From: Oscillospiraceae bacterium
GTDB taxonomy: Bacteria > Bacillota > Clostridia > Oscillospirales > Ruminococcaceae
Direction: 5' to 3'
Length of the DNA stretch: 64,000 nucleotides
Assembly: GCA_017427265.1 (NCBI GenBank)
Contig: JAFRTG010000021.1
Location: 372,001 to 436,000, forward strand
The notes beneath the pieces were generated by a model. It did no database searches. It was not told the DNA's origin and saw only the letters and a list, made by a program, of their open reading frames with translations. This document shows, in pieces, positions 1 through 64,000 of the stretch (the stretch's first letter is position 1; each line of letters opens with the position of its first letter). The position numbers and the translations under genes are program-made.

Positions 1-72
1 TGTGCGAAGGGCTGCCGCCCTTTGGAACCTGCTTGAACCATAACACAGGGCTCCCGCCCTGTGAACCCGGAC
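1..72. repeat. Hairpin-rich repeat fragment
   Basis: Two short perfect hairpins stand side by side: AAGGGC/GCCCTT with loop TGCC, and CACAGGGC/GCCCTGTG with loop TCCC. The first, with its flank GGAACCTGC, is the reverse complement of the 41-bp tandem unit seen again near 36.6 kb, so this is another member of the dispersed repeat set. There is no coding evidence. The window edge cuts the element. Confidence 0.6.
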
Positions 73-331
73 GCGCAGAAAGCTGCGCGGCGACTTCGTC
101 GGCGCTGCGCTTTCTGCGCGCTGCGAATCTCTCTGCGATTCGCCTGGGGACGCCCTCTCTTACAGGGCTTCCCCCTTCCAAAAACGATCCGCAGGATCGT
201 TTTTGAAATTCCCCCTTGCGGTGCGCCTGACGATGGGAGAGTTTCGCACTCTGCGGAGTGCGACTTAGGGCTCTGCCCTAAGAACCTGCCAGCTTTTTGT
301 AAAAAGCTGGACCAAAAACTTTAGTTTGGGG
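73..331 (-). repeat. Module B multi-hairpin repeat, copy B1
   Basis: Full-length module B on the minus strand. Read in its own direction it starts CCCCAAACTAAAGTTTTTGG and carries successive hairpins: AGCTTTTTGTAAAAAGCT, CTTAGGGCAGAGCCCTAAG, CGCACTCCGCAGAGTGCG, AAACGATCCTGCGGATCGTTT, an AGGGC-type stem, GCGAATC/GATTCGC, and a terminal 11-bp stem GCGCAGAAAGC/GCTTTCTGCGC. Other copies keep each stem but with different bases. The open frame inside is not plausible as protein. Confidence 0.85.
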
Positions 332-363
332 CGGGTATGCGTCGGTATTTGCTTTGCGGATAG

Positions 364-727
364 CTTTAGCATTGGGTGAGGTTACGTCACAGAAGCCGCG
401 TCAGCGGCGTGATGGTGAAAAGATGGGGGGCTCCGCTGCCGCCCTCCGGAGGGAATTGGCTGTCGGCACTGCCGACCGGCGGGCTTTAGCCATTGGGAGA
501 AGTTACGTCACAGAAGCCGCGCCAGCGGCGTGATGGTGAAATGATGGGGGAGCTCCGCTGCCGCCCTCCGGAGGGAATTGGCTGTCGGCACTGCCGACTG
601 GCGGGCTTTAGCCATTGGGAGAAGTTACGTCACAGAAGCCGCGCCAGCGGCGTGAATTTGTTTCATTGGGAGAGCTCCGCTGCCGTCCTCCGGAGGGAAT
701 TGGCTGTCGGCACTGCCGACCGACAGC
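364..727 (-). repeat. Three tandem copies of module A repeat (A1-A3)
   Basis: Units begin at 364, 484 and 606 (120-122 bp period). Each reads CTTTAGC(C)ATTGGG, then a conserved GTTACGTCACAGAAGCC, a GCCGC/GCGGC hairpin, the palindrome CCTCCGGAGG, and a GTCGGCA/TGCCGAC hairpin. The last copy stops at the stop codon (728-730) of the leftward coiled-coil gene. Unit size and lack of spacers rule out a CRISPR array. The unit is the same as single copies scattered through the window. Confidence 0.85.
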
Positions 728-1180
728 TTACCACATGGTGTCGCCGTCGTTGTAGCGGGATTCCTCGGCGTCATAGAAGAACCGCTGCACCTCTTCTTTC
801 AGCTTGACAGCACGGTTCCGCGTCTCCGCCGAGAGCACATTCATGTCCTCATAGAGATTGTCCATATCGCGGGAGAGAACGTCGGTTGTTTTGTTGAGCG
901 CAGCGATTGCGTCCTCCTGGTGATCCGCAGATTCATCGAGTGCGTCAGCGCGTTCGGTCAGTGCATCCAGATGCCGCTGAATGCTGCGGAGCGTGTTCTG
1001 AATTGTTTTCTGCTCCTCGCGGAGCTCCTGCTGCGCGTTTTCCAGTGCCGTAACGGTTTCCGCGAGCGTTTTGACGGATTCCGCCGTCCGCAGCAGCTGC
1101 GCGGAGAGCTTTCCGTTTTGCTTTTCGAGTTCCTCGTTCTGGGTTTCCAGCTCTGAAAGCCGGAGTGTCAGGTCGTCCAT
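728..1180 (-). CDS. Coiled-coil protein, last gene of an SOS-box sigma-like operon
   Basis: A 150-aa protein that is almost wholly heptad-like: Leu/Glu/Gln-rich from residue 3 to about 110, then a charged tail. It has no signal peptide or membrane segment, so it is probably cytoplasmic. The ATG at 1180 is chosen because GAGGAGG lies 9 nt upstream; a longer frame would place that ribosome site inside the gene. It lies about 120 bp downstream of the sigma-like gene on the same strand and is probably co-transcribed. A role as partner or anti-factor of that regulator is inference only. The family is not recognised. Confidence 0.75.
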   Translation of the reverse strand: MDDLTLRLSELETQNEELEKQNGKLSAQLLRTAESVKTLAETVTALENAQQELREEQKTIQNTLRSIQRHLDALTERADALDESADHQEDAIAALNKTTDVLSRDMDNLYEDMNVLSAETRNRAVKLKEEVQRFFYDAEESRYNDGDTMW

Positions 1181-1302
1181 GCAGATGCGCCTCCTCATTG
1201 CCGAAATGCCGCGGCTGTCATGCAGCTGCGTATCTGCTACTATTATAAAATATTCGGCAGATGATGTCAAGCGTTTTGCAAAAATTGCGGTCACATCAGG
1301 TG

Positions 1303-1641
1303 TCATTCTGCAATATAATACTGCAGAACATGCCGCAGACGTTCCCGTGCCCGTTTGAGCGTCCGGGAGACGGTCGCAATGTTGACACCGTTCTGCTCCG
1401 CGATTTCACGCATGGTCAGCGTTTCCTCATAATAAAGGTGCAGATATTTGCGCTGACATGGCGTCAGCTCATGTTCCCAGGCCTGCCGGAGCGCTCTGTG
1501 AAGCCTTGTGCGGCCGTTATCCTGTTCCGGAAAGAGCGATTCCTCTGTGCGGCGTGCAAGTCTGCGGACAATTTCCGGGTCGTAGGCAAAAACTTCTTCT
1601 TTCAGGCGCCGCCGCCGGCGCAGTGCACGGGCGATCAGCAC
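1303..1641 (-). CDS. Sigma-70 region-4-like HTH protein
   Basis: About 112 aa. The C-terminal half is a clear sigma region 4 / LuxR-like helix-turn-helix: TPCQRKYLHLYYEETLTMRE, then a turn and a recognition helix containing ATVSRTLKRAR. No region 2 is present, so alone it cannot be a normal sigma factor; it may act as a DNA-binding half of a split sigma or as a phage-type late activator. The start is uncertain: GTG 1641 is nearest, but AAGGAGG lies only 1 nt upstream of it; CTG 1638 or ATC 1635 fit the spacing better, and a GTG at 1674 has no ribosome site. Its start overlaps the stop of the upstream gene, suggesting translational coupling. Confidence 0.8.
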   Translation of the reverse strand: MLIARALRRRRRLKEEVFAYDPEIVRRLARRTEESLFPEQDNGRTRLHRALRQAWEHELTPCQRKYLHLYYEETLTMREIAEQNGVNIATVSRTLKRARERLRHVLQYYIAE

Positions 1642-1910
1642 ACCTCCTTTTCGGCGTAGACGCGGATGCTGCACATCGCATACAGCAGATCGGTATGTTC
1701 TTCACACAGCAGTGCAATGCGTTTTTCGAGTACGGTCTGTGTACGGGCGGATTCTGCTGTTCCGAGTCTGCTGCGCCGCAGCTGCCGGAGCTCGGCGCGC
1801 AGCAGCACAATCCGGCTGTGAACGGACTTTGCTGCCTGTTCATACTGTGCCAGCATCCTTGTATAGGGCATGTTCCTTGCCCACGGCTGGTCTTTTTTGA
1901 CAGTGTACAT
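1635..1910 (-). CDS. Small basic helical protein, first gene of the SOS-box operon
   Basis: A 91-aa protein with a long predicted helix rich in Arg, Leu and Gln (residues 19-80) and Cys near the C-terminus. ATG 1910 has AAGGAGG 8 nt upstream. The stop TGA (1637-1635) overlaps the start zone of the region-4 protein, so the two are probably made together. Similar small helical protein plus HTH pairs occur in phage and integrative-element late-gene regulators; that comparison is from memory and only approximate. A role as the missing core-binding half of a split sigma factor is a hypothesis. No domain is firmly recognised. Confidence 0.75.
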   Translation of the reverse strand: MYTVKKDQPWARNMPYTRMLAQYEQAAKSVHSRIVLLRAELRQLRRSRLGTAESARTQTVLEKRIALLCEEHTDLLYAMCSIRVYAEKEVC

Positions 1911-1939
1911 GATGCATTCCTCCTTGCTGAAACAGAAAA

Positions 1940-1953
1940 AGAACATTCGTTCT
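1940..1953. promoter_or_regulatory. LexA (SOS) box
   Basis: GAACATTCGTTC (1941-1952; GAACGAATGTTC on the minus strand) matches the Gram-positive SOS box core GAAC-RNRY-GTTY. It lies just downstream of the -10 box of the leftward operon, where a bound repressor would block initiation. Confidence 0.7.
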
Positions 1954-1959
1954 ACTCTT

Positions 1960-1988
1960 ATTGTACCAGATTTCCGCTTCTTTGTCAA
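1960..1988 (-). promoter_or_regulatory. Sigma-A promoter of the SOS-box operon
   Basis: On the minus strand TTGACA (1988-1983) and TACAAT (1965-1960) are 17 bp apart. The expected start point falls about 1953, inside the LexA-like box, and the leader to ATG 1910 is about 45 nt. Confidence 0.85.
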
Positions 1989-2415
1989 GCAGTAAACATG
2001 CGCATGTGTAGAAATATGCACATGGAAGTTGTTTTGTGCATCCGCGACCGCTTTTCGGAGTTGTATGCGTACAAGTATGCAATATTTGCGGAATTGGTAT
2101 CTCAAAAAGCGCAAAAAATGCGCAGGGCATGGCGGCGGCATGACCGTACAAGCTGGCGAAAAGCAAGGAAAATGTGCGTTTTTTTGAGTGGATAGGCAAT
2201 AAAAGCGTAGAATAGGAAAAATGCATTGTGCATGTCATACAAATGTAAAGAATATCGCAATTATTGAGGATTATTTGCGGAAATCAGCAAAAAATGCGCT
2301 AGACTTGCGAAAGAAATTGTGCTAAACTAAAATTACAACCGGACGTATAAGGGGGACTTTGCGGCCGGAAAAAGAAAGGCTCTGTAAAGAAGATTATTTT
2401 TAGGGAGGGCTAAAA
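1989..2415 (+). promoter_or_regulatory. Long AT-rich upstream region of the xylanase gene
   Basis: About 430 bp with no credible gene. It is more AT-rich than its surroundings. It holds a CATGTG/CACATG inverted repeat (near 2004-2024), repeated TATGCG/TATGCA-type words, and a weak promoter pair TAGACT-17-TAAACT (about 2300-2329). The ribosome site AGGGAGGG precedes ATG 2416 by 6 nt. The size suggests regulated expression, but no operator can be named. Confidence 0.35.
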
Positions 2416-5151
2416 ATGAAACGAAGACTATTTGGATTGGTCACGGCAGTAGTCATGACGGCTGCATGCTGCGTACCGTCCACAGTAGCGTTCGCGCAGG
2501 ACCAGCAGGACATGGGTACAACGTCCGACGGTTACGATTACGAGCTCTGGAACGAGCGCCATATCGGTAACTGCACGATGACCCCCGGCAAAAACGGCTG
2601 CTTCGAGTGCCACTGGGACGGTATCTTCAACGCACTGTGCCGTATGGGCAAGCGCTGGGGCAAGAGCGCCACAAAGAATGCTGAACAGCATGGCGGCGTT
2701 AAGGTGAACTATGAGGTCAGCTTCCAGTGCCAGGGCAACTGCTACATGTGCGTCTACGGCTGGACAATGAACCCGCTCGTCGAGTACTACATCGTCGAAG
2801 GCTGGGGCTCCTGGAGACCGCCAGGGGGACAGAGCTCCGGCTCCATTCAGGTAGACGGCGCAACTTATGACGTCTACCAGTCCATGCGCTACGACAAGCC
2901 GTCGATCGACGGCAACAAGACGTTCCCGCAGTACTGGAGCGTCCGCAGCCAGAGCAAGATGAGAGTCGGCAGCAACAACATGTCCGGCACCGTTTCGATC
3001 TCTGACCATTTCGCTGCATGGAAGCAGAAGAACTACGACATGAGCGGTGCACTTTATGAAGTTGCACTGAACATGGAAGGCTACGGCGGCGACGCTCACG
3101 ATTCGTCCGCAACCTGTAAGATCACCAAGAACCAGCTGCTGCTGAACGGCAAGCCGATCGACGGCTCTGAGGTCGATGATCCGCCGGCAGGAACAACAAC
3201 AGCACCGAAGCCGGTTGAGCCGGGCGACGGCGTCAACTACTTCAAGAGCACCTTCGAGTCCGGCACAGACAGCTGGAAGGGCCGTGCAAACGCTTCTGTT
3301 GCAGCCGATTCCAATAACTATGCTGAAGGCTCCAAGTCCCTGAAGGTTACCGACAGATCGCAGGATTATTCCGGCGGCGGCATCAGCCTGAGCACTTCGG
3401 AATTTGTTCCGGGCAATTCCTACAGCTTCAGCGCAGCTGCAATGCAGAACAGCGGCAGCGCTGTTGACTTCAAGATGACGCTGCAGTATAACGATGCAAG
3501 CGGCTCCGAGAAGTACGATGAGATCGTAACCAAGACCGGCAAGAGCGGTGAGTGGACAGTTCTCAGCAATACTTCCTACACGATTCCGAGCGGCGCTTCC
3601 GATCTGCTGCTCTACATCGAGACGCCGGGCAGCACGACCGATTTCTACATCGACTCTGTTGCCGGCGCTGTGAAGGGCACCGCAGCAAGCATCGACCTGA
3701 GCAAGGCAAAGGTCGGCGAATCTACTGTTGTTCAGCCGGGCACCACAGCTCCGGATGAGCCGTACACTCCTAAGGGTGACTACAGAGATCACCAGAACAA
3801 CAACTACACCTACGATAAGAACGGTACCGGCTTCAAGGATATCATGGGACCGTACTTCCGTCTCGGTACCTCCGTCAGCGGAAGAGAACTGGGTGACAAC
3901 AACGCAAAGAACTTCATTCTGAAGAACTACAACTCCATCACGCCTGAGAACGAAATGAAGCCGGAGAACATCATCACCGGCGTCAACGGCACCAACGTCA
4001 GCGTCAGCCTGAACAGCTGCTCAGGTCACCTGAGCTTTGCGCAGCAGAACGGTCTCGGCGTCCGCGGCCATACCTTCGTTTGGCACAGCCAGACTCCGGA
4101 CAGCCTGTTCGCCAACGATATGGATACAATGGATAAGCGTATCGAGAGCTTCATCAAGAATACGTTCGATGCGATCAACCGCCAGTATCCGAACCTGAAC
4201 CTCTACGCATACGACGTCTGCAACGAGGTGTTCCGTAACGACGGTGCTTCCGATAAGATGGGTCTCCGCGTGAAGCCGTCCACCAACTCTGACGGCAATC
4301 ACAATTCCCGTTATGCAAATGTCTACGGCGAAGGCAACAACCGTCACATCCTGACTGCTTTCAAGGCCGCAAGAACCTATGCACCGAAGAAAACCAAGCT
4401 CTACCTGAACGACTACAACGAGTACGTTCCGCAGAAGTGCACCAACCTCTGTGATATGGCAAAGGCCATCATGAAGGAAGGCGACTACATCGACGGTATC
4501 GGCATGCAGTCTCACCTTGATTCTCACTATCCGGACAAGAGCACCTATGAGGATGCTGTCAAGAAGTTCATCGCACTGGGTCTCGACGTTCAGATCACTG
4601 AGCTCGACATCACTGCAAACCAGGAAGCCAGCAAGCAGCGCGGTCTGTGGAAGGACATCTTCACGATTGCAATGACCAATGCAAACCACATCTCCAGCCT
4701 GACCATGTGGGGTACCACGGATGAAGTCAGCTGGCGTTCCGGCCAGGGCGGCCCGCTCCTGTTCAAGAACTATCAGCCGAAGGACGCTTACAGAGACGTC
4801 ATCGCACTGGCATCTGAGATTCCGGCTCCGACTGAGGAGACCACCACAAAGACCACGACGACCACGACAACCACTACCACGACCACTGTGACCACGACCA
4901 CCACGACCACCGCGACGACCAAGACCACCCCGAAGGAACAGACCGTTACCATGCTGGGTGACGTCAACCTCGACAAGGCAATCGACGTTTCCGACGCCGT
5001 TCTGCTCGCAAAGTTCGTGGCAAGTGATTCCAGCGCACAGATTACCGATCAGGGTAAGCTCAACGCTGACTGCAACAAGAACGGTCAGCCGGATGACGGT
5101 GATATCACCGCAATTCTGAAGCACATTGCAAGAATTACGATGCTCAGCTGA
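2416..5151 (+). CDS. Cellulosomal bifunctional xylanase GH11-CBM22-GH10-dockerin
   Basis: A 911-aa secreted enzyme for endo-1,4-beta-xylan hydrolysis. Order: signal peptide 1-27 (cut after AFA); GH11 at about 35-245, with nucleophile E123 (PLVEYYIVEGWG) and acid/base E221 (NMEGYGG); a short linker; a CBM22-like xylan-binding module at about 273-420; GH10 at about 470-800, with acid/base E604 (CNEVF) and nucleophile E729 (ITELD); a Thr-only linker 808-838; and a type I dockerin 845-911 with two Ca-binding repeats (GDVNLDKAIDVSDAVLL, then LNADCNKNGQPDDGD). The dockerin implies docking to a scaffoldin cohesin outside the cell. Paired GH11 and GH10 domains recall Ruminococcus flavefaciens XynA-type enzymes. 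It has its own transcription unit, with no xylan genes next to it. Confidence 0.96.
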   Translation: MKRRLFGLVTAVVMTAACCVPSTVAFAQDQQDMGTTSDGYDYELWNERHIGNCTMTPGKNGCFECHWDGIFNALCRMGKRWGKSATKNAEQHGGVKVNYEVSFQCQGNCYMCVYGWTMNPLVEYYIVEGWGSWRPPGGQSSGSIQVDGATYDVYQSMRYDKPSIDGNKTFPQYWSVRSQSKMRVGSNNMSGTVSISDHFAAWKQKNYDMSGALYEVALNMEGYGGDAHDSSATCKITKNQLLLNGKPIDGSEVDDPPAGTTTAPKPVEPGDGVNYFKSTFESGTDSWKGRANASVAADSNNYAEGSKSLKVTDRSQDYSGGGISLSTSEFVPGNSYSFSAAAMQNSGSAVDFKMTLQYNDASGSEKYDEIVTKTGKSGEWTVLSNTSYTIPSGASDLLLYIETPGSTTDFYIDSVAGAVKGTAASIDLSKAKVGESTVVQPGTTAPDEPYTPKGDYRDHQNNNYTYDKNGTGFKDIMGPYFRLGTSVSGRELGDNNAKNFILKNYNSITPENEMKPENIITGVNGTNVSVSLNSCSGHLSFAQQNGLGVRGHTFVWHSQTPDSLFANDMDTMDKRIESFIKNTFDAINRQYPNLNLYAYDVCNEVFRNDGASDKMGLRVKPSTNSDGNHNSRYANVYGEGNNRHILTAFKAARTYAPKKTKLYLNDYNEYVPQKCTNLCDMAKAIMKEGDYIDGIGMQSHLDSHYPDKSTYEDAVKKFIALGLDVQITELDITANQEASKQRGLWKDIFTIAMTNANHISSLTMWGTTDEVSWRSGQGGPLLFKNYQPKDAYRDVIALASEIPAPTEETTTKTTTTTTTTTTTTVTTTTTTTATTKTTPKEQTVTMLGDVNLDKAIDVSDAVLLAKFVASDSSAQITDQGKLNADCNKNGQPDDGDITAILKHIARITMLS
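4839..4932 (+). repeat. ACC/ACG triplet tract coding the poly-Thr linker
   Basis: About 30 consecutive Thr-biased codons (ACC/ACG/ACA/ACT with rare Val, Ala, Lys) form a low-complexity DNA tract between the GH10 and dockerin domains. Such tracts are slippage-prone, so linker length may vary between strains. Confidence 0.8.
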
Positions 5152-5159
5152 TTTTCGGC

Positions 5160-5188
5160 TTGACAAAACCGGATAAATCCTGTATGAT
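5160..5188 (+). promoter_or_regulatory. Promoter of the AIM24 gene
   Basis: TTGACA (5160-5165), 17 bp, TATGAT (5183-5188). It starts 9 bp after the xylanase stop codon. Confidence 0.85.
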
Positions 5189-5216
5189 ATATACAGGAGC
5201 AAATCCAAATCAGAAA

Positions 5217-5252
5217 AAACGGGGTATAGCTTCTGCTGTACCCCGTTTTAAT
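5217..5252 (+). terminator. Hairpin terminator inside the AIM24 leader
   Basis: ACGGGGTA...TACCCCGT stem followed by TTTTA. It is the only good terminator for the xylanase, yet it lies downstream of the next promoter, so AIM24 transcripts must also pass it. Confidence 0.7.
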
Positions 5253-5279
5253 ATTTTACATGAAAAAAGGAGAATGAAT

Positions 5280-5954
5280 ATGCAGTATCAGATTATTGGA
5301 CAGACCGTTCCGGCCGTCGAAATGACGCTGATGTCCGGCGAAACCGTCTTTACACAGTCCGGCGGCATGATCTGGCAGACACCGGGCATCCAGATGAATT
5401 CCAATGCCCGCGGCGGCATCGCAAAAAGCATCGGCAGAATGTTTGCAGGTGAATCGCTGTTCATGACAAATTACACCGCAACGATGGATCAGGTTCGCAT
5501 CGCATTCGGCGCGACGGTTCCGGGATGTATCATTCCGATCAATGTCGGCCAGACGCCGATCATCTGCCAGAAGGGCGCATTCCTCTGTGCAGAGCAGAGC
5601 GTGCAGCTGGATGTGACCTTCACAAAGAAGTTCACGGCAGGTCTGCTCGGCGGCGAAGGCTTCATTCTGGAAAAGCTCTCCGGCGCAGGCATGGCGTTCC
5701 TTGAGGTTGACGGCGATATGGTCGCATATGACCTCGCGCAAGGGCAGGAAATGCTGATTGATACGGGCAATGTCGTTGCCTTTGAAGCAACCGTGAGCTA
5801 TGAAATTACGACGGTCAAGGGCCTGAAGAACGTGCTGTTCGGCGGCGAAGGCCTGTTCCTGACCAAGCTGAGCGGTCCGGGCAGAATCATTCTGCAAACG
5901 CAGAACTTCAACGATTTTGCCGGCAAGATCATAGCAAGAGTTCCGAAGGGATAA
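5280..5954 (+). CDS. AIM24 family protein (TIGR00266-like)
   Basis: 224 aa with the typical double glycine-rich beta-barrel pattern: FTKKFTAGLLGGEGFILEKL at about 121-140, then GLKNVLFGGEGLFLTKLSGPG at the end. AIM24 proteins are widespread in bacteria and of uncertain function (the name comes from a mitochondrial protein). No signal peptide is seen. ATG 5280 has AAAAGGAG 7 nt upstream. It is a single-gene unit with its own promoter, an attenuator-like hairpin in the leader, and a terminator behind it. Confidence 0.9.
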   Translation: MQYQIIGQTVPAVEMTLMSGETVFTQSGGMIWQTPGIQMNSNARGGIAKSIGRMFAGESLFMTNYTATMDQVRIAFGATVPGCIIPINVGQTPIICQKGAFLCAEQSVQLDVTFTKKFTAGLLGGEGFILEKLSGAGMAFLEVDGDMVAYDLAQGQEMLIDTGNVVAFEATVSYEITTVKGLKNVLFGGEGLFLTKLSGPGRIILQTQNFNDFAGKIIARVPKG

Positions 5955-5965
5955 TGAACCGCAGG

Positions 5966-5994
5966 AGGCGCTGATGCTGGCATCGGCGCCTTTG
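5966..5994 (+). terminator. Terminator after the AIM24 gene
   Basis: AGGCGCTGATG, loop CTGG, CATCGGCGCCT, then TTTG. It belongs to the recurring GGCGCTGAT terminator family also found at 8843 and 53385. Confidence 0.85.
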
Positions 5995-6039
5995 CTGTTT
6001 ATAAATCCCGGATCAGCCTCTCCCCGGTGCGCTTTTGCC

Positions 6040-6069
6040 TTGACAGACTGTGCCGGATTGTGGTATAAT
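6040..6069 (+). promoter_or_regulatory. Promoter of the DUF1846 gene
   Basis: TTGACA (6040-6045), 18 bp, TATAAT (6064-6069). Confidence 0.85.
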
Positions 6070-6115
6070 AAACCATGTATGAAAACCGGAATGTCAGTGA
6101 AAGGAAATGAGAATC

Positions 6116-7606
6116 ATGCGTAAGAAGAATATTGCGTTTGACAATGCCAAATATCTGAAAACCCAGTCCGAGCACATCCGTGAGCGGATCAATCAGTTCG
6201 GCGGCAGACTCTATCTTGAATTCGGCGGCAAGCTGTATGACGATTACCACGCTTCCCGTGTTCTGCCGGGCTTTCAGCCGGACAGCAAGCTGCGTATGCT
6301 TCTCCAGATGAAAAAAGAGGTTGAGATTGTCATTGCGATCAATGCATCCGATATCGAGCAGAACCGTACCCGCGGCGACCTCGGCATCACCTATGATACC
6401 GATGTCCTGCGCCTGATCGGCCTGTTCCGCCAGAAGGGGCTGTATGTCGGCAGCGTTGTCATGACGCGCTATACCGGCGAGCCCGCCGCGGACAAGTTCC
6501 AGAAGCGTCTGGAATCGCTCGGCATCCGGGTTTACCGGCATTATCCGATCGAGGGCTATCCGTCCAATCTTTCGCTGATTCTTTCCGCGGAAGGCTTCGG
6601 AAAAAATGAATATATCGAGGTCAGCCGCAAGCTGGTCGTCGTGACGGCGCCCGGCCCCGGCAGCGGCAAAATGGCCGTCTGCCTCTCGCAGATCTATCAG
6701 GAGCATCAGCGCGGCAATGAGGCCGGCTATGCCAAATTTGAGACCTTCCCGATCTGGAATGTGCCGCTCAAGCATCCGGTCAATGTCGCCTACGAGGCTG
6801 CGACGGCCGATCTGAACGACATCAACATGATCGACCCGTTCCATCTGGAAGCGCACGGCAAAACCGCGGTCAATTATAACCGCGATGTTGAGGTTTTCCC
6901 GGTGCTGCGTTCCATGTTCGAGCAGATCTACGGCGATTCGCCGTATCAGTCTCCGACCGACATGGGCGTCAATATGGCAGGCTTCTGCATTGTCAATGAT
7001 GAGGCCGCAAAGACCGCGTCCCGTCAGGAGATCATCCGCCGGTATTATACGGAGCGGTGCAATCTGCGGCAGGGCAAGTGCGATGCTGAAACCGTCAGCA
7101 AGCTCGAACTGCTGATGCAGCAGATGAATCTGACGGAAGAGGAGCGCCCGGTGATTGCAAAGGCGCGTGCGATTGCAGAGAAAACCGGCGAGCCCGCAGC
7201 GGCACTTCAGCTGCCGAACGGCAAGATCGTCACAGGAAAAACCACGGAACTGATGGGTCCGTGCTCGACCATGCTGCTGAACGCGCTGAAATCGCTCGGC
7301 CGCATCAATGATGATATCCTGCTGCTCAGCCCGACCGTCATCGAGCCGATCCAGCATCTCAAGACGGAGCATCTCGGCAACGAAAACCCGCGGCTGCATA
7401 CGGATGAAACGCTGGTTGCGCTTTCGATTTCCGCAGCGACCAACCCGACGGCAGAGCGCGCCATGACGCAGCTGGCCAAACTGCGCGGCTGCGAGATGCA
7501 CTCCACCGTGATTCTTTCGCAGGTTGATGAGCGTACCCTGAAGCGGCTTGGACTGAATGTGACCTGCGATCCGCAGTTCCAGAGCAACCGGCTTTATCAG
7601 AAATAA
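6116..7606 (+). CDS. DUF1846 domain protein
   Basis: 496 aa, the usual full length for the DUF1846 family; recognised from the N-terminal pattern KKNIAFDNAKYLKTQSEHI and from LYLEFGGKLYDDYHASRVLP. The family is cytoplasmic and widespread in Firmicutes; a nucleotide-binding-like motif GPGSGKM is visible around residue 180. Its function is not settled. ATG 6116 is preferred to ATG 6107 because AAAGGA ends 10 nt before the former and only 1 nt before the latter. It has its own promoter; the next genes follow on the same strand without a terminator. Confidence 0.9.
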   Translation: MRKKNIAFDNAKYLKTQSEHIRERINQFGGRLYLEFGGKLYDDYHASRVLPGFQPDSKLRMLLQMKKEVEIVIAINASDIEQNRTRGDLGITYDTDVLRLIGLFRQKGLYVGSVVMTRYTGEPAADKFQKRLESLGIRVYRHYPIEGYPSNLSLILSAEGFGKNEYIEVSRKLVVVTAPGPGSGKMAVCLSQIYQEHQRGNEAGYAKFETFPIWNVPLKHPVNVAYEAATADLNDINMIDPFHLEAHGKTAVNYNRDVEVFPVLRSMFEQIYGDSPYQSPTDMGVNMAGFCIVNDEAAKTASRQEIIRRYYTERCNLRQGKCDAETVSKLELLMQQMNLTEEERPVIAKARAIAEKTGEPAAALQLPNGKIVTGKTTELMGPCSTMLLNALKSLGRINDDILLLSPTVIEPIQHLKTEHLGNENPRLHTDETLVALSISAATNPTAERAMTQLAKLRGCEMHSTVILSQVDERTLKRLGLNVTCDPQFQSNRLYQK

Positions 7607-7657
7607 CCCCGCGGCTTCCGCATGGTCGGGAGCCTGTCGCGGATACGGAGGTGCTTC

Positions 7658-8098
7658 ATGGATCAGGACGCATTGCGCAGTGAACTGGAAAACTGCTCGC
7701 AGGAGGATCTTGCGCTGATACTGGAAACGCAGCAGGAGCTTTATTCTGACGAGGAGCTGGAACAGATCGAATCCCGGCTGACAGCCATGGAAAAAGCTGA
7801 AAAGACAAGCAAACTGGGTGTTTTATGCTATATTCTGAGCTGCGTTGTTCCGTTTTTTGGCTGGGTGCTCGGATGGTTCCTGCTTTCCAATCCCAAGGCG
7901 GAGAGCCGCAAGCTCGGCAGTGACATGGTCATCTGCGGCTGCCTGCCGTTATGCGGGCTCGGCGTGATTCTGAGCGTCATACTGCTGTTTTCGCGGAAAG
8001 AGAGCCGCAGGACGCTTGGAAAACGGTGTATGGCGACCTCGTTTATTTCGCTGATTCTGCTGTCCTTCTGGCTGAGCGGCGGATTCAAGATCGGATAA
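7658..8098 (+). CDS. Small membrane protein of unknown function
   Basis: 146 aa. A soluble, acidic N-terminus (residues 1-45, Glu/Leu-rich, helical) is followed by three hydrophobic segments (about 53-73, 84-108, 123-140). ATG 7658 has GGAGGTG 5 nt upstream. It lies between the DUF1846 gene and thiN on the same strand, with short gaps. The family is not recognised. Confidence 0.75.
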   Translation: MDQDALRSELENCSQEDLALILETQQELYSDEELEQIESRLTAMEKAEKTSKLGVLCYILSCVVPFFGWVLGWFLLSNPKAESRKLGSDMVICGCLPLCGLGVILSVILLFSRKESRRTLGKRCMATSFISLILLSFWLSGGFKIG

Positions 8099-8159
8099 TG
8101 AGCGGACTGCTTTGCGGGGAATCCCGGCGGAGCAGTCCCTGCTGTTTACAGGTGATGAT

Positions 8160-8789
8160 ATGGAAAAACAATCTGTTTGCGCGATTTTTGCGGGCGGACC
8201 GGAGGACGGTGTCCCGTGCGAGCCGGTACCGGCGGGCGCATATATTCTCTGCGCGGACAGCGGCCTGCATCTGGCGGAGCGGCTGTCGCTGCGGCCGGAT
8301 CTGGTGCTGGGGGATTTTGATTCGCTCGGTGCAGTGCCCGAAGATCTTCCGCATATGACCGTCCCCGTGGAAAAGGACGACACGGACACCATGCTCGCGG
8401 CGCGGACGGCACTGGAAAAGAGCTTCCGCGATATTCGCATTTACGGCGCATTCGGCGGCCGTCTGGATCATACGCTGGCCAATCTGCAAACGCTGGAATT
8501 CCTGTACCGGAACGGCGCGGAGGGGATGCTGGCGGGCGTCCGCGATGTGATTTATCTGCAGGGGAGCGGCTCTGTGCGGCATTATCCGAAGCGCGAGGGC
8601 TGGACATTTTCGCTGTTTTCGTGGACGGAACGCTGCACGGGGGTCTGTGCCCGCGGCGTGTATTATCCGCTGGAGCAGGCTGTGCTGACGCGGGAGTTTC
8701 CGCTCGGCGTCAGCAACCGGATCACGGCAGAGGAAGCAGAGATTGTCTGCGGCGAGGGTTTGCTGCTGGTTGCGGCATCGAAGCTGTAA
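8160..8789 (+). CDS. thiN: Thiamine pyrophosphokinase
   Basis: 209 aa. It makes thiamine pyrophosphate from thiamine and ATP. Family motifs are present: CADSG (about 35), LVLGDFDSLG (about 52-61), the acidic EKDDTDTMLA stretch (about 73-82), YGAFGGRLDHTLANLQTL, and the C-terminal PLGVSNRI that closes the thiamine site. ATG 8160 is chosen over a longer frame because the protein then starts at the usual core. It is the last gene before a bidirectional terminator. Confidence 0.93.
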   Translation: MEKQSVCAIFAGGPEDGVPCEPVPAGAYILCADSGLHLAERLSLRPDLVLGDFDSLGAVPEDLPHMTVPVEKDDTDTMLAARTALEKSFRDIRIYGAFGGRLDHTLANLQTLEFLYRNGAEGMLAGVRDVIYLQGSGSVRHYPKREGWTFSLFSWTERCTGVCARGVYYPLEQAVLTREFPLGVSNRITAEEAEIVCGEGLLLVAASKL

Positions 8790-8842
8790 AGCGGTATCGC
8801 TGTACCGTGTTCCGTCAGGGGGCACTGCCTCAAATAAAATAC

Positions 8843-8872
8843 AAAGGCGCTGATGACAGGATCAGCGCCTTT
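8843..8872. terminator. Bidirectional terminator between thiN and the RING-like gene
   Basis: Perfect 12-bp stem AAAGGCGCTGAT/ATCAGCGCCTTT with loop GACAGG. The A- and T-flanks let it serve the convergent genes on both sides. Confidence 0.92.
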
Positions 8873-8902
8873 ACTTATTATAGAAGATTTGCCTGAATAA
8901 AA

Positions 8903-9766
8903 TCACCGCAGCAAAATCAGCCAGTAGCAGAGACAGACTGAAAAAGCGCTCTGGATCAGGAACATCAGAACGACATTGAGCAGGCTGGTACCGCCGGCCT
9001 CACGCAGCTTGGGATAGAGCCGTTCGCCCTCGGAACCGGATTCCTTGCGGATGCCGGTGATGCGGCGCTGCGTATAGCGGTAATAGAAATAATTGACGAA
9101 CAGCCCCCAGAAAACCGAAACAACAATCTGCACAAAATAGCACAGGCCGGAGACAGTCTGGAAGGCGTGCGTGTTCACATCAACCCACGGAATCGCAATT
9201 TCGAGTCTGGTAGTAATGGTCATGATGAATGTGGGGATTTCCAGCACGAGACGCAGCAGCATGGAAACCAGCGCCAGCCCCCACATTTTCCGGTTGACGA
9301 AATAGAACTGCGGGCAGAGCAGCCCCAGCAGATTGAGCGAAATTTTCTTGCCGGTGCGCTTCATCAGCCGGAACAGCGGCAGATAATAGAACCGGTTGGA
9401 ATTCACAAATTCAGCGGTTTCGCGGATCGTGGCGCTTTCGAGCTTTTCGGCGGGATCCATACCGAGACATGGGTCATCGGGGTTGAGCCGGACGCCGTCG
9501 TAGAGCGGCGGGACATTGTCGTCCGCCCGTCCGTCCTCCTCCTCCCGCGCGCTGCGTGCGGCGTCGCGTTCGGATTCGATCTGTTTTTTGCGCTGAGAGA
9601 GCCAGCTTTCGCCGGAGCTGTGCAGCGCATCGTTGATGCAGCGGCCTGTCTGCTTCCAGCAATCCCTGTGATACGGCGTACCGCATTCCGGACATGTGAC
9701 GATGTCATCGTCCGCCCCGAACGGTTTGCCGCAGATGATGCAAGGCTGTTCCTGGTATTCCTGCAT
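8903..9766 (-). CDS. RING/zinc-ribbon protein with membrane DUF2628-like domain
   Basis: 287 aa. An N-terminal prokaryotic RING-like finger has CIICGKPF, CPECGTPYHRDCW and a later Cys (C9, C12, C25, C28, H33, C36). It is followed by an acidic, charged linker (to about 115). The C-terminal half has about four hydrophobic segments and the FYYLPLFRLM / PQFYFVNRKMWGLALVSM pattern of DUF2628-type membrane proteins. The finger is expected in the cytoplasm. The function is unknown. It is a monocistronic unit with its own promoter. Confidence 0.85.
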   Translation of the reverse strand: MQEYQEQPCIICGKPFGADDDIVTCPECGTPYHRDCWKQTGRCINDALHSSGESWLSQRKKQIESERDAARSAREEEDGRADDNVPPLYDGVRLNPDDPCLGMDPAEKLESATIRETAEFVNSNRFYYLPLFRLMKRTGKKISLNLLGLLCPQFYFVNRKMWGLALVSMLLRLVLEIPTFIMTITTRLEIAIPWVDVNTHAFQTVSGLCYFVQIVVSVFWGLFVNYFYYRYTQRRITGIRKESGSEGERLYPKLREAGGTSLLNVVLMFLIQSAFSVCLCYWLILLR

Positions 9767-9815
9767 AACTTCCTGCCTTTCGTGTGAATCGGGCTTCCGT
9801 TTTGTATCCGGTTCT

Positions 9816-9844
9816 ATTTTAGCACATTCATGCCGGTTTTACAA
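9816..9844 (-). promoter_or_regulatory. Promoter of the RING-like gene
   Basis: Minus strand TTGTAA (9844-9839), 17 bp, TAAAAT (9821-9816). Confidence 0.65.
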
Positions 9845-9946
9845 GCCTATTGCACTTTTTTCCACGGATTATTCAAGTTTCACAGAAAAACAGACGCGAA
9901 AACGGGTAATCTTTTAGGCAGGCGGGGAATTTTTTTGCAAAAACAC

Positions 9947-9975
9947 TTGCATTTTTCCGCGAAATGTGATATACT
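9947..9975 (+). promoter_or_regulatory. Promoter of secG
   Basis: TTGCAT (9947-9952), 17 bp, TATACT (9970-9975). Confidence 0.75.
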
Positions 9976-10042
9976 AAAAGCAATCGTTTGCCGGCAGTTT
10001 TCCGCCCGGCAGCATACAGTTCAGAAAGGAATGTCTCAAACC

Positions 10043-10300
10043 ATGAAAATCCTCGAAATCATCGGCGGTTCCGTCCTGCTGCTTTCCTGTATACTGATTA
10101 TCATTTTCGGATTGATGCAGGATCAGAAGCAGGATCAGAATATGACCTCTGCCATCACCGGCGGTACTTATGATTCCGCATTCAGCAAGAATGAGGGCAA
10201 TACAAAGGAAGCGATCCTGAAAAGATGGACCAAATGGCTCATGATTATTTTCTTTGTCGTGACGCTGGTCATCACGATCGTTCCGGTCTATCTGAAATAA
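10043..10300 (+). CDS. secG: Preprotein translocase subunit SecG
   Basis: 85 aa with two membrane segments (about 5-25 and 62-82) and the connecting loop typical of SecG. It assists SecYEG protein export. ATG 10043 is preferred over ATG 10031, which directly touches the AAAGGA ribosome site. The secG-rnr order is common in Firmicutes and supports both calls. A hairpin between the two genes may reduce read-through. Confidence 0.9.
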   Translation: MKILEIIGGSVLLLSCILIIIFGLMQDQKQDQNMTSAITGGTYDSAFSKNEGNTKEAILKRWTKWLMIIFFVVTLVITIVPVYLK

Positions 10301-10316
10301 TCCCGAAAAACTGTGA

Positions 10317-10354
10317 TCGCCCTGTGCTCCGCTGAGTGCAGGGCGAAAGTTTTA
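10317..10354 (+). terminator. Hairpin between secG and rnr
   Basis: TCGCCCTG (10317-10324) pairs with CAGGGCGA (10339-10346) and is followed by AAGTTTT. It is a weak or partial terminator, as rnr probably shares the transcript. Confidence 0.55.
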
Positions 10355-10379
10355 TGATCTGCAAAAAGGAGGCATTACC

Positions 10380-12602
10380 GTGGCGGGACGCAAGCATTCA
10401 CACAAGCCGCAGGCGCGCAGCCGCATCCGGGGCGGCGACCGGCATCCTGCGGGACGCGCACCGAAGGAATACGAAGCAAAGGCAAATGTTGCTGTGGACG
10501 AGGAAAAGCTGCAGCACTTTGTCAACCGCATCCAGACGTTTCTGAACAAGGCGAACGGCCGCCCGGTCTCCCGTGCCGATCTGGCCTCGAAGTGCCGCGG
10601 CAAGGGACAGGCAGCCTATCTCCACGCACTGCGGAAGCTGGTCACGGAGGGCGTCATCGCCGAGCGCAGAAACGGCTATGTCATGGCGGCTGCTGCGGGC
10701 ATGATCCGCGGCATCATCTCCCGCATCAGCAGAACCTTCGGTTTTGCCAAAGCGGAGGAGAACGGCACGGAATATTTCATTCCCGGCAGAGAGCTGAAGG
10801 GCGCGATGCCCGGCGATCTGGTGCTCCTGATGCCCACGGGTGAGCAGGAGGGGATGCCGGAGGCAGCCGTGCAGACAGTTATCGTACCGGCCGTTGTGCA
10901 GACTTCCGGTATGCTGATCGAAGATGAGGGCGAGCTGCGTTTTCTGCCGGATACGCTCTGCCGCCGGACGCTGAAAATCGAAAACGCCGCGGACTGGCTG
11001 ACGCATGAGGGCGAAAAGGTGCTCGTAACCGTGACAAAGCGCGGTGAGCGCCATTCGGAGCATGTTGTGCGCGTCGATGTATCGCTTGGCAGCGCGGATT
11101 CTGCGAAGGCCTGTGCAGAGGCGCTTGTGACGGTCAGCGGCGTGCCGATGGAATTCCCGCCGGATGTTCTTGCGGAAGCGGAGCAGCTTGCGCAGCGCGG
11201 CATTCCGGAGGAGGAGCTGAACGGCAGACTCGATCTGCGCCAGCCGGAGGATATCATTTTCACGATCGACGGCTATGATGCGAAGGATCTGGACGACGCG
11301 ATTTCGATTGCAAAGACGCCGCAGGGCTACCGCCTCGGCGTGCACATTGCGGATGTCTCGCATTATGTGACGGAGGGCTCGGCGCTCGACCGCGAGGCGA
11401 TTTCCCGCGGCACGAGCATTTACTACGCCGATCAGGTGATTCCGATGCTGCCGAAGGCGCTGAGCAACGGCATCTGCTCGCTGCACCCGGATGTAGACCG
11501 GCTGGCCTTTTCGGCGCTGCTGGAGCTGGATGCAGAGGGCGAAATCCGCAGCTATCGCTTTGAAAAAACCGTGATCCGCTCTGCGGTCAAGGGCGTATAC
11601 AGCGAGGTCAATGCAATCCTTGACGGAACGGCCGCACCGGAGACCGAAGAAAAATATGCAGCGGTGAAGGATGCCCTGTTCCTGCTCAATGAACTGCGGG
11701 AGCAGCGGCTTGCGGCAAGAGAACGCCGCGGCGCACCGTCCATCGAGGCGGAGGAAAGCGCCTTCCTGCTTGACGAAAACGGCGTATGTACGGAGGTTCT
11801 GCCGCGGACAAGGGCGGCGGGCGAGGAGCTGATCGAGGAATGTATGCTGCTGGCGAATGAAGCGGCAGCACGGCTCGGCAAGACACAGCGTCTCCCGTTT
11901 GTATACCGTGTGCACGCAAAGCCGCCGGAGGAAAAGGCAATCCGGCTGGCAGAGACGCTGAACCGGCTGGACATCCCGCATCCGGCACTCGACGACCCGA
12001 AGCCGAAGGATTATGCGCAGGTGCTGAAAAATGCGGCGGACAGCCCGATGAAATCCGCCGTGCATCAGATTGTGCTGCGCAGCATGGCCAAGGCGGATTA
12101 CGAAACCGACCCGGTCGGACATTTCGGGCTTGCGCTTGAAGATTACACGCATTTCACGTCCCCGATCCGCCGGTATCCGGATCTTGCCGTGCACCGGATT
12201 CTCACCGCGCATCTTGCGGGGGAGAAGATGGAATATGCAAGACAGTTTGCGCATGATGCCGCGATTGCGGGCAGCAGCACCGAGCAGCGTGCGATGCAGC
12301 TGGAACGGGACTGCGATGACCGCTACCGTGCAGAGTGGGCGAAGCAGCATGTCGGAGAGACCTTTGAGGGTGCTGTCTCCGGCCTGACCGAATTCGGCAT
12401 TTACGTGATGCTGCCGAACACCGCAGAGGGTCTGGTTCCGCTGGATTCGCTGCCGCTCGACGAATATACCTATGACGGATTTTTCTCGATGCACGCGACC
12501 GGTTCCGGAAAGCACTTTACGCTCGGAATGCCGGTGCAGGTGACAATCACCCGCGCAGACGTCAACAGCGGGCATATTGACCTCTGCCTTGCGGAATCCT
12601 GA
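10380..12602 (+). CDS. rnr: Ribonuclease R
   Basis: 740 aa 3'-5' exoribonuclease of structured RNA. A basic N-terminus is followed by a winged-helix-like region (about 40-105), cold-shock domains (about 110-240), the RNB catalytic domain (about 285-610, with the acidic cluster DAKDLDDA at 300-307 and HFTSPIRRYPDL further on), and a C-terminal S1 domain (about 655-735). It starts with GTG; AAGGAGG lies 7 nt upstream. It is slightly shorter than the E. coli enzyme because the C-terminal basic tail is nearly absent. Confidence 0.95.
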   Translation: MAGRKHSHKPQARSRIRGGDRHPAGRAPKEYEAKANVAVDEEKLQHFVNRIQTFLNKANGRPVSRADLASKCRGKGQAAYLHALRKLVTEGVIAERRNGYVMAAAAGMIRGIISRISRTFGFAKAEENGTEYFIPGRELKGAMPGDLVLLMPTGEQEGMPEAAVQTVIVPAVVQTSGMLIEDEGELRFLPDTLCRRTLKIENAADWLTHEGEKVLVTVTKRGERHSEHVVRVDVSLGSADSAKACAEALVTVSGVPMEFPPDVLAEAEQLAQRGIPEEELNGRLDLRQPEDIIFTIDGYDAKDLDDAISIAKTPQGYRLGVHIADVSHYVTEGSALDREAISRGTSIYYADQVIPMLPKALSNGICSLHPDVDRLAFSALLELDAEGEIRSYRFEKTVIRSAVKGVYSEVNAILDGTAAPETEEKYAAVKDALFLLNELREQRLAARERRGAPSIEAEESAFLLDENGVCTEVLPRTRAAGEELIEECMLLANEAAARLGKTQRLPFVYRVHAKPPEEKAIRLAETLNRLDIPHPALDDPKPKDYAQVLKNAADSPMKSAVHQIVLRSMAKADYETDPVGHFGLALEDYTHFTSPIRRYPDLAVHRILTAHLAGEKMEYARQFAHDAAIAGSSTEQRAMQLERDCDDRYRAEWAKQHVGETFEGAVSGLTEFGIYVMLPNTAEGLVPLDSLPLDEYTYDGFFSMHATGSGKHFTLGMPVQVTITRADVNSGHIDLCLAES

Positions 12603-12669
12603 ACGGAAGAAATGCAACTGAATGCTGCGTGTGCAGCGATCAATCTCAATTACCGGAGTTTTTTACAAA

Positions 12670-13158
12670 ATGAAGAATTATACCGATGACGCACTTGCAT
12701 GTGCGATCTATCAGCTGGCAGACGGCAGAATGCAGGCGGCCGGGCAGAAGATGCCCTGCTCCGAGGCTGTGTTTTCCGTGATGACGAAGGCCCGTCCGGA
12801 CTATGTTTCCTATCAGGACATTGCGCATCTGGGCAATGCGGACTTCATGGAAGCGGCGTATCTGCTGCTGCTGCGCCGTCCGCTGGATGAGCCGACTGCA
12901 AAATCCTGCCAGGAGAACATGCATCTTCCGGCAAAGGAATTTCAGGCAATGGTGCTGAAAAACCTTCTGGATTCTGACGAATACCGCAAGCGGAATATCC
13001 CGCTGACGGAATGTCCGTTTGTGTTCGCGGAGCCGAAGCCGATGCCGGTGCTGCTGACATCCGAACAGCCGGTCATTCCGCAGCGTCTGATCCGGATGTA
13101 TCAGAAAATGCCGCGTTTCCTGCAGAAACTGGCAAAGAAAATTGCGGGAAAGGAGTGA
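12670..13158 (+). CDS. DUF4214-like protein upstream of a glycosyltransferase
   Basis: 162 aa. The central part (about 60-115) reads as a DUF4214-type helical domain: FMEAAYLLLLRRPLDEPTA followed by LLDSDEYRKRN. Such domains often accompany surface glycan or S-layer glycosylation genes. There is no signal peptide. ATG 12670 has CGGAG about 11 nt upstream. Only 6 bp separate it from the next gene, so the two are surely co-transcribed and probably act together in glycan assembly (inference). Confidence 0.75.
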   Translation: MKNYTDDALACAIYQLADGRMQAAGQKMPCSEAVFSVMTKARPDYVSYQDIAHLGNADFMEAAYLLLLRRPLDEPTAKSCQENMHLPAKEFQAMVLKNLLDSDEYRKRNIPLTECPFVFAEPKPMPVLLTSEQPVIPQRLIRMYQKMPRFLQKLAKKIAGKE

Positions 13159-13164
13159 GCGGAG

Positions 13165-15567
13165 ATGGCTGATACACGGATTTATATGGATCTTTCGATG
13201 CTTTGCCTGACGCCGTTCACGACCGGCATTCAGCGCGTCGCAAAGGAGATTGTCCTGCGGATGCTGAAAAATCCGGATATTTCCCTGACGCTGCTTGCAG
13301 CGACGCCGACCCAGACGGCATGGCGTGTGCTGCCCCATGCGGCGTTCACGGAATACTATACCGAAAAAACCGGTACGCCTTACGGAATCGCGTCGCCGCA
13401 GATTATCACGCCTGCGGATATTCCGACAGACGCGGTGTTCTTTGATATTGACAGCGCATGGAACATGCCGATGCACCGGAGCTGGCTGTTTCCGCAGCTG
13501 AAGGCGCGCGGCGTGACGGTTGTGTCGCATCTTTATGACCTGATCCCGGTGACGGAGCCGCAATATTTTCATACCACGACGATGCGGCAGTTCCTCTCAT
13601 GGACGACCGCCGTGCTGCAATATGCCGACCATATCATCTGCAATGCGGATGCGACCAAGGCCGCGCTGCATACGCTCTGTACGCAGCTGGATCACCCGGA
13701 GCCGCCCTGTACGGTTGTGCCGCTCGGCGCCGATTTTGCGAAGAAAACGGTTGATCCGGAATCGGTCGATACGAAGCTGCTGAGTCTGCTGACGCCCTAC
13801 CGCTATCTGCTGATGGTCGGAACGGTCGAGCCGCGCAAGAATCACCAGCTGCTCTACGACGCCGTCAATCAGCTCTCGGAGCGCGGCATCAAGGTTGTGT
13901 TTGCGGGACGTCTCGGCTGGAATATGGATCATTTTGCGCGGGCGATCTCGAAGCACCCGAAGAACGGCAAGGACTTCTTCTTTGTGCAGGGGCCGACCGA
14001 TGCGACGATTCAGGCGCTGTATAAGGATGCGCTGGCGGTCGTGTTCCCGACGCGGAACGAGGGCTTCGGTCTGCCGATCGTGGAAGCGTTTCTCAACGGC
14101 ACGCCGGTGCTCGCCTCGGATATTCCGGTGCTGCGCGAGGTCGGCGGCGATATGGCCGATTATTTTGACAATACCAGTGTGGATTCGCTGCTGCAGGCGG
14201 TCGATGCGCTGCTTGCGGACGAGGAAGCCTATCAGAAAAAGCGTGCTGCCATTGCCGCTTATCGTCCCCGCACATGGGATACGGCTGCGGACGAGATGGT
14301 GCAGGCACTGCGCGGAACCTGCCGCAGCCGTGGGGATGTGCCGCAGGACACCCGCGTTTCGCAGATGGTTGTGCTGACGGCACGCAATCAGGATCTGCTG
14401 CGCACGCTGCCGTATCTGGACGCCTGTTTGCCGTTCATTGAGCGGATGCTTGTCTGCTGCCCGAAGGAGAATATTGCGGAGCTGCAGGCCAAATGGCAGG
14501 GGCGCATCAGGCTGGAATTCTGCTCCGACGAGCAGCTGCTGAACGGCGAAGCGCTGCCGGAGGATCACACCGAGCGCAATTTCTTCCTGCGCTGCCAGAT
14601 GATGCGCAATGCGCCGCTTGACGACGTATTCCTGATGACCGATGACGATTACCGCCCGCTGCGGGAGATCACGCCGGAGGATTTCATCCGGAACAGCAGA
14701 TATCAGGCATATTACTGCTACGATCTGCGCGAATGGCACGGCACGCAGGATGCCTATACGTCCTATGACAGAAGCATGTTCCGCACGCGCGATTTTCTCA
14801 CGGAGCGGTTTCTCCCCGCGCTGCAGTATTCCGCGCATCAGCCGCAGATCATTGACCGGCGGCTGTTTCTGGAAATGCTCGACGCCTTCCCCGGCATCGA
14901 GCACCGCGGTCTGGACGAGTGGAGCACCTATTTCAATTATTGCATTGCAAAGCACACGGCGCAGTTTGCAGCCGTTCCCTATGCGGCAGCAGGCTGGCCG
15001 GGGAACACCTCGGACTGGGCGCTCTGGTGTCAGCCGAAGGAGCTGTTCTTCGAGAATTATTACGATGCGCTCTATGAAGAGGACGGCATCTTTGCAGGAC
15101 TTTCCGCCGTGTATGACCCTGCACGTTTTGCAAACGAAAGTGTCGAGAAGATCCGCCGCTGGTCAGAGGCGCTGACAAAGCAGCGCGTGCAGCTCGCGCA
15201 GATGCGGATGTACTGCGAAATGTACCGCGACAGCCACAGCAGACCGCCGGAGTTTCTGCTGACGGAGCAGGACGGCGAACCCGAACTGCATATCCCGGAT
15301 GTGCTGTATCTGCCGGCAGGCGGCACAATTCACATGCCGCTGCTGACGGATGAGGCCATGCGCAGCACGACAGAACCGATTGTCTACTGTATTGCGAATC
15401 AGAAGGGCGATCCGATCGTGCCGGAGCAGACGCTGCAGCTGAATACCGTTGATGCAGGCGTCGCACCGGAGCTTGTGTTCCTGATGCCGCCGACGCCGTT
15501 CACCGGAATCCTGACGGTTTCCTGCGGTGAATGCACGGCGGAATGTGTGGTGCGCTGCCTTGCCTGA
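13165..15567 (+). CDS. Two-domain glycosyltransferase (GT4 plus GT-A-like)
   Basis: 800 aa. Residues 1-385 form a GT4/GT-B glycosyltransferase with VGTVEPRKNH (218-227) and FPTRNEGFGLPIVEAF (294-309), the nucleotide-sugar donor signature. Residues 398-690 form a separate domain with VFLMTDDDYRPL (488-499), a DxD-like metal site resembling GT-A or Stealth-type transferases, followed by HRGLDEWSTYFNY. The last about 90 residues look beta-rich. No membrane segment is seen, so it probably works at the cytoplasmic face on a cell-surface glycan. The acceptor is unknown, and the second domain is identified only by motif. Confidence 0.82.
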   Translation: MADTRIYMDLSMLCLTPFTTGIQRVAKEIVLRMLKNPDISLTLLAATPTQTAWRVLPHAAFTEYYTEKTGTPYGIASPQIITPADIPTDAVFFDIDSAWNMPMHRSWLFPQLKARGVTVVSHLYDLIPVTEPQYFHTTTMRQFLSWTTAVLQYADHIICNADATKAALHTLCTQLDHPEPPCTVVPLGADFAKKTVDPESVDTKLLSLLTPYRYLLMVGTVEPRKNHQLLYDAVNQLSERGIKVVFAGRLGWNMDHFARAISKHPKNGKDFFFVQGPTDATIQALYKDALAVVFPTRNEGFGLPIVEAFLNGTPVLASDIPVLREVGGDMADYFDNTSVDSLLQAVDALLADEEAYQKKRAAIAAYRPRTWDTAADEMVQALRGTCRSRGDVPQDTRVSQMVVLTARNQDLLRTLPYLDACLPFIERMLVCCPKENIAELQAKWQGRIRLEFCSDEQLLNGEALPEDHTERNFFLRCQMMRNAPLDDVFLMTDDDYRPLREITPEDFIRNSRYQAYYCYDLREWHGTQDAYTSYDRSMFRTRDFLTERFLPALQYSAHQPQIIDRRLFLEMLDAFPGIEHRGLDEWSTYFNYCIAKHTAQFAAVPYAAAGWPGNTSDWALWCQPKELFFENYYDALYEEDGIFAGLSAVYDPARFANESVEKIRRWSEALTKQRVQLAQMRMYCEMYRDSHSRPPEFLLTEQDGEPELHIPDVLYLPAGGTIHMPLLTDEAMRSTTEPIVYCIANQKGDPIVPEQTLQLNTVDAGVAPELVFLMPPTPFTGILTVSCGECTAECVVRCLA

Positions 15568-15602
15568 CAAAAGCAGCCGGACGGCGAAAGGAGACTGCGG
15601 AT

Positions 15603-16679
15603 TTGTCCGAACTGATTGAAAAACTGAACGCCGCGCATCAGCTGACGGATGACGAGCTTCTGCGCTTTTTTGCGGAGGAGCAGCCGGAGGATGAACTGTT
15701 TGCGGCAGCCGATGCAGAGCGGCGGAAATATTACGGTGATGCCGTATATCTGCGCGGCCTGATTGAGTTTACAAACTACTGCAAAAATAATTGCTATTAC
15801 TGCGGCATCCGGGCGGGCAATCCCCATGCGGAGCGTTACCGTCTGACGGATGCGCAGATTCTCGCGTGCTGCGTGGAGGGATACGGGCTTGGCTACCGGA
15901 CGTTCGTGCTGCAGGGCGGAGAGGATCCGTATTATACGGATGACAAAATCTGTGCGCTGATTTCAGCGATTGCGGCACAGCATCCCGACTGCCGCATCAC
16001 GCTGTCGATCGGGGAGAAATCCCGCGAGAGCTATCAGCGGTACTATGAAGCAGGTGCACGGCGGTATCTGCTGCGGCATGAGACGGCGGATCCTGCGCAT
16101 TACCGGATGCTGCATCCGGAGAGCATGTCGCTTGAGAACCGGAAGCGCTGTCTGTATGATCTCAAGGAGATCGGCTATCAGACGGGAAGCGGGTTTATGA
16201 TCGGTGCGCCGTATCAGACCCATGCGCATCTTGTGCAGGACATCCGGTTTTTGCAGGCGCTGGAGCCGGATATGATCGGGGTCGGGCCGTACATCACGCA
16301 TTCGGAGACGCCTTTTTCGGAGATGCCGTCAGGAGATGTGCGTTTCGGTCTGAAGGTGATTGCGCTGCTGCGGCTGCTGTTTCCGTCGGCGTTGATTCCG
16401 GCGACGACGGCATTCGGGTCGCTGCATCCGCGCGGGCGGGAGCTTGCGCTGCAGGCGGGCGCGAATGTGGTGATGCCGAATCTTTCGCCGGTGCGTGTGC
16501 GGAAGCTCTATGATCTGTATGAGAACAAGATTTGTGTCGGAGAAGAGGCGACGCAGTGCAAGGGCTGTCTGGAGCAGCGCGTGAAAGCAGCCGGCTACCG
16601 CATTGTCACATCCCCCGGCGACCGGGCAGTGCCCGGTTCCAATTCCCTCCGGGAGCCGGCAGCGGAGCTCACCCAATAA
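15603..16679 (+). CDS. hydE: [FeFe]-hydrogenase maturase HydE with repeat-derived tail
   Basis: 358 aa radical SAM enzyme that helps build the 2Fe subcluster of the H-cluster. The SAM-cluster motif C60-NKN-C64-YY-C67 (CKNNCYYC) and the HydE/BioB-like motifs LQGGEDPYYTDD and TGSGFMIGAPYQT are present. It starts with TTG; AAAGGAG lies 7 nt upstream. The last about 18 residues (RAVPGSNSLREPAAELTQ) are coded by a copy of the dispersed module A repeat, which also supplies the TAA stop. It sits 14 kb from the hydrogenase operon, behind the glycosyltransferase. hydF and hydG are not in the window. Confidence 0.93.
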   Translation: MSELIEKLNAAHQLTDDELLRFFAEEQPEDELFAAADAERRKYYGDAVYLRGLIEFTNYCKNNCYYCGIRAGNPHAERYRLTDAQILACCVEGYGLGYRTFVLQGGEDPYYTDDKICALISAIAAQHPDCRITLSIGEKSRESYQRYYEAGARRYLLRHETADPAHYRMLHPESMSLENRKRCLYDLKEIGYQTGSGFMIGAPYQTHAHLVQDIRFLQALEPDMIGVGPYITHSETPFSEMPSGDVRFGLKVIALLRLLFPSALIPATTAFGSLHPRGRELALQAGANVVMPNLSPVRVRKLYDLYENKICVGEEATQCKGCLEQRVKAAGYRIVTSPGDRAVPGSNSLREPAAELTQ

Positions 16680-17255
16680 GCCAAGTACACGCCGCTGACG
16701 CGGCTTCTGAGACGTAACTTCTCCCCATATTAAAGTTCTGCAGGGGCTGAATGAGAACAAAACTTTATATTGAAGTGTTTAAGTGTTCGTTATTCATTTT
16801 GTATCCGGCGAACTTTAGATCAATGGGAGCGGGCACTGCCCGCCGCCGCTGACGCGGCTTCTGAGACGTAACTTCTCCCCATGCTAAAGTTCACCCGGAG
16901 CGAAATATCAAAATGAACGTATGGATACCCCAAAACTAAAGTTTCGGTCAAGCCTTTACAAAGGCTTGCGGAGTCCAGAGGCAGAGCCTCTGGTCGCTCT
17001 CCGCAGAGAGCGAAACTCCCCATCGTCAGGCGCACCGCAAGGGGGAATTTCAAAAATGATCCTGCGGATCGTTTTTGAAAGGGGGAAGCCCTGTAAGAGA
17101 GGGCGTCCCCAGGCGAATCTCAGGGAGATTCGCAGCGCGCACCACGGCAGCATAGAAGCTGACGACAGTCAGCGCCGAGCTGCGTGCGCATCGCGGCGGA
17201 CACTGCCCGCTGCCGCTGTTTGTGGCTTCTGAAACGTAACTTCTCCCAATGCGAA
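16617..17255 (+). repeat. Repeat cluster: A, A fragment, linker, B2, A fragment
   Basis: Module A (16617-16735) overlaps the 3' end of hydE. A second partial A follows (16830-16892), then a linker of about 35 bp, full module B (B2, 16928-17189), and another A fragment (17201-17255). B2 stems include AAGCCTTTACAAAGGCTT, CCAGAGGCAGAGCCTCTGG, CGCTCTCCGCAGAGAGCG and GCTGAC/GTCAGC. The segment 16845-16972 recurs almost unchanged, inverted, at 18771-18890. There is no gene in this stretch. Confidence 0.85.
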
Positions 17256-17383
17256 AGCGCGCCGGAAACCTGATAAAACAAGAATCAGGGAACAACCTTG
17301 TTCCGCAGGCACAAACAGCCTTGGAAATATAAAAGCAAAGCAGATGCCGTCAAACGGTATCTCCAAACAGAAAGGAAAGTATT

Positions 17384-17920
17384 ATGGAACAGAATCTGCC
17401 GAAAGCAAACATTACAGAAGATCAGTACAACAAGCTGATTGCCTATCTGGAGGATTCCCGCGGAAAGCATATGAATATGCTGTATGCAAGCATTGCAGGC
17501 TCGGTTATTCTGACGGTTCCCGGCTTGATTGTTCTGGGCAGTATCCAGTATAACAAGAATCTCGGCATGACCGGTTATGCGGGCAACCGCAGCACAGATT
17601 TTGTGTTTATCCTGTGGCTGTTCTGTCTGGCAGCAACCGTTGTGCTGTTCCTGACCGGCTTCCAGAGAAAGTTCGGCAGCCAGTGTCCGCTTTCGCGTGT
17701 CAAGCGCCGGGAATTCACCTGCGAGAATATCACAGTGGGGCAGGTTTCGACCTCAGAGGGCAAGCCGCCGTATCTGCTGATGGATTCGCTCGGCACATCG
17801 TATGTCTGTCCGATTTTCCTGGAATTCAAGCAGCTGAAGCCGGGTATGCCCGCTGTCGGAATTTATCTGACAGACGGCACACGGTTTGCGGTGCACAATG
17901 CAGCGCTGGATACATATTGA
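17384..17920 (+). CDS. Two-TM membrane protein of unknown function
   Basis: 178 aa. A short helical N-terminus is followed by two membrane segments (about 35-54 and 70-90), then a soluble domain of about 85 residues that is probably cytoplasmic and contains CENITVGQVSTSEGKPPYLL. ATG 17384 has AAAGGA 7 nt upstream. The gene is isolated between repeats and a strong terminator. No family is recognised. Confidence 0.78.
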   Translation: MEQNLPKANITEDQYNKLIAYLEDSRGKHMNMLYASIAGSVILTVPGLIVLGSIQYNKNLGMTGYAGNRSTDFVFILWLFCLAATVVLFLTGFQRKFGSQCPLSRVKRREFTCENITVGQVSTSEGKPPYLLMDSLGTSYVCPIFLEFKQLKPGMPAVGIYLTDGTRFAVHNAALDTY

Positions 17921-17984
17921 TTTGTCATTGATACAGCAAAACCGGAGCGGGCTGCGATCCGGCAAATGCTGATATAAAAGATTT

Positions 17985-18024
17985 GCCCCGAGGTATTTCA
18001 AAACACTTCGGGGCATTGTATTTT
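17985..18024 (+). terminator. Terminator of the GCCCCGA family
   Basis: GCCCCGA/TCGGGGC stem followed by ATTGTATTTTATTCGG. The same stem and the same 3' flank recur at 27383 and, inverted, at 39245. Confidence 0.85.
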
Positions 18025-18058
18025 ATTCGGTTCGGAACGAACAGCAGCACGATGTTTT

Positions 18059-18646
18059 TCAGCCGCTGCAATGAAAAGATATGAACAGGAACGCATCGTC
18101 CTGTATTGCAAGCCAGTTATCATCAGGTGTGCATCCGTCCCCGATCAGCCCGCCTAACCAGATTGCTTCTCCCTGCGTAAAATTCGCAGCCATCCTGCCG
18201 GCTTCGATAAATGCGTTCGGATCGTCAGCTTCCTCCGGCGTATTACAGGGAATGCATGAATAGACAAGCTCCCGCAAATGCGCTGCTTCTACCGGCTGCA
18301 TGCGCAGCTTCTCAAAGCAGAGATATTCACGATAGAATGCTTCACCCTTTATCATATTGTTCAGTCTTTCTTCCGGCGGTATGTGCGCCCAGCGATCGGG
18401 TTCCCATTCTTCGGAATAAGCGAGCATTGTGAGCATCATCTGCACAAAAGCCTCAGCAAAATGCGTTTGCAGATAGCCTTTACGGAAACGGACTTCATAC
18501 AATCCGAGATATATTTCATGTCCATAACACGAAGCATCGCAATATGCTGTCTGCGTTTCAGCCCATTGTAACGGAACAGCGATTTCTTTGTATTTATCAT
18601 AGTGATTGATGATGCTTTGCAGCTGTGTGATGTACTCTTTTCTCAT
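18059..18646 (-). CDS. Hypothetical cytoplasmic protein
   Basis: 195 aa, acidic, with Cys residues scattered (three in the CYG/IPC regions) and a mixed helical pattern. There is no membrane segment or signal peptide. ATG 18646 has GGAG about 10 nt upstream and follows a consensus promoter. It is convergent with the 17384 gene across the terminator. The family is not recognised. It sits in a 1.5-kb segment bounded by inverted copies of the dispersed repeat. Confidence 0.75.
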   Translation of the reverse strand: MRKEYITQLQSIINHYDKYKEIAVPLQWAETQTAYCDASCYGHEIYLGLYEVRFRKGYLQTHFAEAFVQMMLTMLAYSEEWEPDRWAHIPPEERLNNMIKGEAFYREYLCFEKLRMQPVEAAHLRELVYSCIPCNTPEEADDPNAFIEAGRMAANFTQGEAIWLGGLIGDGCTPDDNWLAIQDDAFLFISFHCSG

Positions 18647-18691
18647 ATGCTTCACACTCCGAATGCAAAATTTTAATTTATATCCAGAACA

Positions 18692-18720
18692 ATTATAGCA
18701 TAGGATTGCTGCACTGTCAA
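18692..18720 (-). promoter_or_regulatory. Promoter of the 195-aa hypothetical gene
   Basis: Minus strand TTGACA (18720-18715), 17 bp, TATAAT (18697-18692). The whole string closely resembles the promoter at 38630 (TTGACAGTGCAGC ... TGCTATAATTGTT). Confidence 0.9.
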
Positions 18721-18770
18721 TAGAAAAGCCACAGCAGGGAATGGCTGATCGGTACTTCACTTGCAGATCC

Positions 18771-18975
18771 GCAAGCCTTTGTAAAGGCTTGACCGAAACT
18801 TTAATTTTGGGGTGTCTATGCGTTCATTTTGATATTTCGCTCCGGGTGAACTTTAGCATGGGGAGAAGTTACGTCTCAGAAGCCGCGTCAGCGGCGTGTA
18901 CTTGGCTGATTGGGTGAGCTCCGCTGCCGCCCTCCGAAGGGGATTGGCTGCGGGCACTGCCCGCCCGCCCGCCCG
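18771..18975 (-). repeat. Repeat cluster: module A, linker and head of B (B7)
   Basis: Minus-strand copy: module A (18975-18848), the same linker as at 16.9 kb, then only the first stem of module B (GCAAGCCTTTGTAAAGGCTT, 18771-18812). It covers the last 87 nt of the P-type ATPase gene. With the 16.8-kb copy it forms a long inverted repeat around two hypothetical genes. Confidence 0.85.
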
Positions 18976-21539
18976 CCGACACGCAGCGCGTTCAGAACGG
19001 CCAGCAGCGTGACGCCGACATCGCCGAACACAGCCCACCACATGCCGACCAGTCCGCAGGCACCGAGGGCGAGCAGCAGCAGCTTGACGCCGAGTGCGAA
19101 TACGATATTCTGCCGCACGATGCGCTTTGTCCGCCGTGCAATAGCGATTGCATCCGCGAGACGTTCGGGCTCATCCGTCATGAGCACAACATCTGCGGCC
19201 TCGATCGCGGCATCTGCGCCGAGCGCACCCATTGCAATGCCGACATCCGCGCGCGCGAGCACCGGCGCATCGTTGATGCCGTCGCCGATAAACGCGAGCT
19301 TTTCACCGGCCGGGATTTCCTCCAGCAGCGCTTCGAGGCAGGAGACCTTCTCGTCCGGGAGCAGCTGTGCATGGCAGGCGTCGAGTCTGAGCTTTTCCGC
19401 GACTGCTTCTGCAACAGCGCGGTCGTCGCCGGTCAGCATGACGGTCTTGCGGATGCCGGAGCGGCGGAGCTTCTGGATTGTGTCCGCAGCATTTTCTTTC
19501 AGTTCATCGGCAATCAGAATGCAGCCCGCAAAGATGCCGTCCGCTGCAACATAGACCTTTGTTCCGGCGGTATTGTTTTCGGTATAGGGAATATTGTTTT
19601 CCGCCATGTATTTGCCGCTTCCGGCCAGAACGGTTTTGCCTTCCATGACCGCAAGGATGCCGCGGCCGGAGATTTCCTCGCAGCTGCTGACATCCAGTGC
19701 AGCCGCGTCGCCGGAATAGGCAGCGAGAATTGATTTTGCAATCGGGTGATTGGAATTCCGTTCGCAGCCCGCCGCCAGACGGAGCAGTGTTTCTTCGGAA
19801 TAACCTGCTTCGGGGTGCAGCTCCGAAACGCGAAAGACGCCCTTTGTCAGCGTGCCGGTCTTGTCAAAAACGGCTTGTGTGACATGGCTCAGCGCTTCGA
19901 GGTCGTTGCTGCCTTTAATCAGAATCCCGCAGCCGGATGCTGCACCGATGCCGCTGAAAAATGTCAGCGGAATGGAAAGCACCAGTGCGCAGGGGCAGGA
20001 GACGATCAGAAAGACGAAGGCTCTGTGAATCCAGTCGGCCCATGCACCGCCGAAGAGCAGCGGCGGAATCACTGCCAGCAGCACCGCCAGAATCACGACG
20101 ACAGGCGTATAATAGCGTGCAAACGTCGTGATGAAGTTCTCGGTCGGAGCTTTGCGTGCGGCGGCGTTTTCGACCATGTCAATGATCTTGCTTGCCGTCG
20201 ATTCGCTGAACGGCTTTGTGACCTCGACGGTCAGCGTACCGCTCTGATTGATGCAGCCGGAGCGGACATCGCTGCCGGGTTTTGCGCGGCGCGGAACGGA
20301 CTCGCCGGTCAGCGCGACCGTATCGAGCATGGATTCACCCTCGATGACGGTGCCGTCCAGCGGGACACGCTCACCTGCCTTGATGATGATGTGTGTACCG
20401 ACGCTGACCTGCTCTGCAGGGACAGTCAGCGTATTGCCGTTTTGCAGGACATTTGCGGTATCCGGCCGGATATCGAGCAGCGAGGCGATCGAACGCCGGG
20501 AGCGGCGGACGGCCATCGACTGGAAGAATTCGCCGATCTGATAAAACAGCATGACGGCGGCGGCTTCGGGATATTCGCCGAGGATGAATGCGCCGACGGT
20601 CGAAATACTCATGAGAAAATGCTCGTCGAAGATCTGACCTCTTGTGATATTGCGGAGCGCACGCAGAACGACGTCCCAGCCGAGAATGATGTACGCAGTC
20701 AGCATGATTGCAAGGACAACAGGTGCCGCCGCGTGCAGGAGCAGCTTTGCAGCGAGTCCCGCAAGGAAAACGGCACCGCCCGCAATCAGCCGGTACACCA
20801 TGATGCGTTCAGCGCGGCCTTCATCCGGGCGCGCATCGGCTTTGCCGGGCGTCAGCAGGCTGACGGAGACATCCGGCTCATGCTTGTGCACGATTTCCGT
20901 GATCTGCCGGAGCAGCGCGTCGCGGTCGCAGTCCGGCGCAGAGACGGTCAGCGTCTGCTGCACGAGATTGACAGCCGCCGCATTGATGCCCTCGGCCTCT
21001 GCGGCATCGTGCTCGATCATGGCAGCGCAGTTCGGGCAGTCGAGTCCTTCCAGCCGGAACTGCACAGCGTCTGCCGGATTGATGACGGCGGCGGTACTGT
21101 GCGCGTGCTCGTGGTGATGTTCGTGCTCATGCCCGCAGCATTCGCCGTGCTCGTGGTGATGCTCGTGTTCATGTTCACAGCATTCGCCGTGCTCGTGGTG
21201 ATGCTCGTGTTCATGTTCACAGCATTCGCCGTGCTCGTGGTGATGCTCGTGCTCATGTTCGCAGCATTCCCCATGTTCATGATGATGCTCGTGTTCATGT
21301 GCATGTGTCCGGGGGACAGCATGCGCGATGACCTCGACATCCGGCTCATGGCGGTGCACAATGCGCGTAATCGCGCTGAGGAGCTCATCGGCAGCGGCCT
21401 GCTCGGTATGCACGGTCAGGGTCTGCTGCATGAGATTGACAATAGCCTTGCTGACGGATTCCATTGCAGCGACATCCCGCTCGATTTTCGCGGAGCAGTT
21501 CGGGCAGTCGAGCCCTTTGAGCGTGTAGATCAGTTCCAT
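18888..21539 (-). CDS. Zn/Cd-type P1B-ATPase with His/Cys-rich repeats
   Basis: 883 aa heavy-metal efflux ATPase of the inner membrane. Two HMA domains (C12-PN-C15 and C168-PN-C171) flank a metal-binding tract (80-146) of about four 14-residue repeats EHEHEHHHEHGECC. Then follow eight TM segments, TGES (411-414), the transport motif CPC (515-517), the phosphorylated D559 in DKTGTLT, and GDGINDAP. CPC with a His/Cys tract suggests Zn, Cd or Pb export rather than Cu. ATG 21539 has GGAGG 5 nt upstream. The last about 29 residues (GGQCPQPIPFGGRQ...) come from the dispersed repeat, in a frame different from that used by hydE. The repressor gene lies just upstream. Confidence 0.94.
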   Translation of the reverse strand: MELIYTLKGLDCPNCSAKIERDVAAMESVSKAIVNLMQQTLTVHTEQAAADELLSAITRIVHRHEPDVEVIAHAVPRTHAHEHEHHHEHGECCEHEHEHHHEHGECCEHEHEHHHEHGECCEHEHEHHHEHGECCGHEHEHHHEHAHSTAAVINPADAVQFRLEGLDCPNCAAMIEHDAAEAEGINAAAVNLVQQTLTVSAPDCDRDALLRQITEIVHKHEPDVSVSLLTPGKADARPDEGRAERIMVYRLIAGGAVFLAGLAAKLLLHAAAPVVLAIMLTAYIILGWDVVLRALRNITRGQIFDEHFLMSISTVGAFILGEYPEAAAVMLFYQIGEFFQSMAVRRSRRSIASLLDIRPDTANVLQNGNTLTVPAEQVSVGTHIIIKAGERVPLDGTVIEGESMLDTVALTGESVPRRAKPGSDVRSGCINQSGTLTVEVTKPFSESTASKIIDMVENAAARKAPTENFITTFARYYTPVVVILAVLLAVIPPLLFGGAWADWIHRAFVFLIVSCPCALVLSIPLTFFSGIGAASGCGILIKGSNDLEALSHVTQAVFDKTGTLTKGVFRVSELHPEAGYSEETLLRLAAGCERNSNHPIAKSILAAYSGDAAALDVSSCEEISGRGILAVMEGKTVLAGSGKYMAENNIPYTENNTAGTKVYVAADGIFAGCILIADELKENAADTIQKLRRSGIRKTVMLTGDDRAVAEAVAEKLRLDACHAQLLPDEKVSCLEALLEEIPAGEKLAFIGDGINDAPVLARADVGIAMGALGADAAIEAADVVLMTDEPERLADAIAIARRTKRIVRQNIVFALGVKLLLLALGACGLVGMWWAVFGDVGVTLLAVLNALRVGGRAGGQCPQPIPFGGRQRSSPNQPSTRR
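21100..21300 (-). repeat. 42-bp coding tandem repeat (His/Cys-rich)
   Basis: About 4.5 near-identical 42-bp units inside the ATPase gene, each coding EHEHEHHHEHGECC. Near identity at DNA level points to recent expansion, and copy number is likely to vary between strains. Confidence 0.9.
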
Positions 21540-21583
21540 AAAGACCTCCGTACTTTTGAAAATGATTCTGAATTTCAAATTGT

Positions 21584-21613
21584 GTTATAGTTGAGCAAAT
21601 ATTCAACTATAAC
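21584..21613. promoter_or_regulatory. ArsR/SmtB-type operator before the ATPase gene
   Basis: Perfect 11-bp inverted repeat GTTATAGTTGA/TCAACTATAAC around GCAAATAT. Its core TTGAGCAAATATTCAA matches the known SmtB/CzrA operator form (TGA-rich half sites about a helical turn apart). It lies 45 bp upstream of the ATPase start, between repressor and ATPase genes. Confidence 0.85.
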
Positions 21614-21648
21614 ACCGGAAGAAATGCGGGGGGATTCCCCGCATTCGG

Positions 21649-22002
21649 TTATTCCGAGATATGTTCATAGCCCATATCAATGATTTTTTTGACATGCTCA
21701 TCGGCGAGCGAATAATAGATATTCTGGCCGTCGCGGCGATATTTGACAAGTCTTGCGAGCCGCAGCGATTTAAGCTGATGAGAGATTGCAGACTTGGTCA
21801 TATCGAGCAGGGCGGCGAGGTCGCAGACGCAGAGCTCCTGCTGTTCGAGCGCATGAAGAATCTGGACGCGGGTACCGTCGCCGAAGAGCTTGAAGAGGGT
21901 TGCGAGGGAGAGGTAGTCGTCCTTTTCGAGCAGCTTTTCGCGGACAGCGCTGACGGCTTCCTCGTGGATGATTTCGCATTCAAAAGGATGCTGTTGTTCC
22001 AT
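21649..22002 (-). CDS. ArsR-family metal-sensing repressor (CadC-like)
   Basis: 117 aa winged-helix repressor. The alpha-3 motif ELCVCDLAALL carries the CadC/ArsR-type Cys pair, and the N-terminus adds a further Cys (FECEIIHEE) that in CadC helps bind Cd or Pb. DNA-recognition helix: MTKSAISHQLKSLR. ATG 22002 has CGGAGGTG upstream. It is transcribed toward the ATPase from a promoter overlapped by a second copy of the same operator, so it should repress both itself and the pump until metal binds. Confidence 0.93.
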   Translation of the reverse strand: MEQQHPFECEIIHEEAVSAVREKLLEKDDYLSLATLFKLFGDGTRVQILHALEQQELCVCDLAALLDMTKSAISHQLKSLRLARLVKYRRDGQNIYYSLADEHVKKIIDMGYEHISE

Positions 22003-22022
22003 GCTGCACCTCCGTTTCACAG

Positions 22023-22038
22023 TTGAGCAGTTATTCAA
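22023..22038. promoter_or_regulatory. Second ArsR-type operator (autoregulation)
   Basis: TTGAGCAGTTATTCAA repeats the half sites of the 21584 operator. It lies between the -10 box and the start codon of the repressor gene. Confidence 0.8.
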
Positions 22039-22046
22039 CCAATGCT

Positions 22047-22075
22047 ATTATAGCACATTTTTCATCATTTGTCAA
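22047..22075 (-). promoter_or_regulatory. Promoter of the arsR-ATPase operon
   Basis: Minus strand TTGACA (22075-22070), 17 bp, TATAAT (22052-22047). The repeat at 22077 starts 2 bp beyond the -35 box. Confidence 0.92.
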
Positions 22076-22076
22076 G

Positions 22077-22190
22077 TCGGGCGGGCAGTGCCCGCTTCCA
22101 TTTCCCTTCGGAGGGCAGCGGCGGAGCTCCCCTAATGAGGCAAGCACACGCCGCTGACGCGGCTTTTTAGTGCACACTTCTCTCAATGTT
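22077..22190 (+). repeat. Module A repeat
   Basis: A complete module A (GGGCAGTGCCC stem, CCCTTCGGAGGG, GCCGC/GCGGC hairpin). It directly abuts the -35 box of the repressor promoter. Confidence 0.85.
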
Positions 22191-22452
22191 AAAACGTGCC
22201 ACAAGGTTTTACAAACGCTTGCGGCGTGCAATAGAGAGGAAAGAGAAAGGAAGGAGAGAGCACGAGAGGGGAGACCGGAGCGCAGCGACGACTTCCCGTT
22301 TCCGTTGGTTGCCCCTATCGTATTCGCGCCCCGCGCCCGGCCAAAAGAAACGCCGGACAAAAGGATAAAGCACAAACATCACGATGCCTTTGCCCGGCGT
22401 TCAACAGTTTTTATTGTGCGCAGACTGTGGGAAAGAACCGGGAACAAATCCC
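22191..22452. other. Non-coding stretch with polypurine tract
   Basis: About 260 bp with no credible gene. It holds an almost pure purine run at about 22231-22280 (AGAGAGGAAAGAGAAAGGAA and on). The GCCGG/CCGGC-type pairing near 22340-22400 may end the leftward gene at 22453, but it has no clear T-run. Confidence 0.4.
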
Positions 22453-23241
22453 TCATTCCTTCGCCAAGCTGCTGCCGTAATTGCACAGCAGATAGCGCCG
22501 CGGCGCATTGGCGTTTGTCCGGTCAGCCTCGACCGTCATCAGCAGCAGTGCGTCCTGCGGATACGGATGCGCAGGTGCACCGTTTTCGTAATATTCCTGC
22601 TGCATGTCCTCGGTCGTCATATCCCGCTGCTCCATGCGGATCGAAATTTCCGAATACTTCCGACCGGCAGTCCCGAAATCGTCAGGGAGCAGACAGCCGC
22701 TCACATAAAGATGCCGGTCGCTGTACCGTACAGCAATATCCGACCAAGGCATCTTGCATTCAAAGGTATCCACCAGTACAGCAGCACTGTCCTGCTCAGT
22801 ATACCACTCAAAAACCGGCGCAGCTGCGTGTTCCTGATCGAGCAGCTCCAGCCGGATGACAAGCATGTCATCCTTGCCGCGTTCCTGAAAGTCCGCAAAA
22901 TAAACACAAGCGATACCGGTCTGCTCCGTACAGGGCAGGCATTCGGAATCATCAGCAAGCCCGTATTCCGGAATCAGAACTTCGTCAAGCTGCTGCTGAA
23001 AGACAGCGTGCGGCGACAGCGCAGCAGCCGTCGTGACGGTTTCTGCAGGCACAGAGTCTGCCGGATTCGCTGCAGTGCCGGAGACCGCAGAAACGGTTGT
23101 ACCGGTCTCTGCTGCGCCGGGCGCAGAATGTTCCGACCCGGTGTCTCCGCTTTTCAGCAGCAGAAATCCGCCTGCGCAGACGAGCAGCGTCAGTACGGCG
23201 ATTGCGGCACTTTGCAGCGCAGAACCGCGCAATTTGAACAT
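22453..23241 (-). CDS. Membrane-anchored extracellular protein, unknown
   Basis: 262 aa. One N-terminal membrane segment (about 9-30) is followed by a low-complexity Ala/Thr/Val/Ser stretch (35-80) that looks like a wall spacer, then a globular domain (85-262) with four Cys. ATG 23241 has GGGGA 6 nt upstream. It is 14 bp downstream of the zinc-ribbon gene on the same strand. It may be a surface or lipid-less anchored protein; no family is recognised. Confidence 0.75.
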   Translation of the reverse strand: MFKLRGSALQSAAIAVLTLLVCAGGFLLLKSGDTGSEHSAPGAAETGTTVSAVSGTAANPADSVPAETVTTAAALSPHAVFQQQLDEVLIPEYGLADDSECLPCTEQTGIACVYFADFQERGKDDMLVIRLELLDQEHAAAPVFEWYTEQDSAAVLVDTFECKMPWSDIAVRYSDRHLYVSGCLLPDDFGTAGRKYSEISIRMEQRDMTTEDMQQEYYENGAPAHPYPQDALLLMTVEADRTNANAPRRYLLCNYGSSLAKE

Positions 23242-23255
23242 CCGGAATCCCCCTG

Positions 23256-23537
23256 TCACTTTTTTATCAGGATAATGAGCCCGATGATGTTTGCGGCCAG
23301 AAGTGCGAGATTCGCAGCAATCAGTGTGATTGAGAGTTTATTCTTCGGCGGCTCCAGTACAAACGGCTCCGGCTTTTTCTCCGGCTGATCGGGGACAGCG
23401 GAGCGCGGAACGGTTTTCTTCTTTTTTTCAGGCTCCTGATTCGGTTCATCGGCCGGACGCGGCGCATGGCAAACCTGACAGAACTTCATGTTATCCTGAT
23501 TTTTCGTATCGCAGCGCGAGCATTTCCACATTTCCAT
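23256..23537 (-). CDS. Zinc-ribbon membrane protein
   Basis: 93 aa. The N-terminal RanBP2-like zinc ribbon has WKCSRC at the start and FCQVCHAP about 10 residues later (two CxxC knuckles). A Lys/Pro/Glu-rich linker and one C-terminal membrane segment (about 69-90) follow. This ribbon-TM layout is common in Firmicutes small proteins of unknown role. The ribosome site AAGGAG is 9 nt before ATG 23537. It lies between genes for two membrane-anchored proteins on the same strand. Confidence 0.8.
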   Translation of the reverse strand: MEMWKCSRCDTKNQDNMKFCQVCHAPRPADEPNQEPEKKKKTVPRSAVPDQPEKKPEPFVLEPPKNKLSITLIAANLALLAANIIGLIILIKK

Positions 23538-23577
23538 AGCATATTCTCCTTATCGTCTGAGATAGGGGCTTTCTGTA

Positions 23578-24990
23578 TTACGGCGAAACCTTGCCGTCAG
23601 CGAGGATAATGCCTGCATTCCGCAGGTCGGGTGTACGCAGGGGATAAACGCGCAGCTTCAGCCATTTGACGCCGGTGACATCAGCCTGAATGGAAAAAGC
23701 GCCGGTTGAGCGGTCAAACGGATAGGACGTCAGCAGCTTGCCGTCTCCGAGAATCTCAAGAATAATCGGCTCGTCCGCCTGGAAGGAATCCAGCGGCGCG
23801 GCGGTCAGCGTCAGTGTGCGGAATTTTCCGTCGAGCGCAAACTCACCGCTGCTTGATTTCCGTCCGGTCAAGGCATCGCTGTAGGAGCAATAGAGATTTC
23901 CGTTCGCAGGATAGTGATTGCCCTTGAGGTCGGTGCATTCAGCTTTTGCGGCATCAAAATCCTTGAAAGCGCGTGTTTCGAGCGCGGAGAGCAGCTTCGG
24001 CTGTGCCGCTGCAGCGAGCTCCCGGATTGCAGCGAGTTCAGCCGCATCCGGAAAGAGCGATTCCGCCTCGTTCAGAAGGCCTGCGACGTCTGCGGCCTTT
24101 CCATCCTGAATCATTTTTTCAGCAGATTCTTTTGTTTCCTGCAAATATCGGCAGCGCAGATTCCTGAAAGAAAAGTCAAGCAGCGTATCATCCGGATAAT
24201 CCGAAAGAGCCTGATTGAGCGCAGAGAACGCCTCGGCGGGATGCCCGTTATCGTAGGACATCCGCGCAGACTGCATGGCCTGATGCCGCCGCAAATCCTG
24301 AAGGGAGCTTTCCGCTTTGGCGAGCGCAGCAGTCAGTTCGCGGTCGCGTTCCAGAACGGTCAGTGCATCTTTCAGGCATTCGATCTCGCCGTCATAATCG
24401 GGCGGCTCCTGCTGATGCAGCGTGTCTGCCTTTGCAAGCATTTCCTGCCGGTAGAGTGTCTCTGCCTCTGCAAGCGCTTTTTGCGCAGCGGCATAGCTTT
24501 CGGCATCGGCCTCAGAGACCTGCCGGTACATGCGGATTGCGTCAGCGGTGTTATGTGTTTCGCTGAGCGAATCGGCCTTTGCGAGCGTTTTGCGGGAATC
24601 GTCTTTCTGGTTGATCTCTTTGAGACAGAGGTCGCATTCTTTCGTAAGCAGCTCGGAGCCGAGCGCCTGCATTTTACTGATTTCGGCTGCGGCCTGTTCC
24701 GCGGTGAGTGCGCCGCTGCTGTAATTGCCGCTGATATCGTCGAGTGCGGAGAAAAAGGGCTCAAGCGCAGAATCCTCCGGCGGAACGCCGCGATAATGGC
24801 GCAGAAACGCGGAAACCGGATCGGGGTCAGACGGAATCGCAGATTCGGTTTTTCGGTAAGCTGGGACGCGGGAAAGCCGGAAGAGCAGGAAGCATTCTGC
24901 AGCAAGGAGGCAGAGCAGGAGTATGATAATAACAGATGCTGTGTGCAGTCGCCGCGTCTGATTTTTTCCGGTGAGGTGATGCGTTGTCAT
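23578..24990 (-). CDS. Membrane-anchored TPR/coiled-coil protein with NPCBM-like end
   Basis: 470 aa. One membrane segment (about 18-38) is followed by a long helical region (60-330) with Ala/Leu/Glu repeats resembling TPRs, and a beta-rich C-terminal domain (about 345-470). The pattern GKFRTLTLTAAPLDS ... VKWLKLRVYP there recalls NPCBM/NEW2-type sugar-binding domains. It probably lies outside the cell. ATG 24990 has AGGGGGG upstream. It is the first gene of a three-gene unit (with 23256 and 22453) driven by a consensus promoter. The domain calls are by pattern only. Confidence 0.75.
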   Translation of the reverse strand: MTTHHLTGKNQTRRLHTASVIIILLLCLLAAECFLLFRLSRVPAYRKTESAIPSDPDPVSAFLRHYRGVPPEDSALEPFFSALDDISGNYSSGALTAEQAAAEISKMQALGSELLTKECDLCLKEINQKDDSRKTLAKADSLSETHNTADAIRMYRQVSEADAESYAAAQKALAEAETLYRQEMLAKADTLHQQEPPDYDGEIECLKDALTVLERDRELTAALAKAESSLQDLRRHQAMQSARMSYDNGHPAEAFSALNQALSDYPDDTLLDFSFRNLRCRYLQETKESAEKMIQDGKAADVAGLLNEAESLFPDAAELAAIRELAAAAQPKLLSALETRAFKDFDAAKAECTDLKGNHYPANGNLYCSYSDALTGRKSSSGEFALDGKFRTLTLTAAPLDSFQADEPIILEILGDGKLLTSYPFDRSTGAFSIQADVTGVKWLKLRVYPLRTPDLRNAGIILADGKVSP

Positions 24991-25044
24991 GCGATTCCCC
25001 CCTCTGCGATCAAATGACAGAAAGTATAAAAATCATCTAATATT

Positions 25045-25073
25045 ATTATACCAGATTCCACTCCATCTGTCAA
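25045..25073 (-). promoter_or_regulatory. Promoter of the three-gene anchored-protein unit
   Basis: Minus strand TTGACA (25073-25068), 17 bp, TATAAT (25050-25045). The module A repeat begins 2 bp upstream of the -35 box. Confidence 0.92.
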
Positions 25074-25074
25074 C

Positions 25075-25243
25075 GGTCGGGGCGAGCCGGCAGTGCCGAC
25101 GGCCATTTTCCTTCGGAGGACGTTAGCGGAGCTCCCCCAGTAAGTGAAATTCACGCCGCTGTTCGCGGCTTCTGTAACGTAACTTCTCCCCATTATATCG
25201 GCTCCCCTGAAAGGGGAGCTGTCTGCGCAGCAGACTGAGGGGC
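25075..25243 (+). repeat. Module A plus module C repeat, left copy
   Basis: Module A (25075-25196) is followed by module C, GGCTCCCCTGAAAGGGGAGC then GTCTGC/GCAGAC, ending GAGGGG (25200-25243). It is almost identical (about 5 differences) to 25604-25769. Module C resembles a short palindromic repeat common in gut Firmicutes genomes (recalled, not searched). Confidence 0.85.
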
Positions 25244-25324
25244 CATCCAAAGTGTACAGCCGACCGCACCTTCTTTTCACACATTTTTCCCAATAGTTAA
25301 AGCCCGCCACAAAGCGCGACATTG

Positions 25325-25586
25325 CCCAAAATTAAAGTTTCGGTCAAGCCTTTACAAAGGCTTGCAGAGTCCAGAGGCAGAGCCTCTGGTCGCACTCCGC
25401 AGAGTGCGAAACTCTCTTATCGTCAGGCGCACCGCAAGGGGGAATTTCAAAAACGATCCAGCGGATCGTTTTTGGAAGGGGGGAGCCCTGTAAGAGAGGG
25501 CGCCCCCAAGCGAATCTCAGAGAGATTCGCAGCGCGCACCAAGGCAGCATAGAAGCTGACGGAAGTCAGCGCCGAGCTGCGTGCGC
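25325..25586 (+). repeat. Module B multi-hairpin repeat, copy B3
   Basis: Full-length module B. Stem 3 reads CGCACTCCGCAGAGTGCG instead of the CGCTCTC/GAGAGCG form of B2, a paired change. It sits between the two near-identical A-C copies. Confidence 0.88.
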
Positions 25587-25603
25587 TTTTTCCCCGTATC
25601 CCG

Positions 25604-25769
25604 CGGGCGAGCCGGCAGTGCCGACGGCCATTTTCCTTCGGAGGACGTTAGCGGAGCTCCGCCAGTAAGTGAAATTCACGCCGCTGTTCGCGGCTTCTGA
25701 GACGTAACTTCTCCCCATTATATCGGCTCCCCTGAAAGGGGCGCTGTCTGCGCAGCAGACTGAGGGGGC
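25604..25769 (+). repeat. Module A plus module C repeat, right copy
   Basis: Direct repeat of 25081-25243, about 97% identical, separated by about 525 bp that contains B3. This suggests a recent duplication or unequal recombination. The remaining bases to 25827 hold nothing else recognisable. Confidence 0.85.
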
Positions 25770-25827
25770 ATCATGCAGTGCTGCCTTTCAGATATTCTTT
25801 TTTTCGTTAAAAATCGTCACAAAGCCC

Positions 25828-25856
25828 TTGACTGTTTCGCCCGAATATGTTATGAT
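25828..25856 (+). promoter_or_regulatory. Promoter of the M48 peptidase gene
   Basis: TTGACT (25828-25833), 17 bp, TATGAT (25851-25856). Confidence 0.8.
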
Positions 25857-25917
25857 AATATATTATCACAATCATTCCGGAGCGCTTGCTCCGTTGTTTT
25901 CCGAGAAAGGAATCATT

Positions 25918-27318
25918 ATGTCTGACGATCGTTTTTCAATGCCGGATCTTCCGCCGACGGAACCGGAACAGCAGACGGAAATCCCGTCATACCGCCCCAT
26001 TCAGCCGATTCAGCTGCCGGAACAAAATCCGGCGATGAACCCGCAGCAGCAGAACCCTGCGCAGTATCCGAACACCCCGCAGCAGCAAAGCCCTGCGCAG
26101 TATCCGAACACACCACAGCAGCAGAACCCTGCGCAGTACCCGAACACCCCGCAGCAGCAAAGCCCTGTGCAGTATCCGAACAATCCGCAGCAGCAAAGCC
26201 CTGCGCAGTATCCGAATAACCCGCAGCGTCCGCCGGTGTATCAGCAGATGCAGCAGACGCCCACGCCGGATAACCGGCCGCTGCCGTTCTCGCAGGACAT
26301 CATGCGCCTGCTTTCTCTGCCGCCGATTACCAAGGCAGAAGCGGAATTCTGCCGCCACAGCCACGAAAAGCGCTGGTTCCGCCGCCTGACGGCCATCAAC
26401 ATCCTGCTGATTATCAGCGCGATTGTTCTCATGATTAGCTCATTCGGTGAATATAAGAAAACGATGAAGCGGTTTACCGAGGATGTCACCGCAGAAATGC
26501 TGCAAAGCATCTCCGAGCAGACCGGAACCGCGGATGATGACGAAGAAACGGATGAGGACACCGACGAAGAAGAGTCTGATGATGATGCAGAAGAAGAGGA
26601 AGAGAAGAACACAAAGGATATCTATGCAGAGCTTTACGAGGATCTGCCGCTTGGCTATCAGATGTTTTTCTACGGCATCGCGGCGCTGCTGATCGGCTAT
26701 CTCGGCCTGTACTGGATTCATGCAGATCTCCGCTCCCGCAGCATCCGCATCACCGAGCGCAATTTCCCTGAAATCTATGCGCTGATTCATTCTTATGCAG
26801 AGCGTCTCGGCATGAATGTGCCGGAAGCCTACATTGTCTCTGAGAGCGGTGTGCTCAATGCATTTTCCGCATTCCTGTTCCGCCGGCAGTACATCCAGAT
26901 CAATTCAGAAGTGTTTGAGGTTGCTTACCGTGAGCACCGCGATATGAATGCACTTGCGTTCATCATTGCACATGAAATGGCACATATCTACTACGGTCAC
27001 GCGACGCTTTCCTATAATCTGCGGATCTGGTTCTCGCAGACGCTTCCGATTGTCGGCTCGACGGCATCCCGAACCCGTGAATACAGCTGTGACCGTCTTG
27101 CCCAGCGCATGACCAATTACGACGGCCTCGGCGCCATGTTCATGCTGATGGTTGACCGTCATCTTTACAAGATGGTCGATACGCAGGATTATCTTGAACA
27201 GTCCGTGAAGGATCGCGGCTTTTTCCTTTGGCTGGTGAATCTGTTCTCGACGCATCCTATCATGCAGAAGCGCATCCGGGCACTCGCCATGTGGAGCGGC
27301 AACGGAGATCTGTACTGA
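25918..27318 (+). CDS. M48-family membrane metallopeptidase with PQ-repeat N-terminus
   Basis: 466 aa. A Pro/Gln-rich N-terminus contains about five 12-residue repeats (PQQQ-S/N-PAQYPN-T/N, residues 41-103). Then come membrane segment 1 (158-175), an Asp/Glu-only stretch (204-229), membrane segment 2 (248-267), and an M48 zinc peptidase domain with HEMAH (352-356) and TREYSCDR (third Zn ligand Glu) downstream. It resembles HtpX-type proteases but has an unusual N-terminal extension and a strongly acidic inter-TM loop. ATG 25918 has GAAAGGA upstream. It is monocistronic, ended by the GCCCCGAAGCA terminator. Confidence 0.88.
   Translation: MSDDRFSMPDLPPTEPEQQTEIPSYRPIQPIQLPEQNPAMNPQQQNPAQYPNTPQQQSPAQYPNTPQQQNPAQYPNTPQQQSPVQYPNNPQQQSPAQYPNNPQRPPVYQQMQQTPTPDNRPLPFSQDIMRLLSLPPITKAEAEFCRHSHEKRWFRRLTAINILLIISAIVLMISSFGEYKKTMKRFTEDVTAEMLQSISEQTGTADDDEETDEDTDEEESDDDAEEEEEKNTKDIYAELYEDLPLGYQMFFYGIAALLIGYLGLYWIHADLRSRSIRITERNFPEIYALIHSYAERLGMNVPEAYIVSESGVLNAFSAFLFRRQYIQINSEVFEVAYREHRDMNALAFIIAHEMAHIYYGHATLSYNLRIWFSQTLPIVGSTASRTREYSCDRLAQRMTNYDGLGAMFMLMVDRHLYKMVDTQDYLEQSVKDRGFFLWLVNLFSTHPIMQKRIRALAMWSGNGDLY
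26037..26230 (+). repeat. 36-bp coding tandem repeat (PQ-rich)
   Basis: About five copies of a 36-bp unit in the M48 gene coding PQQQ(S/N)PAQYPN(T/N). Units differ only at a few third positions and at the S/N and T/N codons, so copy number is probably variable. Confidence 0.9.
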
Positions 27319-27382
27319 GGTATCGTGTCCGAACCGCCGAACGGCTCTGTGCCGTTTTGACAGAACTCCATACAAAAATTTT

Positions 27383-27424
27383 GCCCCGAAGCATTTCCAA
27401 GTGCTTCGGGGCATTGTGTTTTGA
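27383..27424 (+). terminator. Terminator after the M48 gene (GCCCCGAAGCA family)
   Basis: Perfect 11-bp stem GCCCCGAAGCA/TGCTTCGGGGC followed by ATTGTGTTTTGATTCGG. Stem and 3' flank recur at 17985 and 39245. Confidence 0.92.
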
Positions 27425-27498
27425 TTCGGCTGCTGAGATCAATCGGAATATGCGTGCTGTGCCGCAAACGCATTCTGAATCATCGCGCAGCGATTCTT

Positions 27499-30378
27499 TT
27501 ATTCTGTGACTGTCAGATCCTCACACGCTGCAAGCAGATCTGCCGAAGCACACACGCAGACTGCGCCCTCCGATGCAAATGCATCCCAGACGCGGCAGGA
27601 ATCCAGCAGGCTCTCCCGCGTGACCGCAAGCATCTGTCTGCGCTCCGCGACAAGCTCCTCCTTCGTCCGGCCGGCGAACCAGAACAAATCGGCAGTCGAA
27701 CCCGCCATACGCGGCGTGCGCAGCGGCTCTTCATCGGAGATTGCCGAAATGATGAATTTGTCAAGCGGCTCCCCGCTCTCGCAGAAATCACGGATAAACT
27801 TTGAGATGGATGCGTTCACTTCAAGCGAATGTGCCGGGGACGGGTCACGGTATGAATACGAGTAAATTGCTCCGCCGCGCTGGAACGCAAGTCCGGTGCC
27901 GTATGCACCGCCCTGTACGCGCACAACATTCCACAGATAGCTCAGTGAGATCAGCTTCGCTGCAACGCGCCAGCCCGCATTAAGCCGGAACCGCGATCTG
28001 TCAATCTGCCAGCCCTGTACCGCAAATCCGATCTGCGCCGGAATCGTGCAGCCCATGCGGTCCGGCAGCGACGACGAATACGCAGCATGTTCTGCGATTG
28101 CCGTACCCTCCGGCAGTGCACGGAGCAGCGGCAGGATATCGGTTTCGTTTGCAGCTGTCACACTCGCGTAGACCAGCCGCCTGCGGCAGACCGTCTGCTG
28201 CGCGACACGCTGCAGCAGTGCCGAGAAATCTGCAAAGGCTGTATCATAATCCCGTATCAGTGCGGCTGTCGCTTTGATTACAGGCGTACCGTTCAGCGCG
28301 CAGCCGACCGCAGATCTCGCCGAATACCGCGAAAACGTATTTGTCAGCGCAAGTGCATGACCGGCCATCACGCTCATCTGCTTCAGGCGCTCGTTTGTCT
28401 GTGCCAGAATTTCGCTGATCTTCTCCTTCAGCGTGAAGTCTGTCGTCAGCAGCACCTCCGGAATCAGAGCGAATGCATCTGCGAGCTTATCCTCCAGGAC
28501 GCTGCAGCTGACCGCCAGCACCGGCGTGCAGACATCATATACATCCTTTCTGGAAAAGCAGTCCACTGCGGTGACAAAAGCACCCAGCTTGCTCTTGAGC
28601 AGCTGCTGCAGATCAAATGCAGAATGCTCTGCCGTCGGCAGCTTGCCGTAAAACCCGCCGATATGCGAAAGCAGAGACAGCTCTTCAAGCGAATAATCCG
28701 TCATTGCAAAATTCAGTGTGATATGCACAATGCCCTTGCACGGCGCCGGATGATACAGAATTGTCATGCCGTCGGTATGCTGCTCGATGCTCTCCGTCCA
28801 CGAGACCTCATCGCTGACTGCTGAAAGCGGCAGCTGCGGCAGTGTGGCGAGCTGTTCCGGCGTATCGGGCGTCTGCTGCCAATCCAGCAGTCTGCGGTTC
28901 AGCTCCTGATTCGCCTGCAAATCGGATTCAGACCATCCGGAGCAAACTGCATCCAGACGCGCAGCCTCCTCCTGACGCATCTCGTCGCCGCGGGTATAGG
29001 ACGGAAGCGAATAGAGCACGGCCGTGCCTTCATCGTCAACCAGAACCTCACGGAGCAGCTGTTCAAACTGTTTTTCCGCGAGCATATTCCGTACAGCAGC
29101 AAAGTCGTCCTGATAGACGATATTGCTCATCGGGTCGCCGCCGTAGAGCCAGCTGCCCATGCAGTTGATGCAGCGCTCCAGACCCTGCGGCTCATCGGGC
29201 TCCAGCAGCTGGAATGCGAGCCGGTTAGCAGAGGCTTCCAGCGCATCGTAATTCAGGCCGGAATCGGCAAGCTCAGCAGCCGTTTTGCGGATCAGCGGCA
29301 GAATCTCGTCTGCGCGGCCGTCCGTAACATTCTTGGCATGGATCATCAGATAAGCCTGTGCGATGGAATCGTCAGCAGAAATATCGAGCTCCTGCGCGAG
29401 TCCGGCCGAAAGCACAGCACGCTTGATCGGAGATTCGTTGGAGCCGGTCAGCGCATCCAGCAGAATCCGGATTGCAATCAGCTTGACGCGCTCCTCCCAG
29501 CTGCAGAGAATCCGTCCGACGGTCAGGCAGCTTTTGTTTTCAAGCGCTTCGTCCGCAGAGAGTTCAAAATACTGCGTTGCGGTCGCAGACTTCCGCGTCT
29601 GCATGGTGAGCACCGGCAGCACATCGCTTTTCTGAAACTGCGAAAGGTATTCGTCCAGCAGCGCAAGCGTTTCGTCGATCGGCACATCGCCGTCCAGAAA
29701 GACGCGCGCATTTGACGGATGATAGAACCGGCGGTAGTTCTCGCAGAACTGCCCGTAGGTCAGCGACGGGATGACAGCGGGATCGCCGCCCGAGTTGAAG
29801 CCATAGCAGGTATCCGGGAACATCAGCGAGAGGAGCTTATATTCCGCGAGATTGTCAACGCTGCTCAGCGCGCCCTTCATCTCGTTGAACACAACGCCCT
29901 TATAGCTGAATGTGCCGTTTTCGTCCTGTTCGATGTGCCAGCCCTCCTGATAGAAGATATTCGGGTTTTCAAGGATTGCCGGAGCAAAGACCGCATCCAG
30001 ATAGACCTCGGTCAGATTGAGAAAATCCCGCGTATTGCGGCTGGATACCGGATACATGGTTTTATCCGGGAAGGTCATAGCGTTGAGGAAGGTGCTCATG
30101 GAGCTTTTGAGGAGCTCGACGAACGGCTCGCGCACGGGGTATTTTTTGGAGCCGCAGAGCACGGAGTGCTCAAGGATATGGAATACGCCGGTGCTGTCCT
30201 CCGGCAGAGTTTTGAATGCAATGGAAAACAGCTTGTTTTCAGCATGATTATCAATCCAGACAAGCTCTGTTCCGGTTTGCGTATAGGTCATTTCAACGAT
30301 ACGGCCGCTGAGCTCCTCCGATTCGCGGATGCGCGTTACGGTAAAGCCGTGCAGGGTATCTCCGGTTTTGTTCAGCAT
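27499..30378 (-). CDS. M16C-type insulinase-family peptidase (PreP-like)
   Basis: 959 aa zinc peptidase of the large, four-domain M16C type. The inverted zinc motif HxxEH is present as HILEHSVLCGS near residue 67, and EMKGALSSVDNL later provides the third ligand region. The family degrades peptides; bacterial members are cytoplasmic or of unsettled location, and no signal peptide is seen here. ATG 30378 has AAGGAG 7 nt upstream. It is a single-gene unit with its own promoter. Confidence 0.92.
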   Translation of the reverse strand: MLNKTGDTLHGFTVTRIRESEELSGRIVEMTYTQTGTELVWIDNHAENKLFSIAFKTLPEDSTGVFHILEHSVLCGSKKYPVREPFVELLKSSMSTFLNAMTFPDKTMYPVSSRNTRDFLNLTEVYLDAVFAPAILENPNIFYQEGWHIEQDENGTFSYKGVVFNEMKGALSSVDNLAEYKLLSLMFPDTCYGFNSGGDPAVIPSLTYGQFCENYRRFYHPSNARVFLDGDVPIDETLALLDEYLSQFQKSDVLPVLTMQTRKSATATQYFELSADEALENKSCLTVGRILCSWEERVKLIAIRILLDALTGSNESPIKRAVLSAGLAQELDISADDSIAQAYLMIHAKNVTDGRADEILPLIRKTAAELADSGLNYDALEASANRLAFQLLEPDEPQGLERCINCMGSWLYGGDPMSNIVYQDDFAAVRNMLAEKQFEQLLREVLVDDEGTAVLYSLPSYTRGDEMRQEEAARLDAVCSGWSESDLQANQELNRRLLDWQQTPDTPEQLATLPQLPLSAVSDEVSWTESIEQHTDGMTILYHPAPCKGIVHITLNFAMTDYSLEELSLLSHIGGFYGKLPTAEHSAFDLQQLLKSKLGAFVTAVDCFSRKDVYDVCTPVLAVSCSVLEDKLADAFALIPEVLLTTDFTLKEKISEILAQTNERLKQMSVMAGHALALTNTFSRYSARSAVGCALNGTPVIKATAALIRDYDTAFADFSALLQRVAQQTVCRRRLVYASVTAANETDILPLLRALPEGTAIAEHAAYSSSLPDRMGCTIPAQIGFAVQGWQIDRSRFRLNAGWRVAAKLISLSYLWNVVRVQGGAYGTGLAFQRGGAIYSYSYRDPSPAHSLEVNASISKFIRDFCESGEPLDKFIISAISDEEPLRTPRMAGSTADLFWFAGRTKEELVAERRQMLAVTRESLLDSCRVWDAFASEGAVCVCASADLLAACEDLTVTE

Positions 30379-30422
30379 ATAGATTCTCCTTCGTTCGTTG
30401 GGCGGGTAAGCGTGTTACTGTT

Positions 30423-30451
30423 ATTGTACCACAACCGGCGAAATTTTTCAA
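30423..30451 (-). promoter_or_regulatory. Promoter of the M16 peptidase gene
   Basis: Minus strand TTGAAA (30451-30446), 17 bp, TACAAT (30428-30423). Confidence 0.78.
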
Positions 30452-30552
30452 TAGGGAATATCTTAAGAAAAGCTGCGAACGGCGGATTCTATAAAAGAGG
30501 CATCCGCTGCGCGATCCCGTTCTCAGTCCGCCGGAGATCCTTCTATATCGGC

Positions 30553-30588
30553 AAAAAAGACCTGCCGGAGCGCGTGCTCCGGCAGGTC
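30553..30588 (-). terminator. Terminator of the hydrogenase operon
   Basis: GACCTGCCGGAGC/GCTCCGGCAGGTC perfect stem followed on the minus strand by TTTTTT. It ends the hydABC transcript 17 bp after the stop codon. Confidence 0.93.
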
Positions 30589-30604
30589 ATCATATCTGAA
30601 AGAA

Positions 30605-32380
30605 TCAGAAGTGTACTTTTCTTGCAACGTAGCTGGTGTGCAGGATCTCATGTGCCTTGTGGCCGCCGGGTTCACCGAGGAACTCTTTGTAGAGAGCCTG
30701 AACTGCGGGGTTGTCCTGAGACTTACGCAGCTCCATCTTTGCGTCCACGCTGTAGAGTGCCTTTGCACGCTCAGCACGCAGATCGGTGAAGTTGCGGACA
30801 GAAGCCGGCTGAATCGGCTGGCCGCCGCCGTTGACGCAGCCGCCCGGACAAGCCATGATTTCGATGAACTGATAGTCAGCCTCGCCTGCGCGAACCTTGT
30901 CCATCAGCTTGCGGGCATTTGCAAGGCCGCTTGCAACAGCAACCTTGACGGTCAGGCCGCCTGCGGTGTAGGATGCTTCCTTGATGCCCTCAACGCCGCG
31001 GACTTCCTTGAAGTCAACCTTGTCGTTTGCGAGCTTTTCGCCGGTGATCTTCTCAACAGCAAAGCGGAGAGCCGCTTCCATAACGCCGCCGGTTGCACCG
31101 AAGATGAGGCCGCCGCCGGTGTAGATGCCGAGCGGATCGTCGAACTTCTCTTCCGGCAGGGAGTTGAAGTCGATACCAGCGCGGTCGATCATTCTGCCGA
31201 GCTCGCGGGTAGTCAGAGCGATGTCAACATCCGGATAGCCGGACGCAGACTGATCCGGTCTGCCGATCTCGAATTTCTTTGCGGTACACGGCATAACGGA
31301 AACGGAAACGATATCCTTCGGATCCCAGCCCATCTTCTCTGCGTAGTAGGTCTTGATGACCGCGCCCTGCATCTGCTGCGGGGACTTGCAGGTGGAGAGG
31401 TTCGGAATCAGATCCGGGAAGTAGTGCTCCAGGAACTTGACCCAGCCCGGGGAGCAGGAGGTAATCATCGGGAGAACGCCGCCCTTTGTGACGCGCTCGA
31501 TGAGCTCCGTGCCTTCTTCGAGGATGGTGAGGTCAGCGCCGTAGTTGGTATCGGTGACGACATCGAAGCCGAGTCTGCGCAGAGCAGCGACCATCTTGCC
31601 CTCGACATTGGTGCCGATCGGGTAGCCGAAGCATTCGCCGAGGCCTGCGCGGACAGACGGAGCGGTCTGCACGACGACATGCTTGGTGGGGTCAGCGATT
31701 GCCTTGAAGACATCATCGGTGAAGTCCTTCTCAGAGAGTGCACCGGTCGGGCAGACGGTGATGCACTGGCCGCAGGAGACACATGCGGTCTCAGCGAGCG
31801 GCTTGTTGAACTGGGAACCGATGTTGGTGATGAATCCGCGCTCATTTGCGCCAATGACGCCGATGCCCTGGGTCACAGCACATGCAGCGACACAGCGGCG
31901 GCAGAGGATGCACTTGTTGTTGTCGCGGAACATATGCGGAGCGGAATCATCCACAGCATACTCGGTGCGCTCACCCTTATAGGTGTCCGCATTGGTGATG
32001 CCGAGATCATTTGCGAGCTTCTGCAGTTCGCAGTTCTTGCTGCGGACGCAGGAGAGACATTTCATGTCGTGGTTGGAGAGCAGGAGCTCCATGGTCTTTC
32101 TGCGGGAATCGAGGACCTTCGGAGAATTGGTCTGCACCTCCATACCCTCAGAGACCGGATAGACGCATGCTGCGACCATTCTGGCCGGTCCGAGGGAATC
32201 GCCGCGCTTTTCAGCGGCTTCGACCATGCACATACGGCATGCGCCGATTTCATTGATATCCTTGAGGTAGCAGAGCGTCGGAATGGTGACGCTTGCTGCT
32301 CTTGCAGCTTCGAGTACGGAAGAACCCTTCGGGACCTGTACCGCAAAACCGTTGATTTTTACATTGATCATATCACTCAT
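30605..32380 (-). CDS. hndD: [FeFe]-hydrogenase catalytic subunit
   Basis: 591 aa. The N-terminal plant-type [2Fe-2S] domain has Cys in LCYLKDINEIGACRMC; a His-Cys3 [4Fe-4S] region and two ferredoxin clusters (CILCRRCVAAC, CVSCGQCITVCPTGA) follow. The H-cluster domain has all three signatures: TSCSPGWVKF, MPCTAKKFE and MACPGGCVNGGGQP. It makes or uses H2 as part of a trimeric NADH- (and probably ferredoxin-) linked complex in the cytoplasm. The start ATG 32380 has GGGAGG 10 nt upstream. It is the third gene of the operon. Names HydA and HndD are both in use. Confidence 0.96.
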   Translation of the reverse strand: MSDMINVKINGFAVQVPKGSSVLEAARAASVTIPTLCYLKDINEIGACRMCMVEAAEKRGDSLGPARMVAACVYPVSEGMEVQTNSPKVLDSRRKTMELLLSNHDMKCLSCVRSKNCELQKLANDLGITNADTYKGERTEYAVDDSAPHMFRDNNKCILCRRCVAACAVTQGIGVIGANERGFITNIGSQFNKPLAETACVSCGQCITVCPTGALSEKDFTDDVFKAIADPTKHVVVQTAPSVRAGLGECFGYPIGTNVEGKMVAALRRLGFDVVTDTNYGADLTILEEGTELIERVTKGGVLPMITSCSPGWVKFLEHYFPDLIPNLSTCKSPQQMQGAVIKTYYAEKMGWDPKDIVSVSVMPCTAKKFEIGRPDQSASGYPDVDIALTTRELGRMIDRAGIDFNSLPEEKFDDPLGIYTGGGLIFGATGGVMEAALRFAVEKITGEKLANDKVDFKEVRGVEGIKEASYTAGGLTVKVAVASGLANARKLMDKVRAGEADYQFIEIMACPGGCVNGGGQPIQPASVRNFTDLRAERAKALYSVDAKMELRKSQDNPAVQALYKEFLGEPGGHKAHEILHTSYVARKVHF

Positions 32381-32395
32381 GTCCTGAAGCCTCCC

Positions 32396-34303
32396 TTACT
32401 GCTTGCTGATTGCCTTCGGTCTGCACTGTGCCATGCAGGCGCCGCACTTCACGCACTTCTCCTGGTCAATCTCGAAGGAAGCGAGCTTGTGGTTCGGTGC
32501 GATGTAATCCGTTCTGTTGATTGCGGAAGCCGGGCACTGTTTTGCGCACATTCCGCAGCCGACGCACTTATCCTTGTCGATGACATACTGCAGCAGGGAC
32601 TTGCAGACGCCTGCCGGGCACTTCTTATCGACAATGTGTGCGATATACTCGTCGCGGAAGAATCTGAGGGTCGAGAGCACCGGGTTCGGAGCCGTCTGAC
32701 CCAGACCGCAGAGGGAGTTTGCCTTGATGTACTGGCAGAGCTCTTCGAGCTTGTCGAGATCCTCCATCTCGCCGTTGCCGTTGGTGATCTTGTCCAGGAT
32801 CTCATAGAGACGCTTGGTACCGATCCGGCACGGCGTACACTTGCCGCAGGATTCGTCCATGGTGAACTGCAGGAAGAACTTTGCGATATCGACCATGCAG
32901 TTATCCTCATCGAGCACGATGAGACCGCCGGAACCGATCATGCAGCCGATTTTAGCGAGGCTGTCGTAATCGACATTGACGTCATAGTGCTCAGCCGGGA
33001 TACATCCGCCGGAAGGACCGCCGGCCTGTGCAGCCTTGAACTTCTTGCCGTTCGGGATGCCGCCGCCGATTTCCTCGATGATTTCGCGGAGCGTGGTGCC
33101 CATCGGGACTTCCACGAGACCGGTGTTCTTGATCTTGCCGCCGAGTGCAAAGACTTTGGTACCCTTGGAGTTATCCTTACCCATGGAGGAATACCACTTT
33201 GCGCCCTTGAGGATGATCTGCGGGACGTTTGCATAGGTTTCGACGTTGTTGAGGATGGTCGGCTTCTGATAGAGACCCTTTTCAGCCGGGAACGGCGGAC
33301 GCGGACGCGGCTCACCGCGGTTGCCCTCGATGGAGGTCATCAGAGCGGTTTCCTCGCCGCAGACGAATGCGCCTGCACCCAGACGGAGGTCGATATCGAA
33401 ATGGAAGCCGGTGCCGAAGATATCATCGCCGAGCATACCTGCTTCTCTTGCCTGCTTGATTGCGATGCGGAGTCTCTCGACTGCGATCGGATACTCAGCA
33501 CGAACATAGATGTAGCCCTGGGAAGCGCCGATTGCAAAGCCTGCAATGGTCATGGCTTCAAGGACGACATGCGGGTCGCCTTCGAGCACGGAACGGTCCA
33601 TGAAAGCACCGGGGTCGCCCTCGTCGGCGTTGCAGCAGACATACTTGATGTCAGCATCCGGGACGATGTTGCGTGCGAGCTTCCACTTCATACCGGTGGG
33701 GAAGCCGCCGCCGCCTCTGCCGCGGAGACCGGAGTCGAGGATCTCCTGAATGACCTCTTCCGGGGTCATGGAGGTGAGCACCTTGTGCAGCGCAGCATAG
33801 CCGTCGCGGCCGATGTACTCATTGATATCCTCCGGATTGATGAGACCGCAGTTACGGAGCGCAACACGGTTCTGCTTTGCGTAGAACGTGGTCTCGTTGA
33901 GGGACTTGATCTCATCGGAGCCCTCAGTGACAGTCTCGTCATAGAGGAACTCCTTGACGGGCTTGCCGCCGATGAGGTGCTCCTCAACGATTCTGTCGAT
34001 CATTTCCATTTTGACATGCGTATAGAACGAGCCCTCCGGATAGACGATCATGATCGGGCCGCGTTCACAGAGGCCGAAGCAGCCGGTACGGACAACGAAA
34101 ACCTCGTTATCAATGCCCTTTGCCTTCAGCTGGTTTTCGAGTTCGTCAGCGATCTTCATGGAACCGGACGAGGTACATCCGGTACCGCCGCACATCAGGA
34201 CATGCTTCTTGTACTTCGCACCGTCAGCGACTTCGCCGAGACGGAGTGCGATTTCCTTGCGCATTTCCTCCTTGATTGCAGTAAGCTCCTGCAAAGTCTT
34301 CAT
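32396..34303 (-). CDS. hndC: Hydrogenase NuoF-like flavoprotein subunit
   Basis: 635 aa. An N-terminal thioredoxin-like [2Fe-2S] domain (CGGTGCTSSGS, CFGLCERGP) is followed by the FMN/NADH-binding core (GRGGGGFPTGMKW, CNADEGDPGAF), the [4Fe-4S] motif ESCGKCTPCRIG, and two C-terminal ferredoxin clusters (CVGCGMCAKQCP, CVKCGACMAQCRP). It passes electrons between NADH and the catalytic subunit. The layout is that of bifurcating HydB/HndC proteins. It lies 15 bp before the catalytic-subunit gene. Confidence 0.95.
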   Translation of the reverse strand: MKTLQELTAIKEEMRKEIALRLGEVADGAKYKKHVLMCGGTGCTSSGSMKIADELENQLKAKGIDNEVFVVRTGCFGLCERGPIMIVYPEGSFYTHVKMEMIDRIVEEHLIGGKPVKEFLYDETVTEGSDEIKSLNETTFYAKQNRVALRNCGLINPEDINEYIGRDGYAALHKVLTSMTPEEVIQEILDSGLRGRGGGGFPTGMKWKLARNIVPDADIKYVCCNADEGDPGAFMDRSVLEGDPHVVLEAMTIAGFAIGASQGYIYVRAEYPIAVERLRIAIKQAREAGMLGDDIFGTGFHFDIDLRLGAGAFVCGEETALMTSIEGNRGEPRPRPPFPAEKGLYQKPTILNNVETYANVPQIILKGAKWYSSMGKDNSKGTKVFALGGKIKNTGLVEVPMGTTLREIIEEIGGGIPNGKKFKAAQAGGPSGGCIPAEHYDVNVDYDSLAKIGCMIGSGGLIVLDEDNCMVDIAKFFLQFTMDESCGKCTPCRIGTKRLYEILDKITNGNGEMEDLDKLEELCQYIKANSLCGLGQTAPNPVLSTLRFFRDEYIAHIVDKKCPAGVCKSLLQYVIDKDKCVGCGMCAKQCPASAINRTDYIAPNHKLASFEIDQEKCVKCGACMAQCRPKAISKQ

Positions 34304-34332
34304 ATGAAACCTCCTAATTCGCTATTCCGATG

Positions 34333-34836
34333 TCAATCGGCATATTTTGCAAGAATATCCTGGACCTCTTTGAGGTTGCCGGTGAGTCTGCCGTAAACGT
34401 CGTCATTGATGGTGACGACCGGAGCCAGACCGCAGGCACCGACACAGCGGCAGTCATCGAGCGAAAACTTGCCGTCCTGTGTGATCTCGCCGCTCTCGAT
34501 GCCGAGTGCTTCCTCAAGCTTCTCCATGACAATGCCGGAGCCCTTGACGTAGCAGGCGGTTCCGAGGCAGACCGAGATGCGGTACTTGCCCTTCGGGGAC
34601 ATCGTGAACTGTGCGTAGAAGGTTGCGACACCGAATACCTTTTCGAGCGGGATGTTCAGTTCCTCAGCAATGATGGTCTGAACCTCGATCGGCAGGTAGC
34701 CGTAGATCTCCTGAGCCTTCTGCATGATGGGCATCAGACATCCGGGATCCTCGCGCAGCGCGTCAATGGTTGCACGGAGCTCCTGTTCCTGCTCGGCAGT
34801 ACCGGTAAAGGGAATGGTTGCGATTTTCTTTGCCAT
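34333..34836 (-). CDS. hndA: Hydrogenase NuoE-like [2Fe-2S] subunit
   Basis: 167 aa. The thioredoxin-like fold has four cluster Cys in VCLGTACYVKGS and CRCVGACGLAPV. It is the first gene of the hydrogenase operon and the smallest subunit of the trimer; the separate HndB-type gene of four-subunit enzymes is absent, so the operon is the three-gene HydABC kind. GGAGG is 11 nt before ATG 34836. Confidence 0.95.
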   Translation of the reverse strand: MAKKIATIPFTGTAEQEQELRATIDALREDPGCLMPIMQKAQEIYGYLPIEVQTIIAEELNIPLEKVFGVATFYAQFTMSPKGKYRISVCLGTACYVKGSGIVMEKLEEALGIESGEITQDGKFSLDDCRCVGACGLAPVVTINDDVYGRLTGNLKEVQDILAKYAD

Positions 34837-34929
34837 AAGAATCGTTTCCTCCTTTATGAGAATCGATTGATTTGGTTCCCGGCCGGATGGGGCGCAGAAA
34901 CCGGGTATATATTATAGTATAGGAGCGGG

Positions 34930-34954
34930 GCGCCGAAACCCACGGATCCGGCGC
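34930..34954 (-). promoter_or_regulatory. Hairpin in the hydrogenase-operon leader
   Basis: GCGCCG/CGGCGC stem with a 13-nt loop, about 95 nt before the first start codon and just downstream of the proposed start point. It is not a terminator (no T-run). A further promoter-like TATAAT lies close by at about 34912. Its role is unknown. Confidence 0.4.
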
Positions 34955-34972
34955 TCACACGTAGCCTACATG

Positions 34973-35001
34973 ATTCTACTACATTTCGGCAAAAAAATCA
35001 A
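34973..35001 (-). promoter_or_regulatory. Probable promoter of the hydrogenase operon
   Basis: Minus strand TTGATT (35001-34996), 17 bp, TAGAAT (34978-34973). It leaves a leader of about 130 nt. No convincing Rex (redox repressor) site was seen. Confidence 0.6.
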
Positions 35002-35118
35002 GGTGAAAAGTGCACAACATTTGATACAGTTTTTCGTGCGATTCTATGAATTAGCCTTCTCTAATCATATATTTTACGAGAAAATACGACATTTTTCAAG
35101 CATTTGAAAATAAATGAG

Positions 35119-35147
35119 ACTGTCCGTCGCACACGGACAGTTGTCCG
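35119..35147. promoter_or_regulatory. Overlapping CGGACA inverted repeats between hnd operon and S1 gene
   Basis: ACTGTCCGT/ACGGACAGT is a perfect 9-bp inverted repeat, and CGGACA-GT-TGTCCG overlaps it, giving three regularly placed half sites. A further CGGACAGTCCG lies near 35269. No T-run follows, so a protein-binding site is more likely than a terminator. The rest of this 500-bp divergent gap holds no gene. Confidence 0.45.
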
Positions 35148-35337
35148 AATACGACAGGATTTCCGCAATTTCGACGCATGGCAGCCGCAATTTCCGGCAA
35201 GTGCAGAAAAAACGTGCTTTTTCGCGGGCACTCTCAGGTAAAATGAATATGGGAACGGGGCACCCCTGCGGACAGTCCGGCGGGGGACGGCTCACGGTCC
35301 TGCAAGAAACCGGAACAAAGAATATTTGGAGGTCGAA

Positions 35338-36375
35338 ATGGAACTGCAATCCTGTTTTTCACCGGAAGGGGCGCTGCTCGGCTCCCCGCAGAACACCGCA
35401 GCAATCGGCACGGAGGCCGGGCTGCGCGAAGCAATGATGACCGGACAGCGTCTTGAGGCGCGGGTCCGGGTCTGTGACGGCGGGCACAATCTGCATGTGG
35501 AGCTGCCGTGTATGCGCGGGCTGATTCCGCGGTCGGAGGGCGCGCTTGGCATCAGCGAGGGGACGACGCGGGACATCGCGCTGATTTCCCGCGTCAACAA
35601 GCCGGTGTGCTTTTCGGTGCTGCGGATCGAGCACAGCGAGGACGGCACGCCGTATGCTGTTTTATCGCGGCGTCTGCAGCAGGAACACTGCCGCGACGGA
35701 TACATCAGCCGGCTGCAGCCGGGGGACGTGATACCGGCGCGTGTGACGCATCTTGCACCGTTCGGGTGTTTTGTGGATATCGGCTGCGGGGTGCCGTCGC
35801 TGATTCCGATTGATGCGATATCGGTCTCGCGGATTTCGCATCCGGCAGACCGGTTCCGCGTGGGCGAAGAAATCCGCGTGATGGTCAAGGGCTTTGAGAA
35901 CGGCCGGATTCTGCTGACGCATAAAGAGCTGCTCGGCACATGGGAGGAGAATGCGGCGTGCTTTTCGCCGGGCGAAACGGTCGCGGGCATTGTGCGTTCC
36001 GTGGAGGATTACGGCGTGTTTATTGAGCTGGCGCCGAATCTGGCGGGATTGGCAGATCTGCGGCCGGATGTCCGGGCGGGGCAGCATGCGAGCGTGTACA
36101 TCAAAAGCATAGTGCCGGACAGGATGAAGATCAAGCTGGCGATTGTAGATGTATTTGACGAAGCAGCGGTGCCGCCGCCCGTGCATTATTTCTTCAGCGG
36201 CGACCATATGGACGAGTGGGTATATACGCCGCCGCAGGCCAAGCGCCGCATCGCCACTTACTTTTCCTCCGAACGAACGGGCGGGGAGCCTCCGCGGGCA
36301 TTTTCCTTCGGGCGGGCAGTGCCCGCTCCCATTTCCCTCCGGGCGCCGGCAGCGGAGGACTCCCAATCAACTTAA
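35338..36375 (+). CDS. S1 RNA-binding domain protein with repeat-derived tail
   Basis: 345 aa. At least two S1-like OB folds are visible: about 130-200 (QPGDVIPARVTHLAPFGCFV ... RILLTHKELLGTW) and about 208-270 (PGETVAGIVRSVEDYGVFIE). The N-terminal 120 residues resemble the degenerate S1 domain of ribosomal-protein-S1-like proteins. It probably binds RNA or ribosomes in the cytoplasm. ATG 35338 has TTGGAGG 5 nt upstream. The last about 35 residues run into repeat DNA; the final RAVPAPISLRAPAAEDSQ is homologous to the tail of HydE, which is otherwise unrelated. Confidence 0.85.
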   Translation: MELQSCFSPEGALLGSPQNTAAIGTEAGLREAMMTGQRLEARVRVCDGGHNLHVELPCMRGLIPRSEGALGISEGTTRDIALISRVNKPVCFSVLRIEHSEDGTPYAVLSRRLQQEHCRDGYISRLQPGDVIPARVTHLAPFGCFVDIGCGVPSLIPIDAISVSRISHPADRFRVGEEIRVMVKGFENGRILLTHKELLGTWEENAACFSPGETVAGIVRSVEDYGVFIELAPNLAGLADLRPDVRAGQHASVYIKSIVPDRMKIKLAIVDVFDEAAVPPPVHYFFSGDHMDEWVYTPPQAKRRIATYFSSERTGGEPPRAFSFGRAVPAPISLRAPAAEDSQST

Positions 36376-36610
36376 TACACGCCGCTGGCGCGGCTTCTTA
36401 GGGCGCACCTCTTCCCATGCTAAATCTCGCCATGGGGGATAAAATATCCCCCAAACTAAAGTTTTTGATCGACCTTTTTTCAAAAAGGTCGCGGGTTCTT
36501 AGGGCAGAGCCCTAAGTCGCTCTCCGCAGAGAGCGAAACTCCCCATCGTCAGGCGCACCGCAATCCGCGGCACCCGCAGCGCATAGAAGCTGACGGCAGT
36601 CAGATTCGAG
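36310..36610 (+). repeat. Module A, short linker and deleted module B (B4)
   Basis: Module A (36310-36425) overlaps the 3' end of the S1 gene. A linker of about 25 bp is followed by B4 (36448-36610). In B4 stem 1 is GACCTTTTTTCAAAAAGGTC and stem 2 is CTTAGGGCAGAGCCCTAAG, both different from B2 but paired. The central hairpins (the AAACGATCC stem to the GCGAATC stem) are missing. Confidence 0.83.
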
Positions 36611-36612
36611 TA

Positions 36613-36735
36613 ATGCGGGATGCAGGTTCCAAAGGGCGGCAGCCGTTTGAGCAATGTGGGTTACAGGTTCCAAAGGCCGGCAGCCCTTTGAGCACTGCGG
36701 GCTACAGAATTCAAAGGGTGGCAACGGAGCTCCCC
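36613..36735 (+). repeat. 41-bp tandem repeat, about three units
   Basis: Units start at 36613, 36654 and 36695, each (A/C)TG(C/T)GGG(A/C/T)T then CAGGTTCCAAAGGGCGGCAG. The third unit merges into module A sequence. The same unit, reversed, is found at the window's left end. Confidence 0.85.
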
Positions 36736-36770
36736 CAGTCAGCCAATTTCACGTCCTTTCCTCACCTGAT

Positions 36771-36813
36771 GGCTCCCCTGAAAGGGGAGCTGTCAGCGAA
36801 ACTGACTGAGGGG
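36771..36813 (+). repeat. Module C palindromic repeat
   Basis: GGCTCCCCTGAAAGGGGAGC, then GTCAGC-GAAA-CTGAC and GAGGGG. The second stem differs from the 25.2-kb copy (GTCTGC/GCAGAC) but still pairs. Confidence 0.8.
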
Positions 36814-36839
36814 TTTGCACCCTCAAAACTGAAAGCTCA

Positions 36840-37090
36840 CCGGTCAGTCAGGCAGTGTCTGCTTCCATTTTCCTCCGGATGCCGGCAGCGGAGGACTCCC
36901 AATCAACTTAATACACGCCGCTAAACGCGGCTGCGGGCAGTGCCCGCTTCCAATTCCCTCCGGGCGCCGGCAGCGGAGAACTCTCAATCAACTTAATACA
37001 CGCCGCTGGCGCGGCTTCTTAGGGCGCACCTCTTCCCATGCTAAAGCTCGCCGTCGGCAGTTCCGACAGCCATTTCCCTTCGGCGGCCGC
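36840..37090 (+). repeat. Further module A copies
   Basis: Two consecutive A copies (about 36850-36936 and 36933-37045) and a last fragment starting CCGTCGGCAGTTCCGACAGCC. They are joined head to tail. Nothing else is seen between here and spoVM except a short spacer (37091-37230). Confidence 0.8.
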
Positions 37091-37243
37091 CGACCCTTTG
37101 AACACGCAACGGAACACTCCTCCTGCAACCGGCGCCGGATAACACCCCGTAAACAAAAAATACGCAGAAAAACCCTTTCCGATGCACCGATCCGCGTTGT
37201 GCGGCATATGATGCAATATCAAACAACGGGGAGGGAATCGCTG

Positions 37244-37342
37244 ATGAAAGTCGTCGTAATCCGCAGTCCGCGCCTGCTGGCAGGCCTGTTCCGGCTGATG
37301 TTCCATATGAACCGGGAAAGCGGCACAGAACATTTCGCATAA
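37244..37342 (+). CDS. spoVM: Stage V sporulation protein M (SpoVM)
   Basis: A 32-aa amphipathic protein, KVVVIRSPRLLAGLFRLMF after the start Met, matching the SpoVM pattern (MKxYTIKLPKFLGGxVR in Bacillus; MKVVVIKSPK-type in Clostridia). SpoVM sits on the positively curved forespore membrane and anchors the SpoIVA coat base. GGGGAGGG lies 8 nt before ATG 37244. The conserved Pro-9 is present. The C-terminus is 6 residues longer than in B. subtilis. The gene is 30 bp upstream of the carboxypeptidase-like gene. Confidence 0.9.
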   Translation: MKVVVIRSPRLLAGLFRLMFHMNRESGTEHFA

Positions 37343-37372
37343 TAATTGCGGGTACAAGAAAGGAGCCATGCA

Positions 37373-38488
37373 ATGAAGCTCATCGGTCTGATTGCCGCGC
37401 TGCTGACTGCGGCGGCCGTATCTCTGCGCGGGTTTGCGGCAGAGGAACCGCAGCATACCTTTGTGACGGCGCTGACGGAGGCGCAGACCGGAACGCTGCT
37501 CGCCGGAACCGAGCCGGAAACACCGGTGCCTGCCGGTACGCAGACCAAGCTGATGACCGTTTATCTCACAGCGGAAGCGGTTGCAGCGGGACAATTCACA
37601 GCGGAGACAGCGCTGACGGTTCCGCCGGCTGCAGAGCATCTGCCCGGCGCGACCGTCTGGCTGCGCGCAGGCGAACAGATGACGGTTCTTGACCTGCTGA
37701 AAGCGGTCATCATCGGCAATGCGAATGATGCCTGTATGACGCTTGCCTGCGCGCTTTCCGGATCGGAGGCGGCATTTGTTCCGGAAATGAATGCCGCCGC
37801 CTTTGTGCTTGGAATGCGGAATACGCATTTTGCCGACTGCACCGGCATATCGGCAGAAAACCGCACGACAGCGGCCGATCTGGCGCAGCTCTGCCGTGCG
37901 CTGCTTGTCTATGACTGGCTGACGCCGGTTTTTACGGCTTGGCAGGACGATCTGCGCGGCGGAGAAACCGCGCTTGTCACGGAGAACCGCCTTGTGCGGA
38001 CATATGAAGGAATTCTCGGCCTGAAGGCAGGACACGGCGGCGAAAGCGGCTATACGCTGACATTGGCAGCGGAACGGGACGGCCTGCGGATGATTGCAGT
38101 CGTGCTGGGCTGCGATGACGCTGACGAGCGTTTTGCCTGCGGCAAGGAGCTGCTCTCGAAGGGCTTTTCGGGCTATACGGTCACCACACCGGATTTTTCC
38201 GCAGAGTTTCTGCGGCCGCTGCGGGTACGCCGCGGAACAGAGGAGGCGGTTCTGCCGGAGACCGGAGATCTGCTTGCGGCAGCGATTCCGAAGGGCGGAA
38301 CAATCAGCTGCGTGACCGTTCTGCCGGCCTATGCGGAGGCACCTGTCAGACGCGGCGCGAAGCTCGGAACGGCAGCGTTTTACTGTGACGATACGCTGCT
38401 GTTTGAGACGCCGCTGACGGCTGCTGCGGATGTCCCGCGGCGCGGCTTCCGGGAGACGCTGCAAATGTTGATCCGCGCGCTGATCTGA
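37373..38488 (+). CDS. S11 (DacF-like) D,D-carboxypeptidase homologue lacking catalytic motifs
   Basis: 371 aa with signal peptide 1-22 and the overall S11 plan, including the C-terminal beta domain (about 265-350). All three active-site motifs are altered. SxxK reads T56-QTK (PAGTQTKLMT instead of PASTTKIMT), SxN reads N116-AN, and KTG reads K218-AG. The surrounding family sequence is intact (LKAGHGGESGYTLT, GNANDACMTLA), so it is a true homologue but probably not a penicillin-binding enzyme. It follows spoVM directly, suggesting a cell-envelope or spore role. ATG 37373 has AAAGGAG 7 nt upstream. Confidence 0.88.
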   Translation: MKLIGLIAALLTAAAVSLRGFAAEEPQHTFVTALTEAQTGTLLAGTEPETPVPAGTQTKLMTVYLTAEAVAAGQFTAETALTVPPAAEHLPGATVWLRAGEQMTVLDLLKAVIIGNANDACMTLACALSGSEAAFVPEMNAAAFVLGMRNTHFADCTGISAENRTTAADLAQLCRALLVYDWLTPVFTAWQDDLRGGETALVTENRLVRTYEGILGLKAGHGGESGYTLTLAAERDGLRMIAVVLGCDDADERFACGKELLSKGFSGYTVTTPDFSAEFLRPLRVRRGTEEAVLPETGDLLAAAIPKGGTISCVTVLPAYAEAPVRRGAKLGTAAFYCDDTLLFETPLTAAADVPRRGFRETLQMLIRALI

Positions 38489-38629
38489 CACGGAACAGCC
38501 GCAGTATTTCAGATCCGAAGTCGAAAATGCAGTTTTTTGGCCGGGCTTTTTTCAAAAAGCGCCCGAAGCGGATACTTCTTTTTATAAATCTCCAATCTCC
38601 GATTGGCCGCGCCTGCGACGGAATTTCTA
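38489..38629 (+). terminator. Possible terminator after the S11 homologue
   Basis: CGGGC-TTTTT ... AAAAA-GCGCCCG pairing at about 38547-38575, then a T-rich stretch. It is an imperfect hairpin; nothing else is recognised here. Confidence 0.45.
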
Positions 38630-38659
38630 TTGACAGTGCAGCGGCGTTTGTGCTATAAT
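38630..38659 (+). promoter_or_regulatory. Promoter of the 38.8-kb gene
   Basis: TTGACA (38630-38635), 18 bp, TATAAT (38654-38659). The sequence TTGACAGTGCAGC ... TGCTATAATTGTT is shared with the 18.7-kb promoter. The leader of about 150 nt to the gene is unusually long. Confidence 0.88.
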
Positions 38660-38811
38660 TGTTGCGAACGAAGTTCCCCCTGCGTGCAGGCGCCGGCGGG
38701 CAGTACACGCCTCCGATGATCGAAAGCATTCCGGCAGCGTATTGAAAAACAGAGCCTGTCCGCTTCCGCAGTTGTATGCGAGAAATCGGAATTTGCCGTG
38801 AGGAAATTGAA

Positions 38812-39198
38812 TTGAAAAGAAAAACAAGAACGATTACAGTCAATCATCAGCAATACGTTTGGTGGTATACATTTCATGATAACATGGCATCCGTCATCAT
38901 TTCGCCTGTGCATGATAAAACCGCAGCGATCACAATTCAATTTGCAAATAAATCATTTCCATTTCAAAGTGATGATACCCCGATCACAATCGGTTATTTT
39001 CCTGAATATATCACGATAGAAAAGGATCATGAAGCGGAATGCTTGAAAACATTAAGCCCCCGTATGGTCAATCTGATTTTGAATCACGTTTCTGCTGATT
39101 CTTTCAAATGCAGAAATCATATTGTTTATGATGCTTTTGACTTCTTTGCAGATATGGGATATACCGTTACAGATATGAAAACGGGAATATATTGGTAG
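38812..39198 (+). CDS. Hypothetical protein
   Basis: About 128 aa, soluble, with aromatic-rich strands (YVWWYTFHDN, DAFDFFADMGYTV) and no membrane segment. TTG 38812 is chosen because GAGG lies 8 nt upstream; the upstream ATG (38776) has no ribosome site. The base composition is clearly more AT-rich than its neighbours, which may indicate horizontal transfer. It ends at the bidirectional-looking terminator at 39245. No family is recognised. Confidence 0.6.
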   Translation: MKRKTRTITVNHQQYVWWYTFHDNMASVIISPVHDKTAAITIQFANKSFPFQSDDTPITIGYFPEYITIEKDHEAECLKTLSPRMVNLILNHVSADSFKCRNHIVYDAFDFFADMGYTVTDMKTGIYW

Positions 39199-39244
39199 TG
39201 CAATGGGCTTGATTGATCTGACGCAGCATGAAGAAAAACACAAT

Positions 39245-39274
39245 GCCCCGAAGCAGCTTGACATGCTTCGGGGC
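39245..39274 (-). terminator. Terminator (GCCCCGAAGCA family), oriented leftward
   Basis: GCCCCGAAGCA/TGCTTCGGGGC, 11-bp perfect stem. On the minus strand it is followed by ATTGTGTTTTTC, the same flank as in the 27383 copy. It ends the 39332 gene and may also stop the rightward one. Confidence 0.88.
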
Positions 39275-39331
39275 AAACCCTTTATATGAGAATGCGGCGA
39301 TGACAGCGCAGGGGCATGCTTATACCGGCTG

Positions 39332-39598
39332 TCAGAAGAAATCGTCCGTTTCCTGCAGATCCAGATATTCGCGGAAATCCGCAAAGCAATCGCTGCAGAC
39401 GCAGGTTTCCGCATCCGCTGTGAGAAACCACACCTGATTCCGCGGGATCGGCTCTGCGGGCATCTGTTCGAGACAGAAAGCGCAGTGCCGCTTTCCGGGA
39501 AACCGCCGGTTGATCTCATTGCTTGTCATCGGTTCGAGAAACTGCCCGCGCAGGGCATCGCCGCCGCACAGCAGCCGCCAGTCGTCCTGTTCCATCAT
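39332..39598 (-). CDS. Small Cys-rich (zinc-knuckle) protein
   Basis: 88 aa with two knuckles, HCAFC (about residue 38) and CVCSDC (about residue 70), suggesting one bound zinc. It has an acidic, aromatic C-terminus. ATG 39598 has GAGG 6 nt upstream; ATG 39595 is an alternative. It is monocistronic with a consensus promoter. The family is not recognised. Confidence 0.75.
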   Translation of the reverse strand: MMEQDDWRLLCGGDALRGQFLEPMTSNEINRRFPGKRHCAFCLEQMPAEPIPRNQVWFLTADAETCVCSDCFADFREYLDLQETDDFF

Positions 39599-39652
39599 AC
39601 TGCACCTCAGAGGCAGGCATCCGCTCCGGAAATCCTGCTTTTTGTTATCTGT

Positions 39653-39681
39653 ATTATACCGTAAAACGCACTGCTTGTCAA
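39653..39681 (-). promoter_or_regulatory. Promoter of the small Cys-rich gene
   Basis: Minus strand TTGACA (39681-39676), 17 bp, TATAAT (39658-39653). Confidence 0.92.
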
Positions 39682-39784
39682 TCCGCAGACTTTGACAGCG
39701 CAGTGATGAAATTTGCACGATTTAGGCAATATGTTCAAAAGAAAAGAAGAATTTTGGTGTTATTGCCAAAAAGGCGGAAAGCAC

Positions 39785-39813
39785 TTGCAATCTTTGGGAA
39801 ACTATAGTAAAAT
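39785..39813 (+). promoter_or_regulatory. Promoter of pgi
   Basis: TTGCAA (39785-39790), 17 bp, TAAAAT (39808-39813). The leader is about 115 nt. Confidence 0.72.
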
Positions 39814-39933
39814 AGAAGTGTATAAGTGCTGCTGCTGACTTTTTCCTGCGGAAACAGAAATGCAGAGGCGTTTATTCTCCCTTCCGTGCAGGGCTCAGGC
39901 ACGGGAAATAACAAGTGTGGAGGAACATTTAAC

Positions 39934-41268
39934 ATGGCTTTGAAGCTGAATAAAAGCTATCTTTCTGCTTTTCTCGGTGACGAGGAACTGAAAGGGATCG
40001 CCGTTCAGACGGAAGCTGCAGCAAAGGTACTGCACGAAAAGAGCGGTCTCGGCAGCGATTTTCTCGGCTGGCTGACACTGCCGACCGACTATGATAAGGC
40101 GGAGTTTGCACGCATTCAGGCTGCTGCTGCGCGGATCAAGGAGCAGGCGGATGTGCTGATCGTGATCGGCATCGGCGGTTCCTATCTCGGTGCGCGTGCA
40201 GCGATCGAGCTGCTCAAGTCGCCGTTCTATAATAATATGAAAAAGGATACCCCTGACATCTATTATGTCGGAAACAACATTTCCCCGACCTATCTGAACG
40301 AAGTGCTGTCGATCTGCGAGGGCAGAGACATTGCGGTCAATGTCATCTCGAAGTCCGGCACGACGACCGAGCCTGCACTCGCATTCCGCATCTTCAAGAA
40401 GCTGCTGGAGGAGAAGTACGGCAAGGATGAGGCGAGAAAGCGCATCTACTGCACGACCGACAAGGCACGCGGTACGCTGAAGAATCTCGCAGATGCAGAG
40501 GGTTACGAGAGCTTTGTCATTCCGGATGATGTCGGCGGGCGTTTTTCTGTCCTGACCGCTGTCGGCCTGCTGCCGATCGCTGCTGCCGGCTGCGACATCG
40601 AAAAGCTGATGGCCGGCGCTGCTGCCGCACAGAAGGCTTATACCGCACCGTTCGCTGAGAACGACTGCTATCAGTACGCAGCCCTGCGCAACATCTTCTA
40701 CCGCAAGGGCAAGGCTGTGGAAATGGTCGTCAGCTACGATCCTTCCATGACCATGATGAACGAGTGGTACAAGCAGCTCTACGGCGAATCCGAGGGCAAG
40801 GACAACAAGGGTCTGTTCCCGTCCTCTGCAATCTTCTCCACCGATCTGCATTCGATGGGTCAGTATATCCAGGACGGCGCAAGACTGCTGTTCGAGACCG
40901 TCATCGACATCAAGACCCCGAAGCAGGATCTCTATCTGGAAGCAGATGCGGAGAATGCCGACGGCCTGAACTTCCTGACCGGTCAGAACATGAGCATCGT
41001 CAACCGCCGCGCACTGGAGGGCACCATCCTCGCACATACCGAGGGCGGCGTTCCGAACATCGTGCTTGAGCTTGACGATACCGCTGAGGAATCCCTCGGC
41101 TGGCTGATTTACTTCTTCGAGAAGGCCTGCGCGGTTTCCGGCTATATGCTCGGCGTCAACCCGTTCAATCAGCCCGGCGTCGAAAGCTATAAGAAGAATA
41201 TGTTCGCACTGCTCGGCAAGCCCGGCTATGAGGACATGAAGGCCGCACTGGAAGCGAAGCTGCACTAA
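39934..41268 (+). CDS. pgi: Glucose-6-phosphate isomerase
   Basis: 444 aa, the short clostridial/bacillary form. It interconverts glucose-6-P and fructose-6-P in glycolysis. Family marks: [15 protein letters not shown] (about 75-89), [14 protein letters not shown] (about 138-151), [14 protein letters not shown] (about 193-206) and the catalytic-Lys region near the end ([12 protein letters not shown]). ATG 39934 has GGAGG 9 nt upstream. The next gene follows after 87 bp with no terminator. Confidence 0.97.
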
Positions 41269-41355
41269 TCATCAGTTACGTTCCCAAAATCCATGCCGTT
41301 TTTCCGCAGCCGCGGAAGAACGCCACGAATTTGAAATAACGAAGGGAGAATTACC

Positions 41356-41775
41356 ATGATTCAAGTAATTACCGGAAAAAGAGGCTCTGGCAAGACGAAG
41401 ATCCTGCTGGGCATGATCGACGACGCGGTGAAGGCTTCCACCGGCGATATCATCTGCATTGAAAAGTGCATGAAGCTGACCTACAGTGTCAACCACAAGG
41501 TTCGCCTTGTGGACGCTGAGCGCTACAACATCAACGGCTTTGATATGTTCTACGGCTTTGTGGCAGGCGTGCTCGCAGGCAATTACGATATCAAAGAGGT
41601 CTTTGTGGACGGTATCCTCAAGATCGGCGGCAGAAACTATGACGAGCTCGGCAAGCTGCTCGAAATGCTCGACATTCTGACCGGCGACGATGTCCAGATG
41701 GTCTTCACCGTCTCTGAGGATAAGGAGAATCTGCCGGAGTCTGTGCTCAAATACCTGATTCCGCAGGCCGACTGA
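41356..41775 (+). CDS. Small P-loop ATPase-like protein
   Basis: 139 aa. A clear Walker A, GKRGSGKT (7-14), opens the protein and a Walker-B-like strand VFVDGI (about 83) follows, so it should bind ATP or GTP. Similar short proteins are often labelled twitching-motility (PilT-like) in Clostridia, but the length is far too short for PilT. The ribosome site GAAGGGAG lies 7 nt before ATG 41356. Its role is unknown; it may share the pgi transcript. Confidence 0.82.
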   Translation: MIQVITGKRGSGKTKILLGMIDDAVKASTGDIICIEKCMKLTYSVNHKVRLVDAERYNINGFDMFYGFVAGVLAGNYDIKEVFVDGILKIGGRNYDELGKLLEMLDILTGDDVQMVFTVSEDKENLPESVLKYLIPQAD

Positions 41776-41815
41776 GAAAAAAATTAGCGGAAATATCCAC
41801 AATTTCTTGGAAGCA

Positions 41816-41844
41816 TTGACAAATCACGGGGTTTTTGGTATAAT
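41816..41844 (+). promoter_or_regulatory. Promoter of yceD-rpmF
   Basis: TTGACA (41816-41821), 17 bp, TATAAT (41839-41844). Confidence 0.92.
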
Positions 41845-41915
41845 CATTCCGTAATGCTATGCGTAAATTGCGATGCATAAATCGCCGCAGAAGATTGAAA
41901 GGCGGGGGATGACCC

Positions 41916-42410
41916 ATGCAGGAAGCGACCGCTGGATACCGGATTTCAATCCGGTCACTGCTGGTGCGTCCGGATGAAAAGCGAACAGTCCGAAAGCAGA
42001 TTGATGCGGATACGGCTGCGCTCTACGGCCTGCCGTGCACGGAACTGCCGGAGATAGACGGCGTTCTTGAAAACCGTGCCGGCGTCCTGATGATGCGTTA
42101 CCGCCTGCGCTGTGTGCCGGAGCTGATCTGTGACCGCTGCCTTTCTCCCGTTGCAATGCAGATTGATGAAACATTCGAGCATGTGATTGTGACGGAAACT
42201 GCTTCCGAGGAGAATGACGCCGAATATCTGTTGGCACCGGATGCGATGCTGGATCTCGCAGAGGTCGCCATGACAGACCTGCGTCTGTCTATGCCGACAA
42301 AAACGCTGTGCAGTCCGGACTGTAAAGGTCTGTGCCCTGTCTGCGGCAAAAACCGCAACGACGGTGACTGCGGCTGCAGCTCTGCGGATATTACACTGGA
42401 TTTTCAGTAA
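41916..42410 (+). CDS. yceD: DUF177/YceD family protein (23S rRNA accumulation)
   Basis: 164 aa. The YceD pattern is present: CDRCLSPVAMQID (about 73-85), then CSPDCKGLCPVCGKNRN near the end with four zinc-type Cys. The family is linked to 23S rRNA accumulation and almost always precedes rpmF, as here (42 bp gap). ATG 41916 is preceded by GGCGGGGG. Confidence 0.93.
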   Translation: MQEATAGYRISIRSLLVRPDEKRTVRKQIDADTAALYGLPCTELPEIDGVLENRAGVLMMRYRLRCVPELICDRCLSPVAMQIDETFEHVIVTETASEENDAEYLLAPDAMLDLAEVAMTDLRLSMPTKTLCSPDCKGLCPVCGKNRNDGDCGCSSADITLDFQ

Positions 42411-42452
42411 GGCAGTCAACATTACGCAATATTTTATAAGGAGGTGCCGACA

Positions 42453-42638
42453 ATGGCAGTACCGAAGGGAAAAGTTTCCAAAGCAAGACGCAATACTCGC
42501 CGCTCCGCTGTCAGCAAGCTGACAATGCCCGCAATGAGCACTTGCTCCAACTGCGGCGCAATCAAAGCGCCCCACAAGGTTTGCAAGCAGTGCGGATTCT
42601 ATAAGGGCGTTGCTGTGCTCAAGATCGAAGAGGACTAA
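42453..42638 (+). CDS. rpmF: Ribosomal protein bL32
   Basis: 61 aa with the bL32 start AVPKGKVSKARRNTRRS and a zinc form with CSNC and CKQC knuckles. AAGGAGG is 8 nt before ATG 42453. A strong terminator follows. Confidence 0.97.
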   Translation: MAVPKGKVSKARRNTRRSAVSKLTMPAMSTCSNCGAIKAPHKVCKQCGFYKGVAVLKIEED

Positions 42639-42671
42639 TCTTCAGGTTTTGTAAACAAGCGTATTGCAAAG

Positions 42672-42706
42672 AGGGGAGAGGGACAAGACTGTGCTTCTCC
42701 CCTTTT
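42672..42706 (+). terminator. Terminator after rpmF
   Basis: AGGGGAGA/TCTCCCCT stem followed by TTTTC. The remaining 150 bp to the next gene hold a small GGAGG/CCTCC palindrome and nothing else. Confidence 0.88.
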
Positions 42707-42860
42707 CGTGTTTGCGGATGTGGCGAAGGAGTAACGCGGCCGCGGGTGCGGGATGACCGCTGTGTCATGGGGTATCTTCGGCGATTTCGGAGGTGCAATT
42801 CCTCCCATCCGTATTTTTATCTGCAAATTCAGGTGAAGCACGAAAGGACGGAGATCGGTT

Positions 42861-44165
42861 TTGATCGAAATCACCGAAATAACCGCCGGTTCTCCGGCCG
42901 ACAAAGCGGGCATCCGTGCAGGTGACTGCCTGATTGCAGTCAATGACACCGTGATTCACGATGTTCTGGACTATCGTTTTGCCATTACGGAAAAGCACCT
43001 TTCCATCCGCGTAATGCGCGAGGGCGAGGAGCTCACCGTGCAGTTGGTGAAGCAGGAGTATCAGGATCCGGGGCTCGGCTTTGCCACCGCGCTCATGGAC
43101 GAAAAGCGAACCTGCGGCAATCACTGCATCTTCTGCTTTATCGACCAGAACCCCAAGGGAATGCGCGATACAATCTATTTCAAGGACGACGACGCGCGCC
43201 TTTCCTTTCTGCAGGGCAGCTATATCACGCTGACAAACCTCACCGACGAGGACGTTGACCGCATCATCAAAATGCATATGACCGTCAATGTCTCCGTGCA
43301 GACCACCGACCCGCTGCTGCGCAACAAAATGCTCGGCAACAAAAAGGCCGGCGATTCGCTGCGGCATCTCTGGCGGATGGGCGAGGCCGGCGTTTCCATG
43401 AACTGTCAGATCGTGCTTTGTCCGACCTGGAACGACGGCGACAATCTGCACAAGACGCTCGCGGATCTCTTTATGAAGGTGCCGAGCGTGGAAAGCATCG
43501 CCGTGGTGCCGTTCGGCATGACGAAATTCCGGCAGCATCTTTGCCCGATCCCGGCGTTTACCGTCGAGACCGCCCGCGCTGCCGTCGAACAGATCGAGGC
43601 GGTGCAGCGCTGGAGTCTGCAGGCAAACGGACGGCGCATCGTCTATGCGTCCGATGAGCTCTATCTGCTGGCGAAGCTGCCGCTGCCCGATGACGATGCC
43701 TACGAGGGCTATCCGCAGTACGAAAACGGCGTCGGCATGCTGCGCTATCTCATGAATGAGTTCTATGACGCGCTTGAGGATGCCGAATATGACGGAGAAG
43801 CGCGCTTTCTGACGATTGCGACAGGCAGCGCGGCAGGTCCGTTCCTCGACAAAATGATGCGGGATCTGGAAGCAAAATTCCCGCAGGTGCACTGTCAGGT
43901 CATTACGGTGCTCAACGATTTTTACGGGCATACGATCACGGTTGCGGGATTGCTGACCTATCAGGATCTCTGTGCGCAGCTCAAAGGCCGTGCGCTCGGC
44001 AGTGCCGTGCTGCTGACCGAAACCTGTCTGCGGCATGATGATGTGTTCCTTGACGATAAATCCAGGGAGGATCTGGAAGAAGCGCTCGGCGTGCCGGTCA
44101 TCAAATGCAAGGTGGACGGCTATGTGCTGCTGGATACTGTGTTGGGATATGCGGAGGGTGAATGA
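42861..44165 (+). CDS. DUF512 radical-SAM-like protein with PDZ domain
   Basis: 434 aa. The N-terminal PDZ-like domain (1-60: GSPADKAGIRAGDCLIAVND) is followed by a cluster motif C85-GNH-C89-IF-C92 (CxxxCxxC) and the DUF512 C-terminus (FYGHTITVAGLLTYQDL). The family is conserved in anaerobic Firmicutes near der, as here, and is of unknown substrate. It starts with TTG; GGAG lies 8 nt upstream. Its TGA stop overlaps the ATG of the next, broken gene (TGATG). Confidence 0.9.
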   Translation: MIEITEITAGSPADKAGIRAGDCLIAVNDTVIHDVLDYRFAITEKHLSIRVMREGEELTVQLVKQEYQDPGLGFATALMDEKRTCGNHCIFCFIDQNPKGMRDTIYFKDDDARLSFLQGSYITLTNLTDEDVDRIIKMHMTVNVSVQTTDPLLRNKMLGNKKAGDSLRHLWRMGEAGVSMNCQIVLCPTWNDGDNLHKTLADLFMKVPSVESIAVVPFGMTKFRQHLCPIPAFTVETARAAVEQIEAVQRWSLQANGRRIVYASDELYLLAKLPLPDDDAYEGYPQYENGVGMLRYLMNEFYDALEDAEYDGEARFLTIATGSAAGPFLDKMMRDLEAKFPQVHCQVITVLNDFYGHTITVAGLLTYQDLCAQLKGRALGSAVLLTETCLRHDDVFLDDKSREDLEEALGVPVIKCKVDGYVLLDTVLGYAEGE

Positions 44166-44522
44166 TGCACTATCAGGAAATCGTGAAGAAGGAAAAAACG
44201 CTGGAAGTTCTTTATGCTGGTCGGAGGCGTGCCGATCTGCGCCGGCGCAAACAGCGATGACGAAATGGCCGCGATCTTCGGACGATGTACGGAAATCGGG
44301 AAAAAGTATTATGTATGCCCGGAATACGTGCTGAATTTTGCCTCCATGCTTGCGTATCCGTGCAGCTCAATCCTGAAAATCGAACCGCATACGCATTCCG
44401 GAAAATCCAGTCCGTGCATCCGCATCACTTACGGCGCGGATACCTGGGACGATATGTATTTTTCAGATCCGTTTATCCGTGACCGGGCGATGGAAACATT
44501 TTTGAATTCAATGCAGCATTAA
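44165..44522 (+). pseudogene. Frameshifted gene of unknown function
   Basis: An ATG overlapping the DUF512 stop reads MHYQEIVKK, then loses frame at the purine run AAGAAGGAAAAAACG (about 44188-44202). Removing one base there gives a smooth 118-aa product (MHYQEIVKKKKRWKFFMLVG at the start, then VPICAGANSDDEMAAIFGRC). An ATG at 44214 could still start the back half, but no ribosome site is seen. This is either a real inactivating insertion or a sequencing error in the A-run. The family is not recognised. Confidence 0.65.
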
Positions 44523-44543
44523 ATATCGAAAAAGGAGAAAAAC

Positions 44544-45101
44544 ATGAAATACGACAGAGCTGTGGAAAAGCTGAAGCGTGATCGGAAGGTGACACTGTAT
44601 CTCGGTCTTCCGATACTGGTGATTCTTCTGATTGCAGGGTTTCACATGACAAAAGATGATACCGTATTTCGCATTATTGGGGTTGTGGTGGTGCTTGCAG
44701 CTGGTGTTCTGCTCGTTCTGTCCTATTCCAATTATGACAAGAAGATTGAGAAGATGTGGCAGGGCGTCGGAGCGCTGAATAAGGCCGAATTTATACAGAT
44801 GCTTGAGCAGGCCGAAGGCGTTGAGGATTGTTATTTTGTATCGGCGCAGTTTTTCTTCAATTTTTTCTCTCTGAAGGCATATCCGCGCAGTCAGATCCGG
44901 AGTCTCCGCTGTACGGAGTCGTATGACAGCGAAACGCATAACGTCAGAGATTATGAGATCATGGTGCTCTGCAGCGACGGCGAATCCGACCGCGTTGTAT
45001 GTGACAGCAAGGGAACCCGTGACCGGCTCTATGCGATGCTTCAAAATCAGCCGAAGGCCGGTCCTGCGGCTGATCCGTGGGACAGCGGACGCGGCATCTG
45101 A
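44544..45101 (+). CDS. Two-TM membrane protein, unknown
   Basis: 185 aa. Two membrane segments (about 19-35 and 42-62) are followed by a soluble domain with aromatic-rich YFVSAQFFFNFFSLKAYPRS. The layout (two TM then soluble domain) resembles the 17384 protein, but no sequence similarity is obvious. AAAGGAG lies 6 nt before ATG 44544. It may be in one unit with the DUF512 gene and the broken gene. Confidence 0.75.
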   Translation: MKYDRAVEKLKRDRKVTLYLGLPILVILLIAGFHMTKDDTVFRIIGVVVVLAAGVLLVLSYSNYDKKIEKMWQGVGALNKAEFIQMLEQAEGVEDCYFVSAQFFFNFFSLKAYPRSQIRSLRCTESYDSETHNVRDYEIMVLCSDGESDRVVCDSKGTRDRLYAMLQNQPKAGPAADPWDSGRGI

Positions 45102-45509
45102 TCGGATGTGCAGCGTTTCCTGAATATGAAATTGTCAAGATCCTAAGCGCATGTTTGACTGTACCGGTCGTGAAGCCGCCTATCAACGACACGGCCCAGC
45201 GGCCGACTAGTCCGGTGTGCTTCGTGAGCGGCAGGGAGCCGGAATGCGGTCTGACCGTGCCCGGTTCAGAAGGCGTTCCGTATCGCCATCTGCATAGGGG
45301 GCATAAATGCGGAAAAGTTGTACGTCTGCGTACAACTTTCTGAAAAATGTTTCAGTCATGCGCTGCATGACAATACTGATAGAGAATGCTTCTCCCGCTT
45401 TTCACATAGCGGGATGCCGAAGGGGCAGTGCCCCTTTGGCGCAGTTTAGGCGCGCAGCCCGTTTATAATCCGTCCGCACAGCGGACACAGCTAAAGGAGA
45501 AAAAGAAAT
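45102..45509 (+). other. 400-bp gap before der with a perfect hairpin
   Basis: No credible gene. A perfect inverted repeat AAAGTTGTACG-TCTG-CGTACAACTTT (45314-45339) probably terminates the upstream unit, although the T-run is short. A second hairpin, AAGGGGCA/TGCCCCTT (about 45421-45436), lies closer to der. No clear der promoter was found. Confidence 0.55.
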
Positions 45510-46844
45510 ATGGCTTTGCCGGTTGTCGCCGTGGTCGGGCGACCGAATGTCGGAAAATCGACCCTGTTCAACAAGCTCGTCGGGCAGCGGCTTTCCATTG
45601 TGGAGGATACGCCCGGCGTCACACGCGACCGCATCTACGCCAAGGCGGAATGGTGCGGGAAAACCTTTATGGTCGTTGATACCGGCGGTATCGAGCCGAA
45701 AACCGATGACCATATGCTCGAACAGATGCGCCGTCAGGCGGAGCTTGCCATCGAGCGCGCAGATGTTATCATCTTTGTGACCGATCTGCGCACCGGTGTC
45801 ACTGCGAATGACATGGACGTCGCCAATATGCTGCAGAAATCCGGCAAGCCGATCGTGCTGTGCGTCAACAAGTGCGACAGCATCGGCGAACCGCCCCCGG
45901 AATTCTATGAGTTCTATAATCTCGGTCTCGGCGACCCCTACGGCGTGTCCTCGCTGCACGGCAGCGGCACCGGCGATCTGCTGGACGCCGTCTGCGCGCA
46001 GTTCCCTGAGGAGCAGACCGATGAGGAGGACGGCGACCGTATTGCCGTTGCCGTCATCGGCAAGCCGAATGTCGGCAAGTCCAGCCTCATCAACTTCCTT
46101 GCAGGTGAGGAGCGCAGCATCGTTGCGGACGAGGCCGGCACCACCCGCGATGCTATCGACCTGCCCTACGAAAATGAGGAGGGCAAATTCCTCTTCATCG
46201 ACACGGCCGGAATCCGCAAAAAGGCCAAGATCAGCGACAATGTCGAGCACTACAGCGTGCTCAGAGCCTTCATGGCCGTTGACCGCGCACAGGTCGCCGT
46301 TATCATCATCGACGCGACCACCGGCTTCACCGAGCAGGACAGCAAGGTCGCAGGCTATGCGCATCAGCAGGGAAAAGCCTGCATCGTCTGCGTGAACAAG
46401 TGGGATCTCATCGAAAAGGATGACAAGACCATGCAGGAATTCACCAAGAAGCTCGAACACGATTTCAGCTTCATGAGCTATGTGCCGTTCCTGTTCATCA
46501 GCGCAAAGACCGGTCAGCGCGTGCAGAAGCTGTTCCCGCTCATCAAGCAGGTCGCTGCAAACAATGCCATGCGCATTACCACAGGCCGCCTGAACGATGT
46601 GCTGGCCTATGCAACTGCCCGCGTGCAGCCGCCGACCGATAAGGGCAGACGTCTCAAGATCTACTATATGACCCAGGCAAGCACACAGCCGCCTGCCTTC
46701 GTGTTCTTCGTGAACCGTGCGGATCTGTTCCATTTTTCCTATCAGCGCTATCTCGAAAATCAGATCCGCGAGACATTCGGGCTGGACGGTACGCCCGTCC
46801 GGTTCATCATCCGCGAACGCGGAAACGACAACGGAAGCAAATAA
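45510..46844 (+). CDS. der: Ribosome-assembly GTPase Der (EngA)
   Basis: 444 aa with two tandem GTPase domains, GRPNVGKS (10-17) and GKPNVGKS (about 182-189), each with its NKxD motif (VNKCD, VNKWD), and the C-terminal KH-like domain that binds the 50S subunit. It acts in late 50S assembly. AAAGGAG is upstream of ATG 45510. The der-plsY-gpsA order is typical of Clostridia. Confidence 0.97.
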   Translation: MALPVVAVVGRPNVGKSTLFNKLVGQRLSIVEDTPGVTRDRIYAKAEWCGKTFMVVDTGGIEPKTDDHMLEQMRRQAELAIERADVIIFVTDLRTGVTANDMDVANMLQKSGKPIVLCVNKCDSIGEPPPEFYEFYNLGLGDPYGVSSLHGSGTGDLLDAVCAQFPEEQTDEEDGDRIAVAVIGKPNVGKSSLINFLAGEERSIVADEAGTTRDAIDLPYENEEGKFLFIDTAGIRKKAKISDNVEHYSVLRAFMAVDRAQVAVIIIDATTGFTEQDSKVAGYAHQQGKACIVCVNKWDLIEKDDKTMQEFTKKLEHDFSFMSYVPFLFISAKTGQRVQKLFPLIKQVAANNAMRITTGRLNDVLAYATARVQPPTDKGRRLKIYYMTQASTQPPAFVFFVNRADLFHFSYQRYLENQIRETFGLDGTPVRFIIRERGNDNGSK

Positions 46845-46856
46845 GGAGAGAAGAAC

Positions 46857-47579
46857 ATGCAGGGAACTATTCTGGGATATCTGGGCAGTGCTCTGATTGC
46901 CGCGCTCTGCGGCTATCTGCTCGGCAGCCTGAACGGCGCGATTGTCTCCGTCCGGCTGCTCAGGCATGAGGATGTGCGGAATTTCGGCAGCGGAAACGCC
47001 GGCCTGACCAATGTGCTGCGCTGCTTCGGCAAGGGCTGCGGCATTCTGACGATGATGATTGACCTCGGAAAGGGCGCTGCGGCGATGGCGCTTGCACAGG
47101 CGATCGGACGGGCACTCGGCTGGGCGCCTGTTGCAGAGGGCAACGGCGCGGATACCGCGTTCCGTTGGATGTGCTACGGTGCGGCGGTGTTCGTCGTGCT
47201 GGGACATGTGTTCCCGCTCTGGCACGGCTTCCGCGGCGGAAAAGGCGTGCTCGTCGGCGTCAGCACATTTCTCGTCATCAATCCGCTGACCTTTGTCATT
47301 CTGATGGCGATTTTCGGCGTCATCCTCTGGCGCTCCAAATATGTTTCGCTTTCTTCCTGTATCGCTACGGTCAGCGTCATTCCCGTGACGTTGCTGCTGG
47401 AGCATTTCCTGCGCGGCGTCAACTGGTCTGTCACACTGCTGTATACGTTTCTCATTGCTGTTGCTGCGTTTCTGATCGTCTGGAGTCACCGCGAGAATAT
47501 CAAACGGCTCAGAAGCGGCACGGAGCGGAAAATTACTGACAAGCGGGAAGCAGCTGCTTCGTCTGCTGCTGCAAAATAA
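46857..47579 (+). CDS. plsY: Acyl-phosphate glycerol-3-phosphate acyltransferase PlsY
   Basis: 240 aa membrane enzyme that makes lysophosphatidic acid from acyl-phosphate and glycerol-3-P, the first step of phospholipid synthesis. The motifs GSLNGAIVS, GSGNAGLTNVLR and HGFRGGKGVLV are present with several TM segments. It is longer than usual because of a loop insertion near residues 75-100 and a basic C-terminal tail. It starts 12 bp after der. Confidence 0.95.
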   Translation: MQGTILGYLGSALIAALCGYLLGSLNGAIVSVRLLRHEDVRNFGSGNAGLTNVLRCFGKGCGILTMMIDLGKGAAAMALAQAIGRALGWAPVAEGNGADTAFRWMCYGAAVFVVLGHVFPLWHGFRGGKGVLVGVSTFLVINPLTFVILMAIFGVILWRSKYVSLSSCIATVSVIPVTLLLEHFLRGVNWSVTLLYTFLIAVAAFLIVWSHRENIKRLRSGTERKITDKREAAASSAAAK

Positions 47580-47625
47580 GCAGGGATCCGTTGAATCCTG
47601 AAATCTGAAAAACGGGGTGGAGATT

Positions 47626-47817
47626 ATGAAAAAATATGAATTCGTCAACATCAAGATCGGCCGTCTGGTCGGCGCGAAATCCGAGGAACACCGCAAGATC
47701 ATTCAGGAATATGCTGCAAAGGGATATCGCTATGTCGGCTATATCCCCACGGAGCTGACGGATTCCGGAAAGATCAAATTTATGGATCTGGTGTTTGAAA
47801 CCGAAGAAGCTGAATAA
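47626..47817 (+). CDS. DUF4177 family small protein
   Basis: 63 aa with the DUF4177 pattern (KKYEFVNIKIGRLVGAKSEE, later EYAAKGYRYVGYIPTEL). The function is unknown. ATG 47626 has GGTGGAG 3-4 nt upstream. It lies inside the der-gpsA operon. Confidence 0.82.
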   Translation: MKKYEFVNIKIGRLVGAKSEEHRKIIQEYAAKGYRYVGYIPTELTDSGKIKFMDLVFETEEAE

Positions 47818-47839
47818 AATGAACCGAAAGGAAACTGAC

Positions 47840-48016
47840 ATGGCTGCACAGCATGAGAAAGGTTCTGCTGCAAAAACTGCGGCAAAGAGCGGCATCACAT
47901 TCGGCAGTGCGCTGGCTATGGTCATCAGCTATACGACATGGAAATCCGTCGGCTGGGCGATCGTGCACGGGCTGATGAGCTGGCTTTATGTGATCTATTT
48001 TATTCTTCGTTACTGA
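47840..48016 (+). CDS. Small membrane protein
   Basis: 58 aa; a charged N-terminus (1-16), then a hydrophobic stretch (about 22-57) long enough for one or two TM helices with Trp at the interface. AAAGGA lies 7 nt before ATG 47840. It is operonic between the DUF4177 gene and gpsA. Its function is unknown. Confidence 0.75.
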   Translation: MAAQHEKGSAAKTAAKSGITFGSALAMVISYTTWKSVGWAIVHGLMSWLYVIYFILRY

Positions 48017-48073
48017 TGCGCCGCAGCGCGCATCGGGACAGCATTTTATATCTCATTCAGGAGGAAAACTGAC

Positions 48074-49072
48074 ATGGCGAGAATTACCGTTCTCGGCGGC
48101 GGCTTCGGCACCGCGCTGGCCGTTATGCTGTATTCCACACAGCAGCATGATGTGACGCTCTGGAGCGCCATTCCGGAGGAAATTGAGGCGATGCGCCGCG
48201 ACGGCGAGCAGAAGCAGAAGCTCCCCGGCGTTAAGATTCCGAACGGCATTGCGCTGACGACAGATCTTTCTGTCATTGATGACAGCGATCTCATTCTGTT
48301 TGCAATTCCTTCGGCCTATGTGCGCGATACCTGCAAAAAGGTCGCGCCGCATGTCAAAAACGGTACGGTCGTTGTCAATGCGGGCAAGGGCATCGAGGAG
48401 GATACGCTCAAGCTGATGAGCAAGGTCTTTGCGGAGGAGATTCCGCAGGCGCTCTATGTCGTGCTGACCGGCCCTTCCCATGCGGAGGAAGTCGGCAGGG
48501 GCATTCCGACGAGCGTTGTTGCGGCGTCGTCCATCGCGGCGGCGGCCTATCTGGTGCAGGAGTGGTTCAGCTCCCCGACCTTCCGCGTGTACATCAATGA
48601 TGATGTGACCGGCTGCGAGCTCGGCGGTGCACTGAAGAACGTCATTGCACTGGCGGCCGGTGTCTCCGACGGCCTCGGCTTCGGCGATAACACCAAGGCG
48701 GCACTGATGACTCGCGGTCTGCATGAGATCGAGCGGCTCGGCACTGCACTCGGCTCCCGGACGAACACCTTTGCCGGTCTGACCGGCCTCGGCGACCTGA
48801 TCGTGACCTGTACCTCGATGCATTCCAGAAACCGCAGAGCCGGTATTCTGATCGGGCAGGGGACTGACCCTGCAGCGGCGGTCGAGCAGGTCGGTACTGT
48901 CGAAGGCTATTACTGCTGCCATGCTGCCTACGGGCTTGCAAAGCGCTATGAGATTGAAATGCCGATTACTGAGGCGCTCTACCGCGTGCTCTATGAGGGT
49001 GCGGATGTCCGTGAGGCCGTGCAGGCGCTTATGGATCGTCCCAAGAAGCGCGAGTACGAAAAGCTGAACTGA
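48074..49072 (+). CDS. gpsA: NAD(P)H-dependent glycerol-3-phosphate dehydrogenase
   Basis: 332 aa. Rossmann motif GGGFGTALA (8-16), then LTGPSHAEEV and the catalytic-Lys region GGALKNVIALAAGVSDGLG, and the NTFAGLTGLGDLIVT substrate motif. It supplies glycerol-3-P to PlsY, encoded just upstream. AGGAGG is 8 nt before ATG 48074. Confidence 0.97.
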   Translation: MARITVLGGGFGTALAVMLYSTQQHDVTLWSAIPEEIEAMRRDGEQKQKLPGVKIPNGIALTTDLSVIDDSDLILFAIPSAYVRDTCKKVAPHVKNGTVVVNAGKGIEEDTLKLMSKVFAEEIPQALYVVLTGPSHAEEVGRGIPTSVVAASSIAAAAYLVQEWFSSPTFRVYINDDVTGCELGGALKNVIALAAGVSDGLGFGDNTKAALMTRGLHEIERLGTALGSRTNTFAGLTGLGDLIVTCTSMHSRNRRAGILIGQGTDPAAAVEQVGTVEGYYCCHAAYGLAKRYEIEMPITEALYRVLYEGADVREAVQALMDRPKKREYEKLN

Positions 49073-49130
49073 GATAAGGTGTCTCCGGCGGATTAGAATT
49101 GTTTGCATCCTGCGGATGAAAGCACTAACC

Positions 49131-49170
49131 CCTCCGTCTGCTTCGCAGACACCTCCCCTTTCAGGGGAGG
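49131..49170 (-). repeat. Module C palindromic repeat
   Basis: Minus-strand copy: CTCCCCTGAAAGGGGAG, then GTCTGC-GAA-GCAGAC and GAGGGG. Confidence 0.8.
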
Positions 49171-49179
49171 CAGGATGTG

Positions 49180-49655
49180 GGGAGAGGTGCGTCATAAGAA
49201 GCCGCGTCAGCGGCGTGTGTTTGTTTTATTGGGGGAGCTTCGCTGCCGCCCTCCGGAGGGATATGCCCACGGGGGCTCCCCGCCCGCCGGGATGCGCAGA
49301 AAGCTATGCGGCGACTTCGTCGGCGCTGCGCTTTCTGCGCGCTGCGAATCTCTTTGAGATTCGCCTGGGGGCGCCCTCTCTTTCAGGGCTCCCCCCTTTC
49401 AAAAACGATCCGCAGGATCGTTTTTGAAATTCCCCCTTGCGGTGCGCCTGACGATGAGGAGTTTCGCTCACTGCGGTGAGCGACCAGAGGCTCTGCCTCT
49501 GGACTCTGCAAGCCTTTGTAAAGGCTTGACCGAAACTTTAATTTTGGGAGTAGTTACGTCTCAGAAGCCGCGTCAGCGGCGTGTGTTTGTTTTATTGGGG
49601 GAGCTTCGCTGCCACCGTCCGAAGGGATATGCCCGCGGGGGCTCCCCGCCCGACC
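49180..49655 (-). repeat. Composite repeat A-B5-A
   Basis: Full module B (B5, 49294-49549, minus strand) with A copies on both sides (49180-49286 and 49549-49655). B5 stem 3 is CGCTCACCGCAGTGAGCG, a third paired variant; stem 1 is AAGCCTTTACAAAGGCTT. The outer A is fused to B5 with no linker. The element ends 5 bp from the -35 box of the next gene. Confidence 0.88.
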
Positions 49656-49660
49656 TGCTA

Positions 49661-49689
49661 TTGACAAAAGTGGGGCGCTCTGTTATAAT
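49661..49689 (+). promoter_or_regulatory. Promoter of the cytidylate-kinase-like gene
   Basis: TTGACA (49661-49666), 17 bp, TATAAT (49684-49689), immediately next to the repeat. Confidence 0.93.
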
Positions 49690-49759
49690 GATAGAAACGG
49701 GGTTCCCGTTTCTCATTCCTTCCTGACAGAATCCCGAAACCAGAAATGAGGTTCATCCT

Positions 49760-50368
49760 ATGAAACCGATCCTGATCTCCATCAGCCGTGAATACGGCAG
49801 CGGCGGCAGAGAAATCGCCCAGAATATCTCCGAACGCCTCGAACTGCCCGTCTTTGACCGCAAGCTCATTGACCTGACCGCCGATCAGTGCGGCTATTCT
49901 ACCAAGTTCATTCAGGAAAACGAGGAGCGCATGACCAATTCGTTCCTGTTCAATGTGGCTGTGGCCGGCCCCTATTCGCCCTTCGCTGAGGCAGAGGCAC
50001 TCCCGCAGGACTATGTGTTCCTTACCCAGAGCAAGATCATTACAAAGCTCGCAAACGAGAACCCCTCGGCTGTGTTCGTCGGCCGCTGTGCGGACTATAT
50101 CCTGCGCGACCATCCCAGCTTGTTCAGCGTGTTCATCACCGCCGACATGGACTTCCGCGTCAAGCGTGCAATCGAATGCTACGATGTTCCGCCCGAAAAG
50201 GCGTACTCCATCGTCAGCCGCCACGATAAGCAGCGCAAACGTCACTATAATTATTATACCGGCATGGAATGGGGCTCCAGTTCCAACTATCACCTCATCC
50301 TCAATACCGGTAAGCTCGGCATTGCAACCGTGACCGATATTTTGATTGAACTCATTAAAAATGCATGA
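49760..50368 (+). CDS. Cytidylate-kinase-like protein
   Basis: 202 aa, P-loop nucleotide kinase of the cytidylate-kinase-like family. The loop ISREYGSGGREIAQ (8-21) has the AZ-type GSGGREI motif; VGRCADYIL and the Arg-rich lid RHDKQRKRHYNYYTG follow. Such proteins are common as second copies in Clostridia; the true substrate is uncertain, so cmk is not assigned. ATG 49760 has GAGG 8 nt upstream. It is monocistronic. Confidence 0.88.
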   Translation: MKPILISISREYGSGGREIAQNISERLELPVFDRKLIDLTADQCGYSTKFIQENEERMTNSFLFNVAVAGPYSPFAEAEALPQDYVFLTQSKIITKLANENPSAVFVGRCADYILRDHPSLFSVFITADMDFRVKRAIECYDVPPEKAYSIVSRHDKQRKRHYNYYTGMEWGSSSNYHLILNTGKLGIATVTDILIELIKNA

Positions 50369-50375
50369 AGTTTTG

Positions 50376-50407
50376 CCTCTCCTGTCAGTACGATAGGAGA
50401 GGTTTTC
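50376..50407 (+). terminator. Terminator after the cytidylate-kinase-like gene
   Basis: CCTCTCCTGT/ATAGGAGAGG stem followed by TTTTC. Confidence 0.92.
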
Positions 50408-50522
50408 TGTGTAATGTGATAAAATTAGACATTCTCCTCATGATTTTAGGGCAAATATCACCAAATAGCACGCGCCGGCTTTGTGCAGTCTTGACGAATT
50501 GTGTGCATTTTGTAGAAAACTA

Positions 50523-50551
50523 TTGATTTTTCACAAAGAGTATGCTAAAAT
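50523..50551 (+). promoter_or_regulatory. Promoter of the EamA-NhaC operon
   Basis: TTGATT (50523-50528), 17 bp, TAAAAT (50546-50551). The leader contains a short ATCC-type simple repeat (about 50603-50628). Confidence 0.75.
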
Positions 50552-50650
50552 AGTGATAACATTTTCCATATCAAGAGGCAGACCGTTTCAAAATCGTACC
50601 AAAATCCATCCATCTATCCATCCATCCAAACAAATGACAGGAGAACGATT

Positions 50651-51571
50651 ATGATGAAACATTTACGCGGAAGCATCCTGCTGCTGACTGCCGCCGTGAT
50701 CTGGGGCACAGCATTTGTCGCACAGAGCGAAGGAATGAACTACGTCGGACCCTTTACCTACAATGCTGTCCGGACATTGCTCGGCGGTATCGTCATGATC
50801 CCGGTTATCCTCGGAATGCAGCACCACGAAAGACGCACAGGCACGGAACAGGTTGAAGTCAGCCGCAAGGCGACCGTCCAGGGCGGTTTATTCTGCGGAC
50901 TGGCGCTTTTTGCCGCAAGCTCTCTGCAGCAGATCGGCATGACCGAGACAACGGCCGGAAAAGCCGGCTTTGTCACCGCCATTTATGTTGTGCTCGTACC
51001 GATTTTCTCGGTTCTGATGCACCGGAAGCTCCCCAGAAAAATCTGGATCTGCATCGCGGCAGCCATGACCGGCTTCTATTTTATCTGTATTCGCGAAGGC
51101 TTTTCGGTCAGCTACGGCGATCTGATGACGCTCGGAAGCGCATTCTTCTTTGCAATGCACATCCTCTGTGTGGATCATTTTTGCAGAAAGAATGCGGACG
51201 GCAAGACGCTCGTCTGCATTCAGTTCCTCACCGCAGGTCTGCTGATGGCCATCTCGATGATTATTTTCGAGCACCCCGTCCTCACAAATATTCTCGCTGC
51301 GAAGGACGCCATTCTCTATGCAGGCATTATGTCCTGCGGCGTGGCTTATACCTTCCAGTTTTCCGGTCAGCGCGAAACCCCGCCGACCCTCGCTACCCTG
51401 CTGATGAGTCTGGAAGCTGTTTTTGCAGCGATTTCCGGCTGCTTCTTCCTGAATGAGCAGCTCTCTGCTAGAGAACTGTTCGGCTGCATGCTGGTACTCG
51501 GCGCTGTCATCGCGGCACAGCTGATGACTACCCGTCAGCAGATCCAGACCGAAGGAAAGGAATGCACATGA
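50651..51571 (+). CDS. EamA/DMT-family transporter
   Basis: 306 aa with ten hydrophobic segments in two EamA halves; the first-half signature LLTAAVIWGTAFVAQSEGM is clear. The family exports small metabolites or amino acids across the membrane; the substrate is unknown. GGAG lies 7 nt before ATG 50651. The stop overlaps the next start by 4 bp (ATGA), so both transporters are made together. Confidence 0.9.
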   Translation: MMKHLRGSILLLTAAVIWGTAFVAQSEGMNYVGPFTYNAVRTLLGGIVMIPVILGMQHHERRTGTEQVEVSRKATVQGGLFCGLALFAASSLQQIGMTETTAGKAGFVTAIYVVLVPIFSVLMHRKLPRKIWICIAAAMTGFYFICIREGFSVSYGDLMTLGSAFFFAMHILCVDHFCRKNADGKTLVCIQFLTAGLLMAISMIIFEHPVLTNILAAKDAILYAGIMSCGVAYTFQFSGQRETPPTLATLLMSLEAVFAAISGCFFLNEQLSARELFGCMLVLGAVIAAQLMTTRQQIQTEGKECT

Positions 51572-53232
51572 AACAAAACCGTTCGCTGAGCAAGATCGTC
51601 TTTGCACTGCTGGTTGCCGGTTTTATCATCTGCTGCCGCATTTTCGCGCCGCTCTCCGAAGCGGTCGGGTCGATGTGGTCGCTGCTCCCGCCGATCGTTG
51701 CGATCGGACTTGCGCTGATAACCAAAGAGGTCTATTCCTCTCTGTTTATCGGTGTTCTGACGGGCGGCTTCCTCTATGCAGCTGCGGAAGGCAGCGGATT
51801 CAGCGGCATGTTTGAAGCCGTCGTGCATGACGGCCTCATTGCCAATCTTGCTGATTCCTATAACGCCGGCATTCTGGTGTTCCTTGTTGTACTCGGCACG
51901 ATCGTCGTGCTGATGAACAAGGCAGGCGGCAGCCGCGCTTACGGCGAGTGGGCTTCTGCACATATCAAAACCAGAGCAGGCGCTTGTCTTTCGACGTTCG
52001 GGCTCGGCGTTCTGATTTTTGTTGACGACTATTTCAACTGTCTGACAGTCGGTTCTGTCATGCGACCCATTACCGATAAGCATCAGGTATCGCGCGCAAA
52101 GCTGGCGTACCTGATTGACGCAACCGCTGCACCGGTCTGCATCATCGCCCCGATCTCATCATGGGCGGCGGCTGTCGCGGGCACCGTCGAAGGTGTCAAC
52201 GGCATCTCGCTGTTTATCCGGACCATTCCGTACAATCTGTACGCGCTGCTCACGCTGCTGATGGTCCTCTTTATCGCCCTGTCAGATGTGGATTACGGTC
52301 CGATGAAACATCATGAGGAAAATGCCAAAAAAGGCGATCTCTTTACGACCCGCAGAAAGGCCTACGCGGAGGATGCAAAGCCTCAGCATTCCCGCGGAAA
52401 GGTCATAGATCTGATTCTGCCGGTCGCCCTGCTGATCCTGTTCTGCGTGATCGGCATGATCTATACCGGCGGATTTTTCAGCGGCGCATCGCTCCGGGAT
52501 GCGTTCGCAGACTGCGATGCCTCGCGCGGGCTGGCAATCGGCTCGCTGGGTGCGCTCATTACGGTGATTCTCTACTTCCTCTGCCGCCGGGTTCTGACTT
52601 TTACCGAATGCATGGATTCCGTGACGGACGGCTTCCGGCAGATGGTGCCTGCCATTCTGATTCTGACCTTTGCATGGACGCTGAAAACCATGACGGGTCT
52701 GCTGGAAGCGGGCAGCTTTGTTTCCGGCATTGTTGCAAGGGCGGATGCCGTGCGCATCCTGCTGCCGGTGATTCTGTTCGCCGTCGCTGTCGGACTGGCC
52801 TTTGCCACGGGAACCTCATGGGGAACCTTCGGCATTCTGATTCCGATTGTCACGGGCGTGTTCTCGAACGAGCTCGCTGCCGTGCAGGATTCCGGCGCCA
52901 TCCCGCCGATGGTCATTATCTGCATCTCGGCCTGTCTTGCAGGCGCTGTCTGCGGCGACCACTGCTCTCCCATCTCCGATACGACGATCATGGCCTCGAC
53001 AGGTGCGCAGTGCGACCATGTCAGCCATGTTTCCACGCAGCTGCCCTATGCGTTCACGGTGGCGGCTGTCTGCGCGGTCGGCTATCTGCTTGCAGGGTTT
53101 ATTCAGAATGTCTTTGTTGTGCTCAGCGTCAGTGCTATTCTGCTGCTCGCCGTTCTGAATTTTATCCGCATTCTTGCCCGGCATGACGCTTCCGGCGGCG
53201 GGAAAAAGGTATCGCTGCGCGATGATTTCTAA
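51568..53232 (+). CDS. NhaC-family Na+/H+ antiporter
   Basis: 554 aa with about 12 TM segments and the NhaC-family patterns GVLTGGFLYAA, FVDDYFNCLTVGSVMRPITD and GTSWGTFGILIPI plus CGDHCSPISDTTIM. Members exchange Na+ with H+ or organic acids or amino acids. Start ATG 51568 overlaps the EamA stop; AAAGGA lies 6 nt upstream. Pairing with a DMT exporter may mean linked substrate and ion transport (inference). Confidence 0.9.
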   Translation: MKQNRSLSKIVFALLVAGFIICCRIFAPLSEAVGSMWSLLPPIVAIGLALITKEVYSSLFIGVLTGGFLYAAAEGSGFSGMFEAVVHDGLIANLADSYNAGILVFLVVLGTIVVLMNKAGGSRAYGEWASAHIKTRAGACLSTFGLGVLIFVDDYFNCLTVGSVMRPITDKHQVSRAKLAYLIDATAAPVCIIAPISSWAAAVAGTVEGVNGISLFIRTIPYNLYALLTLLMVLFIALSDVDYGPMKHHEENAKKGDLFTTRRKAYAEDAKPQHSRGKVIDLILPVALLILFCVIGMIYTGGFFSGASLRDAFADCDASRGLAIGSLGALITVILYFLCRRVLTFTECMDSVTDGFRQMVPAILILTFAWTLKTMTGLLEAGSFVSGIVARADAVRILLPVILFAVAVGLAFATGTSWGTFGILIPIVTGVFSNELAAVQDSGAIPPMVIICISACLAGAVCGDHCSPISDTTIMASTGAQCDHVSHVSTQLPYAFTVAAVCAVGYLLAGFIQNVFVVLSVSAILLLAVLNFIRILARHDASGGGKKVSLRDDF

Positions 53233-53384
53233 TGAGGGCTTTGCCCTCAACCTTCCACTGAGGACGTATCCTCAGACCACATTTTGTATTCATCAAATTC
53301 GGATTTCAAAGGAATATGACCATTGGGCAGAATTTGAGGCGGAGTTCCGTTATCTCTCCGCCGGAGATATCCCTTAATCAACAA

Positions 53385-53421
53385 AAAGGCGCTGATGAAA
53401 GCAATCAGCGCCTTTGCTTTT
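53385..53421 (+). terminator. Terminator after the transporter pair
   Basis: Perfect 12-bp stem AAAGGCGCTGAT/ATCAGCGCCTTT followed by GCTTTTTG. Same stem as the 8843 terminator. Confidence 0.93.
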
Positions 53422-53459
53422 TGAAAAAGGTATCCGCTGCGCGGATGCGATTACGGAAT

Positions 53460-53602
53460 GGGGGCCTCTATCGCAGGCCCCCAAGCCCGCCGAGCTCCTG
53501 AACGCAGGGGAGTTTCGCTCTCTGCGGAGAGCGACCTAGGGCTCTGCCCTAGGAACCTGCGACCTTTTTGAAAAAAGCTCGACCAAAAACTTGAATTTGG
53601 GG
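53460..53602 (-). repeat. Partial module B (B6) with extra hairpin
   Basis: Minus-strand head of module B (about 53507-53602): stem 1 is imperfect GAGCTTTTTTCAAAAAGGTC, stem 2 CCTAGGGCAGAGCCCTAGG, stem 3 CGCTCTCCGCAGAGAGCG. A GGGGGCCT/AGGCCCCC hairpin (53460-53482) replaces the rest. Between 53233 and 53384 only a GAGGGC/GCCCTC hairpin was seen. Confidence 0.8.
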
Positions 53603-53669
53603 TCACAGAAGGTTTATCGACAAAAAAGGCACTGATGGGGAGACCCGTTCTCAATCCGTCGGAGATACC

Positions 53670-54095
53670 TCACCCTGCTGCATCCGGGTTCGCCTGCAGA
53701 TACCACTGCAGATAGTCCGCCTTCGTTCTCAGCGGATCGCCGTCCGCATCCTTCAGCTGATACTGATTCATCAGCTGCTTTTCCAGCTGTTCCCGTGCGT
53801 AACATTCGTTATCGTATATCTCGATCATCTCCTGCGCGTCCTCTGCATCCTCCGAAACAAAGCGAACCTTATCCCCCTGCAGAAGCAGATATCCTTCTTC
53901 CGGCGGCCCCTGCGTGACGACCGAAGCGACGTAATAGTGCCGCGTCAGATACCGTTCTGTTTCGGGGTCATAGAGCGCTGTCAGAATATTCAGATTGACC
54001 TCACAGAATACCGACTTCACGCCGAAGCAGCCTTCGCTGCCGACAGCAGCGAGGATCTGCTTTCTCTGCCGGTCGTTCAGTTCTACAAATTGCAT
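53670..54095 (-). CDS. Hypothetical acidic protein downstream of pncB
   Basis: 141 aa, soluble, acidic (EDAEDAQEMIEIYDNE near residue 92) with a helical C-terminus. ATG 54095 has AAAGGAG 6 nt upstream. It is 35 bp downstream of pncB on the same strand, so it is probably co-transcribed. No family is recognised and a role in NAD metabolism is only suggested by position. Confidence 0.75.
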   Translation of the reverse strand: MQFVELNDRQRKQILAAVGSEGCFGVKSVFCEVNLNILTALYDPETERYLTRHYYVASVVTQGPPEEGYLLLQGDKVRFVSEDAEDAQEMIEIYDNECYAREQLEKQLMNQYQLKDADGDPLRTKADYLQWYLQANPDAAG

Positions 54096-54130
54096 GATAT
54101 GCTCCTTTCCCGGCGCTGCGGCCGGATTTT

Positions 54131-55336
54131 TTATTTGCGCTGCTGTGCCTCTCTTTGCAGACGGAATGCAACCGAGCGCTTGAGATATTCCAGATATTCC
54201 GCATCGCGGCACATGGCCTTGCCGATATCGTCGGAGAGCTTTGCGACGGGTCTGCCGTTGACATACTGCAGCTTAATGACGATATTGAGCGCCTGCTCCT
54301 CCGTATCGTTCGAGCAGAATGTGCCGATGCCGAACGAGACCTTTGTCTTGTCGCAGAAGTAGTCATAGAGCTTTTGGGCACGGTCAAAATCGAGGCTGTC
54401 ACTGAACAGCAGCAGCTTGGTCTTCGGGTCAACGCCGTACTTTTTGTAGTGTGCAATGATCTTCTCGCCCCATGCGTATGGATCGCCGCTGTCGTGCCGG
54501 ACGCCCGTATAGTTGTTGACCATTGCGCGGTCGAAGTCCTGCAGGAACAGGTCTGTTGTGATTGTATCCGTCAGCGCCGTGCCGTTGTCGCCCTTGTATT
54601 CGTTATACCAGTCCTGCATGGCGTAGTGATTCGTATAGGCCAGCGGGATCGAGTCAATGCCCTGATACATCTGCACGAACTCGTGTGCGTAAGTGCCGAT
54701 CGGCGTGACATTGTACTTCATTGCAAGATAGACATTCGACGTACCGACGCAGTTTTTCGTCTCCGTGACAAAGCGTCTGACGACGACATCCTCCCATTCG
54801 CGGGAGAGTCTTCTGCGGCAGCCGAACTCTGCAAATTTGAAGGTGTAGGTGCCGTCGTTCATGGCTTTGATCTTGGCATCCAGACGCGCCTCCGCAGATT
54901 TGCGCAGCGTTTCGTGGTCAAACTGCATCCGGAAATAGACCTCGTTGACAATCTCCAGCAGATAGATCTCGAACTGCATGGCCGAGAACAGCGGGCCGTC
55001 CACGACGATCTGCAGCACACCGTTTTCGTCGAGCTCAGCAGTCACATATTCGCGGATGGGTCTCCACAGGCGCAGGAATTCCACATAGTCATTCTTGATG
55101 AAGCGGATCGAGCGCAGATAATCGAGCTCCTCCTTGGTGAAGCGCAGCGAGCAGAGGTGGTCAATCTGCTCGTTGATCTCCTGCACCATCTCCGGCGTAA
55201 AGACGACGTCCTTGGTGCGGCACTTGAAGAAATACTGGCCGCAGAGATCGGTGTGCTTGTGGAAAATGACCTGATCCATATTGAACTTGTACAGGTCGGT
55301 ATCCAGCAGGGAAATGACGATCGGTTCGAGTTTCAT
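54131..55336 (-). CDS. pncB: Nicotinate phosphoribosyltransferase
   Basis: 401 aa. It converts nicotinate and PRPP to nicotinate mononucleotide in the NAD salvage (Preiss-Handler) pathway. Family marks: LLDTDLYKFNMDQVIF (10-25), the catalytic-His region GTYAHEFVQMYQG, and RHDSGDPYAWGEKI with the phosphate-binding loop further on. AAAGGA is upstream of ATG 55336. It lies 33 bp after the NrtR-type gene. Confidence 0.95.
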   Translation of the reverse strand: MKLEPIVISLLDTDLYKFNMDQVIFHKHTDLCGQYFFKCRTKDVVFTPEMVQEINEQIDHLCSLRFTKEELDYLRSIRFIKNDYVEFLRLWRPIREYVTAELDENGVLQIVVDGPLFSAMQFEIYLLEIVNEVYFRMQFDHETLRKSAEARLDAKIKAMNDGTYTFKFAEFGCRRRLSREWEDVVVRRFVTETKNCVGTSNVYLAMKYNVTPIGTYAHEFVQMYQGIDSIPLAYTNHYAMQDWYNEYKGDNGTALTDTITTDLFLQDFDRAMVNNYTGVRHDSGDPYAWGEKIIAHYKKYGVDPKTKLLLFSDSLDFDRAQKLYDYFCDKTKVSFGIGTFCSNDTEEQALNIVIKLQYVNGRPVAKLSDDIGKAMCRDAEYLEYLKRSVAFRLQREAQQRK

Positions 55337-55369
55337 AACAATCTTCCTTTCATATTTCGGTTTGATTTT

Positions 55370-56194
55370 TCACTGTTCGGGGGATTTCCGCCGGTAGAGC
55401 TTTGCCGGTCGGTGTCCCTCGCCGCGGACATATTCATCGGTTTCCTCGACATATCTGCTGACCATGCGCCGGAAGTTTGCCGGCAGAACGGTCACATTCA
55501 TGATGGTTTCCTGCACCTTCTGCAGCGCGGTCAGCGTGAAGGTCTCCGGCAGAAAATCGAAGATCGCTTCATAGCTTTTCGCCTCCGCCCGGAGCGCTGA
55601 GAGCGCCGCCGCGATGATCGCTGCATGGTCGAAGGCAAGGCCGCTGCTTTCGAGGATGCGGAATTTTGTCCGCCCGAAGCTGGTGCGCTCTGCTGCAAGC
55701 ACCGCCCGGAGCGTGATGTCCTCATAGGTCAGCATCAGGTCGTAGTTGCCGTGGCCGCCGCGCACAAGGCTGACGCTGAACCACTGCGCATCTGCGGCGT
55801 CGTCCATGCCCTTCTGCCGGACGGATTCGTCGCTGATGACCGAGACATAGGCGTTTGAAATGATCCAGCCTCTGGGGTCGCGCCCCGGCTCGCTGAATAC
55901 GCCCACCGGCATGATCGACACCGGACGCACGCCGGTTTCCTCCTGCGTTTCGCGCAGTGCGCATTCCTCGACGGTTTCATCTGACTGCAGAAAGCCGCCG
56001 GGCAGCGCCCACATGCCCTTGAACGGATGGCCGCCGCGCTTGATGAGCAGCAGCTGCAGCTTGTTTTCCGGATTTTTGCGGTAGCTGGTTTTGTCCTCCG
56101 CGCCGATCTTGAAGGCTGCAACGTCTGTTGTCACGGACGGGCGTTCGTAGTCCTTGAGACTGTAGTTCGCCAGAAATTCCTTTTCGCTGTCCAT
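55370..56194 (-). CDS. nrtR: NrtR-type Nudix regulator of NAD metabolism
   Basis: 274 aa. The Nudix box GGFLQSDETVEECALRETQE-ETGV (66-89) is complete (G-x5-E-x7-RE-x2-EE-x-G). A C-terminal winged-helix-like region (about 175-274) contains TALQKVQETIMNVTVLPANF and RRMVSRYVEE, as in NrtR. In NrtR the Nudix domain senses ADP-ribose and the C-terminus binds DNA. Adjacency to pncB and a palindrome over its own promoter support the regulator call; since the box is intact, enzyme activity is also possible. ATG 56194 has GGAGG 7 nt upstream. Confidence 0.83.
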   Translation of the reverse strand: MDSEKEFLANYSLKDYERPSVTTDVAAFKIGAEDKTSYRKNPENKLQLLLIKRGGHPFKGMWALPGGFLQSDETVEECALRETQEETGVRPVSIMPVGVFSEPGRDPRGWIISNAYVSVISDESVRQKGMDDAADAQWFSVSLVRGGHGNYDLMLTYEDITLRAVLAAERTSFGRTKFRILESSGLAFDHAAIIAAALSALRAEAKSYEAIFDFLPETFTLTALQKVQETIMNVTVLPANFRRMVSRYVEETDEYVRGEGHRPAKLYRRKSPEQ

Positions 56195-56208
56195 CGGATC
56201 GCCTCCTC

Positions 56209-56233
56209 TGTTATTTCTATAATGATAATAACA
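56209..56233. promoter_or_regulatory. Palindrome over the nrtR-pncB promoter, probable NrtR operator
   Basis: TGTTATT (56209-56215), 11 bp, AATAACA (56227-56233). It overlaps the -10 box, a position suited to autorepression. Confidence 0.65.
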
Positions 56234-56253
56234 CAAAATGAATAAGATGTCAA
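56225..56253 (-). promoter_or_regulatory. Promoter of the nrtR-pncB operon
   Basis: Minus strand TTGACA (56253-56248), 17 bp, TATTAT (56230-56225). Confidence 0.88.
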
Positions 56254-56299
56254 GAGGTTACTATATATTTTTATATTTTAATCTTATGTGCGCAAAATA

Positions 56300-56336
56300 A
56301 GAACCGCCCGGCTGTTTTTCACAGTCAGACGGTTCT
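56300..56336 (-). terminator. Terminator of the 56.4-kb secreted-protein gene
   Basis: AGAACCG/CGGTTCT outer stem with an inner CAGTC/GGCTG-type pairing, followed on the minus strand by TATTTT. Confidence 0.78.
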
Positions 56337-56424
56337 TCTGTTTTTCAGAAATTGCGGGCTTGCGAAACGCCGCAGTTCCGTTCAGCGGGGCGGGAGAGGG
56401 CATATTCCCGATCCGCTGCCGCGC

Positions 56425-57621
56425 TTACTGATTGAGCAGCTGGCGGAATTTGGCAGGCGTGCAGGTGTAGTAGGACGAGCCGCGGGAGGTCGTTGTGGCA
56501 CCGGAGCAGAACACGATTTGGCTGTATCCGTCGATGTTGCCCATCACCCATGTATTGTGCTTGAAAGCATCCTTATAGCCGCAGCTGAGCAGCGCTTTCA
56601 GCTTGGTTTCACCGGAATTGTTCCACTGGGGATTCGGAATGCTGAGATTGGAGCCGGTGCAGATATACAGCGTGGTGCCGGAGGACTTTGCTGCTAAGAA
56701 GTTTTTGTTCTGGAAATTGGTTTTCATCCAGCCGGAGATTTCCGTATGGAGCGTGTTGCCGTCAAGCAGACCGGAAAAGACGGAGTTCACAGAATATGTC
56801 TGGCTGTAGCTCTTTTTGAACATATTCGTAACATAGAGATTGTTCGGGTCATCGTTGGTATAGCGGAATTTCACATTTGTCAGAATGTTGCAGGTTCTGG
56901 TGGAGGATCCGCCGAACAGGATCGAACCGGATTCCGGAAGCGTGACATATCCGGAGAAGTGCACCTTGGTGATAAAGTCATCTCCGGTGCTGTTCTTGAC
57001 CAGAACCGGCTTTTCAAACTCTGTGATGCCGTCCGAGCAGCTGACGCTCAGTCCTGCGAAATAATAACCGTTCAGGCAGAGATCGCCGGAATAGTAGCCG
57101 GTGCTTGCATTGTACTGGTAATTGTACAGTCTGAAACCGCTCAGTGACATTTTGGCATGATACCATCCCATCAGTCTCAGACCGAACTGGTTCAGATCCT
57201 CATTGCTGTAAGGCTCATATTCCAGCTGCAGGCCGAATTTGTCTCCGTGATCGTTCTGCACGCGCAGTCTGTCAACATACATCTGTGTTTTTGTGAGCGC
57301 GTCAATGTCCGCGATTGACCAATCCATTGTCGCAAACATCGTCGTGGAGCGGCCGTATCTTCCGCTTTGGATCGTAACTGCATTGACGCCCGGCTTGTGC
57401 AGCAGATACTGTCTGTCAAATACCGGCAGGCCTTGCTGTGCGACCAATGTATTCCAGACATATCCGGAACCGCCGTAGGTCGTATAGTCGTTATCCAGTG
57501 CACTGATCGGATGCGGGGAATCGCTTCGGCCGAGATAGTAGGCATTTGCTGTCAGGCCGGCGGATGCCATTGTCATGACAGCGGCGGATACTGCGATGAG
57601 TTTCTTGCAAAAATGTTTCAT
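56425..57621 (-). CDS. Secreted protein of unknown function
   Basis: 398 aa with a signal peptide (1-27, cut after ANA). The mature part is rich in Tyr, Asn, Ser and Gly, with aromatic-rich beta-type strands (RLYNYQYNASTGYYSGDLC) and only a few Cys (SCSD, LSCGYKD, VFCSG). No dockerin, SLH or LPxTG signal is seen, so it is probably released. GGAGG lies 6 nt before ATG 57621. It is monocistronic with an unusual promoter of four phased boxes. Confidence 0.82.
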   Translation of the reverse strand: MKHFCKKLIAVSAAVMTMASAGLTANAYYLGRSDSPHPISALDNDYTTYGGSGYVWNTLVAQQGLPVFDRQYLLHKPGVNAVTIQSGRYGRSTTMFATMDWSIADIDALTKTQMYVDRLRVQNDHGDKFGLQLEYEPYSNEDLNQFGLRLMGWYHAKMSLSGFRLYNYQYNASTGYYSGDLCLNGYYFAGLSVSCSDGITEFEKPVLVKNSTGDDFITKVHFSGYVTLPESGSILFGGSSTRTCNILTNVKFRYTNDDPNNLYVTNMFKKSYSQTYSVNSVFSGLLDGNTLHTEISGWMKTNFQNKNFLAAKSSGTTLYICTGSNLSIPNPQWNNSGETKLKALLSCGYKDAFKHNTWVMGNIDGYSQIVFCSGATTTSRGSSYYTCTPAKFRQLLNQ

Positions 57622-57688
57622 AACTTACCTCCAAAATATCATAAAATTGTTCCCGGAAGGGCTCTTCCCTGCTCCCTTCCGCAATTTC

Positions 57689-57776
57689 ATCATATCACGT
57701 TCAGCCAAAAAATGCAACAATATACGACAGAATGCAAAATATTGCGCTGAAATGCATGATTTGACGACGAAATGCA
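57689..57776 (-). promoter_or_regulatory. Promoter with four AATGCA boxes at 20-bp spacing
   Basis: AATGCA starts at 57711, 57731, 57751 and 57771, exactly 20 bp apart. The most gene-proximal box supplies the -35 element TTGCAT (57717-57712); TATGAT (57694-57689) is 17 bp away. Between boxes TCGT and AATAT-type words also recur. Confidence 0.8.
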
Positions 57777-57868
57777 ATATACGCGGACGAACAGCACATT
57801 TTTTCCGTTCGTCACGACGAAATCATTTCGTCCGCGATTTTGCGCAGTTCGTCTGTCCCGCCGCATAG

Positions 57869-57908
57869 AAAAAGCGGGGAGATACGCGAATTCCGCATAT
57901 CTCCCCGC
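57869..57908 (-). terminator. Terminator of the pyrE operon
   Basis: Perfect 11-bp stem GCGGGGAGATA/TATCTCCCCGC with an inner GCG/CGC, followed on the minus strand by TTTTTC. Confidence 0.93.
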
Positions 57909-57935
57909 AAAAGCTGTTTTGTATTTCGGCTGCAC

Positions 57936-58589
57936 TCAGACGCCGTACTGCTCGCGGTATGCAAGCATCTGCGGCAGATAGGCTTTGCCGTCCACGACGC
58001 CGTTTTCAATCGCGGCAATGATGTCGCTGACCGTGACAATGGAGTATACATCAATGCCGAATTCCGCCTTGACCTCCTGCACGGCGGATTTGTCACTGTT
58101 GAGACCCTTTTCCTGCCGGTCCACGGTGATAATCATGCCGGTGATCTCGACATCGGCCACGGATTTCAGCTTCGGATACACCTCGCGGAGCGCCTTGCCG
58201 GAGGTCATAACGTCCTCGATCAGCACGACCTTTGTGCCGTTTTCGAGCTTCGAGCCGACGATCATGCCGCCCTCGCCGTGATCCTTGACCTCCTTGCGGT
58301 CATAGGCATAGCCGACCTCGACGCCGTGCTCCTTCCAGAGCGCGACCGCCGCAGCAGCAGCCAGCGGAATGCCCTTGTAAGCCGGGCCGAACAGCACATC
58401 TGCCTGCAGACCGTGCTCCTGCATACAGGCCGCATAATACTCGCCGAGACGGCAGAGCTGTTTGCCGGTCTTGTAGTTGCCGGTGTTGACGAAATACGGT
58501 GCTTTTCTGCCGGATTTCAGCGTAAAGTCGCCGAAGGTCAGCACGCCGCACTCGGTCATGAACTTGATAAATTCCTCTTTGTAGGTCAT
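57936..58589 (-). CDS. pyrE: Orotate phosphoribosyltransferase
   Basis: 217 aa. It makes orotidine 5'-phosphate in UMP synthesis. PRPP-binding motif VVLIEDVMTSGKA (about 121-133) and FTLKSGRKAPYFVNTGN (about 22-38) are clear. It is the last gene of the operon with the membrane protein and mutY; 18 bp separate it from the former. No other pyr gene is in the window. Confidence 0.95.
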   Translation of the reverse strand: MTYKEEFIKFMTECGVLTFGDFTLKSGRKAPYFVNTGNYKTGKQLCRLGEYYAACMQEHGLQADVLFGPAYKGIPLAAAAAVALWKEHGVEVGYAYDRKEVKDHGEGGMIVGSKLENGTKVVLIEDVMTSGKALREVYPKLKSVADVEITGMIITVDRQEKGLNSDKSAVQEVKAEFGIDVYSIVTVSDIIAAIENGVVDGKAYLPQMLAYREQYGV

Positions 58590-58607
58590 GGGGATACCTT
58601 CCTTTCA

Positions 58608-59006
58608 TCATATATAATTGCCGGAAATATAAACATAGGAAGCATATGTCTCTGCCAGCAGAAGCAACAGCATCACAGCCAGCGAAGCCATGCGGTTTTT
58701 CTTTGTCAGAGAGAGCAGCCGCGCAAGACCCCGTCCCGCCAGCAGCATGAAATATGCAAGCAACAGCAGACAAATCACAAGCAGCACAGTGCCGCACGGC
58801 AGACTCTTTGTGAAAAGTGCCAGCAGAAATGCGCTGAGATAATACACATAGGTGCAGCCGAGCGTCAGCGGGATCAGCAGCAAAAGCATGAGCGGCATCC
58901 GTCCCGGCTTTGCCTTCGGGTGTTCCGCCCGCTTCTTCACAATGATGAGCGAAAGCACGCCGGACACGAGCAGCGGCCCCAGCAACAGAAGCACATCCAT
59001 TGTCAT
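58608..59006 (-). CDS. Four-TM membrane protein, unknown
   Basis: 132 aa with hydrophobic segments at about 4-21, 33-56, 64-85 and 110-130 and a basic loop after the first. Start ATG 59006 overlaps the mutY stop (TGATG), so translation is coupled. A second ATG (59000) is possible. No family is recognised. Confidence 0.78.
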   Translation of the reverse strand: MTMDVLLLLGPLLVSGVLSLIIVKKRAEHPKAKPGRMPLMLLLLIPLTLGCTYVYYLSAFLLALFTKSLPCGTVLLVICLLLLAYFMLLAGRGLARLLSLTKKNRMASLAVMLLLLLAETYASYVYISGNYI

Positions 59007-60055
59007 CACTCCTCCGGCAGACAGATCCGGAATGCCGTCGGGAGCGCCGTTTCCGAGGCAAGCTGTCCCGGCGTCACCCATGTGAAGCAGTCCGGCATCT
59101 TTGTGACGAGCAGATGCACTGCCGTCATATGCCATTCGATATGTGTAAAAATATGCACACAGCTGCGCACGGAGAGCAGCTCTGCCATGCCGGTATGCCA
59201 CTCCGCGGCGCCGTCGAGCGCTGCCTGTGCATCGCGCTTTCCGTTGAGATGCGGCAGCTCCCAGAGTCCGGCAAGCAGACCCGTTTTCGGACGCTTCCGC
59301 ACGGCAATGCGGTCGCCGCACTGGAGAATATAAACGGTATAATCCTCGGTTCTGCGCGCTTTTTTCTGTTTCCGGACGGGATACTTCCCGACCGTATCCG
59401 TCAGGTGCGCCTGACAGGATTCCGCCAGCGGACAGCAATCGCAGTGCGGTGCGCCGTTCGGCACGCAGACGGTCGCGCCAAGCTCCATGAGTGCCTGCGT
59501 CAGCTGACCGCGCTGTCCTTTTTTCGTATCTGCATAGATTTTGCGCAGTACAGCACGGATATCCTTCCGGACAGCCGGCTCATCCGTACAGCGGTCATCG
59601 CACAAAAGCCGCGTATAAACGCGCAGCACATTGCCGTCAACGGCAGGTTCGGGCAGATCAAAGCAAATCGAGCAGACGGCACCCGCGGTATAATCCCCGA
59701 TGCCGGCGAGCGCACGGATTTCATCGTATGTACGCGGAAAAACGCCGCCGTGCAGCTCCGTAATCTGCTGCGCCGCCTTTTGCAGATTCCGCGCCCTGCT
59801 GTAGTAGCCGAGGCCTTCCCACAGCTTCATCAGCCTGTCATGCGGACAGTCCGCAAGCGCACGGATATCCGGCAGCGCCGCCAGAAACCGCGTATAATAG
59901 GGCTTGACCGCCTCCACTCTGGTCTGCTGCAGCATGATCTCCGAGAGCCAGACATGATACGGCTCCCGATCCTTCCGCCACGGCAGATCGCGGGCGTTTT
60001 CCGCAAACCAGCTGAGCAGCGGCGGAACCAGCCGGTTCAGTTGTTCATTTTGCAA
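59006..60055 (-). CDS. mutY: A/G-specific adenine glycosylase MutY
   Basis: 349 aa. It removes adenine opposite 8-oxoguanine. The HhH-GPD domain has LAGIGDYTAGAVCSICF and the catalytic-Asp region VDGNVLRVYTRL; the [4Fe-4S] ligands are in CVPNGAPHCDCCPLAESC, and a Nudix-like C-terminal domain reads the 8-oxoG (GLLAGLWELP). First Cys spacing is 7 rather than 6 residues. It starts 39 bp after the glnN stop and probably shares its transcript. Confidence 0.94.
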   Translation of the reverse strand: MQNEQLNRLVPPLLSWFAENARDLPWRKDREPYHVWLSEIMLQQTRVEAVKPYYTRFLAALPDIRALADCPHDRLMKLWEGLGYYSRARNLQKAAQQITELHGGVFPRTYDEIRALAGIGDYTAGAVCSICFDLPEPAVDGNVLRVYTRLLCDDRCTDEPAVRKDIRAVLRKIYADTKKGQRGQLTQALMELGATVCVPNGAPHCDCCPLAESCQAHLTDTVGKYPVRKQKKARRTEDYTVYILQCGDRIAVRKRPKTGLLAGLWELPHLNGKRDAQAALDGAAEWHTGMAELLSVRSCVHIFTHIEWHMTAVHLLVTKMPDCFTWVTPGQLASETALPTAFRICLPEE

Positions 60056-60094
60056 GCCAATTCACTCCAAATCCCTGACGGGAATCCTCAGCTC

Positions 60095-62206
60095 TCAGAT
60101 GTTATAGAGAATCTCAGAATATGCCGGGAACGGCCACTGATCCTGCGGAATCAGGACTTCAAGCGCATCGGCCGTTGTACGCAGACGCTCCATTGCCGGA
60201 ATGACCTGCTTGCGGTAGGCCTTTGCCTTTTCGATGACGGTCTGTTCTCTGCCGGCGACCGAAATCTGCTCGCGCAGGTCTTCGATTGCATCGTAGAGTC
60301 CGGCGGTCAGATCGCTGATCTCGGAGACCAGCGCATCCTCAACGGCTGTGCTGATATTCAGCGCCGGAGAGAGCTGGCTCTTTGCGAGCACTGCATCCGT
60401 CAGCTGCTTGGTATAGGAAATGCAGACCGGCAGAATCTTTTTGCGCGCAATATCGAGCATGGTCTTTGCCTCGATGCAGACGGTCTTGCTGTAATTATCG
60501 AGCAGAATTTCCTTGCGGGAGATGATCTCTGCCTTGCTGAGGACATTCATCTCCTCAAAGATCGCAACAAATTCCGGACGGTCATACTGCATCAGGGATT
60601 CGACTGTCGAGGGATAGTTCGGCAGACCGCGGCGCTTGCACTCGGCAAACCACTCGTCGCCGTATCCGTTGCCGTTGAAGATGATATCCTTGGTTTCGCG
60701 GATCGTGCGGACGAGCAGATCGTGCAGCGCGGTATTGAAATCGTCTGCCTTTTCCAGTTCATTGCAGAATTCCGTAATCTCATGCGCAAAGATCGTGTTC
60801 ATCATGAAGTTGAAGCAGGAGATCGAATCTGCCGCACCGAGCATCCGGAACTCGAATTTGTTTCCGGTGAAGGCCATCGGAGAGGTGCGGTTGCGGTCGG
60901 TCGTATCCTTGCGGAACTGCGGCATGGCATCGACGCCGAGGCAGAAGCGCTCCTTGCCGAAGCCTTCGAGCGGCTTGCCGGATTCGATCGCATCGAGGAC
61001 GCGCTGCAAATCGTCACCGACAAAGACGGAGATGACGGTCGGCGGCGCTTCGTTTCCGCCCAGACGGCAGTCATTGCCCGCAGAAGCGGAGGACAGCCGA
61101 ATCAGCGGCGCATATTCCTTGACGCCCTTGAGAAACGCGCAGAGCACAAGCAGGAATTGCAGGTTATCCTGCGGCGTATCGCCCGGATCCAGCAGATTCT
61201 GGCCGTCGTCGGTCGAAATCGACCAGTTGTTGTGCTTGCCGGAGCCGCTGATGCCTGCGAACGGCTTTTCATGCAGCAGGCAGACGAGTCCGTGCTTCAA
61301 TGCGGTTTTCTTCATCAGCTCCATCGTCAGCTGATTGTGATCCGCCGCGATATTCGAGGTCGTATAGACCGGAGCCAGCTCATGCTGTGCCGGTGCGACC
61401 TCGTTGTGTTCGGTTTTTGCATAGATGCCCAGCTTCCAGAGCTCGACATCCAGCTCACGCATGAAATCGGAAACGCGCTGTGTGAGGTTGCCGAAGTAGT
61501 GGTCATCCATTTCCTCGCCCTTGGGCGGCATCGCACCGAAGAGCGTGCGGCCTGTGAGGATCAGATCCTCGCGTGCGTCGTAGCTTTCCTTGTCGATCAG
61601 GAAGTATTCCTGTTCCGGGCCGACATTGGTCATGACGCGCTGCACCTTGTCATTGCCGAACATCCGGAGCATCCGGACGCTTGCGCGGCTGACGGCCTCC
61701 ATCGAGCGGAGCAGCGGCGTCTTTTTATCGAGCACCTCGCCGGTATACGAGACAAAGCCGGTCGGGATGCAGAGCGTGCGGTCCTTGATAAAGGCATCGG
61801 AGGTCGGATCCCATGCGGTATAGCCGCGTGCTTCAAAGGTCGCACGCAGGCCGCCGGACGGGAACGAGGACGCATCCGATTCGCCCTTGATGAGCTCCTT
61901 GCCGGAAAAATCGAGTGTCACGCCGCCGGAGATCGGAGTCAGGAATGCGTCGTGTTTTTCTGCGGTCACACCAGTCATCGGCTGGAACCAGTGCGTAAAA
62001 TGCGTGCAGCCGTTTGCGACCGCCCATTCCTTCATTGCATTTGCAACGGCATCGGCTGCGTCTCTGGGGAGCGGTGTTCCCATTCTGCGGGTTGCCATGA
62101 CAGCTTCAAATACCTTTTTCGGCAGGCAGCTGCGCATGACATTTTCATTGAACACATTGCAGCCGAAATAGGTATCCGGCGAAGCATTCTTCTCAATATT
62201 CTGCAT
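60095..62206 (-). CDS. glnN: Type III glutamine synthetase
   Basis: 703 aa, the long GSIII form. It makes glutamine from glutamate, ammonia and ATP and is a main ammonia-assimilation enzyme in Ruminococcus and Bacteroides. GSIII marks: FGCNVFNENVMRSCLPK near the start, VGPEQEYFLID, KTEHNEVAPAQHELAP, GISGSGKHNNWS and RLGGNEAPPTVISVF. GAGGG is directly upstream of ATG 62206. It is the first gene of the glnN-mutY-membrane protein-pyrE series. Confidence 0.97.
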   Translation of the reverse strand: MQNIEKNASPDTYFGCNVFNENVMRSCLPKKVFEAVMATRRMGTPLPRDAADAVANAMKEWAVANGCTHFTHWFQPMTGVTAEKHDAFLTPISGGVTLDFSGKELIKGESDASSFPSGGLRATFEARGYTAWDPTSDAFIKDRTLCIPTGFVSYTGEVLDKKTPLLRSMEAVSRASVRMLRMFGNDKVQRVMTNVGPEQEYFLIDKESYDAREDLILTGRTLFGAMPPKGEEMDDHYFGNLTQRVSDFMRELDVELWKLGIYAKTEHNEVAPAQHELAPVYTTSNIAADHNQLTMELMKKTALKHGLVCLLHEKPFAGISGSGKHNNWSISTDDGQNLLDPGDTPQDNLQFLLVLCAFLKGVKEYAPLIRLSSASAGNDCRLGGNEAPPTVISVFVGDDLQRVLDAIESGKPLEGFGKERFCLGVDAMPQFRKDTTDRNRTSPMAFTGNKFEFRMLGAADSISCFNFMMNTIFAHEITEFCNELEKADDFNTALHDLLVRTIRETKDIIFNGNGYGDEWFAECKRRGLPNYPSTVESLMQYDRPEFVAIFEEMNVLSKAEIISRKEILLDNYSKTVCIEAKTMLDIARKKILPVCISYTKQLTDAVLAKSQLSPALNISTAVEDALVSEISDLTAGLYDAIEDLREQISVAGREQTVIEKAKAYRKQVIPAMERLRTTADALEVLIPQDQWPFPAYSEILYNI

Positions 62207-62299
62207 AACCCTCTGCGATACAGCCCGTGCGCACGGTGCGAACAGACCGTATCCCTCCTTTCATCTCAGTCCGGCAGGTTACCGGTTCCTTACCGTTCT

Positions 62300-62328
62300 A
62301 TTATAACAGAAAAGGCAGCAGAAAGCAA
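62300..62328 (-). promoter_or_regulatory. Promoter of glnN
   Basis: Minus strand TTGCTT (62328-62323), 17 bp, TATAAT (62305-62300). The leader is about 90 nt. Confidence 0.78.
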
Positions 62329-62425
62329 GAGCATTCTGCGAATATACCCGCTGTCCGGCTGATTGCGCAAGGAATTTGTACAGCCTGCCGAATCCGAACG
62401 GAAATTTCCGGTGTACACAGCCGGA

Positions 62426-62459
62426 TTCGACAGCTTTTCCGCCGGAGATATGCTATACT
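62426..62459 (+). promoter_or_regulatory. spoIIGA-sigE promoter with Spo0A box
   Basis: A consensus 0A box TTCGACA (62426-62432) is centred about -37 relative to the start expected from TATACT (62454-62459). There is no good -35 at 17 bp, which is typical of Spo0A-activated spoIIG promoters. A one-mismatch box, TGCCGAA, lies at 62386-62392. Confidence 0.8.
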
Positions 62460-62476
62460 GAGCGCGGTGAATGCCA

Positions 62477-63298
62477 ATGACGATCTATCTGGATGTTCTG
62501 CTGCTGTCCAATCTCTGGGCAGATTATGCGCTGCTGCGCACAGCCGCCCGTCTGACGCACACGCCGCTCGGCACAAAGCGCGGACTTGCCGGCGCGCTGA
62601 CGGGTGCTGCTTCTGCACTGACAATTCTGCTGCCGCCGCTGCCGCTGCCGGTCTGCCTTGGAATGCGTATGCTGCTGGCACTGGCGGTCTGCGCGGCGGC
62701 CTTCGGGATCCGGAATCCGCGGCATCTGCTTCGGCAGACGGCAGTTTTTCTGGCGGTCAGCCTGTTTTTCTGCGGCTTCCTGTATCTGCTCGCAATGCTG
62801 CGGAAGCCGTCCGGCTGGTATGTGCAGAATGCTGTCATCTACGCAGATATCTCAATGATGACGCTGCTGCTCGGCACTGCGGCAGCATCCGCGGTCTCGG
62901 TGCTGCTTGCGCGGCGGAACGCATCGGCGCCGCAAAAAGGTTACAGTCTGCATCTGCGGATCGGCGGGAACGATCATGTGCTGCCGGCGCTCGCAGATAC
63001 GGGCAATCTGCTGCGCGATGCATTCACGGGAAAGCCTGTTGTGATCTGCCCGGCGTCGGCGTTTCCGGAATGGCTCCGGCAGTATCCGGATGCCGAATCG
63101 GCTGCGGCATCCTGCAAGGGCTTCCGGATGCTGCCGGTACAGAGCGTCACCGGGCAGCGGCTGCTTCCCGCTTTTCAGCCGGAATACGCGGCGGTTCAGC
63201 GGGCGGAATCGCGCAGCGAACAGCCGGTGGATGTCCTGATTGCACTGACGGCAGAGGTCGGAACACCTGCCGTGATTCCGGCCTGCTGCATTCGATAA
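62477..63298 (+). CDS. spoIIGA: Sporulation sigma-E processing peptidase SpoIIGA
   Basis: 273 aa. Five hydrophobic segments form the N-terminal membrane half (about 5-150) starting TIYLDVLLLSN, the family pattern. The C-terminal aspartic-protease-like domain has the catalytic D174-TGN motif (LADTGNLL). It cleaves pro-sigma-E at the sporulation septum after a forespore signal. ATG 62477 is preferred to 62471 because family members begin M-T/V-x-YLD. sigE follows after 21 bp. Confidence 0.94.
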   Translation: MTIYLDVLLLSNLWADYALLRTAARLTHTPLGTKRGLAGALTGAASALTILLPPLPLPVCLGMRMLLALAVCAAAFGIRNPRHLLRQTAVFLAVSLFFCGFLYLLAMLRKPSGWYVQNAVIYADISMMTLLLGTAAASAVSVLLARRNASAPQKGYSLHLRIGGNDHVLPALADTGNLLRDAFTGKPVVICPASAFPEWLRQYPDAESAAASCKGFRMLPVQSVTGQRLLPAFQPEYAAVQRAESRSEQPVDVLIALTAEVGTPAVIPACCIR

Positions 63299-63319
63299 CA
63301 CATGGAAGGGCGTGTTTTG

Positions 63320-64000
63320 ATGGAAAAAATCAAACGGTATCTGATGCTGCTGCAAAGGCGGCTGTTCGGGCGGGATGCGGAATCCGCCGTGCATTATCTC
63401 AACGGCACCGACCGTCTGCCGCCGCCGCTGACAAGGCACGAGGAGACTGAGGCGTTTGCGGCGCTTGCACAGGGCGACCGCGCAGCCCGCGAAAAACTGA
63501 TCGTGCACAATCTGCGGCTGGTGGTTTACATCGCAAAAAAATTCGAGACGCCGGCTGCGAGTCTGGATGACCTGATTTCCATCGGTACGATCGGGCTGAT
63601 GAAGGCGGTGGCGACGTTTCATCCGGAGAAAAACATCAAGCTGGCGACCTATGCCTCGCGCTGCATTGAGAATGAGATTCTGATGCATCTGCGGAAGGTT
63701 TCGCAGCAGCGGGCGGAGGTTTCGATTGACGAGCCGCTGAATGTGGACTGGGACGGCAATGAGCTGCTGCTGTCCGATCTGCTGGGGACAGACGGGGACG
63801 AGGTTTGCCGGGACATTGAAAACGAATCCGAACGGCGGCTGCTGCGCGAGGCGGTTGACCGGCTGAATCCGCGGGAGAAGCTGATTATGGAGATGCGCTT
63901 CGGGCTGAAGGACGGGCAGGAGAAAACGCAGAAGGAGGTTGCGGATGCAATCGGCATTTCGCAGTCGTATATTTCGCGGCTTGAGAAAAAGATCATCCGC
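63320..64000 (+). CDS. sigE: Sporulation sigma factor SigE, partial (3' end outside window)
   Basis: 227 codons are visible and open to the window edge. Pro-peptide about 1-30, then [10 protein letters not shown]; region 2 ([51 protein letters not shown]); region 3; and region 4 starting [14 protein letters not shown] with the [23 protein letters not shown]. It drives mother-cell genes early in sporulation after cleavage by SpoIIGA. GAAGGG is about 10 nt upstream of ATG 63320. The pairing with spoIIGA distinguishes it from sigK. Confidence 0.95.

Follow-up and report, generated by a model that had tools for sequence, protein, structure and literature searches.

The window, a stretch of 64,000 nucleotides from an Oscillospiraceae genome, carries a dispersed, hairpin-rich repeat, here called B, and raises the question of what kind of element this is. 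A preliminary description had offered two answers, an undescribed structured RNA or a non-autonomous mobile element. We conclude that B is quite probably a family of gene-less mini-transposons (MITEs) that would be moved by IS1182-family transposases.

A repeat search of the window recovered B at every place described before, as five copies, a sixth and one fragment. A covariance model that we built for the three-hairpin head and scanned over the window found them too (Table 1), along with a weak match at 38521-38630 on the plus strand (21.9 bits). The stem pairs quoted earlier are in the sequence as written (for stem 3, CGCACTC/GAGTGCG, CGCTCTC/GAGAGCG and CGCTCAC/GTGAGCG). The sixth copy had been listed as a head at 53507-53602 on the minus strand; the position stands, but the copy is longer, belongs to another sub-type and extends to about 53430. 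After its head come hairpin 5 and, at about 53430-53448, the last hairpin; the 5′ inverted repeat (about 53611-53627) is degenerate, with 9 of 14 bases as in an insertion sequence (IS) end. An outer terminator-like hairpin lies at about 53384-53424, and its right arm alone recurs upstream of the element.

Table 1. Copies of B, its fragment and a separate copy of repeat A in the window. TIR, terminal inverted repeat; score, head-model score.
Feature	Position	Strand	Head-model match	Score (bits)	Details
B copy 1	73..331	-	235-331	100-115	Head, then hairpins 4, 5 and tail; no TIR; adjoins A array at about 362-726; locus L063
Composite insertion A-A-linker-B-A′	16622..17250	+	16928-17022	100-115	B at 16928-17189
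Partial head, hairpin 1 only	18735..18812	-	18735-18812	36.5	Upstream: linker, then A (18849-18970)
A copy without adjoining B	22081..22205	+			Found by repeat search
B copy 3	25325..25586	+	25324-25418	100-115	Between A copies at 25080-25247 and 25605-25772, 97% identical to each other; locus L077
B copy 4	36448..36610	+	36449-36545	100-115	Internal deletion; between A copies at 36312-36436 and 36848-37057; locus L061
B copy 5	49294..49549	-	49455-49549	100-115	A immediately on both sides (49168-49289, 49534-49655); locus L076
TIR-type (MITE-like) B copy	53430..53627	-	53506-53602	100-115	Locus L064

Better-kept copies of B have inverted repeats of the CAGNYTGTCGAWAAA type at their ends and lie between two copies of one stem-loop; they start with the stem-loop followed directly by CAGNYTGTCGAWAAAC and finish with TTTTTCGACARNCTG followed directly by the same stem-loop, and the end motif is CAGNYTGTCGA. 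The stem-loop so duplicated spans about 20-30 bp, has a sequence specific to its site, and is mostly terminator-like. We scored the flanks of 181 copies against 724 mismatched flank pairings as controls. At a score of at least 18, a flanking duplication was present in 23 copies and in none of the 724 controls; at a score of at least 14, it was present in 28 copies and 3 controls, and 153 of the 181 copies had no duplication at this score. By a script rule, the duplication was little more than one stem-loop in 13 of the 23 and 15 of the 28, a recount that ruled out the statement that nearly all duplications are stem-loops. The other 10 of the 23 were longer or other repeats by the same rule, including those at L105 and L124, which by eye look like simple stem-loop duplications. 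With no more than 1 mismatch allowed in a 10-base motif and a distance limit of 75 nt, a 5′ repeat could be recognised in 24 of the 181 copies. A TIR-like motif followed a stem-loop in 18/24 instances upstream of heads and 114/673 elsewhere, compared with 176/905 for random positions. When the ends of 10 copies in one MAG were aligned, 4 had the same stem-loop on both sides. Elements in this MAG measured 326-379 nt between duplicates, which replaced a length of about 450 nt read from alignment columns, and 15 well-marked copies measured 196-379 bp between the duplicated stem-loops.

Complete IS1182-family elements with like ends and a duplication were found once in the genus and five times in the order sample, and are about 1.5-1.6 kb long. 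The transposase of the partner IS (L342:1356-2991) matched NF033551 at 426.1 bits (cut-off 270), as well as PF13751, PF05598 and PF01609; the element has the ends CAGACTGTCCATAAAG and CAGCTTGTCGAAAAAG and a 28-bp stem-loop at both sides. With a transposase above the curated cut-off, terminal inverted repeats and a palindromic target, it has the marks of the IS1182 family. In the order sample, 5 of 22 IS1182 loci had like ends and a stem-loop duplication; in the other 17, no such duplication appeared within the flanks that were compared. One-sided IS ends adjoining a stem-loop were seen at G025, G020, G029, G022 and, in the window's own genome, C35 (C6 was less clear); this genome has at least 2 IS1182 copies, cut off by contig ends. 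Eleven B ends from the same genome were chosen by eye and by pattern; of the 29 loci inspected, 7 yielded a 5′ end and 4 yielded a 3′ end. Compared with eight IS ends, each agreed with its best match in 9-13 of 14 bases. Among 20000 random 16-mers from the window, 9 bases matched in 197, 10 in 50 and 11 in 6. Such ends were absent from the inspected Butyricicoccus flanks (L147, L127).

Together, the inverted-repeat ends, the stem-loop duplications and the IS1182 elements of like build argue that B is a non-autonomous IS1182-type element, in line with the second of the two original suggestions. The family is short, non-coding and multicopy, shares its ends with IS elements of the genus or genome, and shows a target duplication of the same kind. 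Its non-coding nature is a matter of inspection rather than proof, because 42 of 193 heads (taken with 500 nt on either side) lie within crude ORFs of 100 aa or more. The head is not a piece of the partner IS, since its model had no match in the 12 loci retrieved through PF13751, nor could a gene be recognised in the head. An L342-like transposase was found in only 8 of the 30 genomes of the genus, whereas heads were found in 27. Across 295 genomes of the order, IS1182 showed no association with B (25/64 genomes with B, 71/231 without; p = 0.23).

According to two reports on staphylococci (PMC5678879, PMC4923244), IS1272 and TnSha1 are IS1182-family elements that insert at stem-loops, several of which are gene terminators; IS1272 has no primary target sequence, and it replaces the stem-loop, leaving no duplication. 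B resembles them in its inverted-repeat ends, stem-loop insertion, lack of a primary target sequence and putative DDE transposase family. Unlike IS1272, it duplicates the whole stem-loop and most copies found are gene-less. This would be a further mode of insertion, in which an entire terminator-like stem-loop is duplicated, an outcome that the 2017 IS1272 paper drew as possible (pathway b; PMC5678879). By a MITE review (PMC10969869), B is like bacterial MITEs in being short, non-coding and multicopy, with TIRs, a target duplication and what would be hairpin-rich transcripts, and unlike MITEs in general in having a terminator-like stem-loop as target and an interior fold conserved across an order. 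The main text of the review, which names the pneumococcal BOX, RUP and SPRITE repeats, mentions IS1182 0 times.

In the mechanism we propose, the transposase would join the ends of the element at the base of a terminator extruded as a cruciform, and repair would then duplicate the entire stem-loop. The inner copy would lose its T-tract and the outer copy would retain the native one; the gene would still be terminated because of this outer copy, and its transcript would then contain the element. A more speculative extension, which we hold to be rather unlikely, is that B is a transposon-borne module of structured RNA or single-stranded DNA whose conserved loops would be bound by the transposase or by some host factor. 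The element would be transcribed in that case because the terminator hairpin is split from its T-tract and duplicated at the far end; terminators would be landing pads at which insertion is nearly harmless and transcription of the element guaranteed.

The genome under study has 38 heads, and heads occur in 64 of the 295 genomes of the order, this genome included. Copy number is uneven: some genomes have dozens, and in other members of the same genus or family none was found. One B copy used as a query had no match among plasmids and two partial matches among phages, and a pattern search of viral contigs gave 1 stretch. No Rfam family matched the window at gathering score; relaxed searches gave nothing relevant in one window copy (E up to 5) or in eight relatives' loci (E up to 0.1), the two matches in the latter being far under their gathering scores. 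We found no earlier description of the element in the open-access literature on intergenic repeats, RAYT/REPIN, or IS1182 with terminators, palindromes or MITEs. The MITE reading offers a testable account of a repeat rich in hairpins that occurs in gut Oscillospirales and, in draft genomes, has some copies at contig ends.

The interior of B consists of hairpins 1-3, often with 4 and 5, and keeps its fold while the stems drift in a paired manner. One B copy folded far better than its shuffles on either strand (z = -8.4 and -8.3). In an alignment of 100 heads, 97.8% of cells were paired, a figure that leans upwards because the model was trained on copies from the window's own genome with those same stems, and 21 of 22 pairs had two-sided changes. 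The covariation score was 0.484, compared with 0.131 for shuffles, none of which (0/500) reached the observed value, and with a maximum of 0.074 after sliding of the partner column. Hairpin 3 provided an unbiased check, because the search pattern used to retrieve it did not constrain three bases in each arm; complementarity was perfect in 111 of 119 cases, with 22 different sequences, where random arms would give 1 in 64. Stems that differ and still pair, which had been reported within one genome, are thus confirmed in more copies and not restricted to that genome, since the 100 heads were model matches from 81 fetched loci (one viral contig, with the other 80 from named genome records).

The preliminary description took such compensatory change as strong evidence that pairing is selected. 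The paired change stands; the inference is weaker than stated, because two-sided changes without intermediates can also arise when one palindrome arm is copied from the other, and between nearest copies one pair apart we counted 67 two-sided changes, 19 one-sided and 2 other. Palindrome copying could be the source of much of the covariation. That the covariation is entirely a by-product, with no selection on structure and the arms corrected against each other through hairpin gene conversion or template switching, is plausible, and we lean only somewhat against it. The two-sided changes included 23/67 transversions, near the share at unpaired sites (138/357) and, by our own estimate, above that expected for two independent hits; this agrees with the by-product reading, as do the equal folding of both strands and the IS1182 duplication of L376, in which the loop is inverted. 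The loops CCGCAG and GYRANAG and the sequence AAAGTTT, constant while stems vary, suggest instead selection on structure, and the nearest sampled copies may be too distant to reveal intermediates. A modest excess of G-U over A-C also stands against pure copying: 22:6 for isolated mismatches on the head strand, 7:2 in another count, and, in model columns, 43:10 without and 46:25 with the apical pairs of hairpin 1. It is a weak sign of RNA pairing, being lost with fixed, bulge-free arms (36:36), and unpaired positions lean the same way (132:87). We think that the interior reflects palindrome-arm copying combined with selection on loops and linkers, as RNA or single-stranded DNA; compensatory change among the repeats of one genome does not by itself prove a functional RNA.

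A host-beneficial RNA family (a 3′-UTR element or sRNA), dispersed for regulation with stems covarying under RNA selection, would account for the strong two-sided variation, the conserved loops, the G-U excess before arms are fixed, and the avoidance of divergent, promoter-bearing gaps (33 convergent to 10 divergent gaps with heads). We regard it as improbable. Copies lie mostly between genes, and a 3′-UTR element is disfavoured because orientation between tandem genes of at least 200 aa is 22:22. An apparent bias in crude counts (59 same, 27 opposite) disappeared when tandem and convergent gaps were separated; tandem gaps gave 42:34, and 40:31, 29:27 and finally 22:22 with longer genes, these four counts excluding the 42 heads within crude ORFs. 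Nor could the orientations be separated by terminator-like hairpins downstream of heads. The patchy copy number, the transposon ends and duplications, and the lack of an Rfam match likewise argue against a host RNA. The orientation balance also bears on a further rival, in which A and B would be mosaic modules of palindromes of the REP/BIME kind that a Y1 (RAYT) transposase moves, since lagging-strand targeting would predict a bias. REP/BIME and REPINs are palindromic intergenic mosaics, and the mosaic A/B arrays with many, mostly intergenic copies are reminiscent of them; B elements are larger, and their DDE-type inverted repeats and target duplications are at odds with HUH transposition, making this origin very unlikely indeed.

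Comparison of orthologous loci was informative for the composite at 16622..17250, which changes the 3′-terminal part of a radical SAM gene and is missing in five relatives in which both flanking genes could be aligned, as expected of a lineage-specific insertion. At the Na/H antiporter locus, a head was found in the window's genome and as one weak match among 13 orthologous loci, with no clean empty site.

The A-linker-B order noted in the window is real, and it is not general. Of the 38 heads in this genome, 17 have repeat A no more than 250 nt upstream, in the same orientation every time, and 41 of 72 A matches are more than 700 nt from any B head. The A-linker-B window copies (L061, L063, L075, L076 and L077) had neither a 5′ repeat nor a stem-loop duplication, and thus lack the TIRs of a MITE at their B ends; the sole TIR match among such copies in this genome, with 4 mismatches, was spurious. 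We take A-linker-B copies to be later derivatives that have lost their ends and sit in arrays of the second repeat, A. The pneumococcal BOX, RUP and SPRITE repeats are likewise modular, clustered and nested in one another; their sequences are not known to be related to B, and no terminator duplication is known there. Four of the five A-linker-B window copies are flanked by long duplications of A.

We found the dispersed multi-hairpin repeat B of the preliminary description to exist at the coordinates reported there. A covariance model of its three-hairpin head (R1), built from 22 copies in the own genome, recovered seven heads within the window (six strong, one partial), with weaker matches besides, and 38 heads in the 3.82-Mb genome, 14 of them on contig C18. 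The head consists of AAAGTTT, hairpin 1, GCRGG, hairpin 2, hairpin 3 with the loop CCGCAG, and AAAYTCC; many copies continue 3' with hairpin 4, hairpin 5 (loop GYRANAG) and a last hairpin. About 150 kb of C18 (341-492 kb, ~4% of the genome) holds 13 of the 38 heads. Some heads carry additional hairpins within hairpin 2 or 3 (L019, L087, recognised by its greater head length, L126, L233 and L121:3789). At 507-849 and 5248-5632 of a Butyricicoccus pullicaecorum locus (L147), heads are arranged in pairs, the two members pointing towards each other from either side of a terminator-like palindrome, with more hairpins in mirror order.

We aligned 10 copies from one MAG. They mostly start with a CAGTCTGTCGAAAAA-like and end with a TTTATCGACAAGCTG-like sequence, outside which the sequence differs from copy to copy and is often a terminator-like hairpin; in 4 of the 10, the same hairpin is present at both sides. 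Flanking direct duplications scoring at least 18 were present in 23 of 181 copies versus 0 of 724 mismatched pairings. By a script rule, 13 of the 23 were little more than one stem-loop and two more appeared stem-loop-like by eye, the remainder being longer or other repeats. Well-marked copies have 196-379 bp between duplicates. The 5'-repeat-like motif was preceded by a stem-loop in 18/24 cases upstream of a head and in 114/673 elsewhere. Among 20 selected cases (15 B and 5 IS), a T-run of at least 4 within 10 nt accompanied the element-side stem-loop once; on the native side it was present downstream in 11 cases and, on the other strand, upstream in 7. The two target stem-loop duplicates at one IS1182 locus (L376, G049:C44) differ by loop inversion, GAAGATTC versus GAATCTTC, as though the opposite strand had been the one from which the hairpin was resolved.

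A search of the genus with PF13751 yielded a 1636-bp IS (locus L342) whose 499-aa transposase is IS1182 by NCBIfam. It has the ends CAGACTGTCCATAAAG and CAGCTTGTCGAAAAAG and the same 28-bp stem-loop at both flanks. Eleven picked B ends from the own genome agree with the best of eight IS ends at 9-13 of 14 positions. More IS copies, many truncated by contig ends, occur in 8/30 genomes, including our own. Of 30 IS1182 loci fetched from the order sample, 22 were examined; 5 had such ends with stem-loop duplication and 17 did not. Co-occurrence of B and IS1182 over 295 genomes showed no significant association (p = 0.23). IS1182 members may have long and variable target duplications. Published work on IS1272 and TnSha1 demonstrates IS1182-family insertion at stem-loops, terminators included, in which the stem-loop is replaced without duplication (PMC4923244, PMC5678879); a scheme in that work depicts duplication of the whole stem-loop as a hypothetical route (PMC5678879).

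The preliminary description also held that B stems differ between copies yet still pair, and this was upheld on 100 heads from 81 loci (80 named genome records and one viral contig), with 97.8% of cells paired. Two-sided changes were seen in 21 of 22 pairs. This pairing signal exceeded 500 of 500 shuffles and far exceeded slid partners. Hairpin 3 arms, whose variable positions the fetch pattern left unconstrained, were perfectly complementary in 111/119. For hairpin 5, 7 or 8 of the 8 flanking positions paired in 63 of the 74 copies (out of 217) that have the loop motif, versus 7 of 68 places elsewhere in which the motif is present. We consider both arm-to-arm copying and selection on the fold possible explanations. 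Copying fits the excess of two-sided over one-sided changes even at single-step distance (67:19). Constant loops and some G-U excess fit selection; the G-U excess is absent when arms are fixed.

Inverted-repeat type ends are missing from all window copies except 53430-53627(-). The others are chimaeras in which a B body is joined to different tails; they lie within arrays of repeat A. This repeat is a further hairpin-rich family, roughly 85-125 nt long and often tandem. A frequently stands at both sides of these chimaeras, and own copies have up to 173 bp duplicated. Repeat A has 72 matches in the own genome, 41 of them without a B head within 700 nt.

Repeat A in the window
Feature	Window position
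Repeat A	362-726
Repeat A	16622-17250
Repeat A	22081-22205
Repeat A	25080-25772
Repeat A	36312-37057
Repeat A	49168-49655

A presence/absence comparison of orthologous loci, as proposed in that description, was run at 16.6-17.3 kb with five relatives in which both neighbours aligned. The block is missing from all five and is a lineage-specific insertion: the relatives have 35-135 nt between homologous blocks versus at least 757 nt in the own genome. The end of a radical SAM gene is altered at the insertion.

With a crude gene caller and genes of at least 200 aa, B orientation relative to tandem genes was random (22:22) and convergent gaps were favoured (33:10), the pattern of an insertion that is tolerated. 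Heads occur in 27/30 genomes of the genus, own included (maximum 77 per genome), and, with stricter filters, in 64/295 genomes and 45/149 genera of the order sample. Twelve genomes labelled as the same class but not the same order also had heads (293 sampled in all); the three of these loci that were examined (L426-L428) retain hairpins 1 and 2 and lack the motif of hairpin 3. The hairpin-3 pattern matched at least 115 stretches in named records, organisms being taken from 80 among the matches listed, where the records with strong heads included Ruminococcus sp., Butyricicoccus pullicaecorum and Angelakisella sp.; Pseudoflavonifractor capillosus and a Verrucomicrobiia MAG matched the pattern, with 24 bits or less or no match to the model. 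Viral contigs gave one stretch matching the pattern. Queried with one B copy, plasmids gave no match and phage records two partial matches.

Other tandem repeats lie in the window: three 41-nt units at 36605-36727, adjoining B copy 4 (36448-36610(+)), and 42-nt (21104-21313) and 36-nt (25997-26263) repeats, each within a long ORF.
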